Assembly: GCF_019973735.1 (NCBI RefSeq)
Contig: NZ_AP024463.1
Location: 1,302,001-1,366,000, forward strand
Source: Arachnia rubra
GTDB lineage: Bacteria; Actinomycetota; Actinomycetes; Propionibacteriales; Propionibacteriaceae
Reading direction: 5' to 3'
DNA length: 64,000 bases
This document shows, piece by piece, positions 1-64,000 of the stretch (positions are counted from its first letter, which is position 1; each line of letters starts with the position of its first letter). A model generated the notes under the pieces. The model saw only the letters and a list, made by a program, of their open reading frames with translations, was not told where the DNA came from and made no database searches. A program made the position numbers and the translations under genes.

Positions 1-159
1 CCGGTCAGCCGGAGTGAACCCGAAGCTGATTCCGCCGGAGCCCTGCAACCGCTGCACCTGTTTCATCAGCTCGTCGAGATCCAGGTCCTCCGAGTTGATG
101 CCGAGCTGCTCCATCATGCGCCTGAGCTGCTCGAAGTCGAACCCTCCGGGAGTGGACAT
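1..159 (-). CDS. N-terminal fragment of probable zinc-dependent metalloprotease (DUF2342-like)
   Basis: Only the first 53 codons are in the window; the gene runs off the left edge. It starts at ATG 157-159 and reads MSTPGGFDFEQLRRMMEQLG, then an acidic helix and the segment ISFGFTPAD. A short leader ending in a (S/G)FG(L/M)TPAD-like motif is what I recall for actinobacterial DUF2342 / F420-associated zinc metalloproteases. The context agrees: in Mycobacterium the DUF2342 gene neighbours a Lon-like PDZ protein and a UPF0182 protein, both present here on the other strand. The HExxH catalytic region would lie outside the window, so the enzymatic call rests on synteny and this short leader. The 148-nt gap to the next gene is a divergent promoter region with no convincing -35/-10 pair. 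Confidence 0.5.
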   Translation of the reverse strand, partial: MSTPGGFDFEQLRRMMEQLGINSEDLDLDELMKQVQRLQGSGGISFGFTPADR

Positions 160-307
160 TGGGGTACCAGACCTTTCACGCAAGAGAACCGGTTATCGAA
201 GACCATTCAACCTCATGAGGCAAGGGAATTCCGGATGACCGGGCTCCTGGTGTCTGCTTGGTAGGCTTGCCGTCACCTGACATGGGCAGACAAGGAGGGG
301 CGAGAGG

Positions 308-1348
308 TTGTCGCGGAACACGGTGTCAATTGTGGCCACAGTGCTGTTCTTTCTGCTGGCCGTGGCCCTTGCAGTGACCCCGGTGCCCTTCGTGACCTGG
401 CGTCCCGGACAGACGGTTGACGTGATGGGCAGCACAGATGACGGGCCGCTCATCGAGATCTCGGGGATCCCCACCAGCAGCAGGGGAGGCAGGCTGCTGA
501 TGACCACGGTCTCCACTACCCGTGTCGATTCACCGATCGGCCTTCCCGAGGCTCTGCTCGCGCATCTGTTCGCCGACGCCGACACGCTCCCGCGCGACGC
601 CATCTATCCTGCGGGCAAATCGAATGCGGAGGTGCAGAGCGAGGGGGTGGCCAAGATGGACTCCTCCCGTGTCGACGCCACTGTGGCCGCCCTCAGGGCA
701 GCTGGACAGTCGGTGACCGAGATGCCCATGATCTCCGCGGTCAGCCTCTCCGGGCCCTCGAATGGGCAGCTGCAACCCGGTGATCTCATCGAAATGGTTG
801 ACGGCAGCGAGGTGACCACCAGCGAGGAGGTGACCACGGCGATCAGGGCCAGGGCTGTTGGAGATCCCATCGTATTCCGGGTGTTGCGCGGTGGTACCAG
901 CCAGGACGTGACCATAACCACAGCCATCGAGCGGGACGGCGCACCTTATCCGGGGATCTCGCTGTCAGTCGGTTACCGGTATGCTCCCTCCATCTCCTTC
1001 CGGATCGATCCCAGTATCGTCGGCCCCTCCGCGGGACTGGTGTTTGCGCTCGCCATCTACGACCGCATCACTGACGGGGTGTTGCGCGAGGGGCGCGTGG
1101 TCGCGGGCACCGGGCAGGTCGACGCCGCGGGGAAGGTGCATAAAATCGGCGGGATCCGCGAGAAGATCAAGGGCGCCGAGGCAGCCGGAGCAAAGCTGTT
1201 CCTGATGCCCGCCAGCAATTGCGCGGATCTCGGGGATCTGCAGACAGACCTCAGGCTGGTCCCGGTGGGTACCCTCAAGGATGCGATTGCTGCGCTGCAG
1301 CTGGTCAACGAAGGACAAACCACGCAGGAGGTGCCCAGCTGTGGCTGA
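308..1348 (+). CDS. Lon-like serine protease with PDZ domain (YlbL family)
   Basis: Membrane-anchored peptidase of 346 aa. Residues 5-27 form one N-terminal transmembrane segment, placing the rest outside the cytoplasm. A PDZ domain covers about 145-205 (GPSNGQLQPGDLIEMVDG), and a Lon-type catalytic domain about 215-335. The Ser-Lys dyad is visible as GPSAG (Ser241) and REKIKGA (Lys286), with spacing close to that of Lon. The TTG start at 308 is chosen because it follows an AAGGAGG-type ribosome binding site at about 293-299 and gives a complete signal anchor. The stop overlaps the next gene by 8 nt, so the two are probably co-transcribed. Family members in firmicutes and actinobacteria are linked to envelope or sporulation proteolysis; the substrate here is unknown. 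Confidence 0.88.
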   Translation: MSRNTVSIVATVLFFLLAVALAVTPVPFVTWRPGQTVDVMGSTDDGPLIEISGIPTSSRGGRLLMTTVSTTRVDSPIGLPEALLAHLFADADTLPRDAIYPAGKSNAEVQSEGVAKMDSSRVDATVAALRAAGQSVTEMPMISAVSLSGPSNGQLQPGDLIEMVDGSEVTTSEEVTTAIRARAVGDPIVFRVLRGGTSQDVTITTAIERDGAPYPGISLSVGYRYAPSISFRIDPSIVGPSAGLVFALAIYDRITDGVLREGRVVAGTGQVDAAGKVHKIGGIREKIKGAEAAGAKLFLMPASNCADLGDLQTDLRLVPVGTLKDAIAALQLVNEGQTTQEVPSCG

Positions 1349-1865
1349 GGGGGACCCGAGCCGCTTGATCGCGGCGTTGGCCGACATCGAACGTCATGTC
1401 TCGGAACTTGGCTGGGACCAGCCGGCCAGGCTGTTCGCGCTGGTTGACACTGCGACGCTGCTGGAACTGGAGCCGCAGCTGCGCGGGCGAGTCACACAAA
1501 CCGCGGCGGATGCACTCACCGCCGTGGAGCAGGAGGACTTCCAGCTCGGCGGTGACATAGCGGACAGACTCGCCAGGCTGACGTGGCCCCAGACTGTCAC
1601 GGGCTGCGCGATCGCGATGGAGCGGACCTTCCTGCCGCCCGAGTTCGAACCCCTGATTCCTGTAGACCCCATCAAGGCCATCGAGTTCGTGAATCAGCAT
1701 GAGGCTCGTGCGGACGTCCGGGTGGTGGTGGGAGCCCTGCGTGACGGTTCCCGCCACGGCCTAGCCCGCGTCCTCAACAACCCGGATGACCTACTCGGCG
1801 CCGAGGATCTCGTTCCCGGACTCGCCGATGCCCTGTTGACCACGTTGAAGGAGGAAACCGCATGA
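1341..1865 (+). CDS. conserved protein, PPA1309-like family
   Basis: A 174-aa acidic, soluble protein with no signal peptide or transmembrane segment. GTG at 1341 is the preferred start: an AGGAGG sits at 1326-1331 and the protein begins MAEGDPSRLIAALADIERHV. It overlaps the stop of the protease upstream and the ATG of the UPF0182 gene downstream (ATGA), so the three genes read as one operon. I recognise it as the small conserved protein that accompanies this locus in Propionibacteriaceae, where databases use names such as PPA1309 family. The sequence shows no catalytic motif and no function can be assigned. Confidence 0.75.
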   Translation: MAEGDPSRLIAALADIERHVSELGWDQPARLFALVDTATLLELEPQLRGRVTQTAADALTAVEQEDFQLGGDIADRLARLTWPQTVTGCAIAMERTFLPPEFEPLIPVDPIKAIEFVNQHEARADVRVVVGALRDGSRHGLARVLNNPDDLLGAEDLVPGLADALLTTLKEETA

Positions 1866-4727
1866 GTGCGGAAGCTGAAGCCGGTACGCGACGGCGGCGG
1901 AGCCCGTTGCTGATCACTGTGCTGATCCTCGGGGTCCTGGCGCTGCTGGTGGTGCTGGCCGCCCACCTCTACACCAACTATCTGTGGTTCAGGAGCGTCT
2001 CGGCGACGACAGTCTTCACCACACAGCTGGCGGCTCGGGTGGGGCTTTTCCTGGGTTTCGGGCTGTTGCTGGGCGGCGGTTTCTTTGGGTCGCTGATACT
2101 GGCGTATCGCCTGCGTCCCCCCCGTCCGGCGCACGAACCTGGATTCCGAGCTGCTGCTGCAGCTGCGTGACAATCTGGACCGGCGTTCCCGGACACTCAT
2201 ATTGCTTCCGGCCGTGGTGCTGGGCCTGATCGGCGGTGGCGTGGCTGCCAGCCAGGTTCAGACCTTCCTCGCTTGGACCCGCGCCACGGATTTCGGGAAG
2301 GGGGACGCCGTCTTCGGGATCGACGCCTCCTTCTACGTTTTCCAGCTACCCTGGTGGCGGTTCGTGCTGGCCTATCTGAACTTCATGGTGGTGGCCTGCC
2401 TGGTCGGTTCCCTGCTGGTGCACTTCCTGACCGGCTCCATGAACGCCGCGGCGTTCCGCAAGACCGGCAACCTGCCGTCAGCGGGCAAGGCCGCCCAGCG
2501 ACAGGTTTCCGTCCTGCTCGGGCTGGGGCTGTTGCTGTACGGGGTGAGCTCTTTCCTGGACCGCTATGGCTACCTGACCAGCCAGAACAGTCTTTTCACA
2601 GGCGTCGACTACACCGATGCCACCTCCCGGATCCCGGCCAGCCTCATCGTCGCCGCGATAGCGGGAATCTGCGCGCTGCTGTGTTTCTACAATGCATGGC
2701 GGGTGAAGTGGAGTGTGCCCGGTATCGCCCTCGGCCTGCTGGTCGTCTCTGCGATGATCCTCACCGCGGTCTACCCGTGGGGGATCCGCTACTTCGTGGT
2801 CAAACCCAACGAGCCCGACCTGGAACGGCCCTGGATCGCGAACAACATCGAGGCGACCCGTGGCGCGTTCGGCATCGACTCGCTCCAGATCTCCGACTAT
2901 GAGGCTGTTGACAGCGTCAGCGCCGGGCAGCTGCGTGCTGACGCCGCCGCTCTTCCCGCGATCAGGTTGATGGATCCCTCCGTCATCGGGCCCACCTTCG
3001 AGCAGCTGCAGCAGGTGCGCGGCTACTACCGTTTCCCCTCCACCCTTGACGTGGACCGCTATAGCCTCGAGGGACGTGAGACGGACGCTGTCGTCGCCGC
3101 CCGCGAACTCGACCTGAACGCCGTTGAGGCGGGCAACACCTGGAACAACATGCACACGGTCTACACGCATGGCTACGGTCTGGTGGCGGCCTATGGGAAC
3201 CGGCGTGAGTCGAATGGGGAGCCCAACTACTTCTCAGGTGGTATCCCGACCGAGGGATTGATCCAGCAGGAACAGCCCCGCATCTATTTCGGTGAGGAAT
3301 CCAAGCACTGGGTTATCGCTGGCGCTCCTGAGGGAGCCGAGCCGGTTGAGCTCGATACCCCCGGCGGGGGCCAGGAACACACCGAGACGAAGTACACCTA
3401 CCAGGGCAGTGGCGGCGTGCCCATCGGGGACTTCCTGAACAAGACGGCCTTCGCTGTCCGCTTTGGCGACATCAATCTGCTGCTCTCTGAGCGGGTGAAC
3501 TCCAACTCACGGCTGCTGTTCAACCGGGTGCCCGCCGACCGGGTCAAGGAGGTGGCGCCCTTCCTGACGGTCGATTCCGACTCCTACCCGACCGTGGTCA
3601 ACGGGCGTATCGTCTGGGTCATCGACGCCTACACCACCACCGCGGAATACCCGAACTCCACCCGGGCCGACTGGCCTCAGGCCACCAAGGACACCCGCAC
3701 CACCTCTGAGCGAGCCACCGCTGGCGACCTGGTCAACTATGTCCGCAACTCGGTGAAGGCGACGGTGGATGCCTACGACGGCACCGTCACGCTGTATGGC
3801 TGGGATGAGTCTGATCCCATCCTCCAGACTTGGTCGAAGGTCTATCCAGGGCTCATCACCCCGAAGTCCGAGATCAGCCCTGAGCTCATGTCCCACCTGC
3901 GTTACCCGCAGGACCTGTTCAAGGTCCAGCGCCAGATGCTTGGGCTGTATCACACGACGAACCCCTACACCTTCTTCCAGCAGTCGGACATCTGGGAGGT
4001 TCCCTCCGATCCCGTCAACGGTGGGGAGAGCGGGACCAAGGAGCCGCCGTATTTCCTAACCATCAAATGGCCGGGGGAGGAGCAGGCGCATTACTCCAAC
4101 ACCACCGTCTTCGTCCCCAGGGGGCGTGAGAACCTCTCGGTCTACATGGCAGTGAATGCCGACGCCACCAGCCCGAACTATGGCCAGCTGCGCGCACTCA
4201 AGCTGTCAGATGCCAAGCAGATTCCCGGGCCAGGACAGACCTTCAACGCGATCTCGACGAATGAGGCCGTGGCGGAGCGGCTGCTTCCCTACAACCGGCA
4301 GGGCAATGCCAAGGCGATCTATGGGAACCTCCTCACACTGCCGGTGGGTGGGGGTCTGATGTACGTGCAGCCGATCTACAGCGCCACCAGCGGCGGCTAT
4401 CCTGCGCTGCGGTTCGTCGTGGTGCGCTTTGGTGAGCACGTCGGGATCGGGGACACCCTGAAAGCGGCGCTGGACCAAGTCTTCAAGGGAGACGCGGGCG
4501 CCGAGACCGGCGAGAAGCCCGTCGAACAGAATCCCGAGGGGCAGCAGAAACCACCGGCTTCCGAAGGTGACGCCAAAGAGCAGGCGAAGGCGCTCCTCAA
4601 GGAGAGCATGGATCTTTTCGCCGCCGCCGACGAGGCTTTGAAATCCGGTGACCTGGCCACCTATCAGCAGAGGGTCAACGAGGCAAAGGCAAAGGCGGAG
4701 CAGGCCCTCGCGCTGTTTGACCAATAA
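1862..4727 (+). CDS. UPF0182 family membrane protein, reading frame broken at a C7 run
   Basis: Large integral membrane protein of the UPF0182 (COG1615) family, about 954 aa once the frame is restored, which is a normal family length. The N-terminal part (1862-2116) encodes two transmembrane helices and the characteristic YTNYLWFRSV motif. The remainder, read one frame over from about 2121, holds further helices (FYVFQLPWWRF), a long extracytoplasmic domain, and an acidic Ala/Glu-rich C-terminus (about 4560-4720). The frame changes at the seven-C run 2117-2123; removing one C joins AYRLRPP to VRRTNLDSELL and yields a continuous family-like protein. The start ATG overlaps the previous stop. 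Function is unknown in the literature I know; conservation beside the Lon-like protease suggests an envelope role (inference). Sequencing error is the likely cause of the break. Confidence 0.85.
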
Positions 4728-4747
4728 GGATAAAGAGGCTTTCTCTA

Positions 4748-4780
4748 GGCGGGGAGCGCGCGGTTTGACATGCTCCCGCC
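4748..4780. terminator. possible bidirectional terminator between convergent genes
   Basis: Arms 4748-4757 and 4772-4780 pair as GGCGGG(G)AGC with GCTCCCGCC, with one bulged G and a 14-nt loop. The hairpin lies between the convergent ends of the UPF0182 gene and the M16 peptidase gene. There is no clear U-tract, so the assignment is moderate. Confidence 0.45.
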
Positions 4781-4835
4781 CCTGATGCGCCCGCCGCACG
4801 TCCGGTGGGTCTTCCTCGCAGCCAGGCCAGCTGGC

Positions 4836-6176
4836 TCAGGCATCGTCTTCATCGGTGGGGCCGCCTGCGAGAACCTGTGCATCGATCCCGGCGGCCTGGA
4901 GCCGCGGCGCCAGCAGCGCTGCCGGGCCCCCGATTGCGATGGTGGTGTTATCGGGACGGATATGGGTGCGCCAGGCGGTGTTGACCTGTCCGGTCGTGGT
5001 GGTGCTCAGCGCCGCCTGGTAGCGGTTTACGAAACCCGTGTCGAGCCCGGCTGCGGTCAGGGCGGCTGTCTGAGCCGTGATGTCGGCTGCGGTCTCGTAG
5101 TGCAGCGGCGACACCTGCACTAGGTAGTGTGCAGCGTCCAGGATCTCGTTGTCGGAGAAGGGGGTCTCCAGTGCGAGTGCGTCCAGCAGGCGGGCCGTGG
5201 CATCGGCTGCTGACTCGTTGCTCAGAGCGGTTTCGATGCTGAGAGCACCTCCCCCACGGCGGGGTGAGACGCCTCCCGAGATGCCATAGGTGTAGCCGAG
5301 GCGTTCGCGGAGCTCCAGGTTCAGCCGGCTGGCGAAGGCCCCGCACATGGCGTGACCGCCAAGTTTCAGGGCTGTCCAGTCTGAGTGCTCCCGTCCGGGA
5401 GTCGGGATGAAGGCCTGCACCACGGTCTGTGCCGCCTGGGGCAGGTCAACCAGCACGATCCCGGGCGGCCCGGGAACCCCCTGCGGCGCTGGGGCGGGGG
5501 AACGGCTGCCGGACCAGACCTCGAAAGGCGCCGTCAGGTCGTCCTCGCGGTTCTCAGCCAGGTCTCCCGCGATGATCAGGGTCGCTCCTTCGGGAACCCA
5601 GGTGCGGGCATGCCAATCCTGGACGGCCTTCCTGGTGATGGCCGCCAGGGTCTCGGGCGTGCCCGCTATGGGGCGTCCCTCCCGCTGGTTCATGCCGAAC
5701 AGTGAGGCTCTCAGAGAGTCCCGGGTCATGGCGCTGGGAGAGGCTCGCCGGGTCTTCCAGGCCGCGATCTGGTTCTCGATGTGGTGTGCCACGTCGGTTT
5801 CGTCGAAGGCCGGTTCCCTGATGACGGACGCGAAAAGCTCCAGCACCTGCGGCAGGCGGCGTGCTGGGGCGCTCAGCCCCAGCCGCGTGTGTCCCCAAGC
5901 CGCATGCCCGCTCAGCGCAGCCCCCTGGAGCTCCAGGCGTTCCACGATGTCAGGAATCGTCACCGTGGCCTCGTCGCAGGCGTGTAGACCCACGTTCGCG
6001 ATGCCCTCCAGGTTCCGTGGTTCAGCTTCGAGGGGCGTGGGCAACACCAGCTCCACCGAGGCCAGGGCCTGTCCGGGCACCTGGATGAAAGCCAGCTCCA
6101 GACCTGAGCTGAGTGTGCTCTTCTCGGGTGTGGGGAAGAGCCAGGGCTGGGGCTCGGCTATGGCGGGACGTCTCAC
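4836..6176 (-). CDS. M16 peptidase-like protein, subunit lacking the zinc motif
   Basis: A 446-aa protein with the two-lobed layout of the M16 (pitrilysin / processing peptidase) family. The position of the zinc motif HxxEH reads HACDEA, so it should not bind catalytic zinc by itself. The C-terminal half keeps the substrate-binding Arg...Tyr element (RERLGYTYGISGG). The next gene upstream has the opposite pattern, and the two overlap by 4 nt (ATGA at 6173-6176). This suggests a heterodimer in which one chain supplies zinc and the other supplies Arg/Tyr, as known for mitochondrial processing peptidase and some bacterial M16B pairs (inference). No signal peptide is apparent, so a cytoplasmic location is likely. 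Confidence 0.85.
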   Translation of the reverse strand: MRRPAIAEPQPWLFPTPEKSTLSSGLELAFIQVPGQALASVELVLPTPLEAEPRNLEGIANVGLHACDEATVTIPDIVERLELQGAALSGHAAWGHTRLGLSAPARRLPQVLELFASVIREPAFDETDVAHHIENQIAAWKTRRASPSAMTRDSLRASLFGMNQREGRPIAGTPETLAAITRKAVQDWHARTWVPEGATLIIAGDLAENREDDLTAPFEVWSGSRSPAPAPQGVPGPPGIVLVDLPQAAQTVVQAFIPTPGREHSDWTALKLGGHAMCGAFASRLNLELRERLGYTYGISGGVSPRRGGGALSIETALSNESAADATARLLDALALETPFSDNEILDAAHYLVQVSPLHYETAADITAQTAALTAAGLDTGFVNRYQAALSTTTTGQVNTAWRTHIRPDNTTIAIGGPAALLAPRLQAAGIDAQVLAGGPTDEDDA

Positions 6177-7441
6177 GAGGCATCCTTCGGGAGATAGTGC
6201 AGCTGGCTCAAGGATGGCTGGTTGGCTAGGACGCGCGACACATCGTCGGGGGTGACGGCCGCGAGGTCTGCCAGCCTACGGTTGACCAGCGCAGGGTCGC
6301 CCCAGGTAGCCCAGGCCTCGGCGGCAGCCTCGGCGCGATCTTCGACGGTGGCGAGTTCCGACAGCCAACTGCGCTCATACTGGGCCTTGGCGCGGTCGAG
6401 TTCCTGTTCGGATGGGGAATCCAGGACAGCTAGCTCATGCGCGAAGGCCTCGGCAAGGTCCCTGGTGTCCACCCCATCGGCAGGCCTGGCGCTGAGCGAA
6501 GCGATGGAGGGTGCACGCAGGTGTCCGAGCACCGTCCCATGTACCTCATGCGCGAGACCGCTTTCCCGCACCAGGCGGCGATGGAGTCGGGAGGCGTGGC
6601 CCTCAGACAGGATCGACAGGCCCAGCTCGAGTGCCAGCTGGTCCGGGTCACCCGCGGCCGGGGCCTGCCAGGAGCAGTACAGTAGGGGGTGGGGTACATC
6701 CCCGGTCAGGGTCAGGTCTCCACCGTCAAGGGTGGGAGTGGTGATGGTTTCCCGGGGGGGTGGTGAGGCATTCTCAAGGTCGCTGAAATGCTGTTCGACC
6801 AGGGCGATGGTCTTTTCGGCGTCGATGCCCCCGCAGATCACCAGCTTCGCATGGGAGGGGCGGTACCACGTCGCGTGGAAGGCCGCCACATCGTCCAGGC
6901 CTGCTGCGGCCAGATCCTCCATGGAGCCTATGGGCAGGTGCCCATAGGGGTGGTCAGGCCCAAAGTGCTGCCCCACCAACTCCGCCAGCAGATCCCCGTA
7001 GGGGCGGTTGTCGTAGCGTTGGCGTTTCTCCTGGGTGACCACGTCACGCTGGGCGTCGAGGTTCTCCTGGGTCACCGCGAGACTGCGCAGCCGGTCCGCT
7101 TCCAGCCAGAGCACCAGCTCCAGCGCTCCTATCGGCACGCACTCATGGTAGACGGTGCGGTCAGTGGAGGTGAAAGCGTTGACGTTACCGCCGGCGGCCT
7201 CAATCATGGACATGTGCTCGCCGGAGGCGACCTGGGCTGAGCCCTGGAACATCATGTGCTCGAAGAGATGGGCGAAACCCGTGCGGCCCGGTGTCTCGTC
7301 AACGGAGCCGACCTGGAAGCTGAGATTCACCGCGACGGCTGGGGTCTCGGGGGCTGGGAGCAGCGCCAGCTCCAAGCCATTGGTCAGGCGGTATCTGATG
7401 ACGGTGAAACCGGAGGAGGCTGGAAGTCGTGATTCGGCCAC
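6173..7441 (-). CDS. M16 family zinc peptidase, catalytic subunit
   Basis: A 422-aa metallopeptidase with the inverted zinc motif HLFEH at residues 58-62 followed by MMFQGS, and a downstream glutamate in EAAGGNVNAFTSTDRTVY / LDAQRDVVTQEKRQRYDN that fits the third zinc ligand region. In the C-terminal half the usual Arg...Tyr pair is altered (RESGLAHEV, histidine where tyrosine is expected), complementing the partner encoded immediately downstream. ATG 7439-7441 lies 3 nt after the DUF3040 gene stop, so DUF3040 and both M16 genes form one minus-strand operon. The role is likely processing or clearance of peptides or small proteins; the substrate is unknown. Confidence 0.9.
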   Translation of the reverse strand: MAESRLPASSGFTVIRYRLTNGLELALLPAPETPAVAVNLSFQVGSVDETPGRTGFAHLFEHMMFQGSAQVASGEHMSMIEAAGGNVNAFTSTDRTVYHECVPIGALELVLWLEADRLRSLAVTQENLDAQRDVVTQEKRQRYDNRPYGDLLAELVGQHFGPDHPYGHLPIGSMEDLAAAGLDDVAAFHATWYRPSHAKLVICGGIDAEKTIALVEQHFSDLENASPPPRETITTPTLDGGDLTLTGDVPHPLLYCSWQAPAAGDPDQLALELGLSILSEGHASRLHRRLVRESGLAHEVHGTVLGHLRAPSIASLSARPADGVDTRDLAEAFAHELAVLDSPSEQELDRAKAQYERSWLSELATVEDRAEAAAEAWATWGDPALVNRRLADLAAVTPDDVSRVLANQPSLSQLHYLPKDAS

Positions 7442-7444
7442 GGC

Positions 7445-7834
7445 TCAGAGGTCGCCACCCTGCTGGCGCTTGCGCCAGCGTTCCTCCAGTTTGCTCATGA
7501 AGTCTTCTGCTCCGGATGACGAGGCCTGGCCCGAAGGCTTTGAGGGCCGCTTCGTCTCCTCCTGGCCCTCAATCCGCGACCAGGCGCTGATGCCGACGAT
7601 GGCGGAAACAAGCATCATGACGAAACCCGCGATGGAGATCGCCGGCTGGATCTGCACCCCGATCACCAGCGCGGCGAGACCGGCCACGAAGGCCAGCCCG
7701 GCCAGGGCCGCTCGCCTGCGCTGAACCCGGAACTGGGAGTTCCCCCTCAGGGTGTCCGCGAATTTCGGGTCCTCAGCGAGCAGCGATGCCTCTAACTGTT
7801 CCAGGCGCTTCTGCTCCTGCTCAGACAAAGCCAT
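7445..7834 (-). CDS. DUF3040 domain small membrane protein
   Basis: A 129-aa protein beginning MALSEQEQKRLEQLEASL, the hallmark opening of the actinobacterial DUF3040 family. The charged helix at residues 1-35 is followed by two hydrophobic segments (about 47-63 and 66-85) and a charged Lys/Ser/Pro-rich tail. ATG 7832-7834 is chosen over an in-frame ATG 30 nt further upstream because AGGAGG sits 5 nt before it and the family motif starts there. It leads the operon with the two M16 genes. DUF3040 genes often lie near mraZ and the dcw cluster in actinobacteria, as here. Function unknown. Confidence 0.88.
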   Translation of the reverse strand: MALSEQEQKRLEQLEASLLAEDPKFADTLRGNSQFRVQRRRAALAGLAFVAGLAALVIGVQIQPAISIAGFVMMLVSAIVGISAWSRIEGQEETKRPSKPSGQASSSGAEDFMSKLEERWRKRQQGGDL

Positions 7835-7927
7835 CGTGGCCTCCTGTCGTGTTTCCTTGGGCACCCCGCCCTGAGAGGCCCATTGTAGGTGCCTTGCCAG
7901 ATAGGTGGAAAACCACCTCCGAGGTGC

Positions 7928-10093
7928 TCAACGAGCTCGCCCGCCTCGCCGCCACAGGGACGCTGGAAGCATAGTTGCGAGGAGACGTTTCAGGCGTGGA
8001 ATACCGAGTCTAAGTTCGCGGCTCAGCTGCTTGACCTGGGCAGGAAGCTGGTCTACGGCAGGGCTCTGCCTGGCGAACTGGCTGCGCTGCACGACCTCAG
8101 CCACCTCGATGAGGTGTCCTGCAGTTGCTGGAGGCAGGGTCTGACCCATGGCTTTGGCCGCCGCGACGGGGGATCCCGTGGCGAAGTCCAGTCCGAGGTC
8201 GGTGTACACGGCAGCCAGCTCCCGCCACGCGGCGGCGGGAGCCGCGACCGGCGGCTGGCCGGTGCGTAGGCGCCAGAGTCTGAGAGCCAGCCGGATCCCG
8301 GCGGGCGCAGCCAGCAGCAGCACCACGGGAAGCAGCCAGAGCAGTCCCGCCGCGTTTCTGGTTCCTCCGCTCCCAGGGGTTTGCGTCTCGGGTGACTTGG
8401 GTGAGGGCGAGGGCGCTGCTGGAGCCGACGAAGGTGGGGCCGGCTGAGTCTGGGACGCCTCGTCGCTGGGCTCCGGGATCGGCGATGTGCTGGGTGCGGA
8501 GCTCGGCGGAGCCGAGCTGGTTCCGCTGTCCGAAGAGGAGGCGCCGATGGACTTGGTGGGCTCGAAAGGCACCCACCCCAGGCCCTCGAAATACAGCTCG
8601 GGCCAGGCATGCATGTTGTCTGTGGTCACCTGGTAGCGATCCCCGGCAGGCGTGCCACTGGTGAATCCGATTGCGATACGCGACGGGATTCCCAGGATCC
8701 TGGCCATCACAGCCATGGAGGTGGCGTAGTGGATGCAGTAGCCAGCGCGGTCCTGCAACAGGAAGGTGCTGACGGCATCCGCCCCGGTCGATGTGGGGGC
8801 CTGCAGGGTGTAGGTGAACTCGTCGGAGTTCAGGTAGGCCTCGATGGCCTGCGCCTTGGCGCCGTCACTGGCCGCGTTCTGGGTGATTCTCTCCGTCAGG
8901 GAGCGCACGTCGTCGGAGAGGCCGTCGGGTACCTTCAAGGTCTCCCCGCCCCCTGGGTCGGTTCCCGCGCGGGCGCCCGCCACGGCTGACCCGGCCTCGG
9001 GCACCACCGATGTGACCTGGTAGTCGAGATTCGAGGTCTGCGCCGGGCCCTCGTTTCCCGTGGCGACGACGGAAAGGGTGTTCTGGTCGAATCCCCAGTT
9101 TCCCTGCGCGTCGAAACCTTCCACGGCGAATGGCGCCGGCAGGTATTGGGAGGGGAATCGCATCGAGACATCCACCTCGACCCTGGTCCCGGGCGAGTCG
9201 TAGGCCTCAGCGAGTCCTGAGGCGCGCAGCCTCATGGACTCCAGCTGGGCGCCCTCGGTGGTCAGGCGGGTCAGCGCGGTGGTTCGTAGGTAGTGGGGTT
9301 TCCCATCGTTGGCGCGGTAGCTGAGGACATCCACAGGTGTTGGGCGCTGGAGATTGCGGCTCAACTCAATGGTGGGGTCGCTGAGCTGAATTGGCTTGTC
9401 AGAGCCGTTGTTCAACCACGGCTGCTTCTGCCCCATGGGCAGGGCGGAGGTGACGCTGAGAGTCAGGGCCGCGGCCAGGGCGGCTGCGAGCAGGCCGGTG
9501 ATTCCCCGGGCCGACTGGAACCCGGCTCCACCCCCGGTCAGTCCTGGGCCGCCAGCCGTGAGCAGGACCGCCGTGTAGCCGGCCGCGACCAGCAGGAATC
9601 CCGTGACGCTGAGATCCGCTGGATGGACGAGGGCGGCGATGCCGTAGGGCAGCGCTAGGGGGGCCAGCGTCCAGGCTGGCTGTTCCAGCGCATCGGCCAA
9701 CAGGTAGGAGATCAGCCACAGGGTGAAAGCGAACAGCAGGAGCAGCCAGCTGAGCGCTGGGTTGTCGGGCATCGGCGGACGGGATTCCCGCAGGACCTGC
9801 ACTCCGGTTGTGAAGAGGCCGGGGACAGCCCGTAGGGGGTCGGTGCTGCCGGCCGTGCTGCTCCCCAGCCAGCACAGCAGGCAGCCTCCGGCGATCAGGG
9901 GCAGAAGTATGGTCCAGCCGCGTCTCAGCTTCAGCAGCGAGGTCACAGCGGCGAGAAGGCCCGGCACGCCCACAGTCAGCATGAGGTTGGTTGTTAGGAC
10001 AGGGGCCGTGAACAGGGGCGCTAGAGCCAGCATTCCCAGGGCCACGGCCACCGAGATCACCATGGGGAGCAGGGCCGGGGGTCTTCTGGTCAT
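7928..10093 (-). CDS. transglutaminase-like membrane protein (TgpA type)
   Basis: A 721-aa protein. The N-terminal third (to about residue 220) holds multiple transmembrane helices. An extracytoplasmic region with a transglutaminase-like cysteine fold follows, with the triad visible as GYCIHYATS (Cys), DNMHAWPELYFEG (His) and a following acidic residue. Then come a Ser/Pro/Thr-rich linker, another hydrophobic segment and a cytoplasmic tail. ATG 10091-10093 has an AGGAGG 5 nt upstream; the in-frame ATG 33 nt earlier lacks one. It overlaps the stop of the DUF58 gene by 4 nt. The MoxR-DUF58-transglutaminase arrangement is a widespread conserved operon thought to assemble or process envelope proteins; no substrate is identified. 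Confidence 0.9.
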   Translation of the reverse strand: MTRRPPALLPMVISVAVALGMLALAPLFTAPVLTTNLMLTVGVPGLLAAVTSLLKLRRGWTILLPLIAGGCLLCWLGSSTAGSTDPLRAVPGLFTTGVQVLRESRPPMPDNPALSWLLLLFAFTLWLISYLLADALEQPAWTLAPLALPYGIAALVHPADLSVTGFLLVAAGYTAVLLTAGGPGLTGGGAGFQSARGITGLLAAALAAALTLSVTSALPMGQKQPWLNNGSDKPIQLSDPTIELSRNLQRPTPVDVLSYRANDGKPHYLRTTALTRLTTEGAQLESMRLRASGLAEAYDSPGTRVEVDVSMRFPSQYLPAPFAVEGFDAQGNWGFDQNTLSVVATGNEGPAQTSNLDYQVTSVVPEAGSAVAGARAGTDPGGGETLKVPDGLSDDVRSLTERITQNAASDGAKAQAIEAYLNSDEFTYTLQAPTSTGADAVSTFLLQDRAGYCIHYATSMAVMARILGIPSRIAIGFTSGTPAGDRYQVTTDNMHAWPELYFEGLGWVPFEPTKSIGASSSDSGTSSAPPSSAPSTSPIPEPSDEASQTQPAPPSSAPAAPSPSPKSPETQTPGSGGTRNAAGLLWLLPVVLLLAAPAGIRLALRLWRLRTGQPPVAAPAAAWRELAAVYTDLGLDFATGSPVAAAKAMGQTLPPATAGHLIEVAEVVQRSQFARQSPAVDQLPAQVKQLSRELRLGIPRLKRLLATMLPASLWRRGGRAR

Positions 10094-11340
10094 CGGGCCT
10101 CCTGGCGGGCGATGAGCTGGCCCCATCCTTGAGGAACTGTTGTGCCGGGGCCGAAGGCCGACACATTCCAGCCAGAGGCCACCAGCAGCTGGCAGGCCTC
10201 CTCATGGGCGGCTGTCACTGCCGTCGGGAGCTTAAAGGCCCGCGGATCGGGAACTAGGGCATCGAGTTCGGCTATCCGGGCGGTGGCGGCAACCAGCGAC
10301 GCGGCGTCACGGGAGTTGAGCAGGCCGAGCCCGGCCACCACCGTCTGCGCAGTGCCGAGGGCATCCGGATCCGCCAGGCAGTCCTCCAGGGAGGCGCGGC
10401 CGGATGGCTCCACGTCGGTCACCGTGGCCAGCAGCCGGGTTGCCGCTCCCATGGACTCGCCGTGGATGGGGCGGAAGATCAGTCCGTCTGCGCTGAGGAG
10501 GCTGACCCGAAGCCGGTCGTTGAGCAGCTCGGTGGCCAGCGAGGCCGCAAGTGAGAGCACCCACTCGAGTGTGGATCCGGGGCCCTCCCCGATGTGGGCT
10601 GTGGAACGCGTGTCGACGATGATTGTCATGGCGGGGTCCCAGGGCTGTTCCTCCAGCCGCACCATGAGCTCGCCGCGTTTCGCGCTCATCCGCCAGTGCA
10701 CGCGGCGCATCCCGTCGCCATGACGGTGCTCCCTCACTAGTACGTCATCCGTGCCGGCGTGCCCGATGCGCTGGGGAGTGGCGTCTCCGCTGGCGCCCGA
10801 GGTGCGGCCGCCCCGGGGCAGCGCCAGCGGCCATAGGCGTGGCGTGACGCGCAGTGATGTGGTGCGCCCGGTTGCCTGCCAGCTGCGCCAGGCGACGCCG
10901 AAGGCATCGAGGTTACGCACCCTGAGAGGTCCCAGCTGGAAATGGCCACGCTGCTGGGCGAACACGTCGTATCCGGCTGCCTGGTGCCACCGTCCCAGCC
11001 CCCGGATGAGCTCGAAGGTGGCGTCCCTGCCCAGCTGGGACGGCAACTGGTCCCGGAAGCTGAGCGCCGAGAAAGAGATAGTCCTCCGGCTGGCGACCAG
11101 GAGGTTCACACGCGCGGTCTCCCCCACCGGCAGGGACTCGGGCAGGACTGAGCGTTCGCAGGCCAGGCGGGGCGGCAGCGCCAGCACGGCGACAAGGCCC
11201 ACTATGGGCAGGGCAGCGACGAAGACCCCCACCCATGCCAGGTCGGGCTCTCCGATGACTGATGCGCCTGCCGCCAGGAGGCTGCCGATGGTCAGCATGG
11301 CCAGGCCGCGTCCTGTCAGGCCGAAGCGGAACCCCCGCAT
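10090..11340 (-). CDS. DUF58 / VWA-like domain protein
   Basis: A 416-aa protein starting MRGFRFGLTGRGLAMLTIGS with two N-terminal transmembrane helices (about 11-55). The cytoplasmic part contains the DUF58 signature around DVLVREHRHGDGMRRVHWRM, followed by the sequence MTIIVDTR expected of a vWA-like fold (metal-site Asp). The ATG at 11338-11340 lies 1 nt after the moxR stop and ends overlapping the transglutaminase start. DUF58 proteins act as the partner of MoxR AAA+ ATPases, probably coupling ATP-driven remodelling to the membrane (family knowledge). An in-frame upstream ATG would add 27 residues that overlap moxR and are unlike the family. Confidence 0.9.
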   Translation of the reverse strand: MRGFRFGLTGRGLAMLTIGSLLAAGASVIGEPDLAWVGVFVAALPIVGLVAVLALPPRLACERSVLPESLPVGETARVNLLVASRRTISFSALSFRDQLPSQLGRDATFELIRGLGRWHQAAGYDVFAQQRGHFQLGPLRVRNLDAFGVAWRSWQATGRTTSLRVTPRLWPLALPRGGRTSGASGDATPQRIGHAGTDDVLVREHRHGDGMRRVHWRMSAKRGELMVRLEEQPWDPAMTIIVDTRSTAHIGEGPGSTLEWVLSLAASLATELLNDRLRVSLLSADGLIFRPIHGESMGAATRLLATVTDVEPSGRASLEDCLADPDALGTAQTVVAGLGLLNSRDAASLVAATARIAELDALVPDPRAFKLPTAVTAAHEEACQLLVASGWNVSAFGPGTTVPQGWGQLIARQEAR

Positions 11341-11341
11341 C

Positions 11342-12313
11342 TCAGCTCCGGTGCGGCGGCTGGGTGGAGGCGACGATGTGCTCGATGACGGTCTCATTCG
11401 ACTGCCGCGCGACCTGGGCATCGACTGTCAGCAGCACCCGGTGGGCCAGCACCGGGACAGCCAGATTGCCGACATCCTCTGGGATGACGTAGTCGCGTCC
11501 CTGGAGAGATGCCTCGACCCGTGCGGCGCGCATCAGATGAACGCAGCTGCGGGGACTTGCACCGAGGCGGAGCTCCGGGTGCCCGCGGGTGGCGGCCACC
11601 AGGCGCACGATGTAGTCGTTGATCACGGGAGCGACGTAGATCCTCTGTATCGCCGCGATGGCCCGCTCCACGTGGGCGACATCTGTAACGGGCTGGACGG
11701 TGGCGAGCTGATCGCCCTCGGCCTGTGCTGTGAGCATCGCCACCTCGGATTGGTGGCCGGGGTAGCCCATCTCGATCCTCGCCATGAAGCGGTCGCGCTG
11801 GGCCTCGGGCAGGGGATAGGTGCCCTCCATCTCGATGGGGTTCTGCGTGGCCACCACCATGAAGGGCCGCTTGAGCCGGTAGGTCTGGCCGTCTGCTGAG
11901 ACCTGTCCCTCGGCCATCGCCTCCAGCAGAGCCGACTGGGTCTTGGGCGAGGCCCGGTTGATCTCGTCCCCCAGCACGATGTTGGCGAAGATGCCGCCGG
12001 GCTTGAACTCGAACTCGCGGGTCTGCTGGTTGAACACAGACACGCCGGTGACATCGCTCGGAAGCAGGTCGGGCGTGAACTGGATGCGGCTGACCGCGCC
12101 CGCGATGGAGCGGCCAAGAGCCCTGGCGAGGACTGTCTTGCCCACCCCCGGGACGTCTTCCAGCAGCAGGTGGCCTTCGGCAAGCAAGACCAGCACAGCC
12201 ATGTGGATCTGGTGCGGTTTCCCCTCGATGACGATGCCGATTGACTGCTTAATCCGGTTTGCCAGGGCGCTTACCTCGGCCAGGGCCAAGGGGGCGGCAG
12301 CGGTCTGGGTCAT
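11342..12313 (-). CDS. MoxR family AAA+ ATPase
   Basis: A 323-aa AAA+ ATPase. Walker A is GVGKTVLARAL (about residues 58-68), Walker B and the following motif read VLGDEINRASPKTQSALLEAM, and sensor 1 is VATQNPIEMEGTYPLPEAQRDRFM, a strongly conserved MoxR segment. The C-terminal lid domain ends with a basic tail. A good ribosome binding site (TAGGAG) precedes ATG 12311-12313, and a promoter candidate lies at 12355-12383. It is the first gene of the moxR-DUF58-transglutaminase operon and is divergent from mraZ. MoxR proteins are chaperone-like remodelers of envelope or vWA-domain partners. Confidence 0.93.
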   Translation of the reverse strand: MTQTAAAPLALAEVSALANRIKQSIGIVIEGKPHQIHMAVLVLLAEGHLLLEDVPGVGKTVLARALGRSIAGAVSRIQFTPDLLPSDVTGVSVFNQQTREFEFKPGGIFANIVLGDEINRASPKTQSALLEAMAEGQVSADGQTYRLKRPFMVVATQNPIEMEGTYPLPEAQRDRFMARIEMGYPGHQSEVAMLTAQAEGDQLATVQPVTDVAHVERAIAAIQRIYVAPVINDYIVRLVAATRGHPELRLGASPRSCVHLMRAARVEASLQGRDYVIPEDVGNLAVPVLAHRVLLTVDAQVARQSNETVIEHIVASTQPPHRS

Positions 12314-12354
12314 GGGGCTCCTAGGGACTCGCGACGCTTTCTCGACGTGGATGA

Positions 12355-12383
12355 AGCCTAGGGCATTGATTCAACACGCCCAA
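12355..12383 (-). promoter_or_regulatory. sigma70-type promoter for the moxR operon
   Basis: On the minus strand a -35 TTGGGC (12378-12383) and -10 TAGGCT (12355-12360) are separated by 17 nt, 42 nt upstream of the moxR ATG. It overlaps the mraZ promoter candidate on the opposite strand, so the two directions may compete. Confidence 0.5.
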
Positions 12384-12395
12384 TGAGCATGACAT
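12366..12395 (+). promoter_or_regulatory. candidate mraZ / dcw promoter
   Basis: TTGATT (12366-12371), an 18-nt spacer and TGACAT (12390-12395) place the transcription start near 12402, right at the start of the MraZ-box array. The -10 match is imperfect. Confidence 0.35.
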
Positions 12396-12402
12396 GGCCG
12401 AG

Positions 12403-12470
12403 GTGGGGTCTGAGTGGAGGAAAGTGGGGTAATGTGGTGCTAAGTGGAGCGAAGTGGGGGCTTTGTGGAG
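12403..12470 (+). promoter_or_regulatory. MraZ-box array, seven GTGG units
   Basis: Seven GTGG-containing units begin at 12403, 12414, 12424, 12434, 12444, 12454 and 12465, a 10-11 nt period matching one DNA helical turn. Several units read AAGTGG(G/A)G. MraZ proteins are known to bind tandem GTG-containing boxes (TGGGN or AAAGTG type with about 10-nt spacing) upstream of their own gene as a ring-shaped oligomer. The array sits immediately before the mraZ start at 12487, so autoregulation of the dcw operon is the expected role. Confidence 0.82.
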
Positions 12471-12486
12471 GAGAGGGGGTTTCCGG

Positions 12487-12921
12487 TTGTTCCTGGGCAC
12501 TCACACGCCGAAGCTGGACGAGAAGGGACGTCTGATCCTTCCTGCGAGGTTTCGGGAAGCCCTCGAAGGGGGGCTGGTCGTGACGCGCACCCAGGAACGG
12601 GCACTCGCCATCTACCCCAAAGACACTTTCGAGGCACTCATGGCCCCCGTGAGCGCTGCGCCTTCCACGCTGAAGCAGGTCCGTGACTATCAGCGCATGC
12701 TGACCGCAGGAGCCAGCTTCGAGGTCCCAGACCGGCAGGGCAGGATCACGATTCCCCCGATCTTGCGCGCCTATGCGGGTCTGGAACGCGACGTCGTGGT
12801 GATCGGTGCCATGAACCGGGCTGAGATCTGGGACGCCGAGCACTGGGCCGAATACCAGGCGGAGCAGGAGTCAGGTTTCGCCGAACTTGATGCCGAACTG
12901 CTGTCCCAGCTGGGGCAGTGA
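12487..12921 (+). CDS. mraZ: transcriptional regulator MraZ
   Basis: A 144-aa protein with two SpoVT-AbrB-like MraZ domains. The first starts FLGTHTPKLDEKGRLILPARF and the second has the matching DRQGRITIPPILRAY about 75 residues later. TTG at 12487 is chosen because the family almost always starts M-F-L-G; the longer frame from 12454 would add residues encoded by the operator itself. MraZ is a DNA-binding regulator located at the head of the dcw cluster and binds the box array just upstream. About 145 nt of structured sequence separate it from rsmH. Confidence 0.95.
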   Translation: MFLGTHTPKLDEKGRLILPARFREALEGGLVVTRTQERALAIYPKDTFEALMAPVSAAPSTLKQVRDYQRMLTAGASFEVPDRQGRITIPPILRAYAGLERDVVVIGAMNRAEIWDAEHWAEYQAEQESGFAELDAELLSQLGQ

Positions 12922-12944
12922 GCCCCCGAGGCGGTGGTCCATCA

Positions 12945-13011
12945 CCGGGGCGACCCTGGCCTTTCTTCCCCGAGGCCAGGTGCGACTCCGGTGGAGGAAC
13001 CTCCGCCCCGG
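12945..13011 (+). ncRNA. structured leader between mraZ and rsmH (mraW-motif candidate)
   Basis: An outer stem CCGGGGCG (12945-12952) pairs with CGCCCCGG (13004-13011). Inside it an 8-bp hairpin CCTGGCCT (12955-12962) pairs with AGGCCAGG (12973-12980), and a second small stem-loop GGTGGA / TCCGCC (about 12990-13007) competes with the outer stem. An mraW RNA motif has been described in actinobacteria in the 5' leader of mraW (rsmH) operons. The position fits, but I could not test the sequence against that consensus. Confidence 0.45.
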
Positions 13012-13065
13012 GCACCGGACCGGCAACACCACTGGGCACACGAGACGAAGGGAGGGAAGCGGAGG

Positions 13066-14016
13066 ATGAGCACGGACGTGCATGATCCGGTCATGATCGG
13101 CCGGGTCATCGAGCTGCTTTCCCCGGCCCTCGTCGCGCCCGGTGCCGTCTGTGTCGACTGCACCCTTGGGCTCGCCGGACACGCACGCGGCCTTCTAGAG
13201 GCAGCGCCCTCGGCCCGGTTCGTCGGCATCGACCGTGACCCTGATGCCTTGGCTGTCGCGCGAGAAAGGCTTGGGCCCCTCGCGCGGCGGGTGACCCTGG
13301 TCAAGGCCGTCTACGACGAGCTACCCGATGTGCTCGCCGGTCTCGGGATTGGTCAGGTCCAGGCAGTCCTGGCCGACCTTGGGCTCAGCTCCCTCCAGAT
13401 CGACCGCCGGGACCGGGGCTTCGCCTACCGGGTGGACGCCCCCCTCGACATGCGCATGAGCGCCGGTGAGGGGCCCACCGCCGCCGACCTGCTCAACACC
13501 GCTCCCACGACAGAACTCACCCAGATCCTGCGCCGCTACGGCGAGGAGAGGTTCGCGGAACGCATTGCCACCGCGATCGTGCAGGCGCGGGGAAGCGAGC
13601 CCCTCACCTCGTCAGCTCAGCTCGTCGAGATCATCTCCAGCGCTATTCCCGCCGCTGCCAGGCAGGCTCCTGGACACCCTGCGAAACGCACCTTCCAAGC
13701 GCTCCGGATCGCGGTCAACGACGAGCTGGCCGTGCTGGGACGCTTCCTGCCCGCCGCCACGGGAGCCCTGGCAGTCGGTGGCCGGATCGCGGTCCTGGCC
13801 TATCACTCCCTGGAGGACCGGATGGTGAAGCAGCATTTCGCGGCCCTGGTTGCCGACGGGGCGCCGCGGGACATGCCGGTCGTCCCCGAACACCTCCAAC
13901 CCAGGTTCAAGCTCCTGACGAGGGGGGCGGAACGGCCCGCTGAACAGGAAACCCAGTCCAACCCTCGTGCGGCATCCGCCAGGCTGCGCGCCGCAACCCG
14001 AATCAAGGAGGCATAG
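13066..14016 (+). CDS. rsmH: 16S rRNA (cytosine(1402)-N(4))-methyltransferase RsmH
   Basis: A 316-aa AdoMet-dependent methyltransferase (formerly MraW) that modifies C1402 in the ribosomal P-site. It opens [13 protein letters not shown], has the SAM-binding segment [15 protein letters not shown], the acidic [11 protein letters not shown], and later [25 protein letters not shown] and [13 protein letters not shown], all RsmH hallmarks. ATG 13066 follows a GGAGGGAAGCGGAGG ribosome binding region and is preferred over the longer frame from 12934, which runs through the structured leader. Its stop overlaps the GTG start of ftsL. Confidence 0.96.
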
Positions 14017-14544
14017 TGAGCGCCCTCGCCGCTGAAGCCGAGCACCACGACCGGGAACCGTCACGTCCCCGGCTGCGACTCGTCCCCCCCGGTCAAGGCA
14101 GGTGTCTCCACCTTCGGGTTTCTGGTGATTCTCGCGGTCCTGGTGGTGGTCGGGATGGGGGCCGTCATGGTGGTCACCACCCAGGTTGGTGCGCAGTCCC
14201 GTGACCTGACGAACCTCCGTAAGGAGGCCAACCAGCTCTCCTACAAGGCAGCTGCGCTCCGCACCGAGCTCCAGGGAGTCTCCAGCAGCGGGTCCCTGGC
14301 CCTGCGTGCCTCGGAACTCGGGATGGTGCCGAACCCGTTCCCGGCGTTCGTGGATCTGTCAAACGGCAGTGTCCTCGGAGAGCCCACACCGGTCAGCGGA
14401 AACGAGGCTCCTTATCTGACAGGGCGGTCCCCGTCCCGCCAGCCCGCGGCCACGGCAACCCCGGACCCCACCCCGCCGGCAGCCCAGCAGACGCAAGAGT
14501 CGGCAGGGCAGGCGACTGCGCAGACTGAGATGGGTGAACAGTGA
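14016..14544 (+). CDS. ftsL: FtsL-like septum protein, reading frame broken at a C7 run
   Basis: Small bitopic division protein, about 175 aa after frame repair. GTG 14016 overlaps the rsmH stop and follows AAGGAGG. The first 24 codons encode a charged cytoplasmic tail (MSALAAEAEHHDREPSRPRL). At the seven-C run 14084-14090 the frame must shift by one base to continue as VKAGVSTFGFLVILAVLVVV, which supplies the transmembrane helix. A short coiled-coil (about 14205-14290, NLRKEANQLSYKAAALRTEL) and a Pro/Ala/Thr-rich tail follow. FtsL forms the FtsQLB complex that activates FtsWI. It lies between rsmH and ftsI as usual and overlaps the ftsI GTG. The ORF from 14125 alone would lack the N-terminus and part of the membrane helix. 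Confidence 0.8.
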
Positions 14545-16428
14545 GTCCGCGTCCACCGGGCCGCTCCCGGAGCGGGCCGGCAACCCGCAGGGCGTCGCAT
14601 GGCCGGCGTTACCGCCGCGTGTGGCGGATGCCCCTGGGCCGTTCCGGCATGCGCATCCGCGCGTTCATGATGGCCCTGCTGCTGCTGGTGGTCGTCTGCG
14701 TTGGGCGTGCCGTCCAGCTGCAAGCCCTGGAGGCCCAGACATTCGCCGCGCAGGCGGCGGAGAAGATGCAGAACACGCGCGAGCTGCTGCCCGACCGGGG
14801 GATGATCGCCGACCGCAACGGAGTGGTACTCGCTGCCACCGAGCCGGCGATGCACATCACAGCCGACCCAGAGATGGTGCAGTCCAATGGTGCAGACAAG
14901 CGCTACGCGGTCAGTGCCAAGAAGCAGGAGGAGGCGGAAGCGGCGCCGCAGGCCGTCGCCAAGATCCTCGCCACGCATCTGGGGGGCAGCGAGTCGAAGT
15001 ACCTTGAGATCCTGCTGACCAAGGATTCCAAGCATGCGGAGATCGCCAGGCATGTCCCGGCAGCCACCTGGACCGAGATCGAGAACGACATGCGCAAGGG
15101 AATCGACGGCGACGGCAAGCGTCGCTGGTATGGGTTGTTTGCCCAGCCCGACCCCATGCGCACCTACCCGAACCGGGCGCTGGCGAGCAACGTCGTCGGT
15201 TTCGTCAACGGCGAGGGAAAGGGCTCCGCGGGGCTTGAGGGCCTGCTCGACTCGCAGCTGGCGGGCACCCCTGGCCAGGAAGTCTATGAGCACTCCACCT
15301 ACGGGCGTATCCCGCTGGGGACTAATGTTCTCACCCCCCCCGGTGAACGGCATCAACTACTCCCTGACGCTGGATGCGGACCTGCAGTGGTTCTCGGAGC
15401 AGGCGCTGGCCGATGGCATTGCGAAGGCCGGGGCGAAGACGGGATCCATCCTCGTGATGAACCCGAACAACGGCGAGATCCTCGCCCTGGCGACGGCGCC
15501 GTCCTTCGACTCTGCTAACCCTGGGGCCGCTGATCCAGGGAACCTGGGGAACCGCACCGTGACGGAGGCCTTCGAACCGGGATCCACCGAGAAAGTCCTG
15601 ACCATGGCCGCTCTCGCCGACTCGGGCCTGGTCACGCCAGACACAAAAGTCGACATCCCGGCCCGGATCGCTTCCGGGGGTGGGTACGTCACCGACTCAT
15701 TCGAGCACGGGCAGATCAAGCTGACCGCACGTGGCGTGATGGCGCAGTCCTCCAACATCGGCACCATCAAACTGACCCGCCAGATGGACAGGGAGAAGCT
15801 GCACGAGTACCTCACGTCCTTCGGTCTCGGTTCGGTCCCGGGGGTGGGACTGCCCGCCGAGAGCGCCGGGTCAGTGCCCGCAGCCGACATGGCCGACTAT
15901 ACGCGCGACCAGATCTCCTTTGGGCAGGGACTCTCGGTCACGACCGTCCAGATGGGGGCCGCGCTGTCAGCCGCTGTGAACGGAGGCACCTATCACCAGC
16001 CGCAGATCATCCGCTCGGCGACGAATCCCGACGGGACCCCGGTGTCACTGGCCGCTCCATCCTCACACCGCGTGATCTCCGAGGAGGCCTCTGGCATGGT
16101 GGTGAACATGATGGAGGCTGTCATCACGAGCGCCAGCTCAGAGCGGGCCATCCCCGGCTACCGTACGGCTGGCAAGTCGGGTACTGCCCAGCGGTATGAC
16201 CCCAGCTGCAAGTGCTACAACGGCTACACCTCATCCTTCGTGGGTGTCGCCCCGGCGGACAAGCCGCAACTGCTCGTCTATGTTGTGCTCGACCAGCCCA
16301 CCAACGGCAACCTCGGCAGCCAGCTGGCCCTTCCCGTGGTCAACAACGTGCTCCAGATGGCGCTGCCCAGGTATAACGTGGTGCCCTCCAGCACACCGGC
16401 CCCGAAAGAACCTCTGACATGGGAGTGA
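14541..16428 (+). CDS. ftsI: peptidoglycan transpeptidase FtsI (PBP3), frame broken at a C8 run
   Basis: Septal class B penicillin-binding protein, about 628 aa after repair. Layout: basic N-terminal tail, one transmembrane helix (about 36-56), a PBP dimerisation domain, then the transpeptidase domain. Catalytic motifs: SxxK as EPGSTEKVL (Ser about 348, codon at 15583), SxN as AQSSNIG, and KSGT as TAGKSGTAQ near 16171. The frame changes at the eight-C run 15334-15341; deleting one C links NVLTPP to VNGINYSLTLDADLQ, exactly where class B PBPs are continuous. GTG 14541 overlaps the ftsL stop and the 3' end overlaps murE. No PASTA domain is present. It acts with FtsW at the septum. Confidence 0.88.
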
Positions 16429-17942
16429 ACACGCTCCGGCCCGCTGTGGTTCCCGCAGCCGGGCTCGGTGACGTCCTCGAGGGACTCGGCGTCTGCGGTG
16501 ATGCCGGGGAGGTCCTCGTCACGGGGGTGTGCCTGGACTCACGCCTGGTGCGGCCTGGTGACCTCTACGTGGCGCTACCGGGGCTGCATGCCCATGGAGC
16601 GGGGTTCACCGGGCAGGCGGTGGGACGCGGGGCGGTCGCTGTCCTCACCGACCCTGAGGGGGCCAGTGCCGCTGGTGACCCGGGGGTTCCCATCCTGGTC
16701 AGCGAGAGGCTGCGCCCGGTGATGGCCGCGGTGAGTGCGCGGGTCTATGGTGAGCCGGCGCGGGGACTTGAGCTCTTCGGGGTCACCGGCACCAACGGCA
16801 AGACCACCACGGTTGCCCTGCTGGAGGCCACGCTCGCCGCTATGGGACGGCGGGTTGGCACCATCGGGACCCTGGGATTCCGCATCGGCGGCAGAGCCCT
16901 GGCCTCCGGCCGCGGGACAGTCACCACTCCGGACTCCCCGGACCTCCAGGGACTGCTGGCGGTGATGAGGGAGCAGGGCGCCGAGGCCGTGGCGATCGAG
17001 GTCTCCAGCCATGCCATGGCCATGGCCAGGGTCGACGCGATCAGGTTCGAGGTTGCTGCCTTCCTGAACCTGGGGCGAGACCATCTCGATTTCCACCACA
17101 CCGTGGAGGAATACTTCGAGGCCAAGGCCTCGCTGTTCACCCCGGAACACACCAGGGCCGCCGTCGTCTGGATCGACGACGAGCATGGCCGCCAGGTGGC
17201 CGCCCAGGCCCGCGCAGCCGGTCTGCCGGTCGCGACAGCCGGAACCGGCGACGAGGCTGACTACCGCCTCACGGGCTACGAACCGGTTGCCCCGCTGGGT
17301 GGTCGTGCCCGGCTTCGCACCCCCTCCGAGGAGGTGACGGTGAGTCTCGGGCTGCCTGGCTGGCACAACATGGTCGATGCGGCGGTCGCCATCGCGATGC
17401 TGGAGCGGGCGGGGGTCCCCGCCGGCCTCGCATTGCCTGGCCTGGCCCAGGCTCAGGTGCCAGGACGGATGCAGGTGCTGCCGCTGCCCGGCAACGCGCC
17501 CACCGTGATCGTGGACTTCGCCCACACCCCGCAGGCGGTGGCGGCCACCCTAGAAGCCCTTCAGGGGTTCGCGCAGGTGATCACCGTCGTCGGATGCGGG
17601 GGGGACCGGGATCCGGACAAGCGCCCCATGATGGGACACGCGGCGAGCAGCCGCAGTGACATTCTGATCATTACCGATGACAATCCCCGGAGCGAGGATC
17701 CGGCCAGTATCCGGGCTGCGATGATTGCTGGAACCGCGGATTCCCGGGCGCGGGTCATCGAGGTGGGGGGACGGGGCCAGGCGATCGATTTGGCCCTTGC
17801 CACCGCTGGCCGCGATAGTGTTGTGGCGATTCTCGGGAAGGGCCATGAGCAGGGCCAGCAGATAGGAGACCGGATCGTGGCCTTCGACGATGCCGTAGTT
17901 GCTCTCGAGGCCTGGCGACGGATGGAAGGAAGTGGTCGATGA
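16419..17942 (+). CDS. murE: UDP-MurNAc-tripeptide synthetase MurE, diaminopimelate type
   Basis: A 507-aa Mur ligase that adds the third residue to UDP-MurNAc-L-Ala-D-Glu. The three Mur domains are visible: an N-terminal UDP-binding domain, a central ATPase domain with GTNGKTTT at residues 124-131, and a C-terminal domain with the substrate motif DDNPRSEDP. The DNPR signature marks use of diaminopimelate rather than lysine; it does not distinguish meso- from LL-DAP, and LL-DAP is common in Propionibacteriaceae. ATG 16419 overlaps the ftsI stop by 10 nt and the 3' end overlaps murF by 4 nt, indicating translational coupling. Confidence 0.96.
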   Translation: MGVNTLRPAVVPAAGLGDVLEGLGVCGDAGEVLVTGVCLDSRLVRPGDLYVALPGLHAHGAGFTGQAVGRGAVAVLTDPEGASAAGDPGVPILVSERLRPVMAAVSARVYGEPARGLELFGVTGTNGKTTTVALLEATLAAMGRRVGTIGTLGFRIGGRALASGRGTVTTPDSPDLQGLLAVMREQGAEAVAIEVSSHAMAMARVDAIRFEVAAFLNLGRDHLDFHHTVEEYFEAKASLFTPEHTRAAVVWIDDEHGRQVAAQARAAGLPVATAGTGDEADYRLTGYEPVAPLGGRARLRTPSEEVTVSLGLPGWHNMVDAAVAIAMLERAGVPAGLALPGLAQAQVPGRMQVLPLPGNAPTVIVDFAHTPQAVAATLEALQGFAQVITVVGCGGDRDPDKRPMMGHAASSRSDILIITDDNPRSEDPASIRAAMIAGTADSRARVIEVGGRGQAIDLALATAGRDSVVAILGKGHEQGQQIGDRIVAFDDAVVALEAWRRMEGSGR

Positions 17943-19375
17943 GGGCGAGGCGGCTCAGCGAGCTGGTGGATCTGATGCAGCCAGCCGCCGTCGAGGTTGT
18001 GGGCGAGGATGCCGTGGCCGGTCCCGATGTGGTGATCGACAATCGCGTGGCTACTCCCGGCAGTCTCTTCGTCGCCATCCCCGGGGCCCGGGTCGATGGT
18101 CATGCATACGCTCGTGAGGCTGCCGCCGCCGGGGCCGCAGCTGTGCTCGGCAACCATGTGACTGATGCCGGGGTGGCCCATGTCCTGGTGGAGGACTCTG
18201 TCCAGGGACTCTCGTGGCTGGCCCGGGGCCTGGTGCGGGAGGCGCGTGCCCGGGGGATGGTCAGTCTCGGTGTGACGGGATCGTCCGGGAAGACCTCCAC
18301 CAAGGACCTCCTGGCGCAGGTGCTGGAGGCCAAGGGCCCGACGGTCGCTCCAGCGGGCAGCCAGAACAATGAGATCGGTGTTCCGCTGACGGCATGCCGG
18401 GTCGATGACTCCACCCGCTTCCTGGTCAGCGAGATGGGTTCCCGGGGGGTGGGGCACATCGAGTGGCTCACCTCGCTGGTGGGGCTCGACGTCGGGGTGG
18501 TGCTCAATATCGGGCGCGCTCACGTGGGGGAGTTCGGCGGGATCGAGCAGACAGCTCAGGCTAAATCCGAGATCATCGCTGGCCTGCAACCCAATGGCTG
18601 GGCGGTGTTGAATGCCGACGACCCGGCTTGCCGCGCCATGCGGGAGGCCACCGCCGCGCAAGTGGCCTGGTTCGGAGAGGGCGATCTGCCCTCCGGGGCT
18701 GATCTACTGGTGACGGCGCGTGACGTCGTATGTGACGAGTTCTCCCGGGCCGGTTTCACCCTGGTGGCCTCCCGTGATGGGGAGAGCCTGTCCGCGCCGG
18801 TTGCGCTGAGAGTCATCGGCCGTCATCAGGTCTCCAACGCCCTGGCAGCCGCAGCGGCTGCCCTGGCGGCAGGGATGACTGTGACGGAGGTGGCTGACGC
18901 ACTCTCGGGCGCTGAGGCCCGGTCTGACTGGCGTATGGACTTGGTGCGCTGTAGTGAGGACAGGATCGTGTTGAACGACTCATACAACGCCAACCCCGAC
19001 TCCATGGCTGCTGCGCTGCGCACTGCCGCTGACCTGGCCGCCAGGCAGCGGCTCCGTCGTCCGGGTGCTCGTGCGGTCGCGGTGCTGGGCGACATGCTGG
19101 AGCTTGGGCCCGACACTGACAGGCTGCATGCTGAGGCGGGTGCCCTCGCGGCCGAGCTAGGGATTGATGAGGTGATCGCGGTCGGGGAGTTCGCCGAGAT
19201 CGTCGCGGAAGCGGCACGCGGCCGGGGCTGCCAGGGCCGGGCCGCCACCCGCGAGGAGGCTAGCCTGCTGGAACTTGGCCCGGGTGACCTGCTGCTGGTC
19301 AAGGGCTCGCGGAGCGTGGGTCTGGAGCTGGTAGCGGATGCTGTGGTTTCAAGGAGCGGGGGCGTTGCCCAGTGA
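17939..19375 (+). CDS. murF: UDP-MurNAc-tripeptide--D-alanyl-D-alanine ligase MurF
   Basis: A 478-aa ligase that attaches D-Ala-D-Ala to complete the UDP-MurNAc-pentapeptide. ATP-binding loop GVTGSSGKTSTKDLL, the Mur-ligase segment NNEIGVPLT, EMGSRGVGHI, and the MurF-typical LNDSYNANPDSM are present in order. ATG 17939 overlaps the murE stop (ATGA) and its own stop overlaps the mraY GTG, so it sits in the tightly coupled part of the dcw operon. No Ddl ligase gene accompanies it in this window, so D-Ala-D-Ala must be supplied from elsewhere. Confidence 0.96.
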   Translation: MRARRLSELVDLMQPAAVEVVGEDAVAGPDVVIDNRVATPGSLFVAIPGARVDGHAYAREAAAAGAAAVLGNHVTDAGVAHVLVEDSVQGLSWLARGLVREARARGMVSLGVTGSSGKTSTKDLLAQVLEAKGPTVAPAGSQNNEIGVPLTACRVDDSTRFLVSEMGSRGVGHIEWLTSLVGLDVGVVLNIGRAHVGEFGGIEQTAQAKSEIIAGLQPNGWAVLNADDPACRAMREATAAQVAWFGEGDLPSGADLLVTARDVVCDEFSRAGFTLVASRDGESLSAPVALRVIGRHQVSNALAAAAAALAAGMTVTEVADALSGAEARSDWRMDLVRCSEDRIVLNDSYNANPDSMAAALRTAADLAARQRLRRPGARAVAVLGDMLELGPDTDRLHAEAGALAAELGIDEVIAVGEFAEIVAEAARGRGCQGRAATREEASLLELGPGDLLLVKGSRSVGLELVADAVVSRSGGVAQ

Positions 19376-20442
19376 GGACCATCCTGCTCGCAGGCGGCCT
19401 TTCCCTGCTCCTGACACTGCTGCTCACCCCGCAGTTCATCAAGTTCCTGACCCGCCGCCAGTATGGGCAGTTCATCCGTGACGACGGCCCTAAGGAGCAC
19501 CTCACCAAACGCGGCACCCCCACCATGGGTGGGGTCGTGATCGTTGCCTCGGTGACTTTCGCCTATTTCGCCGCCCACCTCATCTTCTGGGAGCCGGTGA
19601 CCATATCCGGGGTCCTGCTCGTCGGGGTGATGACCGCCCTCGGGCTCCTGGGTTTCCTTGACGACTGGGCGAAGATATCGAAGGAGCGTTCGCTGGGACT
19701 CACCCCCCGGGGCAAACTGATCGGGCAGTTCGCCATCGGCGGCGTCTTCGCAGTGCTGGCGCTCAATTTCCCCGACGGGCGGGGGCTGCGGCCCGCATCC
19801 GAGTTCGTCTCCTTCCTGCGGGACCTGCCCTGGCTGCACCTGCCGTTCTTTGTGGCCGTGATCTGGATCGTCTTCCTGCTGATGGCCTGGCCGAACGCGA
19901 CCAATCTCACCGACGGCCTCGACGGCCTGCTCGCAGGCAGCGCGACCTTAGTATTCGCCACGTTCTCCCTGGTCAACATCTGGCAGTTCAATCAGTGGTG
20001 CGGGAGGGTCTCCAGCGTGGGGCCGCTGTGCTACGAGGTCCGCGACCCCTACGACCTGGCTGTCGTCTCTACCGCGCTGGCCGGGTCCTGCTTCGGGTTC
20101 CTGTGGTGGAACGCCAAGCCGGCGCGGATCTTCATGGGAGACACGGGCTCGATGGCAATCGGTGCCGCTCTCGCCGGGCTGTCCATCATGACCCGCACCG
20201 AGCTGCTGCTGGTGATCATGGGCTTCCTATTCGTCATGGAGGCCGGGTCCGTCGCACTGCAGGTTGGCTATTTCAAGGCGACGAAGGGCAAACGCATCTT
20301 CAAGATGTCCCCCATCCACCACCACTTCGAGCTCCTCGGCTGGCAGGAGGTCACGGTCGTGATCCGGTTCTGGATCATCTGCGGGCTCTGCGTTGCCATC
20401 GGTATCGGTATCTTCTACTCGGAATGGCTGGTCGGTCAGTGA
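19372..20442 (+). CDS. mraY: phospho-MurNAc-pentapeptide transferase MraY
   Basis: A 356-aa polytopic membrane enzyme (about ten helices) that transfers phospho-MurNAc-pentapeptide to undecaprenyl phosphate, making lipid I. Conserved cytoplasmic loops are present: [37 protein letters not shown] with catalytic Asp residues, [11 protein letters not shown], and the MraY-specific [14 protein letters not shown] 19372 overlaps murF by 4 nt; murD starts within its stop region. Length is normal for the family. Confidence 0.97.
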
Positions 20443-21893
20443 ATCAGTTCCTCTTGACGGCGAACCGGCTGAGCGACTGGAGCCAAGTGCACGCCGTGGT
20501 CGCGGGCCTTGGGGTCTCGGGATATGCGGCTGCCGACGGGCTGCTGTCGCTCGGCGCTCACGTCACGGTCCTTGACGAGTCGCCTTCTCATGCCCAGAAG
20601 GCAGCCATCCTCGAGACCCTTGGCGCCCAGGTGCGGCTCGGGCCGGGAGCCACCTCGGATCTGCCGCCCGACACCAGCCTGGTGGTCACGTCCCCTGGCT
20701 GGCGGCCCGACACTCTGCTGCTCACCCAGGCCTTGAGGCGTGGCATTCCCGTGTGGGGGGATGTGGAGCTGGCCTGGCGGATGCAGCAGCCAGACCGCGT
20801 CATCCCGTGGCTTGGGATCACCGGGACCAACGGCAAGACCACCACGACCCAGATGGCTGAGTCCATGCTCCGCGCCGCCGGCATGCGGGCGGCGGCGGTC
20901 GGGAACATCGGCCGTCCCATCGTGGAGGCCATCCTCGACGAGGAGCCCTATGACGCCCTGGTGGTCGAGTTGTCCAGCTTCCAGCTGCACTGGGTGCACA
21001 CCGTCGCCCTCCACTCCGCCGTGGTGCTGAACCTCCACGAGGACCACCTGGAGTTCTACAACGGCCCCGGCGGCTATGAGCGCTACGTGGCGGACAAGGC
21101 GCGGATCTACGAGCGGGTCACGAACGCCTGCGTCTACAACGTGGCTGAGCCGGAGACCGAAAGGCTCGTGGAGGAGGCTGAGGTGACCGAGGGAGCCCGC
21201 GCCATCGGGTTCACCACCGGCATCCCTGCTATCTCGATGGTGGGGGTGGTGGATGAGCTGATCGTCGACCGTGCCTTCGTGCCGCAGCGGCGCAGTTCAG
21301 CACTGGAGCTGGCGAAGGTGTCCGACGTGCAGCCGTTCGCTCCTCACAACGTCGCCAATGCCTGTGCCGCCGCCGCACTCGTGCGGAGCCTGAGGGTCCC
21401 GCCCCAAGCCGTTGCCAGAGGCCTGCGTGATCTGCAGCTGGCTGGGCATCGTATTGCCGAGGTCGCTGAGATCGATGGTGTGCGCTGGATCGATGACTCG
21501 AAGGCCACGAACCCGCATGCGGCGGACTCTGCCATGCAGGCCTTCCCGTCATTCGTGTGGGTGGCGGGGGGGCAGACGAAGGGAACCAGCTTCGACGACC
21601 TGATCACCAGGCACCGCGACCGCATCCGGGCGGCCATCCTCGTGGGGGTTGACCGGCAGGTCATAGCGGATGCTTTGGCCCGACACGCGCCTGATGTGCC
21701 GGTGATCGTCCTGGACAGCAGCGACCATGGGGTGATGGACGAGGTGGTCTCCCAGGCGGCACGTCTCGCTCGCAGGGGGGATGCGGTGCTCTTGAGCCCC
21801 GGAAGCGCCTCGCTCGATATGTTCACAGGCTACGACGATCGCGGCGAGCGCTTCGCCACGGCGGTTCGGAGTCTTCAGGCACCGAGCAGTTAG
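20439..21893 (+). CDS. murD: UDP-MurNAc-L-alanine--D-glutamate ligase MurD
   Basis: A 484-aa Mur ligase that adds D-glutamate to UDP-MurNAc-L-Ala. It has the Rossmann-like N-terminus [14 protein letters not shown], the ATP loop [32 protein letters not shown] and the C-terminal [14 protein letters not shown] and [12 protein letters not shown], all typical of MurD. The GTG at 20439 (overlapping the mraY stop) is taken as the start; the longer open frame from 19995 runs through mraY and is an artefact of high GC. Eight nt separate it from ftsW. Confidence 0.95.
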
Positions 21894-21901
21894 GCACGCC
21901 A

Positions 21902-23131
21902 ATGGCCAAAGCACCCTCAGCTGGGCGGCGGTCCGGCAACGTGGTGCAGGTGCTGACCCGGTCTCCGATGGCGGATCACCATCTGATCATCTTCGCGACG
22001 GTCATTCTCACGGCCATCGGGGCGATGATGGTGCTCTCGTCATCGTCGGTGATTGCCCTCTTCCAGGGGGAGTCCCCCTATTTTTTCGTGTCCCGGCAGC
22101 TCATCTTCCTGGTCGGTGGGCTGCTGCTGATGATTCCCGTGAGCCGGATGCAGCCGAGGACGCTGCGGCGCCTGGCGAGTCCCGTCTGGGCGGTTTCCCT
22201 GATCGGGCTGATCCTTGTCCAGACGCCGCTGGGTTTCGAGATCAACGGCAATCGCAACTGGATCCGGGTTGGTGGACTGTTGACTATTCAGCCCTCGGAG
22301 TTCGCGAAACTGGCCCTGGTGCTGTGGGCGGCGACCGTGTTCCACAACAAGCGCCGTCGGCTGGAAGAACCCGCCCAGCTATTGCTTCCCTACGTGCCCG
22401 GTGCCCTGGCGCTGCTGGCGTTGATCCTTGCCGGACGGGACCTCGGCACCGGTCTGGTCTTCGGTGCCTTGATCTTTGCGCTGCTCTTCTTCGTGGGAAC
22501 GCCGCTTCGTATCCTGGTGCCAGCGCTGCTGGCGGCCCTCGGCGTGGTGGCCGTGCTCGTGATGGGGTCGGAGAACCGGATGGCACGGTTCCTGGTCTTC
22601 CTGGATCCGCAGGCGAATCCTGATCTCGCATCCCAGCCTCTCTCTGCGTTGTATGCGCTGGCTAGCGGCGGCTGGTGGGGGCTGGGGCTCGGGGCAGGCA
22701 AGCAGAAGTGGGGCGGTCTGAAGGACGGAGCGCACACGGACTTCGTGTTCGCCGTGCTCGGTGAGGAGCTCGGGCTGTTCGGGGTGCTGCTCGTGATCGG
22801 ACTTTTCGCCCTGTTGATGCGCAGCGGTTTCCAAGTTGCCCTGAAATCTGACAAGCTTTTCAACCGCATCGCTGCATCCGGCATCACCGCATGGTTCCTG
22901 CTTCAGGCGATCGTCAACATCATGGTGGTCATGAACCTGCTGCCGGTCCTCGGTGTGCCGCTGCCCTTCATCTCGTCAGGAGGTTCTGCTCTGATGGCCA
23001 ATCTGCTGGCTGTGGCTGTTCTGCTGGCCTGTGCCCGGGATACGCCCGACGCCCGTGCCTATCTCCGGAACCGGCGCCGCGGCGCAGGGCCGCGCATGAC
23101 CAGTGTGCTCGCGGCGGGAGGCAATTCGTGA
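21902..23131 (+). CDS. ftsW: lipid II polymerase FtsW (SEDS family)
   Basis: A 409-aa integral membrane glycosyltransferase of the SEDS family that polymerises lipid II at the septum together with FtsI. About ten hydrophobic segments are visible. Diagnostic stretches include the loop GNRNWIRVGGLLTIQPSEFAK, KQKWGGLKDGAHTDFVFAVLGEE and PLPFISSGGSALMANLLA. ATG 21902 begins a basic cytoplasmic N-terminus of about 25 residues. The gene end overlaps the GTG of murG by 4 nt. Order murD-ftsW-murG-murC matches other actinobacteria. Confidence 0.95.
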   Translation: MAKAPSAGRRSGNVVQVLTRSPMADHHLIIFATVILTAIGAMMVLSSSSVIALFQGESPYFFVSRQLIFLVGGLLLMIPVSRMQPRTLRRLASPVWAVSLIGLILVQTPLGFEINGNRNWIRVGGLLTIQPSEFAKLALVLWAATVFHNKRRRLEEPAQLLLPYVPGALALLALILAGRDLGTGLVFGALIFALLFFVGTPLRILVPALLAALGVVAVLVMGSENRMARFLVFLDPQANPDLASQPLSALYALASGGWWGLGLGAGKQKWGGLKDGAHTDFVFAVLGEELGLFGVLLVIGLFALLMRSGFQVALKSDKLFNRIAASGITAWFLLQAIVNIMVVMNLLPVLGVPLPFISSGGSALMANLLAVAVLLACARDTPDARAYLRNRRRGAGPRMTSVLAAGGNS

Positions 23132-24225
23132 CGCGCATCGTCCTGGCCGGTGGCGGTACCGCAGGCCATACCTCGCCCCTGATCGCCACTGCCCAAGCGA
23201 TCACCAACCTCGACCCGGAGGCCGAGATCACTTGCATCGGCACCAGTAAGGGCCTGGAGACCAGGGTGATACCGCAGGCCGGGCTCAAGCTGGAGCTGAT
23301 CCGTCCCGTCCCCATGCCGCGCAAACCAAACCTGGACCTGGTCAAGCTGCCCTGGAATCTGACGCAATCGGTGCGGGAGGCCCGCGCCATCCTGCGCCGT
23401 GCGAGGGCCCAGGCGCTGATCGGCTTCGGCGGCTACGTCGCCATCCCGGCCTACCTCGCGGCTCGCACCATGCGGGTACCCGTCCTCGTGCACGAGGCCA
23501 ATCTCGTCGTCGGGATTGCGAACAAGGTGGCGGCCAGGTTCGCCGCCTTCACGGGCTACACCTTCCCTGACACCCAGATCCGCGGTGGCCGGCGGATCGG
23601 GATGCCCATGAACCGGAGCATCACTCAGCCCGCGATGACCCGCACAGAGGCCAGAGAGCGTTTCGGGCTGGACCCGGACCGGCCGACGCTGCTTGTCAGC
23701 GGGGGTTCTCAGGGAGCCCGGGCCATCAACCAGGCTCTGTCTGGCGCGTTGCCCGCGATCCTGGACGCCGGAATCCAAGTCCTGCATGTGCTGGGTGCCA
23801 AGAACTTCTCGGACGCGGACGTCGTGGTCGAGGCCGCCAGCGGGGCACGTTACGTCCCGGTCGCCTATGTCGACGCCATGATCGAGGCCTATCTCACGGC
23901 CGACCTCATGATCGGGCGGGCTGGGGCAGGTACGGTGATGGAGACGGCGGTCCTGGGGCTGCCAGTGGTGTTCATACCTCTGCCGTGGGGCAATGGCGAG
24001 CAGGCACGTAACGCGGCCGGCCTGGTCGCTGACGGGGCAGGCATCCTGCTTCCCGAGGCGGAGCTCAGTGCCGATAAGCTGTCAGGCCTGGTGATCCCCA
24101 CCATCACAGACCAGGAGAAGCTGGCGCGCATGTCTGAGCTAGCCCGTCCGCACTCGCCAGCGGACGCCGCTGATGTCCTGGCGAGTGCGGCCGTGAATGT
24201 CGTTCGAGGAGAAGAGGCATCGTGA
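23128..24225 (+). CDS. murG: undecaprenyldiphospho-muramoylpentapeptide beta-N-acetylglucosaminyltransferase MurG
   Basis: A 365-aa GT28 glycosyltransferase that adds GlcNAc to lipid I to form lipid II on the cytoplasmic membrane face. The N-terminal glycine loop reads MTRIVLAGGGTAGHTSPLIA, followed by GFGGYVAIPAYLAA and HEANLVVGIANKVAARFA. The C-terminal UDP-GlcNAc domain has LLVSGGSQGARAINQAL and LMIGRAGAGTVMETAVLG. GTG 23128 overlaps the ftsW stop and is preferred over the longer frame from 22891, which lies inside ftsW. The 3' end overlaps murC by 4 nt. Confidence 0.96.
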   Translation: MTRIVLAGGGTAGHTSPLIATAQAITNLDPEAEITCIGTSKGLETRVIPQAGLKLELIRPVPMPRKPNLDLVKLPWNLTQSVREARAILRRARAQALIGFGGYVAIPAYLAARTMRVPVLVHEANLVVGIANKVAARFAAFTGYTFPDTQIRGGRRIGMPMNRSITQPAMTRTEARERFGLDPDRPTLLVSGGSQGARAINQALSGALPAILDAGIQVLHVLGAKNFSDADVVVEAASGARYVPVAYVDAMIEAYLTADLMIGRAGAGTVMETAVLGLPVVFIPLPWGNGEQARNAAGLVADGAGILLPEAELSADKLSGLVIPTITDQEKLARMSELARPHSPADAADVLASAAVNVVRGEEAS

Positions 24226-25673
24226 GCTTGCTCACCCCCGTTGAGGTTCAGCCCGCCGCAGAGGTCGGTCCCGTCCATTTCATAGCCATTGGCGGCTCCG
24301 GGATGAACGGTATCGCCCGGCTCTACGCGAAGCTCGGTGTCCCAGTCAGTGGCTCTGACCGGTCTGAGTCCGCGACCTTGGACGCGCTCCGGGAGGCAGG
24401 CATCACCTGCTATGCCGGCCACGAGGCATCCCAGCTCGGGGACGCCAGGACCGTGGTGATCTCCTCCGCCATCCGGGAGGACAACCCCGAACTCGCCGAG
24501 GCCCGCCGCCGGGGCCTGCGGGTCTGGCATCGCTCCGCCGCCCTGGCAGCTCTCATGCTGGGCAAGCGCGGGGTCTCGATAGCCGGCACCCACGGCAAGA
24601 CCACCACCACCGCCATGACCGCGGTGATGCTGCACGAGGCAGGCGCGGATCCGAGCTACGTCATCGGAGGCAAGCTCGCGACCACCAAGGCCAGCTCGGA
24701 CCTTGGCTCAGGCGATGCCTTCGTGATCGAGGCGGACGAGTCGGACGGATCCTTTCTGCAGTACCCGACGCAGATCGCGATCATCACGAGTCTCGAGCCC
24801 GACCACCTGGTCAACTGGGGGACCCCGGAGGCCTACACGGAGGGCTATCACACGTTCGCCACCCTCCCCTCAGTCGCCTGGGTGATCATCAACGTGGACG
24901 ACCCCGGGTCTCGTGAGCTGGCTGACCGGCTGCGGGCCGAGGGAAGGCAGGTGATCCGCTACGGCTTCTCCGAGGACGCGGACGTGCGTGTCACGGATGC
25001 CCGCCCCACGGGAAACGGCATCGCCGGCATCCTCACATACGGGCAGGATTCAGGACCGCTGGAGCTCAGGGTCCCAGGTGATCACAACCTGTCCAACGCC
25101 TCGGCCGCTTACGCGGCGGGCCGCCTGCTGGGTCTCGGGCATCGGGAGGCCGTGGCTGCCTTGCAGCGTTTCGAGGGGACACTGCGGCGGTTCCAGCTCA
25201 TCACCGATACAGCGGGCATCCGTGTCTACGACGACTATGCCCACCATCCGACGGAGATCCGGGCAGCGCTCTCGGCGGCACGGCACGCCACGGTGGCGGG
25301 CAATGAGGCGACCGGCTTGGAGGGCCGCCTGATCGCCTGCTTCCAGCCGCATCTGTACTCCCGCACCGCGGATTTCTACGAGGAATTCGGCGACGTCATG
25401 ACCCTGGCTGACGTCGCAGTCATCAACGATGTCTGCGGGGACAGGGAGGACCCGGTCCCCGGGGTGACGGGCCAGCTGGTGGTGGACGCAGCACGGCGGC
25501 ATGGCGCCCGCGAGGTGCACTACGTCGTGGACAAATACGATCTTCCCGCGGCCCTGAACCAGATCGCCCGTCCTGGTGACCTGATCATCACCCTCGGCTG
25601 TGGTGATGTGACGATCGTGGGCCCGCTGCTGGCGCCGCTACTGGCTCAGCGACCGGAGGCGCAGGTCAGTTGA
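24222..25673 (+). CDS. murC: UDP-MurNAc--L-alanine ligase MurC
   Basis: A 483-aa Mur ligase catalysing the first peptide step, addition of L-Ala to UDP-MurNAc. N-terminal HFIAIGGSGMNGIARLYA is the MurC signature; ATP loop is IAGTHGKTTTTAM, followed by EADESDGSFL, NVDDPGS and the C-terminal DDYAHHPTEIRAAL. GTG 24222 overlaps murG; its stop overlaps the TTG of ftsQ. Length is normal. Confidence 0.96.
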   Translation: MSLLTPVEVQPAAEVGPVHFIAIGGSGMNGIARLYAKLGVPVSGSDRSESATLDALREAGITCYAGHEASQLGDARTVVISSAIREDNPELAEARRRGLRVWHRSAALAALMLGKRGVSIAGTHGKTTTTAMTAVMLHEAGADPSYVIGGKLATTKASSDLGSGDAFVIEADESDGSFLQYPTQIAIITSLEPDHLVNWGTPEAYTEGYHTFATLPSVAWVIINVDDPGSRELADRLRAEGRQVIRYGFSEDADVRVTDARPTGNGIAGILTYGQDSGPLELRVPGDHNLSNASAAYAAGRLLGLGHREAVAALQRFEGTLRRFQLITDTAGIRVYDDYAHHPTEIRAALSAARHATVAGNEATGLEGRLIACFQPHLYSRTADFYEEFGDVMTLADVAVINDVCGDREDPVPGVTGQLVVDAARRHGAREVHYVVDKYDLPAALNQIARPGDLIITLGCGDVTIVGPLLAPLLAQRPEAQVS

Positions 25674-26389
25674 CTACCGCCCCTGGGGAGTTCAAGAAGG
25701 TGTTACGGGCCAAGCGCCACAGGAAGCGCCGGACCCGGTGGATCGTGCTTGGCTGTGCGCTCCTGTGCCTTGTATTGGCGGGAGTGGGCATCTGGCTGGT
25801 CAGCTTCTCCTCCGTGTTCGCCGCGACCGAGGTGAAGGTCAGCGGAGTCTCGCTGCTGAGCGAACAGCAGGTGATCGACACCGCGGCCGTCGAACTCGGC
25901 AAGCCCCTGGCAAACCAGGACACGGATGCCATCCGTGAGAGAGTGGCTGGGCTGGCCCCGGTCGCCGAGGTGAGCGTGGAACGCCGCTTTCCGCACACCA
26001 TCGAGATCACAATCACCGAACGCACGCTGGCCTACGTGTGGCTGGATGGGGGTGTGCCTCGCTGGGTGGATGCGGACGGTGTGGTGTTTCATGAGGGGGA
26101 GAAGCCGGCGCAAGGGGCTGTCACGGCACAGGTCGCGACATCCGATCAGCGCCTTTTGAAAGATGTGGCCACGGTGGTCTCCGCCGTGGTTCCGTTGCTG
26201 GGGGAGCGCATCACGCTGCTTCAGGCCTCGGCCGTCGACCAGATCCAGGTCCAGTTGTCTGACGGGGACACCGTGGTCTGGGGTAGCGCCGAGCAATCCC
26301 AGCTCAAGGCTCAGGTGCTCTCGGTGCTGCTAAGCCAGGAGGCCAGCGTCTACGACGTCTCGGCCCCGCACGCTCCGACGACGCGCTGA
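25670..26389 (+). CDS. ftsQ: cell division protein FtsQ
   Basis: A 239-aa bitopic division protein. A basic cytoplasmic tail (FKKVLRAKRHRKRRTR) precedes one transmembrane helix at about residues 25-45, then an extracytoplasmic POTRA domain (ATEVKVSGVSLLSEQQVIDTA) and the FtsQ domain with ERRFPHTIEITITERTLAYVW. TTG 25670 overlaps the murC stop (TTGA), which fixes the start despite the rare codon. FtsQ scaffolds FtsL and FtsB. The dcw cluster ends its tight coupling here; a 112-nt gap with a hairpin separates it from ftsZ. Confidence 0.93.
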   Translation: MTTAPGEFKKVLRAKRHRKRRTRWIVLGCALLCLVLAGVGIWLVSFSSVFAATEVKVSGVSLLSEQQVIDTAAVELGKPLANQDTDAIRERVAGLAPVAEVSVERRFPHTIEITITERTLAYVWLDGGVPRWVDADGVVFHEGEKPAQGAVTAQVATSDQRLLKDVATVVSAVVPLLGERITLLQASAVDQIQVQLSDGDTVVWGSAEQSQLKAQVLSVLLSQEASVYDVSAPHAPTTR

Positions 26390-26402
26390 CGACTCCCAAA
26401 AC

Positions 26403-26421
26403 CCTCAACCTTTGGTTGAGG
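26403..26421 (+). other. hairpin in the ftsQ-ftsZ gap
   Basis: CCTCAACC (26403-26410), loop TTT, GGTTGAGG (26414-26421) form a perfect 8-bp stem 80 nt before ftsZ. It has no U-tract, so it may be a partial terminator, an mRNA processing site or a protein-binding palindrome. I found no convincing promoter in the rest of the gap. Confidence 0.5.
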
Positions 26422-26501
26422 TGATTTCTGGTAGTTGCGGCATGGCCGTTGGATAGTGCGCCCGTCTGCCCCTAGCCTTCTTTTCGACTACAAGGACAGG
26501 A

Positions 26502-27692
26502 ATGGCGGTCATGGCAAGCGCATCTCAGAACTACCTGGCAGTTATAAAGGTCGTTGGCGTCGGCGGCGGCGGTGTGAACGCCGTCAATCGAATGATCGAG
26601 GCCGGGCTGCGCGGCGTCGAGTTCATCGCCGTCAATACCGATGCTCAGGCATTGCTCATGAGCGACGCCGACGTCAAGCTCGATGTTGGACGGGAGCTGA
26701 CCCGTGGCCTGGGGGCTGGCGCGGACCCGTCCAAAGGACGTCAGGCCGCCGAAGACCACGCCGAGGACATCGAGGAGGCTCTGAAGGGGGCCGACATGGT
26801 CTTCGTGACTGCGGGTGAGGGGGGTGGCACCGGCACAGGAGCCGCTCCCATCGTCGCCAAGATTGCCCGTTCCCTGGGGGCGCTCACCATTGGTGTGGTG
26901 ACTCGCCCCTTCTCCTTTGAGGGGCGCCGCCGGGCAACCCAGGCTGACTCTGGGATCGAGTCGCTGCGGGAGGAGGTGGACACCCTGATCGTCATCCCGA
27001 ACGACAAACTGCTGCAGATGACCGACCACCAGGTGGCCATCCTTGACGCTTTCAAGCAGGCGGACCAGGTCCTGATGCAGGGCGTCTCGGGTATTACCGA
27101 CCTGATCACCACCCCCGGCCTGATCAACCTGGACTTCGCGGACGTCAAGTCGATCATGAGCCAGGCAGGCTCGGCCCTGATGGGCATCGGGTCTGCGCGT
27201 GGCGAGGACCGGGCTCGTGCCGCCGCCGAGATGGCCATATCTTCGCCGCTGCTGGAGGCCAGCATCGATGGCGCCCATGGGGTGCTGCTGTCGATCGCAG
27301 GCGGTTCGGATCTCGGCCTGTTTGAGGTCTCGGCCGCGGCTCAGCTCATCGAGGAGGCAGCCCACGACGAGGCGAATATCATCTTCGGCACAGTCATCGA
27401 CGACGCCCTCGGAGATGAGGTCAGGATCACCGTTATCGCGGCCGGCTTTGACGGTGGGCATCCGCAGCCTCGTCCCGCTCGTGTCGAGCACACCCGCAAC
27501 CAGCCCCCGCGCGCCGCCGCTATGGGTGGCCTGGCAGGTGCGACGCCGCTCAACGGGCCCCGCCAGCCCCAGCAGCCACCAGCTGCACCTCCCGTCGCCC
27601 CCATGCCCATCTCCCGGCCAGAGCCGCCCCAGCCACGACCGCTGCGGGCCGACGACGATGACGATCTGGATGTTCCCGACTTCATGAAGTGA
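26502..27692 (+). CDS. ftsZ: cell division protein FtsZ
   Basis: A 396-aa tubulin-like GTPase forming the Z ring. N-terminal [17 protein letters not shown], tubulin signature GGGTGTG at residues 107-113, NTDAQAL and the T7-region [11 protein letters not shown] are present. After a Pro/Gln/Arg-rich linker the protein ends [12 protein letters not shown], the C-terminal peptide that binds SepF and FtsA-like partners. ATG 26502 follows AAGGACAGG; an in-frame ATG at 26511 is an alternative that changes only three residues. Unlike many actinobacteria there is no pgeF or yggS gene between ftsZ and sepF: only 80 nt separate them. Confidence 0.97.
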
Positions 27693-27772
27693 CGGCGTGT
27701 CGGCTGCCATTGTCTCCGGTTCCGGGCAGCCTGTCTGTAGTCTCGTGCGAAAGCGTTTGAGGGAGGCGTGCC

Positions 27773-28336
27773 GTGGGTGTACGTAAGCTGGCCGAATGGA
27801 TGGGCCTCGTTGAGGACGGTCGTTACAGCGACCCGAAAGATGAGCTGTCCGAGGAGTACTCAGTGGATGAGTACGTGGAGCCGGAACCCGAGCCCAAACC
27901 CGCCGCCAGTCCCAAGCCAGTGGCCAGGATCCACCGCCGCCCGCATGCCGTCAGGCCTGAGCCTGCCGCAGCGGCGGCTCCTGCGCCCAGCCCGGCACCT
28001 GCGCCAGCCCCAGCGCCCGTGCCCAGCCCGGCCCCCGAGCCCCGTCAGGTGACGGACCTCAGCCGGATCATCTACGTGCGGCCCAGGAGCTACAACGAGG
28101 CTCGCTCCATCGGAGAGAACTACCGTGACGGCATTCCCGTCATCATGAACCTCTCCGACATGGAGCGCGGCGAGGACAAACGGCTCGTGGACTTCGCGGC
28201 TGGGCTGATCTTCGGTCTGCGCGGCAATATCGAACGCATCTCCAGCCAAGTCTTCCTACTGTGCCCGCACAATCTTGTGGTCGGGCCGGAGGACAAGCAG
28301 AAGCTGGCCACCGGCGGTTTCTTCAACCAGAGCTGA
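27773..28336 (+). CDS. sepF: cell division protein SepF
   Basis: A 187-aa FtsZ membrane anchor. It starts MGVRKLAEWMGLVEDGRY, an amphipathic membrane-targeting helix typical of actinobacterial SepF. A low-complexity Pro/Ala linker (about residues 40-85) precedes the folded SepF domain with VRPRSYNEARSIGENYRDG, PVIMNLSDMERGEDKRLVDFAAGLIFGLRG and a C-terminal GFFNQS. GTG 27773 has GGGAGG 6 nt upstream. Actinobacteria lack FtsA, so SepF is normally the essential FtsZ tether. Confidence 0.95.
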   Translation: MGVRKLAEWMGLVEDGRYSDPKDELSEEYSVDEYVEPEPEPKPAASPKPVARIHRRPHAVRPEPAAAAAPAPSPAPAPAPAPVPSPAPEPRQVTDLSRIIYVRPRSYNEARSIGENYRDGIPVIMNLSDMERGEDKRLVDFAAGLIFGLRGNIERISSQVFLLCPHNLVVGPEDKQKLATGGFFNQS

Positions 28337-28339
28337 CCC

Positions 28340-28624
28340 GTGGTCGCCCTGGTACTGGTGTGGGTCCTGCGGACCTACCTGCTGATCCTGCTGGCGCGGG
28401 TCGTCCTGTCCTGGGTTCCCTTGGCTAATCCTGGGTGGACGCCCCGTGGGTTTTTCCTGGTGCTCGTGGAGGCCGTCTACTTCGTCACCGACCCGCCCCT
28501 GAGGCTGCTGAGATCGTTTATCAAGCCAGTGCGGCTCGGATCGGTCGCACTGGATCTCGCCGTGCTGGTGCTGTTCCTGCTGGTGCAGTTCCTCACGGTG
28601 TTTGTTCTCTGGATCCCGTTCTGA
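28340..28624 (+). CDS. YggT family membrane protein
   Basis: A 94-aa protein with two hydrophobic helices (about residues 2-24 and 68-90) and the central YggT loop NPGWTPRGFFLVLVEAVYFV / DPPLRLLRSFIKP. GTG 28340 lies 3 nt after sepF, indicating co-transcription. YggT genes sit between sepF and divIVA in most actinobacteria and are thought to contribute to envelope or osmotic functions; the mechanism is not established. Confidence 0.9.
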   Translation: MVALVLVWVLRTYLLILLARVVLSWVPLANPGWTPRGFFLVLVEAVYFVTDPPLRLLRSFIKPVRLGSVALDLAVLVLFLLVQFLTVFVLWIPF

Positions 28625-28651
28625 TCTGGGCGTGTCGCGGTTTCATCGGCG

Positions 28652-28680
28652 TTGGATCTGGTGAAGTATTAGAGTAACCT
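28652..28680 (+). promoter_or_regulatory. promoter candidate for divIVA
   Basis: TTGGAT (28652-28657), 17-nt spacer, TAACCT (28675-28680). The predicted start near 28687 coincides with the first base of the leader hairpin. Confidence 0.5.
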
Positions 28681-28686
28681 TAACGT

Positions 28687-28716
28687 TGTGCCCAGAGTTT
28701 CTCAGGTTTGGGCACA
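28687..28716 (+). other. 5' leader hairpin of divIVA
   Basis: TGTGCCCA (28687-28694) pairs with TGGGCACA (28709-28716), with an inner GAG/CTC stem (28695-28697 and 28701-28703). No U-tract follows. It would sit at the extreme 5' end of the divIVA mRNA, where it could stabilise the transcript; alternatively it terminates the sepF-yggT transcript. Confidence 0.5.
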
Positions 28717-28743
28717 GGATTCTTCAACCGTGTGGGAGTAAAG

Positions 28744-29700
28744 ATGAGCCTGACCCTGGAAGAGGTTCGCCGAGTCCGGTTCCGGATGGCACGCCGCGGT
28801 GCCACCGGATACGAGGTCGGTGACGTCGACACTTTCATCGACAAGGTGGAGGAGTCGTTCGCTCAGTTCGAGAACGAGCGGGACCTGCTCCGCCGCGAGG
28901 TGGAAGCGGCCCGCACCACAGGGGACTCAGCCCCTGCGGGCAACGACGAGGCGCTGGCGGCCAAGGACCACGAGATAACCTCGCTCCGTACTGAGGTCGA
29001 GCGTCTACGCAACCAGGTCGCCCAGCAGGCCAAGCAGCAGCAGGCCCCCGTAGCCTCCCCCGGGCAGCTGGACGACAAGCGCGTGGCGCAGCTCACCCAG
29101 GACAACGAGCGCCTGCGTAGCGAGCTCGACCGCGCACGTCGTGAACTTGACGAGGCTCGCAGCAGCTCTCGTGTCAGCCACTTGTCCGGCAACACGGAGA
29201 CCCTCCAGGTAGCCACCCGCGAGGAGGCCACCCCGGCGGTCGTACGCCTGGTCTCTCTTGCCACAGAGCAGGCCGAGCGTCTCGTGGACGAAGCCAACAA
29301 CGAGGCTCAGCGCAAACTCAACGAGGCCAAACAGCAGGCCTACGAGATCACGACGGATGCCCGCACCCGAGCCGAGCGCATCGAGTCCGAGGCGCGTGTC
29401 ACTGCGGAGCAGATGACTCGCGACGCCCAGAGCCGGGCGGATCGCGTCAACGGCGAGGTGGATCGACGTCGCACTGAGCTGTTCGCCGAGCTCGAACGGG
29501 AGAAGGGCGTTCTCACCCAGAAGGTCGCCGCACTGCGCGGATTCGAAGCCACGTACCGCGAAAACATGCGCGGCTACCTGTCTCGGCATCTTGAGACCCT
29601 TGACCAGAACCTACCGGAGCCCTTGGACATCCCTGAGCTCGCCGAGCGCTCCCGGACGCCGCGTCTTGATGCCCTAGCTGCTCAGGACCGCCTGGCCTGA
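28744..29700 (+). CDS. divIVA: DivIVA / Wag31 polar growth protein
   Basis: A 318-aa coiled-coil protein that marks cell poles and directs apical wall growth. The N-terminal DivIVA domain reads MSLTLEEVRRVRFRMARRG...GYEVGDVDTFIDKVEESF, followed by two long heptad-rich regions (about residues 35-145 and 170-290) separated by a short non-helical linker. ATG 28744 follows GGGAGTAAAG and matches the family start; the frame continues 36 nt upstream but without a ribosome binding site. It has its own promoter candidate and is followed by a strong hairpin, so it is probably also transcribed alone. Confidence 0.93.
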   Translation: MSLTLEEVRRVRFRMARRGATGYEVGDVDTFIDKVEESFAQFENERDLLRREVEAARTTGDSAPAGNDEALAAKDHEITSLRTEVERLRNQVAQQAKQQQAPVASPGQLDDKRVAQLTQDNERLRSELDRARRELDEARSSSRVSHLSGNTETLQVATREEATPAVVRLVSLATEQAERLVDEANNEAQRKLNEAKQQAYEITTDARTRAERIESEARVTAEQMTRDAQSRADRVNGEVDRRRTELFAELEREKGVLTQKVAALRGFEATYRENMRGYLSRHLETLDQNLPEPLDIPELAERSRTPRLDALAAQDRLA

Positions 29701-29725
29701 TAAGCACGCGAAAAGACGACTGGTT

Positions 29726-29761
29726 GATGGTCCGGCGAGGGTGTAATCTCGCCGGACCATC
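29726..29761 (+). terminator. terminator after divIVA
   Basis: A perfect 14-bp stem: arms 29726-29739 and 29748-29761 (GATGGTCCGGCGAG with its complement) and an 8-nt loop. No U-tract, as is common for hairpin terminators in high-GC actinobacteria. It separates divIVA from the zinc-finger gene. Confidence 0.75.
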
Positions 29762-29782
29762 ACTTAACCCCCAAGGAAAACA

Positions 29783-30202
29783 ATGCCATCCACCAAACCT
29801 TCAGAGTCCGTGATTCTTCCCGTCCGCGGCGGTGAGGAGCCATGGACGGCGGAGGAGATCCAGGAGCAGCGAGAAGTCCTCGTCGAGGAGCTGGAGAGAC
29901 TCGACAAGAAGGTGGCCGCCACCGACAGCGAACTCAGTGATCTTCTCCTGCAGGGCAATGACGGTGCGGGGCGTGACCCTGCCGATGTCGGTTCCTCCAA
30001 CTTCGAACGGGACCAGGAGCTCTCCCTGGCGCAGAATGCCCGGGAGATGGCTGATCAGGCGAGGCTTGCCCTCCATCTATTCGACGAGGGGCAATACGGG
30101 CTCTGCGAAGTATGCGGTGAGCCGATCGGTAAGGGCAGGCTGCAGGTTTTCCCGCGGGCGACCATGTGCGTTGCCTGCAAGCAGCGCGAGGAACGGCGCT
30201 GA
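29783..30202 (+). CDS. DksA/TraR-family C4 zinc finger protein
   Basis: A 139-aa protein with a helical N-terminal half (coiled coil about residues 25-55) and a C-terminal zinc finger CEVC-x17-CVAC (about residues 109-133, [17 protein letters not shown] between the pairs). This is the TraR/DksA zinc-finger layout; such proteins modulate RNA polymerase through the secondary channel, but the actinobacterial branch is little characterised. ATG 29783 follows CAAGGAAA. The 3' end overlaps lspA. Confidence 0.88.
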   Translation: MPSTKPSESVILPVRGGEEPWTAEEIQEQREVLVEELERLDKKVAATDSELSDLLLQGNDGAGRDPADVGSSNFERDQELSLAQNAREMADQARLALHLFDEGQYGLCEVCGEPIGKGRLQVFPRATMCVACKQREERR

Positions 30203-30693
30203 GCCGCAGGCTTCCTGCCCTGCTTGCTGTCGGTGTGGCGTTGCTGGGGCTGGGAGTAGATCAGGTTTCCAAGGGGGCGGTGCAGGCTAGTCTGACGCCT
30301 GGGCGCCCGGTCGACGTCGTCGGCACCTTCCTACGTTTCACGCTGACCTTCAATCCAGGGGCTGCCTTCAGTCTTGGCACCTCGATGACGCTGGTGCTCA
30401 GCATCTTCGCGATAACCGCCCTGCTGGCGTGTGTTTTCTTCGGCCTGGGCAGGATTCGCACGATGCCCCAGGCGGTCGCCCTCGGCCTGTTGATGGCAGG
30501 CATCTCGGGCAACCTGTATGACCGGCTTTTCCGGGCTCCCGGGCCTCTTCTCGGGCATGTGGTCGACTTCATCCAGCTTCCGCACTTCGCCATCTTCAAC
30601 GTGGCGGACATCTGTATCACCACCGCGGCGGGCCTGATCATCCTGCTCAGCTTCCGCGGCCCCAACGAGAAGAAAAAATCCGAGACGATATGA
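30166..30693 (+). CDS. lspA: prolipoprotein signal peptidase LspA
   Basis: Membrane aspartic protease (signal peptidase II) with four transmembrane helices that cleaves lipoprotein signal peptides after lipidation. Conserved elements are [18 protein letters not shown], the first catalytic Asp in HVVDFIQLP and the second in IFNVADICI. The start is uncertain: ATG 30166 gives 175 aa but lies inside the upstream gene without a ribosome binding site. CTG 30199 overlaps the upstream stop as CTGA, follows GAGGA at 30188-30192, and gives the more typical N-terminus [12 protein letters not shown]. The 3' end overlaps the rluD-like gene by 4 nt. Confidence 0.92.
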
Positions 30694-31610
30694 CTGTGTT
30701 TCTGGTGCCGGATGCCCTGGCGGGGGAGCGGATTGATGTAGCCGCAGCCCGTGTGACGGGACACAGCCGCTCCCGTATCGCCGAGCTGATCGCCTCCGGT
30801 GGGGTGCTGCTGGATGGTGAGGCCGTCGGGAGGGCTTCCCGGACCGTGGCCGGTGGATCGATGCTGGAGCTGGTCACAGACCCCCGGCCCACCCATGCCG
30901 TGACCCGGCCGCGCCTCGCTGATGGGCTGGAGATCATCCACGAGGACAGGGACATCGTGGTGGTGGATAAACCAGCCGGTGTCGCCGCTCACCCGAGCCT
31001 GGGATGGGAAGGGCCGTCGGTCACGGAGCATCTCGCCGCGGCAGGGGTGGCCATCGCCACCTCAGGTGCTCCCGAACGACAGGGCGTGGTCTCACGGCTT
31101 GACGTCGGCACATCCGGTTTGATGGTGCTGGCCCGTTCCGAGCGGGCCTACTCGGTGCTGAAACAGGCTTTCCGGGACAAGGCGGTGGACAAGACCTACC
31201 AGGCGCTGGTGCAGGGACATCCTGACCCGTTCTCAGGAACCATCGATGCGCCCATCGGGCGACATCCTGGGCACGAATGGAAGATGGCGATAGTCGAAGG
31301 CGGCCGGGAGTCAGTGACGCACTACGAAGCTCTTGAGGCGCACCGGGCAGCGACCCTCGTCGAAGTCAGCCTGGAGACAGGGCGTACTCATCAGATCCGG
31401 GTTCACTTCGCCGCCATCGGGCATCCCTGCTGCGGGGATCCGCTATACGGGTCGGACCCGGTGCTTGCGAGCCGGCTCGGCTTGGAGCGACAGTGGCTAC
31501 ACGCCACCCGCCTGGCCTTCGAGCACCCGGTGGATGGGGACCGTGTGGAGTTCGAGTCGAAGCCGCCGCAGGACCTCGAACACGCCTTGGGTGAGGTGAG
31601 GGCGGGCTGA
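30690..31610 (+). CDS. rluD: RluD-like 23S rRNA pseudouridine synthase
   Basis: A 306-aa RluA-family enzyme. An S4 RNA-binding domain ([24 protein letters not shown], about residues 16-40) precedes the catalytic domain with [13 protein letters not shown] and the catalytic Asp in [37 protein letters not shown] is the conserved C-terminal motif. ATG 30690 overlaps the lspA stop. Members modify U1911/1915/1917 of 23S rRNA in E. coli; the exact target here is inferred. lspA-rluD linkage is common. Confidence 0.92.
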
Positions 31611-31620
31611 GCTCGTGAGG

Positions 31621-31632
31621 TAGGGTGACGTC
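31621..31632 (+). promoter_or_regulatory. -10 element predicting a leaderless pyk mRNA
   Basis: TAGGGT (31621-31626) followed by exactly 6 nt and then GTG 31633. This TANNNT-N6-RTG layout is the standard signature of leaderless actinobacterial transcripts. No clear -35. Confidence 0.55.
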
Positions 31633-33063
31633 GTGCGTAAAGCAAAGATCGTTTGTACTCTTGGTCCGTCTGCCAATACGACTGACCGCCTCGTTGAACT
31701 CGTCAATGCCGGAATGAACGTTGCCCGCCTCAACATGAGCCATGGGGACTACGACGAGCACGAAGGCCGTCTTGCGGCTGTGAGGGAAGCCTCAAGGATC
31801 ACCGGCCGCACCCTGGGTGTCCTGGCTGATCTCCAGGGCCCCAAGATCCGTCTCGGCAAGTTCGCCGATGACCAGAAACACTACCTCGAACGCGGGGATC
31901 GTTTCACCATCACCACTGAAGACATCCTCGGTATCAAGGAGCGCTGCTCCACCACATTCAAGGGACTTCCTGGGGACGTCAAGCCCGGGGACCAGATCCT
32001 GATCGACGATGGCAAGGTGGGGATGCGTGCCCTGGAGGTCACCTCCACCGATGTGCTCTGTGAAGTCGTCGTCCCCGGTGAGGTGTCGAACAACAAGGGA
32101 ATCAACCTGCCGGGGGTCGCTGTCTCCGTCCCGGCCATGAGTGAGAAGGACGAGCGAGATCTGCGCTGGGCGCTCTCCAAGGACATCGACATGATCGCTT
32201 TGTCCTTCGTGCGTAGCGGCGATGACATCAAAAGGGTCCATGAGATCATGGACGAGGAGGGACGTCGGCTTCCGGTGATCGCGAAGCTGGAGAAGCCGCA
32301 GGCAATCGCGAACCTCCAGGAGATCGTCGATGCCTTCGATGCTTTTATGGTGGCCCGAGGCGACCTGGGTGTCGAGCTACCGCTCGAAGACGTTCCGCTA
32401 GTGCAGAAGCAGATCATCCGCGCTGCGCGCAAGTGGGCTAAACCGGTGATCGTCGCAACTCAGATGCTGGAGTCCATGATTTCCTCGCCGCGGCCCACTC
32501 GCGCGGAGGCGTCCGACGTCGCGAACGCGATCCTTGACGGGGCGGATGGCGTCATGCTCTCCGGTGAGACCTCGGTTGGCGACTACCCGGTGCAGGCCGT
32601 CCAGACCATGGCCCGGATCGTCGAGGCGACGGAGCACGATGGCCATGCCGAGATCCACACCATCGACTGGGATCCTCACACCACGGGGGGCGTCCTCGCG
32701 CATGCTGCCGTGGAGGTGACCCGGCGCGTCGGGGCACGTTACCTCGTGGCCTTCACCAAGTCCGGTGACACGGCCCGCCGACTGTCGAGGCTGCGCCCCT
32801 CACCGCCGTTGCTGGTGTTCACCCCCGAGGTGACCACCCGCCAGGCCATGACGCTGACCTGGGGGGTTGAGGCTCACATCACCCCGGACTTCACGGTCCA
32901 GGAGCAGATGGTGGAGACCGTCGATGCGTTCCTCCGGGAACGCGGCATGATCGAGGTCGGGGAGCGCATCGTCATCCTGTCCGGTTCTCCGATGGGGGTT
33001 CCCGGCAAGACGAACAACCTGCGCGTCCACAAGGTCAAGGCCAAGGGCGAGGCAGACGCCTGA
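31633..33063 (+). CDS. pyk: pyruvate kinase
   Basis: A 476-aa glycolytic enzyme converting phosphoenolpyruvate and ADP to pyruvate and ATP. N-terminal RKAKIVCTLGPSANTTDRL, the effector/metal segments LADLQGPKIRLG, MVARGDLGVELPLEDVPLVQKQII (catalytic region, with the active Lys nearby in IAKLEKPQA) and DGVMLSGETSVGDYP are present, followed by the C-terminal allosteric domain. It starts at GTG 31633 directly after a -10 element, with no Shine-Dalgarno, consistent with leaderless translation. A strong terminator follows. Confidence 0.97.
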   Translation: MRKAKIVCTLGPSANTTDRLVELVNAGMNVARLNMSHGDYDEHEGRLAAVREASRITGRTLGVLADLQGPKIRLGKFADDQKHYLERGDRFTITTEDILGIKERCSTTFKGLPGDVKPGDQILIDDGKVGMRALEVTSTDVLCEVVVPGEVSNNKGINLPGVAVSVPAMSEKDERDLRWALSKDIDMIALSFVRSGDDIKRVHEIMDEEGRRLPVIAKLEKPQAIANLQEIVDAFDAFMVARGDLGVELPLEDVPLVQKQIIRAARKWAKPVIVATQMLESMISSPRPTRAEASDVANAILDGADGVMLSGETSVGDYPVQAVQTMARIVEATEHDGHAEIHTIDWDPHTTGGVLAHAAVEVTRRVGARYLVAFTKSGDTARRLSRLRPSPPLLVFTPEVTTRQAMTLTWGVEAHITPDFTVQEQMVETVDAFLRERGMIEVGERIVILSGSPMGVPGKTNNLRVHKVKAKGEADA

Positions 33064-33082
33064 ACCGACCGGAATCCGAGAC

Positions 33083-33113
33083 AGCGGGGAAGCCTATATC
33101 CAGGCTCCCCGCT
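33083..33113 (+). terminator. terminator after pyk
   Basis: AGCGGGG(A)AGCCT (33083-33095) pairs with AGGCTCCCCGCT (33102-33113) with one bulged A and a 6-nt loop, followed by GCTTTGT. It lies 20 nt after the pyk stop and also protects the tRNA-Leu gene on the opposite strand. Confidence 0.78.
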
Positions 33114-33119
33114 GCTTTG

Positions 33120-33204
33120 TACCCGGCAGGGGATTCGAACCCCTACGGCCCGTCAAGGCCAACTGATTTTGAGTCAGCCGCGTCTACCATTCCGCCACCC
33201 GGGC
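33120..33204 (-). tRNA. tRNA-Leu (anticodon CAA)
   Basis: An 85-nt class II tRNA with a long variable arm. The 5' acceptor strand is GCCCGGG, D-arm GGCGGAATGGTAGACGC, anticodon loop CTCAAAA (anticodon CAA at 33169-33171), variable arm with GGCC/GGGCC pairing, and T-arm GGGGTTCGAATCCCC. The 3' CCA is not encoded. The acceptor stem has a G-U pair at its first position and a G-G mismatch at its seventh. It reads UUG codons. Confidence 0.95.
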
Positions 33205-33331
33205 AACAGGGACCATTGTGCCACAAATGCACGTTTCTTCGCCCAAACCCCTAGTGGCGCGCTAGAATGCCTGCTGAATCCATGTCTTGGAGACCTAATC
33301 GGTCCACTCGAAGGGGAATGGAGCTAGAAGC

Positions 33332-33919
33332 ATGGGCCAGACGCGGCCAAAGAAGGTGCTCATCGCCGAGGATGAGGCGCTTATCCGCCTCGACTTGGTG
33401 GAGTTGCTGACCGACGAAGGTTTTGAAGTTGTGGGGCAGGCTATCAACGGTGAAGAAGCTGTGAAGCTTGCCCGGGAACTGGAGCCTGATCTGATCATCA
33501 TGGACGTGAAGATGCCGGGAATGGACGGCATCACCGCGGCCGAGATCATTGGGGAGGAACGTATTGCTCCTATCCTGATGCTCACAGCTTTCAGCGAGCG
33601 TGAGCTGGTTGAGCGAGCGCGCGACGCGGGGGTGATGGGGTATCTCGTCAAGCCTTTCGGAGCCAATGAGGTGGTGCCTGCCATCGAAGTCGCCATCGGG
33701 CGCTTCGCCGAGCTCAGGGCCATCGAGGAGGAGCTGGCGAACCTAGAGGACCGTTTCGAGTCCCGGAAGATCATCGACCAGGCCAAGGGCATGCTGCAGG
33801 AGGGACTGGGACTCACCGAGCCTGAGGCGTTCCGCTGGATCCAGAAGACCGCCATGGACCTGCGCAAGTCGATGCGCGAGGTCGCCGAAGGGGTTATCTC
33901 CCACAAACGGAAGAAGTGA
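33332..33919 (+). CDS. pdtaR: two-component response regulator PdtaR (REC-ANTAR)
   Basis: A 195-aa regulator with an N-terminal receiver domain (residues 8-122; acidic pair Glu13-Asp14, phospho-acceptor Asp58 in IIMDVKMPG, Lys in YLVKPFGA). A coiled-coil follows, then a C-terminal ANTAR RNA-binding domain (about 130-190, RKIIDQAKGMLQEGLGLTEPEAFRWIQKTAMD). In Mycobacterium PdtaR is phosphorylated by PdtaS and acts as an antiterminator on nascent RNA. The kinase gene is not in the window. Linkage with pyk and polA matches other actinobacteria. A -10-like TAGAAT is at 33263-33268. Confidence 0.95.
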   Translation: MGQTRPKKVLIAEDEALIRLDLVELLTDEGFEVVGQAINGEEAVKLARELEPDLIIMDVKMPGMDGITAAEIIGEERIAPILMLTAFSERELVERARDAGVMGYLVKPFGANEVVPAIEVAIGRFAELRAIEEELANLEDRFESRKIIDQAKGMLQEGLGLTEPEAFRWIQKTAMDLRKSMREVAEGVISHKRKK

Positions 33920-33936
33920 CCGGCAGCTCCTGCCGG
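33920..33936 (+). terminator. hairpin after pdtaR
   Basis: CCGGCAG (33920-33926), loop CTC, CTGCCGG (33930-33936): a perfect 7-bp stem that begins immediately after the pdtaR stop. There is no U-tract. I see nothing else in 33937-34063. Confidence 0.5.
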
Positions 33937-34063
33937 CACGAATGGGCGCAATTGCACACCATTACCTCTGGTCCCTGGGCTATCGCTGGTGAGCACCACC
34001 GGCTCCTGCTTACCTACTGGAAAACGATTGACTCTGGGGGCTGGCCGTCTCTGGGCGGTGGTC

Positions 34064-34501
34064 TCACCGTTCCTGGAGCCGTGGTCTGTCGCGGGCCAGG
34101 GAGTCCTGTCCGCGTGGCGCGATCAGCTGGCAGGTGAGGCGGCCGACGGCGATCAGCTCTCCGGTGGAGTCGTAGATCTCCACCGTGTGGACGGTGGTTC
34201 TCCTGCCGAGACGGACGGGTGTGGTCTTTCCCGTGACCTTGCCCGAAATCGCGGGTCGCAGATGCGTCACGTTCAGGTCGACTCCCACCGCGATGCGTTC
34301 CGGCTGCGCGTGCATCGAGGCGGCAATTGAGGCCAGTCCCTCCACCAGAGCGGCGGTCGCCCCGCCGTGCAGCACCCCGGCGGGCTGTGTGTTGCCCGGT
34401 ACCGGCATGGTGCCGATCACCTCGTGGGAACTGGCCTGGATGATCTTGATTCCCAGTTTTTCATGCAGCGGGGAATGGGGCACCTCGGTGGCGTAGGTCA
34501 T
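34064..34501 (-). CDS. PaaI-family hotdog thioesterase
   Basis: A 145-aa single-hotdog protein, probably an acyl-CoA thioesterase. The core motif QPAGVLHGGATAALVEGLASIAA contains the H-GG helix region with the conserved His and acidic residue of the PaaI/YdiI type; GVDLNVTHLRPAISGKVTGK and a C-terminal beta strand VEIYDSTGELIAVGRLTCQ follow. ATG 34499-34501 is chosen because the longer frame would enter polA. It is divergent from polA with only 31 nt between start codons. In other actinobacteria a thioesterase also lies between pdtaR and polA. Substrate unknown. Confidence 0.88.
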   Translation of the reverse strand: MTYATEVPHSPLHEKLGIKIIQASSHEVIGTMPVPGNTQPAGVLHGGATAALVEGLASIAASMHAQPERIAVGVDLNVTHLRPAISGKVTGKTTPVRLGRRTTVHTVEIYDSTGELIAVGRLTCQLIAPRGQDSLARDRPRLQER

Positions 34502-34520
34502 GACCGTCAGTTTCGCACAG

Positions 34521-34532
34521 TAGATTGGGGGC
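34521..34532 (+). promoter_or_regulatory. -10 element predicting a leaderless polA mRNA
   Basis: TAGATT (34521-34526), 6 nt, then GTG 34533. On the other strand TACTGT (34517-34522) is a -10 candidate for the thioesterase, so the two divergent promoters overlap. Confidence 0.55.
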
Positions 34533-37205
34533 GTGAATCGCCTGCTGCTCATCGACGGACACTCCATGGCCTACCGGGCCTTCTTCGCCCTGCCAGCTGA
34601 GAATTTCCAGACCTCGACGGGGCAGCACACGAATGCGGTGCATGGCTTCGTCTCTATGCTGATCGGGCTGCTGGCTGCGGAGAAGCCGAGCCATGTGGCT
34701 GTGGCCTTCGATGCAGGGAGGGAATCTTTCCGCAATGAGTCCTACCCGGACTACAAGGCCACCAGGAGTGCGTCGCCTCAGGAGTTCAGGGGGCAGGTGG
34801 AGCTGATCAAGGAGGTGCTCGATGGTCTGCGGATAGCGCACACCGAGCTTCCCGGCTACGAGGCGGACGACATCATCGCCACCCTTGCGACGCGTGCGGA
34901 GGCCGACGGCTATGAGGTGCTGATCTCCACAGGGGACCGGGATGCCCTGCAACTGGTCACCGACCGCACCACTGTGCTGTATCCGCGGAAGGGGGTCAGC
35001 GACCTGGCGCGGATGACGCCGTCCGCTGTGGAGGAGAAATACCTGGTGTCGCCGCGGCGCTACCCTGAGCTGGCCGCGCTGGTGGGGGAGACCAGCGACA
35101 ATCTGCCCGGGGTGCCCGGGGTCGGCCCCAAGACCGCGGCCAAATGGATCGCTGCCTACGACGGCCTCGAGAACATCATCGAGCGTGCCGGGCAGGTGCC
35201 GGGCAAAGCCGGGCAGTCGCTGCGAGAACATCTTGATGACGTGCGCCGCAACCGGCGCCTGAATCGCCTGCTGCGGGATCTTGAACTGCCTGTGGAGCTG
35301 CCACAGACCGAACGGCGTGACTGGGACCGGGAGGCCATCACGCAGTTGTTCGCTGCCCTGGAGTTCCGCACCCTGCGGGAACGGCTGTCCCAGCTCTACA
35401 GCGCCGGGGAAGAAGCGGGGGAGACCGGTGGGCATGAAACATTCAACGTGACCGGGAGAGCACTGAAAGCCGGTGAGGTGGCTGCCTGGCTGGAGGAACA
35501 CGCCACCGGTGAGGTGGCGCTGGCCTTCGTCGGCGATTGGGGATCGGGCACAGGAGACCTCCGTGGCATCGGACTGGCTGCCGCCGATGGGCCGGAGGCC
35601 TTCATCGACCCCAGCATCCTGACCCCAGCCGACGATGCCGCGGTGGCGCAGTGGCTGGCCAATGCCGACCGCCCCAAGGTGGTCCACGACGCAAAGGGAC
35701 CACGGCTCGCGGTCTGGGCCAGGGGTTGGGAGCTGCGTGGGGTCGTCCTCGACGTCGCGCTCGCAGCCTATCTCCTGCGTCCTGATGTGCGGGGTCAGGA
35801 ACTGACCGATCTGGTGCAGCGGCACCTGCACCGCGAACTGGTTGCCACCGCCGCCGCGGATCCCCAGGACTCGTTGTTCGAGGTGGACGAGGGGGCCACC
35901 GCCAGGACCGCCATGCTGAATGCCCGCGCTATCGCCGAGCTTGCCCGGGTGCTGCGCCCTGAGCTTGGGTCCCAGCCTGCAGCCGAGCTTCTGGAACGGG
36001 TTGAGCTGCCGTTGCAGCAGACCCTCGCTAGCTGCGAATGGATCGGCATAGCTGTCGACCGGGATGTCCTTGAGGGCTTGCACTCGGAGTTTGACTCCGC
36101 TGTGGTTGCGGCCCAGCAGGCAGCATGGGAGGTGCTGGGGCATGAGGTGAACCTGGGATCTCCCAAACAGCTGCAGTCGGTACTATTCGACGAACTCGAC
36201 ATGCCGAAGACCCGCCGCACGAAATCCGGATACACTACCGACGCCGAGGCGCTCGAATGGCTCTTCGAACGCACCCACCATCCCTTCCTGGAGCACCTAC
36301 TCGCGCACCGGGACCGGATCAGGCTAAGGCAGACCGTCGATGGCCTGCTGGCCGCTATCCAGCCAGATGGCCGCATCCACACCACCTACATGCAGACCAT
36401 CGCAGCGACAGGCCGGTTGTCCTCTACGGACCCGAACCTGCAGAACATCCCCATCCGCACGGAGCTGGGGCGGCGTATCCGCAGCGCCTTCGTGGCCGGT
36501 GAGGGATTCGAGGCGCTCATGAGCGCCGACTACTCGCAGATCGAGATGCGGCTGATGGCGCATGTCTCGGGTGATGAGGGACTGATCGCGGCTTTCAAAT
36601 CTGGGCGGGACTTCCATGCGGAGATGGCCGCCATCTTGTTCAGCGTCGATCCGGATGAAGTCACCGGGCAGATGCGGGCCCGGGTCAAGGCAATGAACTA
36701 CGGACTCGCGTACGGGCTGAGCGCGTATGGGCTGAGCACCCGTCTAGGGATCTCAGCCACGGAGGCGAGGGAGCTGATGGAGATCTATCAGGCCCGCGTC
36801 GGTGGTGTTCAGCGGTACCTGGCGGATGTGGTCGCCGACGCCAGGAAGAGGGGGTACACGTCTACTCTGCTGGGGCGCCGCCGCTACCTGCCGGATCTGA
36901 GCTCCGGCAACCGGCAGCGCCGTGAGATGGCGGAACGTGCGGCGCTGAACTCTCCGATCCAGGGGTCGGCTGCCGACATCATCAAGCTGGCGATGCTCGG
37001 TGTTGAACGGGCGCTAGCGGCCGCCGGGCTGCGTAGCCGCATGCTGTTGCAGGTCCATGACGAGCTCGTCCTGGAACTGTTTCCGGAGGAACGGGATGTG
37101 GTGGAACAGCTGGTACGCAAGGAAATGGGCACCGCCATGGAACTGGCGGTGCCCCTGGAGGTCTCGGTCGGGGTTGGCGACTCGTGGTTCACGGCGGCCC
37201 ACTGA
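34533..37205 (+). CDS. polA: DNA polymerase I
   Basis: An 890-aa enzyme for Okazaki fragment maturation and repair synthesis. The 5'-nuclease domain (about 1-290) shows LLIDGHSMAYRAFFAL, YEADDIIATLATRAE and GETSDNLPGVPGVGPKTAAK. The central 3'-5' exonuclease-like domain (about 300-490) lacks the acidic exonuclease motifs (as in Taq and mycobacteria), so proofreading is probably absent. The polymerase domain (about 500-890) has motif A MSADYSQIEMRL, motif B RVKAMNYGLAYGLSAYGL and motif C LQVHDELVLE. GTG 34533 follows a -10 element directly, implying leaderless translation. Confidence 0.97.
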   Translation: MNRLLLIDGHSMAYRAFFALPAENFQTSTGQHTNAVHGFVSMLIGLLAAEKPSHVAVAFDAGRESFRNESYPDYKATRSASPQEFRGQVELIKEVLDGLRIAHTELPGYEADDIIATLATRAEADGYEVLISTGDRDALQLVTDRTTVLYPRKGVSDLARMTPSAVEEKYLVSPRRYPELAALVGETSDNLPGVPGVGPKTAAKWIAAYDGLENIIERAGQVPGKAGQSLREHLDDVRRNRRLNRLLRDLELPVELPQTERRDWDREAITQLFAALEFRTLRERLSQLYSAGEEAGETGGHETFNVTGRALKAGEVAAWLEEHATGEVALAFVGDWGSGTGDLRGIGLAAADGPEAFIDPSILTPADDAAVAQWLANADRPKVVHDAKGPRLAVWARGWELRGVVLDVALAAYLLRPDVRGQELTDLVQRHLHRELVATAAADPQDSLFEVDEGATARTAMLNARAIAELARVLRPELGSQPAAELLERVELPLQQTLASCEWIGIAVDRDVLEGLHSEFDSAVVAAQQAAWEVLGHEVNLGSPKQLQSVLFDELDMPKTRRTKSGYTTDAEALEWLFERTHHPFLEHLLAHRDRIRLRQTVDGLLAAIQPDGRIHTTYMQTIAATGRLSSTDPNLQNIPIRTELGRRIRSAFVAGEGFEALMSADYSQIEMRLMAHVSGDEGLIAAFKSGRDFHAEMAAILFSVDPDEVTGQMRARVKAMNYGLAYGLSAYGLSTRLGISATEARELMEIYQARVGGVQRYLADVVADARKRGYTSTLLGRRRYLPDLSSGNRQRREMAERAALNSPIQGSAADIIKLAMLGVERALAAAGLRSRMLLQVHDELVLELFPEERDVVEQLVRKEMGTAMELAVPLEVSVGVGDSWFTAAH

Positions 37206-37224
37206 GCCGCCAACCCCATCGGGA

Positions 37225-37941
37225 TCAGGCCGTCGTGGGCTTGAACATGAAGAAGACCCGGGAATCCCACTCGTTGTTCGAGTCGTTGTGATCCCAGCAG
37301 ACGATGATGGCGAGCGTAGGGTCGCCAGTGCGCCTTTCCAGCAGGTCCGAGTCCGGCTTGAAGTCGCTGACGGCGATCTTCTTGGCCTCGGTGTACTGGT
37401 AGCAGGCGACACGGCCGTCGGCCGCATACAGCTTCAGGACGTCGCCCTCCTGGAGCTGGCTGGTGCCACCTTCGTAGAGCTGGTTACCGACAGCGCCACC
37501 CTTCTGGTAGGTGTGGATCGACAGGACTACCTGGCCGGCATTGGTGGCGACCTTCGGTCCCTCGTTCCACCACGAAGCGGTCTTGGGTTCGTCCTTCGGA
37601 GGGGCTGCGATGGCGCCATCCTCCTCGTGGCCCAGCGAGACTACGTTCGCGTCGACGCCGAGGCGTTCGATCGAGTAGCGGACCGGTTCGAAACCGGCCT
37701 CATCCGGGGCGACGCAGGCCCCCGGGCTGGCGGAGGCCGATGGGTCGGACGAAGAGGTCGTGGCTGCCGTGCCATCGGCGCTGGTGCTGGGGGTGGCAGC
37801 GGTAGACGGGTTGGCGCTGGCGTCCGAGTTGTTCTTGGGCTGGAAGATCCAGACGAGGGTCAGGGCTGCGGCCAGAAGGATGGCAGCTGCGGCTATGCCG
37901 ATCTGCACCTTCCGGTTTTTAAGAGCTTCGACGAGATTCAC
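37225..37941 (-). CDS. class F sortase
   Basis: A 238-aa predicted extracytoplasmic cysteine transpeptidase. One N-terminal transmembrane helix (about residues 12-33) is followed by a Ser/Thr/Ala-rich linker and the sortase domain. Active-site residues are visible: His in VVLSIHTYQKG, Cys in IIVCWDHN, and Arg in DSRVFFMF. Class F sortases are common in actinobacteria and cut LPXTG-like substrates; no such substrate is encoded in this window. The GTG 37939-37941 start gives VNLVEALKNRK; a TTG at 37977 is possible. Neither has a strong ribosome binding site. The gene is convergent with polA, 19 nt away. Confidence 0.82.
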   Translation of the reverse strand: MNLVEALKNRKVQIGIAAAAILLAAALTLVWIFQPKNNSDASANPSTAATPSTSADGTAATTSSSDPSASASPGACVAPDEAGFEPVRYSIERLGVDANVVSLGHEEDGAIAAPPKDEPKTASWWNEGPKVATNAGQVVLSIHTYQKGGAVGNQLYEGGTSQLQEGDVLKLYAADGRVACYQYTEAKKIAVSDFKPDSDLLERRTGDPTLAIIVCWDHNDSNNEWDSRVFFMFKPTTA

Positions 37942-38025
37942 GTGGAACAGGTTAAACCCTGCCCAAGCCCGGGCCAACCGGCGCTACTGTTTTACAGGGC
38001 CCTTGACGTTGCCCCTAGAGTGTTC

Positions 38026-38054
38026 TTGACCGCTTCCCGGCTCGACGATAAGGT
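38026..38054 (+). promoter_or_regulatory. rpsA promoter
   Basis: TTGACC (38026-38031), 17-nt spacer, TAAGGT (38049-38054): a near-consensus housekeeping promoter. The predicted start near 38061 gives a leader of about 125 nt. Confidence 0.65.
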
Positions 38055-38060
38055 GAAGGG

Positions 38061-38186
38061 GCACTGTGGCCTGCTTGCCCTCGGACCTAGTGGGGTTGGC
38101 GCGTCCCATTCCCGAGTCCCTCTATATCCCGACCCGGGATGAAGGACAGGGCACAGGGCGAAACCTTATTGTGAAAGCCCTACTAC
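38061..38186 (+). other. rpsA 5' leader with hairpin, no Shine-Dalgarno
   Basis: The leader contains a small hairpin ATCCC-GACCC-GGGAT (38126-38140), flanked by a GTCC (38116-38119) and GGAC (38144-38147) that can extend it. No AGGAGG-like site precedes ATG 38187; the nearest purine stretch is GTGAAAG. In E. coli rpsA also lacks a normal Shine-Dalgarno and is autoregulated by S1, so a similar control is possible (inference). Confidence 0.4.
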
Positions 38187-39636
38187 ATGTCCTCCTCCTC
38201 CACTGAGGCTTCGGCCGTAGCGGTCGACGATTTCGGCACCCCGGAAGCCTTCATGGCTGCCGTTGACGCCACAATCAAGTATTTCAACGACGGTGACATC
38301 GTCTCCGGCACCGTCGTGAAAGTCGACCGGGACGAAGTTCTCCTTGACATCGGTTACAAGACCGAAGGCGTCATTCCGTCCAAGGAACTCTCCATCAAAC
38401 ACGATGTCGACCCATTCGACGTGGTTCAAGTCGGCGATGAGATCGAGGCCCTGGTCCAGCAGAAGGAAGACAAGGAGGGGCGTCTCATCCTCTCCAAGAA
38501 GCGTGCCCAGTACGAGCGGGCTTGGGGCACGATCGAGAAGGTCAAGGAAGAGGACGGCGTCGTCTCCGGTTCTGTCATCGAGGTCGTCAAGGGCGGCCTG
38601 ATCGTTGACATCGGCCTGCGCGGCTTCCTCCCCGCATCCCTGGTGGAGATGCGGCGTGTCCGTGACCTCCAGCCTTATGTCGGCATGGAGCTTGAGGCCA
38701 AGATCATCGAACTCGACAAGAACCGCAACAATGTGGTTCTGTCCCGTCGCGCCTGGCTGGAGCAGACCCAGTCCGAGGTGCGTCAGACATTCCTCAACCA
38801 GCTGCAGAAGGGCCAGATCCGCAAGGGCGTCGTCTCCTCCATCGTCAATTTCGGCGCCTTCGTCGATCTCGGCGGTGTCGACGGCCTGGTGCACGTCTCC
38901 GAGCTGAGTTGGAAGCACATCGATCATCCGAACGAGGTCGTCGAGGTCGGTACCCCCGGTCACCGTCGAGGTGCTGGAGGTGGACATGGACCGCGAGCGC
39001 GTCTCCCTGTCGCTGAAGGCCACCCAGGAGGATCCGTGGCAGACCTTCGCGCGGCTGCACCAAATCGGCCAGATCGTGCCCGGCAAGGTCACGAAGCTGG
39101 TCCCATTCGGTGCCTTCGTCCGCGTTGGCGACGGCATCGAGGGCCTGGTACACGTCTCTGAGCTCGCTGAGCGGCACGTCGAGATCCCGGAACAGGTCGT
39201 CTCCGTCGGCGACGATGTGATGGTCAAGGTCATCGACATCGACCTGGAACGCCGGCGCGTGTCCCTGTCGCTGAAGCAGGCGAACGAGGGCGTCGACGTT
39301 GCTGCCGATGAGTTCGACGCCTCCCTCTACGGCATGGCCGACAGCTATGACGAGCAGGGCAACTACATCTACCCCGAGGGCTTCGATCCGGAGACCAACG
39401 AGTGGAAGCCCGGATATGAGGAGCAGCAGGCCGCCTGGGAGCAGCAGTACGCCGAGGCCCAGGCCCGCTGGGAGGCCCACAAGCGCCAGGTGGCCGAGGC
39501 CGCCGAGGCCGAGCGCCAGGCAGCCACGGCCGCCGGTACCGGTTACGCCTCCACCTCCGATGAGCCCGTCGAGGGATCGCTTGCATCCGATGAGGCCCTG
39601 CAGGCTCTCCGCGAGAAGCTGACCGGTAGCAACTGA
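38187..39636 (+). CDS. rpsA: 30S ribosomal protein S1, reading frame broken at a C5 run
   Basis: About 482 aa after repair, normal for actinobacteria. Four S1 (OB-fold) RNA-binding repeats: about residues 33-105 (DGDIVSGTVVKVDRDEVLLDIG), 118-188 (EDGVVSGSVIEVVKGGLIVDIG), 205-275 (GQIRKGVVSSIVNFGAFVDLG) and 290-360 (GQIVPGKVTKLVPFGAFVRVG). A Glu/Gln/Ala-rich tail follows. In the third repeat the frame is broken at the C5 run 38953-38957; removing one C links VVEVGTP to VTVEVLEVDMDRERVSLSLK, the canonical S1 sequence. S1 binds mRNA on the 30S subunit and is essential in most bacteria that need it, so a true null is unlikely. Confidence 0.9.
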
Positions 39637-39681
39637 CCCGCGGGACTTAGCCCTTTCCCAGGGCGGATCCGCAATGTGATG

Positions 39682-39720
39682 AGGGTCCCCGTCCTTCACA
39701 GGACAGGGACCCTTGTCTTT
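39682..39720 (+). terminator. intrinsic terminator between rpsA and gcvP
   Basis: AGGGTCCCCGTCCT (39682-39695) pairs with AGGACAGGGACCCT (39700-39713) with one C-A mismatch and a TCAC loop, followed by TGTCTTT. It lies between convergent genes and may serve both strands. Confidence 0.85.
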
Positions 39721-39738
39721 ACTCACTCGTTTCTTTAC

Positions 39739-42567
39739 TCACTCGGTGGCTGGTTCCCAGGGCGGGCAGGAACACACCAGGTGCCGGTCACCATAGGCGT
39801 TGTCCACGCGGCCCACCGGTGGCCAGTACTTGTCGATCCGGAACGCGCCAGGCGGGAAGCAGCCCTGCTCCCGGGAGTAGGGACGATCCCAGTCGGCGAC
39901 GAGGTCCTCCACAGTGTGCGGAGCCCTGCGCAGCGGCGACTCGTTAGCCGCAACCCGTCCCGACGCCACCTCATCCGCCTCGCGGGCGATATCCAGCATC
40001 GCCGCCACGAAACGGTCGAGTTCAGCAAGCGTCTCGGACTCCGTCGGCTCCACCATCAGCGTCCCCGCCACAGGGAAGGACATGGTGGGGGCGTGGAAAC
40101 CATGGTCGATGAGCCGTTTGGCGATGTCATCGACGGTGACCCCGTGCTTGGCGAAGATACGTGTGTCCACGATGCACTCGTGCGCCACACGGCCACCCTT
40201 CCCCTGGTACAGGACCGGGTAGGCCTCGGAAAGCCTGCTCGCCAGGTAGTTGGCGCTCAGAATCGCCACCCGGGTTGCCTGCGTCAGGCCCTGTCCGCCC
40301 ATGAGACGCAGGTAGGCCCACGAGATTGGCAGGATCGAGGCGGACCCGAGCGGTGCAGCCGACACCGCGCCCTCCTCACCGCTGGACGGGTCGCCTGGCA
40401 GGTGCGCTCTCAGGTGCTCCTTCACACCGATGGGTCCCATGCCGGGGCCGCCACCGCCATGCGGGATGGCGAAGGTCTTGTGCAGGTTCACGTGGCTGAC
40501 GTCGCCTCCCAGGTCGCCGGGACGTACCAGGCCCACCAGGGCATTCATGTTGGCGCCGTCGATGTACACCTGCCCGCCGTGGGCGTGCGTGATGTCGCAG
40601 ACCTTCCGGATGGTGTCCTCGAAAACACCATGTGTGGACGGATAGGTGACCATGACGGCTGCCAACTGGTCACCGGCCCCCTCCGCCTTCGCTGCGAAGT
40701 CATCCAGGTCGATGTCCCCGTTATCCGCGGACTTCACCGCGACCACCTTCATGCCCGCCATGGTCGCCGAAGCCGGGTTCGTGCCATGGGCGGAGGTGGG
40801 GATCAGGCAGATGCTGCGGTCATCATCGTTGGCCCGGTGATATGCGGCGATTGCCTGCAGCCCGGCATATTCGCCCTGGGCGCCGCTGTTGGGCTGCATC
40901 GAGAATGCGTCATATCCCGTGATCTCGCAGAGCAGTGTCTCCAGATCCGCCGCCAGCTCCTGGTAGCCCTCCGCCTGGGCGGCGGGGGCGAATGGGTGCA
41001 GGCCTGCGAACTCCGGCCAGGTGATGGGCATCATCTCGACCGCGGCATTCAGCTTCATGGTGCAGGAACCCAGGGGAATCATCGCCCGGTCCAGCGCCAG
41101 GTCCCGGTCAGAGAGGCGGCGCATGTAGCGCATCATCTCCGACTCGGCCCGGTTCATGTGGAACACCGGATGGGTCAAGTACTCAGACGTACGCAGCAGC
41201 GAGTCTGGAATGGCCGGGTCCTGGCTGAGCTCCTGGGCGGGTTCGATGCCGAAAGCATCCAGTACCCGGGCGAGAGTCTCCAGGGTGGTGGTCTCATCGA
41301 CTGAGATTCCCACCCTGTCACGGCCGACCCGCCGCAGATTGATTCCCCGCTGCTCGGCCGCGGCGATGATGCCGGCCTGGCCGACCCCCACCTGCACGGT
41401 GATCGTGTCGAAGAACTCGTCCGGCTCGACGATGGCGCCTCCCGCCCGTAGCTGCTCCGCCAGTGTCACGGCCATCAGATGGACCCGCTGCCCGATCGCC
41501 TTGAGCCCAGCCGGCCCGTGGAAGACCGCGTAGAAGGAGGCCATCACCGCCAGCAGGGCTTGGGCTGTGCAGACATTCGATGTCGCCTTCTCGCGGCGGA
41601 TGTGTTGCTCCCGGGTCTGCAGCGCCAGCCGGTAGGCGCGATTGCCCGCGCTGTCCTTGGAGACACCCACGAGACGTCCCGGCATGGTGCGCTTAAGTGC
41701 ATCGCGACAGGCCATGAACGCCGCATGCGGGCCGCCGAAGCCCATCGGGACGCCGAAACGCTGAGCCGAGCCCACCGCGATGTCGAAGCCCATCGCGCCC
41801 GGCTCCTTCAGCAGCGTCAGCGCCAGCAGGTCGGCTGCCACGATCGCCAGGGCGCCTGCCTCGTGCAGGGCTTCGCACCACCGGGTGTAATCCCGCAGCT
41901 GCCCGAACGTCCCGGGATAGCTAAAGATTGCGCCGAATAGTCCATCGGCCTCCAGCTCCTCGGCCTTGCCGATCACCAGCTCCATGCCCAGCGGCCGAGC
42001 CCGGGTAGCCAGGACACTGAGGATCTGCGGGTGCAGGTCATCGGCTGCGAAGAAGCGTGACCTTTTACGTTTCCCCGCTGCGAACGCCATGTTCATCGCC
42101 TCCGCGGCGGCGGTCGCCTCGTCCAGCAGGGATGCGTTTGCGATCTCCAGGCCGGTCAGGTCGCTGATCATGGTCTGGAAGTTCAGCAGCGCCTCGAGCC
42201 TGCCCTGCGAGATCTCCGGCTGGTACGGGGTGTAGGACGTGTACCACGCCGGATTCTCCAGGATGTTGCGCTGGATTGCCGGGGGAGTGATGGTGCCGTA
42301 GTAGCCCTGGCCGATCATCGAGGTCCGGACCTGGTTTCTGGCCGCCATCCTCCGCAGCTCGTCTATGACGGCGCCCTCCGTCAAAGGCTCCCAGCCCAGG
42401 GGCTCATCCTGACGCAGGCCAGCGGGCACTGTCTGGTCGATCAGCTCGTCGAGACTGCTCACCCCCACCGTGGAGAGCATGGCCTCCATCTCGGCTGGGC
42501 TCGGTCCGATGTGCCGGCGGTTGGCGAAGTCATCCGGGTCATAACTGGTTGGGTTCCAGCTGCTCAT
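39739..42567 (-). CDS. gcvP: glycine dehydrogenase (aminomethyl-transferring), P-protein
   Basis: A 942-aa PLP-dependent decarboxylase, the P-protein of the glycine cleavage system. It is the fused single-chain type: an N-terminal half ([51 protein letters not shown]) and a C-terminal half with the PLP-lysine region [29 protein letters not shown] 42565-42567 ([18 protein letters not shown]) overlaps the gcvH stop by one base (TGATG), so coupling is tight. It decarboxylates glycine and loads the aminomethyl group onto lipoyl-GcvH. It is the last gene of gcvTHP. Confidence 0.97.
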
Positions 42568-42926
42568 CAGTCGATCAACGCCTTGTACTCGGCCTCGTCG
42601 AGGTACTCGTCCAGGGCGGAGGGATCGCTGGGCTGGATCTTGAAGAACCACGACCCGGCAGGGTCTTCGTTGACGGTCTCGGGGGAGTCAGCCACCTTCT
42701 GGTTCACCTCGGTGATGACCCCGTCGAAGGGCGCGATGATCCCGGAGGTGGCCTTGGTGGACTCGATCACGACGATCTCATCCCCCTTCTCGACTTCGGC
42801 CCCGACCTCGGGAAGCTCCACGTAGACGACGTCCCCCAGCTCGCTGGTGGCATGGTCGGTCAGACCCACAGCAACTCCGTTGTCGCCGCTGTCGAGCCAG
42901 TCGTGGTCCTTGGTGTACTTGATCAT
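42567..42926 (-). CDS. gcvH: glycine cleavage system H protein
   Basis: A 119-aa lipoyl carrier that shuttles the aminomethyl intermediate between GcvP, GcvT and the L-protein. The lipoylated lysine lies in [15 protein letters not shown], within the standard hammerhead fold (KYTKDHDWL at the start, [18 protein letters not shown] upstream). A ribosome binding site AAGGAGAG precedes ATG 42924-42926. It lies 12 nt downstream of gcvT. Lipoate attachment and the L-protein genes are not in the window. Confidence 0.97.
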
Positions 42927-42938
42927 GATGCTCTCTCC

Positions 42939-44054
42939 TTAGCGTTTGTAGGACGGTGTGATGAACGGTAGTGCGGTGACCGTCATGGGAAGGCGTTTAC
43001 CGCGCACCTCGGCATAGATCGTGGCGCCGGGTTGGACCTCTGGCGGCAGCATCGCCATCGCGACGGGGCCGCCGACAGTGGCTCCGAAACCACCGGATGT
43101 GACCTCAGCCACCGGTTCGGTGTCCTCGGGTGACAGGAACAGCTTCGCGCCCTCCCGCACCGGAGCCCTGCCCTCGGCCCGCAGACCGGTTCGTTTGCGG
43201 GTGACCCCCTCGGCAAGCTGCTTCAAGATGATCTCAGCGCCGGGGAATCCGCCCTCGCGGGAACCGCCTAGGCGCCGTGCCTTCGGGATGGCCCAGCCCA
43301 GGTCAGCCTCAACCGGCGTGATTTGGGGGCTGAGGTCATGCCCGTACAGCGGCATGCCCGCTTCCAGCCGGAGCGAGTCGCGGGCCCCGAGACCGGCCGG
43401 CAGCACCCAGTCAGGCTCCAGCAGGGCACGGGCCAGGTTCTCTGCCTCGGGGCTCGGCACAGAGATCTCGAAGCCATCCTCGCCGGTGTACCCGGAGCGG
43501 GAGACCCAGACCTCGACGCCATCCCACGTGAGGATCTGGGAGTCCATGAACTTCAGCTGCGTAGCCTCTGGGACGAGCGCGGCCAGCGCCTCCTCAGCCC
43601 TGGGGCCCTGTAGCGCGAGCAGTGAGCGATCGGCTAGATGCTCGACCGTGACGTCTGCCAGCGTTCGCAGCAGTTCCAGATCGTGCCCGGACCGGGCGGC
43701 GTTCACGACCAGGAAGTAGCGGTCGCCATGATGGGCGAACATGAGGTCGTCCAGAACCCCGCCGTTGCTGTTGGTGAACAAGCCGTAGCGCTGGCGTCCC
43801 TGCGCCAGCCCGGCAACGCTGGCCGGTATCAGTGTCTCCAGGGCGGCTGCGGCATCCGTCAGATTCCCCGACCTGGGGCGGATCAGAACCTGCCCCATGT
43901 GGCTGACATCAAACAGCGATGCGGACTGCCTGGTGTGCTGGTGCTCAGCGATGATGCCGGTGAACTGCACCGGCAGCTCCCAGCCGGCGAAATCCACCAG
44001 TCGGCCGCCTAACTCTCTGTGTAATGCGTTCAATGCGGTAGTCGACAGTGACAT
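42939..44054 (-). CDS. gcvT: glycine cleavage system aminomethyltransferase (T protein)
   Basis: A 371-aa tetrahydrofolate-dependent enzyme that releases ammonia and forms 5,10-methylene-THF from the GcvH-bound intermediate. N-terminal LVDFAGWELPVQF and FDVSHMGQV, GYTGEDGFEI and ARDSLRLEAGMPLYGHDLS (folate site Asp region) are characteristic. It is the first gene of the operon, preceded by AGGAAAGG and the tandem glycine riboswitch, so expression should rise with intracellular glycine. Confidence 0.96.
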   Translation of the reverse strand: MSLSTTALNALHRELGGRLVDFAGWELPVQFTGIIAEHQHTRQSASLFDVSHMGQVLIRPRSGNLTDAAAALETLIPASVAGLAQGRQRYGLFTNSNGGVLDDLMFAHHGDRYFLVVNAARSGHDLELLRTLADVTVEHLADRSLLALQGPRAEEALAALVPEATQLKFMDSQILTWDGVEVWVSRSGYTGEDGFEISVPSPEAENLARALLEPDWVLPAGLGARDSLRLEAGMPLYGHDLSPQITPVEADLGWAIPKARRLGGSREGGFPGAEIILKQLAEGVTRKRTGLRAEGRAPVREGAKLFLSPEDTEPVAEVTSGGFGATVGGPVAMAMLPPEVQPGATIYAEVRGKRLPMTVTALPFITPSYKR

Positions 44055-44107
44055 GAGGCCCCTTTCCTGACGGCGTGCGACGTTGCTGGGTGGTGCCCAC
44101 CCGTAGC

Positions 44108-44262
44108 CCCCTCTGTCGCTGCTGCCTGAGATCGTTTAATCCTTCGGCGGACCCTGCCGGGTCTCTCTCCAGAGTGTGCAAGTCGTCGCGGTCCTGGGGC
44201 CTGAGAGTTTCCGGGGCGGTTGCTCCTTCGGCACCGACTGGGTCGGTTCTCCCGCTACAGGA
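44108..44262 (-). promoter_or_regulatory. tandem glycine riboswitch upstream of gcvT
   Basis: Read on the minus strand, two glycine aptamers are recognisable. The first (about 44180-44262) has GCGGGAGAACC, the core GCCGAAGGAGCAACC and AAACTCTCAGG ending in GGACCGC. The second (about 44108-44176) has GGAGAGAGACC, GCCGAAGGATTAAAC and ATCTCAGGCA. A short linker joins them. This is the classic gcvT glycine riboswitch, which in most actinobacteria and firmicutes turns on glycine cleavage when glycine binds. The distance to gcvT is about 53 nt; I see no clear terminator hairpin, so control of translation is possible. Confidence 0.93.
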
Positions 44263-44265
44263 GAA

Positions 44266-44271
44266 AGCATA
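44266..44271 (-). promoter_or_regulatory. -10 element for the gcv riboswitch transcript
   Basis: TATGCT on the minus strand lies 7 nt before the first aptamer, placing the start at about 44259. The -35 is weak (CTCCTG at 44289-44294). Confidence 0.4.
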
Positions 44272-44344
44272 GCGAGAAGCGTCCCGGCCAGGAGGTAGCC
44301 TGGAGAAAACACAGACCTAGAACTTCAACGCGGAAGGAGCGGGC

Positions 44345-44635
44345 ATGGCTGTGAACCTCATCGCAAGGTTCGAGTGCCGGGACGGGGCGCGCGACGTGGT
44401 GGCGGGCCTCATCGGCAGCTATGCGGAACACGTGAATGCTTCGCCGGGGACGGTGCGTTTCGCGGTGCATACGGAGCGGGACAACCCGAACCAGTTCGTC
44501 ATCGTCGAGTGCTACGCGGATGAGGCAGCCTTCGAGGCCCACCTCGCCGACCCCGAGAACGCCACGTTCAACGAGAAACTCGGGCCGTTGATCGTTGGGG
44601 ACGCCTCTGAGCTGACCTTCCTGGAGGTTCCGTAA
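44345..44635 (+). CDS. antibiotic biosynthesis monooxygenase (ABM) domain protein
   Basis: A 96-aa protein with a single ferredoxin-like ABM fold, beginning MAVNLIARFECRDGARDVV and containing SPGTVRFAVHTERDNPNQFVIVECYADEAAFEAHL, the typical ABM pattern of quinol monooxygenase-like proteins. ATG 44345 has GGAAGGAG 8 nt upstream. It is divergent from the gcv operon and precedes coaE by 12 nt. Members oxidise quinol-type or other small aromatics or detoxify electrophiles; the substrate here is unknown. Confidence 0.82.
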   Translation: MAVNLIARFECRDGARDVVAGLIGSYAEHVNASPGTVRFAVHTERDNPNQFVIVECYADEAAFEAHLADPENATFNEKLGPLIVGDASELTFLEVP

Positions 44636-44647
44636 TACCCTGTACCC
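44612..44647 (+). promoter_or_regulatory. promoter predicting a leaderless coaE mRNA
   Basis: CTGACC (44612-44617), 18-nt spacer, TACCCT (44636-44641), 6 nt, then GTG 44648. It overlaps the end of the ABM gene. Confidence 0.55.
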
Positions 44648-45256
44648 GTGCGCATCGGATTGACGGGTGGGATCGCATCGGGCAAATCCACGGTTGCCCG
44701 GGAACTGGAGCGGCTGGGCGCCTTCATCATCGACGCCGACGTCCTCGCCCGTGAGGTGGTGGCGCCGGGCACCGAGGGCTTCCAGAAGGTCCTCGACCGT
44801 TTCGGCGGCTCTGTGCTGGCGGCGGATGGCAGCCTGGACCGGCGCGCACTCGGCCGCGTTGTTTTCGCCGATCCCAAGGCGCTCGCCGACCTGAATGCCA
44901 TCATCCATCCCCGCGTGCGTGCCCGGGCCGTCGAGCTGGAGAAGATAGCGCCCGAGGGGGCGCTCGTGGTGCATGTCATCCCGCTGCTGGTGGAGACCGG
45001 GCAGCAGGAGAATTTCGATGTGGTCGTGGTGGTGGACACCACCGTGGAGGAGCAGCTCCGCCGCCTATCACGCCGCGACGGCATGACGTCCACCGAGGCA
45101 AGGCAGCGTGTCGCTGCCCAGGCTGACCGCTGGGAACGCCTGGCCGCGGCCACACACGTGATCGACAGCTCCGGGCCTGTCGCCGAGACCATGAGGCAGG
45201 TCGCTGCGCTGTGGCGGGACATCTGCCGCATGGCCGACGAGACCACGAAGGCCTGA
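44648..45256 (+). CDS. coaE: dephospho-CoA kinase
   Basis: A 202-aa P-loop kinase catalysing the last step of coenzyme A synthesis, phosphorylation of dephospho-CoA. The P-loop GGIASGKST (residues 7-15) and FIIDADVLAREVV, LNAIIHPRVRARA and VIPLLVETGQQENFD are the expected motifs. GTG 44648 directly follows a -10 element, suggesting a leaderless mRNA. It is convergent with uvrB, 2 nt apart. coaE and uvrB are neighbours in many actinobacteria, often near rpsA as here. Confidence 0.95.
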   Translation: MRIGLTGGIASGKSTVARELERLGAFIIDADVLAREVVAPGTEGFQKVLDRFGGSVLAADGSLDRRALGRVVFADPKALADLNAIIHPRVRARAVELEKIAPEGALVVHVIPLLVETGQQENFDVVVVVDTTVEEQLRRLSRRDGMTSTEARQRVAAQADRWERLAAATHVIDSSGPVAETMRQVAALWRDICRMADETTKA

Positions 45257-45258
45257 GC

Positions 45259-47304
45259 CTATCTGTTGGCCTCGATCATCTGCCGTAGCTCCTTCTTCAG
45301 ATCCGCTATCTCGTCACGGTGGCGGGCCGCCAGCTCGAATTGGAGGTCGGCGGCAGCCTGGTGCATCTGCGCGGTGAGGTCATCGATCAGCTTCGCCAGT
45401 TCCTGCTCGGGAAGCTCCCTGACCTTCAGGCCCCTCTCACGGCGGCCCTCGAGCAGGACCTCGGTGTCGGCGTCCTCCCGGTTCAGCATGTCTGTGATGT
45501 CGGCGATCCTCTTCCGCAGCGGCTGAGGATCGATGCCGTGTTCGGTGTTGTAGGCCAGCTGCCGCGAACGTCTCCGGTTGGTCTCCCCGATGGCGGCTTC
45601 CATCGACGGCGTGACCGTGTCCGCGTACATGTGCACCTGCCCGGCGACATTGCGTGCCGCCCGGCCGATGGTCTGGATGAGGGAACGCTCCGAGCGGAGG
45701 AAACCCTCCTTGTCGGCATCGAGGATGGCCACGAGGGAAACCTCCGGCAGGTCCAGGCCCTCCCGGAGCAGGTTGATGCCCACCAGGACGTCGTATTCAC
45801 CGAGCCGGAGCTCCCGCAACAGCTCGACCCGCTTCAGGGTGTCGATGTCGGAGTGCAGATACCGGGTCCGGATGCCCGCTGCCATCAGGTAGTCGGTGAG
45901 ATCCTCGGCCATCTTCTTCGTCAGGGTGGTCACCAGGACCCGTTCATTGCGTTCCGCACGGGTCCGGATCTCCCCGATCAGATCGTCGATCTGTCCCTTC
46001 GTCGGTTTGAGGACGATCTCCGGATCCACCAGTCCGGTGGGCCGGATGATCTGCTCCACGAAGCCCCTGCTGCGCTCCAGTTCGTAGGGACCGGGGGTGG
46101 CTGAGAGATAAACGGTCTGCCCGATGCGCTCGCAGAACTCGTCGAACTTCAAAGGCCGGTTGTCCAGGGCACTCGGCAGGCGGAAGCCGTGTTCCACGAG
46201 AGTACGTTTCCGGGAGGCGTCGCCCTCATACATGGCCCCGATCTGCGGAATGGTGACGTGGGACTCGTCCACCACGAGGAGGAAGTCCTCGGGGAAATAG
46301 TCCAGCAAGCAGGCAGGCGCTGATCCGGCCTCGCGGCCGTCGATGTGGCGGGAATAGTTTTCAATCCCGGAGCAGGTGCCGATCTGGCGCATCATCTCGA
46401 TGTCGTAGCTGGTGCGCATCCGGAGCCGCTGCTCCTCCAAAAGCTTGCCCTGGGCCTCCAGCTCCTGCAGGCGGGTCGTCAGCTCAGCCTCGATGCCGGC
46501 GATGGCGCGTTCCATGCGTTCGGGGCCCGCGGAGTAATGGGTGGCCGGGAAGACGTAGATCTCATCCTCATCACGCAGCACCTCGCCGGTCAGCGGCACG
46601 AGGGTGGAGATGCGCTCGATCTCGTCACCGAAGAACTCGACGCGCACGGCATTCTCCTCGTACATGGGGAAGATCTCCAGCACGTCGCCGCGTACCCGGA
46701 AATTACCGCGCTCCGAGGTGAGGTCATTCCGGTTGTATTGGATGTCCACCAGATGCCGTAGCAGAGCAGTACGTTCGTATTCCTCGCCGACGCGCAGGGT
46801 CAGGCGCTGATCAAGGTATTCCTGCGGCGTGCCCAGGCCGTAGATAGCCGACACTGTGGCGACCACGACGCAGTCGCGCCTCGTCAACAGCGAGCTCGTC
46901 GCAGAGTGCCTGAGCCGCTCCACCTCCTCATTCAGCGAGGAGTCCTTCTCGATATAGGTGTCCGTCTGCGGGACATAGGCCTCGGGCTGGTAGTAGTCGT
47001 AGTAGGAGACGAAATACTCGATGGCATTGTCAGGGAAGAACTGACGCAGCTCATTGGCGAACTGCGCGGCCAGGGTCTTGTTCGGCTGCATCACCAGGAT
47101 GGGACGTTGCAGCCGCTCCGCCAGCCAGGCCACTGTCGCGGTCTTCCCCGTCCCGGTCGCGCCGAGGAGCACCACATCCTGCTCGCCCGAGCGGATGCGG
47201 CGCTCCAATTCCGCGATGGCGGCTGGCTGGTCCCCGGAGGGGGAAAAATCAGCCGCCACGTGAAGCGGCGCCACCTGGCGACGGACCTCGTCGATCGGTC
47301 TCAT
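45259..47304 (-). CDS. uvrB: excinuclease ABC subunit UvrB
   Basis: A 681-aa damage-recognition helicase-like protein of nucleotide excision repair. Walker A GATGTGKT (residues 48-55), the beta-hairpin region [25 protein letters not shown], helicase motif SATPG, the second RecA domain [17 protein letters not shown] and QTIGRAARN, and a C-terminal UVR motif for UvrC contact. ATG 47302-47304 begins [10 protein letters not shown], as in other actinobacteria. UvrA is encoded 1.6 kb away on the opposite strand. Confidence 0.97.
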
Positions 47305-47318
47305 GAGCCGATTATGCG

Positions 47319-48023
47319 TCAGGAATCACTTGGGGGAGCCAAGCAGTACGTGCGGGCAGGCGTGTCGTAGGAGAGAGGCAATTCATCGCTTTCGCAGGAC
47401 GCATTTGCCTGATCGACACGCTTTGTCACCTTGACGTCTGCCGATCCGCACTCCGTCACAGCGAGAGGTGCAGTTTGGTTGCTGGTGTCGACTTTGTAAC
47501 ACACGCCTTGGTGCAGATTCCTTATGAGACAGGCCACCTTCTGGGTTTTGGTGCTCCGACCTGACCTGTTTGTTACCTCGTAGCTCACCATGTCGGAGGG
47601 GCAGGCGTCAGAGTTGTCTACGGTCTTGGCCACCTCGAAGGAGAACTGCGTCTTGTCTGAGCAATCCACCTCTTTGTGATCGGCTTTGTCTGCCGTGCCT
47701 GAGACAACGATGCATTTGCCTACCTGGAGGGCCTGGCTAGATTGAAACTGGCTCCACAAACCCCAGGCACCCAGTCCAAGGAACACGGCGGCCACGATGA
47801 CCTTGATGACCGCGGCTGCATTATTATTTTTCTTCTTCGGCTGGTCGAAGCCTCCCTGCGCCATGTACGGCTGCTGTGGCTGGTTGGGATCGTATGGCTG
47901 GCCGGGATTGTAGGGCTGTTGTGCCTGGTTGGGGTCGTAGGGCTGGCCGGGGGTGTAAGGCTGCTGGCTTTGCGGATTATACGCCTGGTTGGGATCGTAT
48001 GGCTGATTCGGAGGTTGCGTCAT
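47319..48023 (-). CDS. membrane protein with Pro/Tyr/Gln repeats (LppU-like)
   Basis: A 234-aa protein. The first 60 residues are low complexity built on the repeated unit QPYDPNQ / QPYNPGQ, cytoplasmic by topology. After KKKNNN comes a single transmembrane helix (about 71-91), then an extracytoplasmic domain with six regularly spaced cysteines (VGKCIVV, EVDCSDK, DACPSD, VACLIR, GVCYKV, VTECGS) resembling LppU/SCO3897-type actinobacterial domains. ATG 48021-48023 has AAAGGA upstream. Function unknown; the repeat-rich tail may bind wall-synthesis partners (inference). Low-complexity DNA repeats underlie positions 47855-48010. Confidence 0.75.
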
Positions 48024-48163
48024 CTTTGTCCTTTACCGGGGAGAATCCTCATGGTGGGGCGGCCCCTACCCAGCAGGCCGCGGATCTTATCGATGACGTA
48101 TCGAACGGGCTTGCCACAAGCTTTGTCAAGTCAGCGTAGGCCTTAGTTATTAGTGGTTGGCCT

Positions 48164-48859
48164 CTATCCCTGTCCGGGCTCTACGGGCGAGGACTGCAGT
48201 TCTTCCAGCTCGATGCCGCGGGCCAGCCAGGTGAGCAGCGCTGGCGCGGGACCCACTAAGCGGCGTGGGGGATTGGGGCCGTCGATGTGCAGCACCTGCT
48301 CGCGGGTGGTCTCGATGTCCAGGGAACCGGTTCCCCGGGCAAGGTAGGTGGCCTCGAAAGCCAGCAGGGGGGCGGCCACCTCGTCTGTGACCTCAAGGCT
48401 GGAGGCGTCTGGTTCCAGGTCGAAGCTATGCAGCACCAGTTCGCGTAGCCGTACGAGGGGAAGGTCGCGGATTGCGACCTTAAGGCCAGGGCGCAACTGG
48501 ACATGACCCTCCCGGCCAGCCAGCTGGGTCAGGAGAGGATCCAGTTCGCCTGCGCTCGTGTCGAGTTCGATCTGGAGATGGAGGCCGTCGGTGATGGCGA
48601 GAAGTTCGCAGTCACGTCCCAGCCCCGAGTCGTAATGGCTGCCGGACGAACCTGCCAGCAGTTCCCGGCACACCTGTGCGAGGCTGCGGGCACCTTTGAT
48701 CAGGTGCGCCGCAACATGGCTTCGGGTCCATCCCTGCAGCCGGGTGGGAGCGGCCCAGGCCTCGGGGGAATAGGAGATGGTACGTCCCAGGAGTGCGTGG
48801 GTCTGGTCCCGCACTGCCTGCAGGATGGAGTCGAAATGCTTGCCAGGGGCGCTCGGCAT
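48164..48859 (-). CDS. maleylpyruvate isomerase family (DinB/MDMPI) mycothiol-dependent type protein
   Basis: A 231-aa protein of the DinB-like four-helix superfamily with an MDMPI N-terminal domain: residues about 39-55 read [20 protein letters not shown], containing the metal-ligand histidine region, followed by a second His-containing helix ([18 protein letters not shown]). Actinobacterial members use mycothiol or zinc, but most are of unknown substrate. The 140-nt region to the LppU-like gene (48024-48163) shows no clear signal. It is divergent from uvrA. Confidence 0.78.
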
Positions 48860-48914
48860 GCCGTCAAACCTATCAAAGGTGAATTGTCAGCGTGGCGGCA
48901 TACCATGTGTGACC

Positions 48915-51770
48915 GTGACTGCTCGACCTGCCCAACGCGGAATCCTCGTACGCGGTGCCCGTGTTCACAACCTCAAGAACGTCTCCCTGGACCTGCCTAG
49001 GGACTCCCTGATCGTGTTCACTGGGCTGAGTGGATCGGGTAAGTCGTCGCTGGCCTTCGACACGATCTTCGCGGAGGGGCAGCGGCGCTACGTCGAGTCC
49101 CTGTCGGCCTATGCCAGGCAGTTCCTGGGGCAGATGGACAAACCGGACTGCGACTTCATCGAGGGGCTTTCGCCCGCGGTGTCCATCGACCAGAAATCTA
49201 CCTCCCGGAATCCCCGCTCGACGGTCGGCACCATTACGGAGGTCTACGACTACCTGCGGCTGCTGTTCGCCCGCATCGGCATCCCGCACTGCCCGGAATG
49301 CGGGGTCGCCATCGGGAAGCAGAGCCCGCAGCAGATCGTCGACCGCCTGATGGGCATGGCCGAGGGCACACGCTTCCAGGTGCTCGCCCCCATCGTGCGT
49401 GGCCGCAAGGGTGAGTTCCAGGAGACCTTCCGGCAGCTCGTCGCCGACGGCTACGCCCGGGTGCGTGTCGACGGGAGGCTGTATTCGCTCACCGAGCCTC
49501 CGTCGCTCGACAAGAAACGTAAGCACGACGTGGACGTGGTGGTTGACAGGGTGGTCGTGAAGGCCTCCGCCAAACAGCGGATCACCGAGTCGGTGGAGGC
49601 CGCCCTGCAGCTGGCCCATGGCGTGGTTGGCGTGGAGTTCGTGGATCTTGAGGCGGATGATCCTGAGCGCGAGAAGCGTTTCTCGGAGAAACTCGGCTGC
49701 CCCAACGAGCATGATGTGGCCATCGATGAGCTGGAGCCCAGGCAGTTCTCGTTCAACGGGCCTTGGGGGGCCTGCTCTGAGTGTTCCGGGCTCGGCACCA
49801 TGCTGGAGCCCGATCCTGAGCTCATCATCCCCGACGAGACCCTCAGCCTCGCTGACGGCGCCATGGCTCCCTGGAACACCCCCCATCTGAAGGGGCATTT
49901 CGAGCACGTCCTGGAGGCCCTGTCTGCTGAGTATGGCTTCGACATGCGCACCCCGTGGCAGGATTTGGCGGCCAAGCACCGGAAGGTGCTGCTGCACGGC
50001 GTCCCTGGGGCCGTGGTGGTGAGTTTCCGCAACCGGTTCGGGCGGACCAGGTCCTTCTCCCAGAAGTACGAGGGCATCCTGCCGTTCGTGCGCCGCCGCT
50101 ACGCTGAGGCCGAGACCGACTCGGCGCGTGATCGCTGGGGCGGGTACATGCGGGAGATCGACTGCCATTCCTGTGGCGGTACCCGGCTGCGGCCCGAGAC
50201 CCTGGGCGTCACCGTGGCGGGCAAGAACATCGCGGAGGTGGCTGACCTGTCCATCGGGGAGGCCTTCGAGTACCTGGATGCCCTGTCGCTGAACGAGCGG
50301 GAGGTGCGGATCGCGGAACGGGTGGTCAAGGAGATCCGGGAGCGGCTACGTTTCCTGCTGGACGTGGGGCTGGACTACCTGACGTTGTCCCGCGCCGCCG
50401 GGTCGCTGTCGGGTGGTGAGGCGCAGCGCATCCGCCTGGCGACGCAGATCGGCTCGGGACTGGTCGGGGTGCTTTATGTCCTGGACGAGCCCAGCATCGG
50501 CCTGCACCAGCGTGACAACCTGCGGCTGATCGAAACCCTTGAGCGGCTGCGTGACCTGGGGAACACGCTGATCGTCGTGGAGCACGACGAGGACACCGTC
50601 CGCGCTGCCGACTGGGTGGTGGACATCGGCCCGGGCGCCGGGGAATACGGCGGCGAGGTCGTGGTTTCGGGGCCCGTCGAAGATCTGCTGGCCAGTGAGG
50701 AGTCGATGACGGGGCGCTACCTGTCGGGGCAGCTCGCCATCGACGTGCCCACACTCAGGCGTCCCGGGAACGGCAACGCGGTCACTGTCGTCGGTGCCTC
50801 GGAGAACAACCTGCGGGACGTGGACGTCACATTCCCGCTGGGGCGGTTCATCGCGGTGACGGGGGTGTCCGGGTCCGGCAAGTCGTCGCTGGTCAACTCG
50901 ATCCTCTACACTGCGGCGGCGAAACAGATCTACGGGGCGAAGGCCGTTCCCGGGAAGCACCGGAGGTTGAGGGGCCTGGAGCATCTGGACAAGGTGATCC
51001 AGGTGGACCAGTCGCCCATCGGACGTACCCCGCGATCCAATCCGGCCACCTACACCGGGGTTTTCGACAAGATCCGAGGACTATTTGCCACCACGCCGGA
51101 GGCGAAGGTTCGTGGCTATCTGCCCGGCCGGTTCTCCTTCAACGTCAAGGGCGGCCGCTGCGAGAACTGCTCTGGTGACGGCACCATCAAGATCGAGATG
51201 AACTTTCTTCCCGATGTCTACGTGCCCTGCGAGGTATGCCACGGGGCGCGCTACAACCGCGAAACCCTTGAGGTGCACTACAAGGGCAAGTCCATCTCCG
51301 AGGTGCTGGAGATGTCCATCACCGAGGGGGTGCGGTTCTTCGAATCAATCCCCGCGATAGCCCGGCATCTGAGGACCCTCGAGGAAGTCGGCCTCGGATA
51401 CGTGCGTCTCGGACAACCCGCCACCACTCTCTCCGGTGGTGAGGCCCAGCGTGTGAAGCTCGCCGCGGAGCTGCAGAAACGCTCCACGGGCCGCACCCTC
51501 TATGTGCTTGACGAGCCCACCACGGGCCTGCACTTCGAGGACATCCGCAAGCTGCTGGCCGTGCTGCATCGTCTCGTGGATGCGGGAAACACCGTGGTGG
51601 TAATCGAGCACAACCTCGACGTCATCAAGGCTGCCGACTGGATCATCGACATGGGGCCGGGCGGCGGTTCCCGGGGTGGCGAGGTGGTGGCCACCGGCAC
51701 ACCCGAGGAGATCGCCCGGGCAGAGGGGTCGGCGACGGGTGAGTTCCTGGCTCCGCTGCTGGCGCTTTGA
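48915..51770 (+). CDS. uvrA: excinuclease ABC subunit UvrA
   Basis: A 951-aa ATPase that detects DNA damage and loads UvrB. Two ABC modules: Walker [16 protein letters not shown] near the N-terminus and [13 protein letters not shown] in the second half; signature [13 protein letters not shown] and [13 protein letters not shown]. Zinc-finger cysteines include [19 protein letters not shown] and [11 protein letters not shown] 48915 follows TACCAT (48901-48906) by 8 nt, suggesting a nearly leaderless mRNA; GTG 48909 is the alternative. The longer frame from 48777 overlaps the divergent MDMPI gene and is not used. Confidence 0.96.
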
Positions 51771-51780
51771 GACGCCTGGT

Positions 51781-52444
51781 TCAGCTGGGCGAGCCGGGGC
51801 TCACCAGACCGTTCTCGTAGGCGGCGATCACCAGCTGGGCGCGGTCGCGGGCCTGCAGTCTGCTCAGTAGCGCCGAGATGTGGGTTTTGCAGGTGGCGTG
51901 GCTGATGTGCAGTTCCTGTTCTATCTGCTCGTTCGACAACCCGCGGGCCACGAGCCGCAGGATCTGGGTCTGCCGTGGTGTCAGGCCTGCCACGTTCCCG
52001 CGCGGGGTCTCGGTAGGAAGCCAGCGTTCCACGAGGGTGGTCACTGCCGACGGGGCCAGCAGCGACTGGCCCGCCGCGACCGTGCGGACCGCATTGATGA
52101 GTGCATCCGGGGTGGCGTCCTTCAACAGGAAACCGGAGGCACCCGCCCGCAGTGCTCCGAAGACATACTCGTCCAGGCCGAACATCGTCAGCACCAGCAC
52201 CCGGGTTTCGGCCAGGCGCGGGTCACGGGCGATGGAACGGGTCGCAGCGATCCCGTCCAGCTGCGGCATGCGGATGTCCATCAGCACGACATCAGGTGCC
52301 AGCTCGCGGGTGACCGACACGGCCTCGACACCGGTGGCAGCCTCCGCGACGACCCGGATGCCGGGCTGGTGGTCTAGAAGGTGCACCAGGGACTTGGCGC
52401 AGCAGCTGCTGGTCGTCGGCGATCACGACGCGGATCTCAGGCAT
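51781..52444 (-). CDS. NarL/LuxR-type response regulator, reading frame broken near the start
   Basis: About 220 aa after repair: a receiver domain (MPEIRVVIADDQQLLR, phospho-acceptor about Asp56 in VVLMDIRMPQ) and a LuxR-type helix-turn-helix (about residues 150-215, LTPRQTQILRLVARGLSNEQIEQELHIS). The ATG at 52442-52444 gives the conserved N-terminus, but the frame must shift after LLR. Removing one base at 52396-52397 (a CC on the coding strand) yields LLRKSLVHLLDHQPG, which fits receivers of this class. Without the shift the shorter frame from 52386 would lack the acidic pocket. The partner kinase overlaps it by 8 nt. Confidence 0.85.
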
Positions 52445-53261
52445 CGGTAGGCTCTGGGTCTGGGAGCTCAGCCACGAGGCGGAAACCCGCGGGGGAGGAG
52501 CTGTGGCTGAGCTCCCCGCCCAGGGCGGCGACGCGTTCCTGAAGGCCCAGCAGGCCATGGCCCGCGCCGGGACGCGCCCGCCACCCCGGAACCGGGCCCT
52601 CGTCCGCCATAGTGAGGCAGAGCGTGTCCCCGTTGCGGGTCAGATCGATGCGGACCTTCGTGGGACCGGCATGCCTGGTCACGTTCGCCAGCCCCTCCTG
52701 GAGGATGCGGTGGACGGCCAGCGCCACCCCGTTGCTGTTGACAGCCACACTGGTTCCTGCGGCCTCAACCGTTAGCCCTGCCCGTTCGGCGGCTGTGATG
52801 CTCTCCTGCCAGTTTGGCGCTCCCGGAGCTGGTGACAGCGGCGGTGACTGGCTGGCGCGCAAGACCTGGAGCATCCGGCGCAGCTCCAGGGTGGTGGCCC
52901 GGCTGGCCTGCTCGATGTCACCGAGCGCAGCCATCAGACGGTCCGGTGAGGTGGCGTCCACGCTACGGGCCACGGCGGCCCGCACCGTGATCAGACCGAG
53001 GCCGTGGGACACCAGGTCGTGGAGGTCGCGGGCTATCGTCAGCCGCTCCGCCGCCACCGCAGCTGCCACCTGCTGGGCCTGCAGCTGCCTGGCCTGGCGG
53101 CGCTCCATGACCCGGGCCAGCCGCCAGATCCAGAGGACCCCGGCGGCTGCGAACAGCAGCGGCAGCAGCGCCATGGCGCTGGGGACATCCATGAGCACCG
53201 TGATCGCTAGGAAGCCGAGCAGTGTCAGAATGACCATCACCCAGGTGGTCAGCGAACGCAT
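52437..53261 (-). CDS. NarL-type sensor histidine kinase
   Basis: A 274-aa HisKA_3 family kinase. Two N-terminal transmembrane helices (about 6-24 and 30-48) leave almost no extracytoplasmic sensor, as in LiaS/DesK-like envelope sensors. The dimerisation/phosphoacceptor motif RLTIARDLHDLVSHGLG has its His at residue 81. The HATPase domain shows MADEGPVPGWRARPGAGHGLLGLQERV. It overlaps the response regulator start and is divergent from an ABC exporter that it may control (inference from the 131-nt shared upstream region). Confidence 0.9.
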   Translation of the reverse strand: MRSLTTWVMVILTLLGFLAITVLMDVPSAMALLPLLFAAAGVLWIWRLARVMERRQARQLQAQQVAAAVAAERLTIARDLHDLVSHGLGLITVRAAVARSVDATSPDRLMAALGDIEQASRATTLELRRMLQVLRASQSPPLSPAPGAPNWQESITAAERAGLTVEAAGTSVAVNSNGVALAVHRILQEGLANVTRHAGPTKVRIDLTRNGDTLCLTMADEGPVPGWRARPGAGHGLLGLQERVAALGGELSHSSSPAGFRLVAELPDPEPTDA

Positions 53262-53392
53262 GTGGTGATGCTAGCCGCCAGCATCCCATCCGTCTTCAGC
53301 CCAGGGGCTGAGATCCTCTGGTCCTAGAGGCCACGGGACAATCACCACCAGGCCCGATGGACGCTGCGACCTGGTGCAGCAGCATTGCCGCC

Positions 53393-54094
53393 ATGATCAG
53401 ATTCGACAAGGTCTCCAAAACCCGTGGCGGCCGCCGGATACTCGAAGCGGTGAGCTTCGAGGCGCGTCCCGGACGGGTGACAGGATTCGTGGGGCCGAAC
53501 GGCGCCGGCAAGTCATCGAGCCTACGCATCCTCCTCGGCCTGGACCGGGCTGCGGCGGGCAAAGCCACCATCGACGGCCGCGCGTACCGGGACCTCCATC
53601 ACCCTCTGCGGCACGTCGGCTCCATGCTGGGCGGGGCCGCGGCGCACCCATCGCGCACCGCACGGGCCCATCTGCGCTGGGTGGCGGCCAGCAACGGCAT
53701 CCCGGCCTCACGGGTGCCGCAGGTCCTCCAGGAGGTTGGGTTGGCGGCCGACGCCAATCGGCGGGTGGGCACCTATTCGCTGGGCATGGGGCAGCGACTC
53801 GGATTGGCGACCGCCCTGCTGGGGAAACCGGAGCGGTTGGTCCTCGACGAACCGGTCAACGGCCTCGACCCACAGGGTGTCAGGTGGATCCGCCAGCTGC
53901 TTCGCGCCCATGCCGATGCGGGAGGCACAGTGCTGCTCTCCAGTCATCTCATCGGCGAGCTCGCGGAGATCGTTGATGACGTGGTGGTGATAGCGGAGGG
54001 CAGGATCCGGGCCCAGGGCAGCATCGAGGACGTCCAGGCCGGGTATCCCAGCCTGGAGGAGGCCTTCTTTGCGCACGTGGAGGGCCGGGCATGA
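53393..54094 (+). CDS. ABC exporter ATP-binding protein
   Basis: A 233-aa ABC ATPase. Walker A GPNGAGKSS (about residues 34-42), signature YSLGMGQRLGLATALL (a modified LSGGQ), Walker B RLVLDEPVNGLDP and H-loop LLSSHL are in order. It resembles the BcrA/CcmA-type ATPases of bacteriocin or multidrug ABC-2 exporters. ATG 53393 (MIRFDKVSK) is preferred; an in-frame ATG at 53357 would add 12 non-conserved residues. Its stop overlaps the first permease (ATGA). Confidence 0.9.
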   Translation: MIRFDKVSKTRGGRRILEAVSFEARPGRVTGFVGPNGAGKSSSLRILLGLDRAAAGKATIDGRAYRDLHHPLRHVGSMLGGAAAHPSRTARAHLRWVAASNGIPASRVPQVLQEVGLAADANRRVGTYSLGMGQRLGLATALLGKPERLVLDEPVNGLDPQGVRWIRQLLRAHADAGGTVLLSSHLIGELAEIVDDVVVIAEGRIRAQGSIEDVQAGYPSLEEAFFAHVEGRA

Positions 54095-54867
54095 GAGGGG
54101 CGTTGCGCGCCGAGGCGCTGAAGCTGTACACACTCCCCGGAAGCTGGCTTGCCGTGTTCCTGGCGATGGTGGTCCCGGCACTCCTGGCGTGGCTAGATGC
54201 TTTCCAGGTCCGTCATGCCGTGGAGACCGGTGACCTCGGACCGCTGATCGATACGTCCACCACCGACTCCGGTTTCGCTTCTCTCATCCTGGCCCAGATC
54301 GGGTTCGTGGTGCTCGGCGTGCTCGCCACCTCCAGCGAATACGCCCGTAATGCCCAGGCTGTCGGGAGGGGCAGGCAGCTCACCACCAGCATGACCGCCG
54401 TGCCCCAGGGGACGATGCGGATGGTTGCGAAACTCGTGGTGCTCTTGCTGTCTGCCACCGTTCTCGCCATCGCCTCCACAGCGTCGACGCTGGCGATCTC
54501 ACGCTGGGCGCTGGGAGAGCTGGCGACCGATCTGGGTGGGGCCCTGTGGTCCCGGTGCGCGGGAGTGGTGATGCTCCTCGTGGTGATGACCATGGTGGCG
54601 GCTGCCCTGGCGGAGCTCCTGCGTGGCGGGGCTCTGGCGCTGACGCTGCTGATCGTCAACTCCTCGGCGGTCTCGTTCACGTTCCTGCTCTCTAAGATCA
54701 CGCCGCTGGCCCGCTACGCACCCGATCTGGCGCTGACGTCGTCCTTCATGACCGACACCGACATCCCGGATCCCCTGGAACCAGCCACTGGAATGCTGGT
54801 GGGGGCTGCCTGGGTGGTCGGCGCCATTGTCTTGACAGTGCTGGTGCATGCTCGAAGGGAGGCCTGA
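54091..54867 (+). CDS. ABC-2 type permease, first subunit
   Basis: A 258-aa polytopic protein with about six hydrophobic segments (around 16-36, 62-82, 108-130, 145-175, 178-200 and 228-250), starting MRGALRAEALKLYTLPGSW. The N-terminal KLYTLPGSW and SSEYARNAQAVGRGRQL are typical of ABC-2 exporters such as bacitracin or antimicrobial-peptide transporters. Overlap with the ATPase and a 1-nt gap to the next permease mark an operon of ATPase plus two permeases. Confidence 0.85.
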   Translation: MRGALRAEALKLYTLPGSWLAVFLAMVVPALLAWLDAFQVRHAVETGDLGPLIDTSTTDSGFASLILAQIGFVVLGVLATSSEYARNAQAVGRGRQLTTSMTAVPQGTMRMVAKLVVLLLSATVLAIASTASTLAISRWALGELATDLGGALWSRCAGVVMLLVVMTMVAAALAELLRGGALALTLLIVNSSAVSFTFLLSKITPLARYAPDLALTSSFMTDTDIPDPLEPATGMLVGAAWVVGAIVLTVLVHARREA

Positions 54868-54868
54868 G

Positions 54869-55516
54869 ATGGGGGTGATCACAGCGGAGTGGCGCAAGCT
54901 ATGGCTTCCTGGTCTCTGGCTGGTGGCTGCGGTCACCACGGGCTGCTCCTGGCTGCTGGCGGCGATGATGTCAGGCCCTCGGGGAGCCGAGCAGACGCTG
55001 CAGCTGGTGCCGAGGTTCGCGGCGCTGGGGCTCATCCTGCTAGGCGTGATGGCGGCCACAGGAGAGTACGCCGGACGCCAGGTGTTAACCACCTGCGCCG
55101 CGATGCCCTGCCGCGCCCAAGTGGGGGTGGCCAAGCTGGCGACGGCCGCGGGTGCCCTCCTGGCAGCCGCCCTGGTGGCCGTGCTGGGACTGTGGCTGCT
55201 GGCCGGCGCGGGGGAGTGGAGACTGCCCGGAGCGGCGGCCTACCTGGTGGCGATGGGACTGCTCGGCTACGCCATCGGGCTGGTACTGCGTCAGCTGGTG
55301 CCGGCCCTCACCACAGCGCTGGTCTTCCTTGTGGTCCTACCACCCATGCTGCTGCCCTACACCCGGCTGGCCAGCTGGCTCCCAGGGGCCGCCGGAGCCG
55401 ACCTGTTCGCGGCCAGCCCAGAACATCCCGTCATGCAGTCCGCCACCGCCCTGGCCGGGTGGGTGGCGCTGCTATGGCTGACCGCCCTGGTGACCTGGGC
55501 GAGACGCGATGCCTGA
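54869..55516 (+). CDS. ABC-2 type permease, second subunit
   Basis: A 215-aa polytopic protein (about six hydrophobic segments) starting MGVITAEWRKLWLPGLWL, with the same ITAEWRKL and ATGEYAGRQVL motifs as its neighbour. ATG 54869 has AGGGAGG 5 nt upstream. It probably forms a heterodimeric channel with the first permease. In similar loci such exporters protect against cell-wall-active peptides, but no substrate evidence is in the sequence. Confidence 0.83.
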   Translation: MGVITAEWRKLWLPGLWLVAAVTTGCSWLLAAMMSGPRGAEQTLQLVPRFAALGLILLGVMAATGEYAGRQVLTTCAAMPCRAQVGVAKLATAAGALLAAALVAVLGLWLLAGAGEWRLPGAAAYLVAMGLLGYAIGLVLRQLVPALTTALVFLVVLPPMLLPYTRLASWLPGAAGADLFAASPEHPVMQSATALAGWVALLWLTALVTWARRDA

Positions 55517-55601
55517 TCTCCCGCCGGCCTCTGACGTGAGTCACGAGGATTACCCGTAGAATCCCATGCCATACCTGCGCATTGGATTGCGGTGAATATT
55601 A

Positions 55602-56840
55602 TCAGTGTTCCCAGAGAGCTGAGACTGGCATTCCCCAGAAACCAGGCCCCATGCCTACATTCTGGGGATATAGACTCAAGACAATGCCACCTCGGCAGCG
55701 GTCACCGAGTCTCTCCTTGAGCTTCTTCAGGTGCTTGAAATGGTCAGTGCGCAGCGTCTGTGTCGCCTTTACCTCGATTCCCCATACACTTTCATCCGAC
55801 ATTTCGACGATGATGTCGATCTCGCTTCCCAGGGAGTCGCGATAATGCCCCAGGGTGAAATCGGATTCCGACCACCCCTGTTGTTTCATCAGTTCGGTCG
55901 CCACGAAGCTCTCCAGCAATCCCCCTATGTGAGGACTTGTCGTGCTGGCGAGGCGCTCTGATGTCGTCCCCAGAAGGTGTGAGGCCAAGCCGACGTCCCT
56001 GATGCCTGCCTTTGGCTTTCCTGTGACCCGTTTCAAGGAGTTATTGGTCCAGGGGGGCAGGAGGTAAATCATGTAGAGACGTTGAAGCGCATCCAGGTAG
56101 AGGTTGGCGGTGGAGGCCGGAAGCTCGGCTTGTGAAGCCAGGTGAGACTTGACGAGTTCTCCTCCCTGGTTTGCGGCAATCACGTCGAGGATGCTGGCCA
56201 GGCGCTCAGGCTGGTTCGTTGCAATCGTGTCACGGGCGTCGCGTTGAACTATTTGACTCATATAGGAGCTAAACCACAGGCGGCGAGAGCGTGCGCTGAG
56301 ATCCTGCACCTCTGGGAAACCTCCCCGGATAAGTATTCCAGCGTAGTCAGGCCTGCTTAATGCTGAGTTTTTGCTGTGTCCTGGGCCAACGGTTTCCAGA
56401 TGTGTGATGAAATCATCCTGTTTGCGGCGCAGCTCGCCTTGTGAAAATCCCTCGAGATTCATCAGGATGGCCCGGCCAGCCAGGGAGTCGGGGGTCCTTT
56501 CCAGGCGTAACAGATCGGCGGAGCCGGTCAGGAGGAAACGACCTGGGCGACGGTCCCTATCGATGCTGGCCTTTATCTCCAGTAGAAGCTCTGGACATCT
56601 CTGCAGCTCATCGATCACCAGAGTTTCTGTTCCACCAGAGGTGATGAAGCCAACAGGATCTTCCAAGGCACTGTTCAGGGTGGCCGTATCGTCCAAGGTC
56701 ATATACCTGGCCTGCGGCAGGTCCAGCAGGTGAGTGAGTGTTGACTTCCCGACCTGACGGGCGCCAAGCAGCATCATCGCTGGGAATGTGCCCATGACCT
56801 CGCCGGCGATTGGTCCCAGGTGACGATCTCGCAACTCCAT
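55602..56840 (-). CDS. AAA ATPase with DUF4143 C-terminus
   Basis: A 412-aa protein with an N-terminal AAA_14 ATPase domain (Walker A LLGARQVGKSTL, Lys32; Walker B TLVIDELQRCPELLLEIK; LLTGSADLLRL) and a C-terminal DUF4143 nuclease-like domain with IGGLLESFVATELMKQQGW and the PD-(D/E)xK-like E-x-D-x-x-V...GIEVKA (EIDIIVE, GIEVKA). This family is common as a mobile gene of unknown function in bacteria and archaea. The local GC is visibly lower than in the flanks, suggesting transfer. It is an orphan: the nearest genes are convergent or unrelated. A 22-bp tandem repeat lies directly upstream. Confidence 0.9.
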   Translation of the reverse strand: MELRDRHLGPIAGEVMGTFPAMMLLGARQVGKSTLTHLLDLPQARYMTLDDTATLNSALEDPVGFITSGGTETLVIDELQRCPELLLEIKASIDRDRRPGRFLLTGSADLLRLERTPDSLAGRAILMNLEGFSQGELRRKQDDFITHLETVGPGHSKNSALSRPDYAGILIRGGFPEVQDLSARSRRLWFSSYMSQIVQRDARDTIATNQPERLASILDVIAANQGGELVKSHLASQAELPASTANLYLDALQRLYMIYLLPPWTNNSLKRVTGKPKAGIRDVGLASHLLGTTSERLASTTSPHIGGLLESFVATELMKQQGWSESDFTLGHYRDSLGSEIDIIVEMSDESVWGIEVKATQTLRTDHFKHLKKLKERLGDRCRGGIVLSLYPQNVGMGPGFWGMPVSALWEH

Positions 56841-56860
56841 GGGAAGATCCTAGCTGGAGC

Positions 56861-56985
56861 ATTGTGATTCTGCAGCAATTTCATTGTGATTCTGCAGCAA
56901 TTTCATTGTGGTTCTGCAGCAGTTTGGTTGTGATTCTGCAGCAGTTTGGTTGTGGTTTTGCACTACTTCCATTGTGGTTCTGCAG
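56861..56985. repeat. 22-bp tandem repeat array upstream of the AAA ATPase gene
   Basis: Five full units start at 56861, 56883, 56905, 56927 and 56949, with a sixth partial copy at 56971-56985. Each unit starts RTTGTGRTT and most contain the palindrome CTGCAG followed by CARTTT. Units 1 and 2 are identical, units 3 and 4 share a GCAGTTTG end, and unit 5 has diverged (TTGCAC in place of CTGCAG). The array ends 1 nt before the oxidoreductase stop codon and lies 20 nt upstream of the ATPase start, so on the minus strand it fills the whole gap between the two genes. Confidence 0.9.
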
Positions 56986-59769
56986 TCAGCGGGCGGCGGG
57001 TGGGTAGGTGGCGAATAGCTCGGCGAGGCTCATTGAGTCGCGGCCTGCCAGGCCTTTCAGCTGGGTCTGGCAGCTGAAGCCGTCGGCCAGCACGATGGCC
57101 TCCGGATGGGCCTCGACCGCGGGTCCCAGGTCGTGCTCGAAGACCTTGACGCTCACTTCGTGGTGTCCGATCTCGACGCCGAAGTTGCCAGCCAGGCCAC
57201 AGCAGCCACCCACCTGCACCAGATCGGCCCCGGTCGCCTTCACCAGGGCCTGGTCGGCCTGCCAGCCGATCACGGAGGCGTGATGGCAGTGGGGCTGGGC
57301 GACGATGGTGTGCCCGCTCAGATCGGGGGGCTGGAGGTCCGGGTCCTGGGTCAGGAATTCCGCCAGCGTCAGGACCTTTCCCCTCAGCGCCTTCACATTC
57401 TCGTCCTGGGGCAGCAGCTCGGGGGCGTCGGAGCGCCACACGCTGGTGCAACTCGGCTCAACCCCGATGATGGGGATCCCGCCGGCAACGAACGGCGCCA
57501 GCACGGCGGCCGCGTGCCGGAGCTGGCGGCGGGCGCCGTCGAGCTGCCCCGTCGAGATCCACGTCAGGCCGCAGCATGCCCGTTCGTCCAGGACCTGGGG
57601 CTCGTAGCCGAGCCGGGCCAGGACCTGCACCATCGCCGCGAAGGACCCCGACTCGAAGCAGTCGCTGAACGAGTCCACCCAGATCAGGACAGGCCCCTTG
57701 GAGCCGCCCGTGGGCAGAGGAGTGCGGCGACGGGCCGACCGCGATGCGAACCGGGGGATCTGACGCCTGCCATCGACCCCGGCAGCCCATTTCATGACCG
57801 CCCCGAGCCCTGGTGCGGCGCCCACGATATTGATTAGCGGCCCGATGCCGGGGATCTTCGTGATGAGCCGTCCCCAGCGCGGCAGCCAGCCCAGCGAGTA
57901 GTGGTTGCGGGGCCGCAGCCGTCCCTTGAGACGCTCGTAGGTGACACGTGCTTTGTAGGCGGCCATGTCGATGCCGGTGGGGCAGTCGCGGGAGCATCCC
58001 TTGCACGACAGGCACAAGTCGAGAGCCTCGGCCACCTCCGGGGATCGCCATCCGCCGGTGATGAGGGAGCCGTTGACCATCTCCTGCAACGCTCTGGCTC
58101 GGCCCCGGGTGGAGTCCTTCTCGTCGCGGGTGGCCTGGTAGCTGGGGCACATCACGCCGCCGGCTGCGGTGGTGTTGGACAGGCATTTCCCGACCCCGGA
58201 GCACTGGTGCACCTGGGTCACGAACGCGGGATCTGCCACATTGAGCGGAGAGACGGTGGCAGCCACCATCCGGAGGTTCGCGTCCGTGGGAGCGGGGTCG
58301 ACCAGCACCCCGGGGTTGAGGAGGTTCTCGGGGTCGAACAGATGCTTGACCTCGCCGAACAGCCTCAGCGCCTCGGGGGAGTACATCCTGGGGAGCAGCT
58401 CCGAGCGGGCGCGCCCGTCACCGTGCTCTCCGGACATCGACCCGCCGTGCGAGGCCACCAGCTCGGCCGCCTCCAGCATGAAGGCGCGGTACCGGGCCTG
58501 GCCGTCTGGGGCCTCGAAGGGAAAGTCGATGCGGGCATGGACGCAGCCGTCGCCGAAGTGGCCGTAGGGCATCGAGTGCAGGCCATGCCGCGCCAGGAGG
58601 GACTCGAAGTCGCGCAGGTAGTCGCCCAGGTGCTCTGGGGGAACCGCCGCATCCTCCCAGCTGCCGTAGGCGGGTTTGTCCAGCGACACCCCCGCCAGGC
58701 CGGCCCCGTCCGCTCGTAGTTTCCACAGCGACGTGGCCTGTGCCTGATCCTCGACGATCCATCCCGCGTCCGTGGCGGCCTCAGCCAGCAGGGCTTCGGC
58801 GCGGGCGTGGACCTCGGCCGGATCCTCGCCGGCCAGTTCGACGAACATCCAGCCTTCGCCGTCCGGCAGCCGCCCGACGGAACCGGTTCCGCGTTTGCGG
58901 ATCACGACATCGACGATGCGGCGGTCCAGTCCCTCGCAGGCCGTGGGCCGGAATTTCAGCAGGCGGGAGATGTCGTCGCCGGCGCGGTCCATCGACGGAT
59001 AGCCGAGCGCCACCATCAGGCGATGCGGCGGATCGGGGGTCAGGCGCACCGTGGCGCGGGTGATGATCCCGAGGGTGCCCTCGGTACCTGCGAAGAACTT
59101 CGCCACGTTGAAGCGTCTCTCGGGCAGCAGATGCTCCATGGAGTAGCCGGAGACCTGGCGTGAGAACCGGCCGAACTGGGTCCGGATCACACCCAGGTTC
59201 GCCATCACCAGGGAACGCAGCTCCGGGAAGTCGTCGTGGCCCAGGACCCGCAGCTGGCCGTGGCCGTCGATGATCTCCAGCTCCACCACGTTGTCAGACA
59301 TGCGGCCATAGCCCAGCGCCCGCGGTCCACAGGCGTTGTTCCCGATCATCCCGCCGACGGTGCACCTCGACGAGGTGGACGGGTCGGGGCCGAGCCTCAG
59401 CCCATGGGGTGCAGCCGCCCGCTGCAATTTCTCCTGGACCACCCCAGGGTCGATCACAGCGGTGCGGGTTTCCTCGTCGATGACGTGGATGTGGTTCAGG
59501 TGTTTGGCGACGTCTATCACGAGGCCTTCCCCGACGGCGTTGCCTGCACAGGAAGTCCCCGCGCCACGCACCGTGACCGGTAGGCGGCAGGCCAGGGCAG
59601 CACGCGCCACCGCGATCAGCTGATCGCGGTCCTCGGGGTATGCCACCAGCAGAGGTGGCACCCGGTACAGGGAGGCGTCGGAGGAATAGATGGCGCGGGT
59701 GAGCGTCGAATCATCCAGTAAGCGGGTTAAGTCACCTAGTCGGTCACGAAACTGCTTGACTGGATTCAC
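56986..59769 (-). CDS. FAD-linked oxidase / Fe-S oxidoreductase fusion (D-lactate dehydrogenase-like)
   Basis: A 927-aa flavoprotein. The N-terminal PCMH FAD-binding domain (about 30-260; TVRGAGTSCAGNAVGEG, MIGNNACGPRALGYG) is followed by an FAD-oxidase C-terminal domain (about 270-510; SGEHGDGRARSELL, MPYGHFGDGCVHARI). Then a ferredoxin-like region (CSGVGKCLSN...CPSYQATRDEKDSTRGRAR, CLSCKGCSRDCPTGIDM) and two cysteine-rich CCG-type motifs (ERACCGLTW, GGCCGLAGNFG). It resembles YdiJ/Dld-type 2-hydroxyacid dehydrogenases. The MarR gene overlaps its start, so substrate-responsive control is likely. The physiological substrate (D-lactate or similar) is inference. Confidence 0.88.
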   Translation of the reverse strand: MNPVKQFRDRLGDLTRLLDDSTLTRAIYSSDASLYRVPPLLVAYPEDRDQLIAVARAALACRLPVTVRGAGTSCAGNAVGEGLVIDVAKHLNHIHVIDEETRTAVIDPGVVQEKLQRAAAPHGLRLGPDPSTSSRCTVGGMIGNNACGPRALGYGRMSDNVVELEIIDGHGQLRVLGHDDFPELRSLVMANLGVIRTQFGRFSRQVSGYSMEHLLPERRFNVAKFFAGTEGTLGIITRATVRLTPDPPHRLMVALGYPSMDRAGDDISRLLKFRPTACEGLDRRIVDVVIRKRGTGSVGRLPDGEGWMFVELAGEDPAEVHARAEALLAEAATDAGWIVEDQAQATSLWKLRADGAGLAGVSLDKPAYGSWEDAAVPPEHLGDYLRDFESLLARHGLHSMPYGHFGDGCVHARIDFPFEAPDGQARYRAFMLEAAELVASHGGSMSGEHGDGRARSELLPRMYSPEALRLFGEVKHLFDPENLLNPGVLVDPAPTDANLRMVAATVSPLNVADPAFVTQVHQCSGVGKCLSNTTAAGGVMCPSYQATRDEKDSTRGRARALQEMVNGSLITGGWRSPEVAEALDLCLSCKGCSRDCPTGIDMAAYKARVTYERLKGRLRPRNHYSLGWLPRWGRLITKIPGIGPLINIVGAAPGLGAVMKWAAGVDGRRQIPRFASRSARRRTPLPTGGSKGPVLIWVDSFSDCFESGSFAAMVQVLARLGYEPQVLDERACCGLTWISTGQLDGARRQLRHAAAVLAPFVAGGIPIIGVEPSCTSVWRSDAPELLPQDENVKALRGKVLTLAEFLTQDPDLQPPDLSGHTIVAQPHCHHASVIGWQADQALVKATGADLVQVGGCCGLAGNFGVEIGHHEVSVKVFEHDLGPAVEAHPEAIVLADGFSCQTQLKGLAGRDSMSLAELFATYPPAAR

Positions 59770-60230
59770 GAACGTTCATCGTAATCAGGGACAGCCAGGA
59801 TGGCAGCGCAGGCCCGGCCCAGAGCCTCTAGATCATCGGGTTCAACAGCGTCAATCAGAATCCGCCGCACCGCGGCCACATGCCCGGGGGCGACCTGCGC
59901 CAGGAAATTTATGCCCGCGGATGTAAGCGAGGCTAATACTCCGCGACCGTCGTCGGCGCAGTTCGTGCGTTCTGCGTGCCCCCTGACTTCGAGACGTTTG
60001 ACGGTGTGCGTTAAGCGGGAGCGAGACTGGCTGACTGCGTGTGCCAGCTCGCTCATACGTAATTGCTTCCCCGGCGCCTCGGAGAGGGTGACGAGTATCT
60101 CGTATTCAGCCAGATCAAGGCCATCAAGCCGAAGATCGGCATCGAGGTAGCTCTGTATGCGATGAGTAGCTCGCAGCCAGGAACGCCAGATTTGCTGTTG
60201 ATCATCATCTAACCATTGGACCTCGGTCAC
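59766..60230 (-). CDS. MarR-family transcriptional regulator
   Basis: A 154-aa winged-helix regulator with the MarR layout: helices about 12-50, the recognition region RMSELAHAVSQSRSRLTHTVKRLEVRG (about 58-85) and the wing DDGRGVLASLT. GTG 60228-60230 is the start (MTEVQWLDDDQQQ); it sits 6 nt after a -10-like TAGGAT on the minus strand, predicting a leaderless mRNA. Its stop overlaps the oxidoreductase start, so the two form an operon. It is divergent from the acyl-CoA synthetase across a symmetrical region that may hold its operator. Confidence 0.88.
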   Translation of the reverse strand: MTEVQWLDDDQQQIWRSWLRATHRIQSYLDADLRLDGLDLAEYEILVTLSEAPGKQLRMSELAHAVSQSRSRLTHTVKRLEVRGHAERTNCADDGRGVLASLTSAGINFLAQVAPGHVAAVRRILIDAVEPDDLEALGRACAAILAVPDYDERS

Positions 60231-60236
60231 TTCGCA

Positions 60237-60302
60237 ATCCTAACCAGACAGGGGGTCCAGCGTCGCAAAATTGTGGAATAGACCCTGGTGTTCGGTTAGG
60301 CT
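60237..60302. promoter_or_regulatory. symmetrical divergent promoter region of marR and acyl-CoA synthetase
   Basis: CCTAACCAGACA (60239-60250) and TGTTCGGTTAGG (60289-60300) are inverted copies (10 of 12 positions complementary). Each contains a -10 hexamer: TAGGAT on the minus strand (60237-60242) and TAGGCT on the plus strand (60297-60302). Weak -35 candidates lie 20 nt away on each side (TTGCGA, TTGTGG). The inverted copies overlapping both -10 elements are plausible MarR operator half-sites (inference). Confidence 0.5.
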
Positions 60303-60329
60303 CGCAGCGCCATGTCTCGAGGAGTATCG

Positions 60330-62159
60330 ATGAGTCTTCAGGAAGAACTGCTCAGCTTCGCCAGCTCGGTGGGTGACATGTTCCGGCGTAGAGTTGCCAA
60401 GACGCCCAACAGCCTGGCTTTCCTTGATCCGGATCGCGCACCGCAGGGGCCCAACCAGTGGTCCCGCTACACGTGGGCGGAGTCTCGGGTTCTGGTGGAC
60501 CAGCTGGCTGCGGGTCTGCTTGCCCGGGGACTGGCCCGGGAACAGCGGGTGGGCATCATCTCCAGCACGCGGCTCGAATGGATTCTGATGGATCTCGCGG
60601 TGGCCTGCGCAGCGGGCGCCACCACGACGGTCTACCCCAACACAGCTGCTGGGGATGTGGACTTCATCCTGGGCGATTCCGGGACCTGCATCGCCGTGGT
60701 CGAGGATGCTTCACAACTGGCGAAGGTGAACGCGAGCCCGTTCCTGGCCAAGACCATCCACACGATCGTCGTCATCGACGCCAGCGGGGTGGAGCTGAAC
60801 GACCGGGTCATCTCCTACACGCAGCTGCAACGCCTGGGCGCGGAACTCCTGGACCAGAACCCCGGCATCGTCGACGAGGCCATCGCCACCACCGGCCACG
60901 AAACCCTCTCTACCCTCATCTACACCTCCGGGACGACAGGCCAGCCGAAAGGGGTCCGGCTCAATCACGCATCCTGGATCTACGAGGGGGCAGGGACGAA
61001 GCACTGGGAGATCATCGACGAATCCGACCTCCAGTACCTGTGGCTCCCGCTCAGCCACGTCTTCGGCAAGGCGCTCATCGCCTGCCAGATCGCATACGGC
61101 TTCGCCTCGGCCGTCGACGGGCGCATCGACCGGATCGTCGAAGGCCTGGGAGAGGTCAAACCCACGTTCATGTGCGGCGCCCCACGCATCTTCGAGAAGG
61201 TGAGGGCTGCCGTGATGACCAGCAGCTCCGGCCTGAAGGACCACGTCGCCCGCTGGGCCTTCGCCGTCGGCCGTGACTCCCGCAGCTACCGGCTCGCGGG
61301 TCGCCCCATGCCCGGGTTCCTGGCGATCAAGTACCGGCTGGCCGACGCCCTCGTGTTCTCTAAACTGAAGGCGAGGCTGGGAGGGCGCATGAAGTTCATG
61401 ATCTCGGGCTCGGCGAAGCTCTCCGCTCAAGTGCAGGAGTGGTTCTACTCCGCCGGGCTGCTGATCGTGGAGGGGTACGGGTCCACCGAGACCTCCGCGA
61501 TCGCTTTCCTGAACCTGCCCACGGAACCATGTTTCGGCTCGGTCGGGAGGGTGATGCCCGGGATCGAGACCATGATCGCGGATGACGGCGAGGTGTTGTT
61601 GCGGGGGCCCATCATCACGCCTGGATATCACAACCTGCCGGACATCACAGCCGAGGCGTTCACCGACGGCTGGTACCACACGGGAGACCTGGGAGAGTTC
61701 GATGCCAGGGGCAACCTGACTATCACCGATCGCAAGAAGGACCTGTTCAAGACCTCCGGCGGCAAGTACATCGCGCCGCAGAAGGTGGAGGCGGCGATCA
61801 CCGCGAACATCCCCTACATCTCCCAGGCCATCGCGGTTGGTGATGGGCGCAAATACTGTTCCGCCCTCCTGGTCCTCGATCCGGCGCTGCTGCGAATCTG
61901 GGCTGAGAAACGCCAGCTGGGCCACCTGAGCTATGCGGAGCTCAGCCAGCGTCCTGAGATCCGCGCATCGATCGAGAAGCAGATGGTGAAGGCGAATTCC
62001 CGGCTTGAGCGCTGGGAGACCGTGAAGCGATTCGCGATCCTCGACCATGAGCTGACGGTCGGCAACGATGGCGTGACCCCGAACATGAAGATCCGTCGTG
62101 CGGCGGTGACAGATCGTTACGCCGACATCGTCGACTCACTCTACGACACCGAGGAGTGA
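60330..62159 (+). CDS. long-chain-fatty-acid--CoA ligase (AMP-binding)
   Basis: A 609-aa ANL-superfamily enzyme that activates fatty acids with ATP and CoA. The AMP-binding motif LIYTSGTTGQPKGV, the A5 region GYGSTETSAIAF, HTGDLGEF (A7) and TDRKKDLFKTSGGKYIAP (A8-A10 region, long-chain type) are present. ATG 60330 follows GAGGAG by 5 nt; the in-frame ATG 60312 would instead fit the -10 at 60297 as a near-leaderless start, so 609 or 615 aa are both possible. It is followed after 1 nt by a thioesterase gene. Confidence 0.93.
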   Translation: MSLQEELLSFASSVGDMFRRRVAKTPNSLAFLDPDRAPQGPNQWSRYTWAESRVLVDQLAAGLLARGLAREQRVGIISSTRLEWILMDLAVACAAGATTTVYPNTAAGDVDFILGDSGTCIAVVEDASQLAKVNASPFLAKTIHTIVVIDASGVELNDRVISYTQLQRLGAELLDQNPGIVDEAIATTGHETLSTLIYTSGTTGQPKGVRLNHASWIYEGAGTKHWEIIDESDLQYLWLPLSHVFGKALIACQIAYGFASAVDGRIDRIVEGLGEVKPTFMCGAPRIFEKVRAAVMTSSSGLKDHVARWAFAVGRDSRSYRLAGRPMPGFLAIKYRLADALVFSKLKARLGGRMKFMISGSAKLSAQVQEWFYSAGLLIVEGYGSTETSAIAFLNLPTEPCFGSVGRVMPGIETMIADDGEVLLRGPIITPGYHNLPDITAEAFTDGWYHTGDLGEFDARGNLTITDRKKDLFKTSGGKYIAPQKVEAAITANIPYISQAIAVGDGRKYCSALLVLDPALLRIWAEKRQLGHLSYAELSQRPEIRASIEKQMVKANSRLERWETVKRFAILDHELTVGNDGVTPNMKIRRAAVTDRYADIVDSLYDTEE

Positions 62160-62160
62160 C

Positions 62161-63009
62161 ATGTTCCGCACCACGATTGCGCTGCGCTGGTCCGACGTCG
62201 ACGCCCAAGGGCATGTCAACAACGCTGTGGTGGCTGACTACCTGCAGGAGGTGCGGGTTGCCTTCTTCCGGTCCGGGCCCTGCACCGAGCTGCTCGACGC
62301 CGGGGTTGTGGTGGTCGGGCACCAGATCCGCTACCTGGCTCCGATCACCTATTCAGACGCCGGCATCGGCGCCGAGATCGTGGTCTCCCGCCTGGGGGGA
62401 GCCCGGTTCGACGTGGCTTATTCGTTGTTCCAGGACGCCACAAGGGTGGTGGAGGCCAGGACGGTGCTGTGCCCATTCGACTTCGAGTCCCAGGTGCCCA
62501 CCCGCCTGGCCCTGACCGACCGGGAATGGCTAGCCACCCATCAGGCTGAGGCGCAGCCCCTGCAGCCCCTCGAGGTGCCGGACCTCGGCCGGAGCGGATC
62601 CGTGACGCCTTGCCCGGTGCGCTGGTCCGATCTGGACTCCTACGGACACGTCAACAATGTGAAGGTCCTCGACTACCTGATGCAGGCGCGCATCACCGTC
62701 ACCACCTCATGGAGCCCCGGCATGGCGCGCTCCGGAACCCCAGGAGCCCAGCTGAACTGGCTCATCGCCCGGCAGGACGTCGACTACGTCAACCAGATTC
62801 CCCACCGGCTGGCGCCGTACGCGGTGCGCACCGCCCCGGCAGCCCTCGGCCGCACATCGGTGACCCTCACCGCTGAGATCTTCAATCCCGACGACGGCAC
62901 CCCCTTTGCCCGTGGCCGCACCATCCTGGTCGCCGCGGACCAGGCCGGGAAGCCCATCGAGCTGCCAGAGCAGGTCAGGCAGGACCTCACGGAGCGGCTG
63001 ATTAGCTGA
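62161..63009 (+). CDS. acyl-CoA thioesterase, double-hotdog
   Basis: A 282-aa protein with two hotdog domains of the 4HBT/FadM type. Each has the catalytic pattern D-x-x-x-H-V-N: RWSDVDAQGHVNNAVVADYL (about residues 10-29) and RWSDLDSYGHVNNVKVLDYL (about 157-176). ATG 62161 is 1 nt after the acyl-CoA synthetase stop, so the pair is co-transcribed: one forms and one hydrolyses acyl-CoA, suggesting lipid turnover or control of acyl-CoA levels. Confidence 0.9.
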   Translation: MFRTTIALRWSDVDAQGHVNNAVVADYLQEVRVAFFRSGPCTELLDAGVVVVGHQIRYLAPITYSDAGIGAEIVVSRLGGARFDVAYSLFQDATRVVEARTVLCPFDFESQVPTRLALTDREWLATHQAEAQPLQPLEVPDLGRSGSVTPCPVRWSDLDSYGHVNNVKVLDYLMQARITVTTSWSPGMARSGTPGAQLNWLIARQDVDYVNQIPHRLAPYAVRTAPAALGRTSVTLTAEIFNPDDGTPFARGRTILVAADQAGKPIELPEQVRQDLTERLIS

Positions 63010-63020
63010 TCCGCGGCATA

Positions 63021-64000
63021 TCAACGCTCCGGGGTCTCATCCACAGGCTCCCACAGCGGCTGAAGCAGGGGAGCCCCGGGCAGGGAGAGCGCCTCTGACG
63101 GGGCCGCGTCGTCCTGCGCTGGTTGCCCCGCCGGTACCAGCGCCTGCGCGAGCTTTTCAAGGGTCGCTGCGCGCGGCGAGGTGTGAGGCCAGGCCAGGGC
63201 GATGTCCCGGCTGGGTGCGGGAGGGTCGATCCGGCGCAGGGCCAGGTCGTGAGACGAAGGGACGGGGGGTAGGACCGTCATGGCCGGGAGCAGCGTGATG
63301 CCACCGCCTGAGGCGATCATGTGCCGCATGGACTCTAGGCTGGTGGCGCGGTAGTCTTGCCTCAGGCAGACCCCATGCTCGTCCGCCCACCGCTGCACCT
63401 GCCCGCCCAGGCAGTGCCCCTCGTCTAGGACCAGCAGCTCGTGTTCCGCGACGCGGGCCGGCGGGATGCAAGACGCCTCGCCTGGGCCGGCCCCGGTGAC
63501 AGCGGCCAGGGGATGTCCTGCGGGCGCCGCCAGGACGAACTCCTCACGGAACAGGGGACGCGTCTCCAGGCGCGGGTCAGTGACGGGCATGGCGATGAGG
63601 ACCGCATCCAGCTGGCCAGCCTGCAGCATCGTAACCAGCAGCTGGGTCTTCTCCTCGGTGAGCAGCAGCTGGAGATCCGGGAGGTGCCGCCGGACCTGCG
63701 GGAGGATATACGGCAACAGATAGGGGCCCAGGGTGGGGAAGACACCCAGCCGCAGCTCTGTCAGTGTGCCCGTTGCCTCCTGGGCGATCACGTGGATCGC
63801 TTCGGCGCTGGCCAGGGTCTTGCGCGCCTGCTCAGCCACCCGCTGCCCGACCGGGGTCAGCACGAGAGGCGAGGAGATACGGTCGACCAGGATGACGCCG
63901 AGCTCTTCTTCGAGTTTGCGGATCTGTACGGACAGGGTCGGCTGCGAGACCCCGCAGGCGGCGGCCGCTGCGCGGAAACTCCGCTGCCCGGCCACCGCCA
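63021..64000 (-). CDS. oxyR: LysR-family regulator OxyR, N-terminus cut by window edge
   Basis: At least 325 residues are visible; the first codons lie beyond the right edge. The helix-turn-helix RSFRAAAAACGVSQPTLSVQIRKLEEELG is followed by a LysR effector domain. The peroxide-sensing signature is present: DEGHCLGGQVQRWADEHGVCLRQ carries two cysteines separated like OxyR C199 and C208, then DYRATSLESMRHMIASGGGITLLPAM, strongly OxyR-like. It should activate catalase and peroxiredoxin genes under H2O2. The C-terminus (about the last 30 residues) is longer and Pro/Ala-rich. A GTG internal to the frame at 63993-63995 should not be taken as the start. Confidence 0.9.
   Translation of the reverse strand, partial: AVAGQRSFRAAAAACGVSQPTLSVQIRKLEEELGVILVDRISSPLVLTPVGQRVAEQARKTLASAEAIHVIAQEATGTLTELRLGVFPTLGPYLLPYILPQVRRHLPDLQLLLTEEKTQLLVTMLQAGQLDAVLIAMPVTDPRLETRPLFREEFVLAAPAGHPLAAVTGAGPGEASCIPPARVAEHELLVLDEGHCLGGQVQRWADEHGVCLRQDYRATSLESMRHMIASGGGITLLPAMTVLPPVPSSHDLALRRIDPPAPSRDIALAWPHTSPRAATLEKLAQALVPAGQPAQDDAAPSEALSLPGAPLLQPLWEPVDETPER

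What the first reader, a model, noticed from the sequence alone, without database searches (positions are those of the whole stretch)
2117..52397. Five conserved genes broken by one surplus C each: systematic base-call error or +1 recoding
UPF0182 (2117-2123), ftsL (14084-14090), ftsI (15334-15341), rpsA (38953-38957) and a NarL-type response regulator (52396-52397) each need one base removed to restore a family-like protein. In every case the surplus base is a C on the coding strand, and four of five lie in runs of five to eight C. In ftsL, ftsI and rpsA the run is followed by GGT, so the shifted frame reads CCG GTN. ftsL, ftsI and rpsA are normally essential, so real null alleles are implausible. 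Sequencing or polishing error is the simplest reading. However, CCC-N is a known +1 slippery context when tRNA-Pro G37 is undermethylated, so real recoding cannot be excluded from sequence alone.
Basis: partly seen in the sequence, partly recalled or inferred. Interest (0 to 1): 0.75.

Follow-up and report, generated by a model that had tools for sequence, protein, structure and literature searches.

The report
Homopolymer length errors in one assembly
Five conserved genes look broken because this genome assembly counts one base too many in each; the same genes are whole in other sequences of the species or its close relatives, so this is almost certainly a sequencing artefact and not a new way of reading genes.

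Summary
The five frame breaks (UPF0182, ftsL, ftsI, rpsA, NarL-like regulator) are in the sequence; each gene is one base longer than in close relatives. Three sit on C runs of 7-8, rpsA on C5; in the NarL-like gene the extra base aligns as an A, so "always a C" fails. Continuous proteins 99-100% identical to the window's pieces exist on other contigs for S1, FtsI and UPF0182, so the surplus is private to this assembly. It is also genome-wide: in 1.2 Mb sampled I found 13 further probable breaks, 4 of them in coding-strand G runs, where tRNA-Pro slippage cannot apply; 17 of all 18 are surplus. Of classifiable G/C runs of 7 or more, 8 of 15 are shifted here against 1 of 18 in two relatives. tRNA-Pro(GGG) equals that of relatives with intact ftsI, and trmD is open. 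Size and GC resemble Arachnia rubra DSM 100122, reported from PacBio Sequel reads. Verdict: homopolymer over-count; recoding not supported. No reads were seen.

The parts
1862..4727 (+). UPF0182 membrane protein gene, split between two frames; break at the C7 run 2117-2123
   Evidence: tblastn pieces against G026 and G012 orthologues; PF03699; continuous 954-aa proteins P0241 and P0242, 100% and 99% identical over the 841-aa window piece
14016..14544 (+). ftsL gene, split; break at the C7 run 14084-14090
   Evidence: alignment to G026 and G012 DNA; NCBIfam FtsL_Actino over its cut-off
14541..16428 (+). ftsI (PBP/transpeptidase) gene, split; break at the C8 run 15334-15341
   Evidence: continuous 599-aa P0121 identical to the first piece up to the break and 362/363 to the second
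38187..39636 (+). rpsA (30S protein S1) gene, split; break at 38953-38959 (C5 then GG)
   Evidence: continuous 482-aa P0002 matches 256/257 and 220/221 residues of the two pieces
51781..52444 (-).

Best explanation
The five breaks are errors of the assembly, mostly homopolymer over-counts (one base too many in long G/C runs), not features of the organism. Shown: the alleles are continuous on other contigs of what is by identity the same species (three genes) and in same-genus genomes (all five); the same kind of break recurs elsewhere in this genome, in G as well as C runs, and its rate rises steeply with run length. Inferred: that reads or consensus calling caused it (no reads were available), and that the genome is an Arachnia rubra assembly made from long reads without short-read polishing.
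For: Continuous S1, FtsI and UPF0182 proteins 99-100% identical to the window pieces on other contigs. Orthologues in G012 and/or G026 lack the extra base at all five sites. ftsI and rpsA have no second close copy in this genome. 13 more probable breaks in 1.2 Mb sampled, 12 surplus and 1 missing base: 7 in coding-C runs, 4 in coding-G runs (gyrB/parE-family, AlgH-like, ABC-3 permease, type 2 IPP isomerase), 1 near a T run, 1 deletion. Shifted fraction of classifiable G/C runs of 7 or more: 8/15 here against 1/18 in G026 and G012, Fisher p 0.004. Size and GC near the A. rubra DSM 100122 assembly, for which the paper names PacBio Sequel reads and no others.
Against: No reads were seen. rpsA (C5) and the NarL-like gene (AA) are not long runs. 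The source names of P0002, P0121 and P0241 are not shown, so it is not known how independent they are; P0236 and P0273, other near-identical entries, carry frame breaks of their own elsewhere. The sampled rate (18 breaks in 1.2 Mb, some 50 genome-wide by simple scaling) exceeds the 26 pseudogenes of the A. rubra paper, and the lengths differ by 14 bp, so G000 may be another assembly. C8 runs outnumber G8 runs on the assembly's + strand (10 against 2, p 0.039), a skew I cannot explain. Five breaks in 50 kb is dense against none found by tblastn in the rest of the well-covered part of block A.
Confidence: 0.93

Rival explanations
1. The strain really carries the extra bases and makes full-length proteins by +1 ribosomal frameshifting of tRNA-Pro at CCC-N.
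For: Four sites have a 0-frame CCC followed by C or G and then a GTN codon in the new frame; CCC-C is a known slippery sequence, at up to 1% in E. coli next to the start codon, and removal of m1G37 raises it 8-fold (passages of PMC4519876).
Against: Same-species alleles of three genes lack the surplus. tRNA-Pro(GGG) identical over the whole gene to that of three relatives with open ftsI; GGG and UGG isoacceptors have 7-base anticodon loops; trmD open with no stop. The coding-G sites, the T-run site and the NarL-like site (AA) cannot use it. An efficiency near 1% would hardly sustain S1 or FtsI (inference).
Confidence: 0.02
2. Transcriptional slippage on long homopolymers restores the frame in a fraction of mRNAs.
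For: Would act on C, G and T runs alike; homopolymers of eight or more are used for programmed slippage (passage of PMC3711429).
Against: The same paper gives runs of adenines or thymines as the characteristic motifs. rpsA has C5 and the NarL-like gene AA only. Same-species alleles of three genes are continuous.
Confidence: 0.02
3. True recent indel mutations in the sequenced culture (mutator or relaxed selection).
For: Indels at long G/C runs are the typical slipped-strand product (recalled); the surplus is private to this genome among those compared.
Against: Hits genes normally essential (rpsA, ftsI, ftsL, pheT; essentiality recalled), with no second close copy of ftsI or rpsA; 17 of 18 are insertions.
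Confidence: 0.03

Closest known systems
Homopolymer-length errors of long-read-only bacterial assemblies
   Same: Single-base indels on homopolymers that fragment conserved genes; dependence on run length; private to one assembly (abstract starts in the listing; passages of PMC12007338)
   Different: Here nearly all are insertions (17 of 18), while in the passages seen of PMC12007338 homopolymers go mainly with deletions
Programmed +1 frameshifting (prfB type)
   Same: A conserved protein needs a +1 shift at a defined codon
   Different: The shift site is not conserved in relatives or, for three genes, in the same species; many unrelated genes and different bases
tRNA-Pro frameshift suppressors and TrmD deficiency
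   Same: CCC-N sites
   Different: No altered tRNA-Pro(GGG), trmD open, coding-G sites also affected

Membership tests
Homopolymer assembly error | Intact allele in other sequences of the same species | tested here: met
   S1, FtsI, UPF0182; for ftsL and the NarL-like gene only same-genus genomes were compared
Homopolymer assembly error | Rate rises with run length and ignores coding strand | tested here: met
   8/15 at 7 or more against 106/5353 at 4-6; both coding-C and coding-G (6 and 2 of the 8)
Homopolymer assembly error | Reads disagree with the consensus at the run | not testable with these tools
   no reads held
Programmed +1 frameshifting | Shift site conserved in orthologues | tested here: not met
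Programmed +1 frameshifting | Stimulatory elements at the site | not tested
   not examined
tRNA-Pro +1 suppressor or m1G37 loss | Altered tRNA-Pro (extra loop base) or missing TrmD | tested here: not met
   of the CGG isoacceptor only its presence was seen, its loop was not displayed
Phase-variable tract | Tract length varies among isolates in surface or restriction genes | tested here: inconclusive
   the genes are mostly housekeeping (recalled); the three same-species alleles seen are continuous at these sites; population reads not available

The most novel reading that the evidence does not exclude
This strain carries real one-base surpluses in many housekeeping genes and tolerates them by a general, base-independent frame-restoring process (ribosomal or transcriptional slippage on long G/C runs), acquired after it split from the rest of its species.
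Probability: 0.02. Interest if true: 0.9.

Novelty: not a real feature. Interest (0 to 1): 0.07.

Why it matters
It warns that a single-contig genome scored 100% complete can still show rpsA, ftsI, ftsL and pheT as broken, which would mislead essential-gene, pseudogene and recoding surveys. If the recoding reading were true it would be a genome-wide relaxation of the triplet frame in a bacterium, but the evidence is against it.

Tried and rejected
Recoding by altered tRNA-Pro or missing TrmD: rejected. Local clustering as a biological island: the five lie in 50 kb and tblastn found no other intragenic break in the covered rest of block A, but pheT and further breaks in blocks B and C show a wider process. 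GGT context as a motif: 3 of 4 C-run sites in the window, 0 of 7 coding-C sites outside (contexts). Most frame junctions from tblastn were false: 14 of 19 in block A and 9 of 18 in block B were rRNA or tRNA stretches, upstream non-coding DNA, start regions or gene ends, judged by eye on the alignments. In the alignment five of nine relatives (L086, L087, L089, L090, L092, all minus-strand hits) did not line up at the sites and were set aside, and L088 and L091 lined up at ftsI but not cleanly at ftsL; so ftsL rests on G012 and G026. The histidine-kinase site of block C is weak: its two pieces hit different families, so it may be two genes. The upstream piece of the IPP isomerase had no Pfam hit and was recognised only by PDB sequence matches. 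Block C was examined only at runs of 7 or more, without relatives. The methylation-motif comparison hardly separates own from its relatives. Literature: four searches; none listed a paper on frame breaks in this genome, but the terms were not aimed at that alone. One search looked for tRNA genes in one stretch and found none; it was of no use.

Full report
What was checked. The window is bases 1,302,001-1,366,000 of a 3,316,972-bp single-contig genome of a Propionibacteriaceae member (best rpsA match: Propionibacteriaceae bacterium P6A17, 88%). Its closest same-genus genomes by FtsI are G012, G026 and G016 (86-87% over the conserved part, open frames of 615-629 codons).

Comparison with relatives. 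DNA alignments show one base more in own than in G012 and/or G026 at each of the five sites. At ftsL and ftsI the relatives encode Pro-Pro-Val, at UPF0182 Pro-Pro-Val, at rpsA Thr-Pro-Val. In the NarL-like gene the extra base aligns as an A. In rpsA a G is as likely as a C. So the surplus is real relative to kin, but it is not always a C.

Same-species alleles. Protein searches with the window's own pieces found continuous proteins: S1 P0002 (482 aa, cluster of 47 member sequences, longest contig 13,681 bp), matching 256/257 and 220/221 residues of the two pieces, the latter mismatch being the start-codon residue; FtsI P0121 (599 aa, 40 members), identical up to the break and 362/363 after it, with a second entry, P0236, also continuous across the break although its own end runs out of frame; UPF0182 P0241 (954 aa, 36 members) and P0242, 100% and 99% over the 841-aa piece and, by eye, continuous across the break. 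At this identity they are the same species (inference). Source names are not shown for these entries.

Genome sample. I sampled three 400-kb blocks of own (36% of the genome), with G026 and G012 as references for block A and G026 for block B. Block A: 184 loci, 222 kb covered, 19 candidate junctions, 5 intragenic, all five the given ones. The codon test with Pfam adds pheT in the part of block A without counterpart in the fetched stretches: one Pfam domain is split 1-109 / 112-214 between two frames at a C7 run. Block B: 214 loci, 222 kb, 18 candidates, 9 intragenic by inspection: coding C7, C8, C7, C8; coding G8 (gyrB/parE family), G8 (AlgH-like), G5 (ABC-3 permease); one near a T run; one missing base. 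Block C was examined only at runs of 7 or more: an ABC exporter with its membrane domain split 2-153 / 168-271, a type 2 IPP isomerase (coding G7), and a weaker histidine-kinase site. In total 18 probable breaks: 11 coding-C (rpsA counted here although ambiguous), 4 coding-G, 1 T, 1 A, 1 deletion.

Run-length test. With a codon-usage frame test, classifiable G/C runs of 7 or more were shifted in 8 of 15 cases (41 runs, 26 unclear), all by one surplus base (6 coding-C, 2 coding-G); runs of length 6, 5 and 4 in 5 of 122, 22 of 1109 and 79 of 4122. In G026 and G012 together runs of 7 or more were shifted in 1 of 18 (50 runs, 32 unclear; the G026 blocks share 20 kb); Fisher p 0.004. The test missed some breaks that tblastn shows: it called ftsL and four of the six long-run sites of block B unclear. 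Of tblastn junctions, 9 of 37 in own (blocks A and B) sit on a G/C run of 7 or more, and 0 of 27 in the two relatives (read by eye).

Recoding tests. tRNA-Pro(GGG) is identical to that of G012, G016 and G026, the GGG and UGG genes have 7-base anticodon loops, a CGG gene is present, and trmD is open, 247 codons, no stop. Coding-strand G runs cannot be read by tRNA-Pro slippage.

Which assembly. Arachnia rubra DSM 100122 was reported as 3,316,958 bp, 64.2% GC, one circular contig, from PacBio Sequel subreads at 185x with the SMRT Link microbial assembly, no short reads mentioned, 26 pseudogenes (PMC8638593, part 1 of 2 of the text read). Own is 14 bp longer and 63.9% GC in the sample. Densities of the three published methylation motifs scale to 2924, 1913 and 713 in own, 2214, 2003 and 962 in G026, 2090, 2289 and 655 in G012, against published modified counts of 2690, 2130 and 712; this separates them only weakly. 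An A. rubra assembly is likely, not certain.

Conclusion. A surplus that depends on run length, appears in coding C and coding G alike, is absent from same-species alleles and breaks housekeeping genes lacking a second close copy (tested for ftsI and rpsA) is what homopolymer over-counting in a consensus produces. The finding is ordinary and should not be read as recoding.

Noticed in passing
G000:C1 about 1,406,000-1,506,000 (loci L144-L148): A stretch of about 100 kb with almost no counterpart in the stretches fetched from G026 and G012 (2 loci in 100 kb), perhaps a genomic island; the rest of those genomes was not searched.
   Followed up: no
P0273 (contig of 3,410,708 bp): Another near-identical UPF0182 entry (577 aa, 97%) ends, by eye, in residues of another frame, which suggests that a second large assembly of this species has a frame break in the same gene at a different place.
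   Followed up: no
G000 blocks A-C: C8 runs outnumber G8 runs on the assembly's + strand, 10 to 2 (p 0.039), while runs of 6 and 7 show no such excess of C; unexplained strand skew.
   Followed up: partly
G012:C1 near 1,260,800: A gene intact in own (window 55602-56840) is one C shorter and out of frame in G012, with C5 where own has C6.
   Followed up: no
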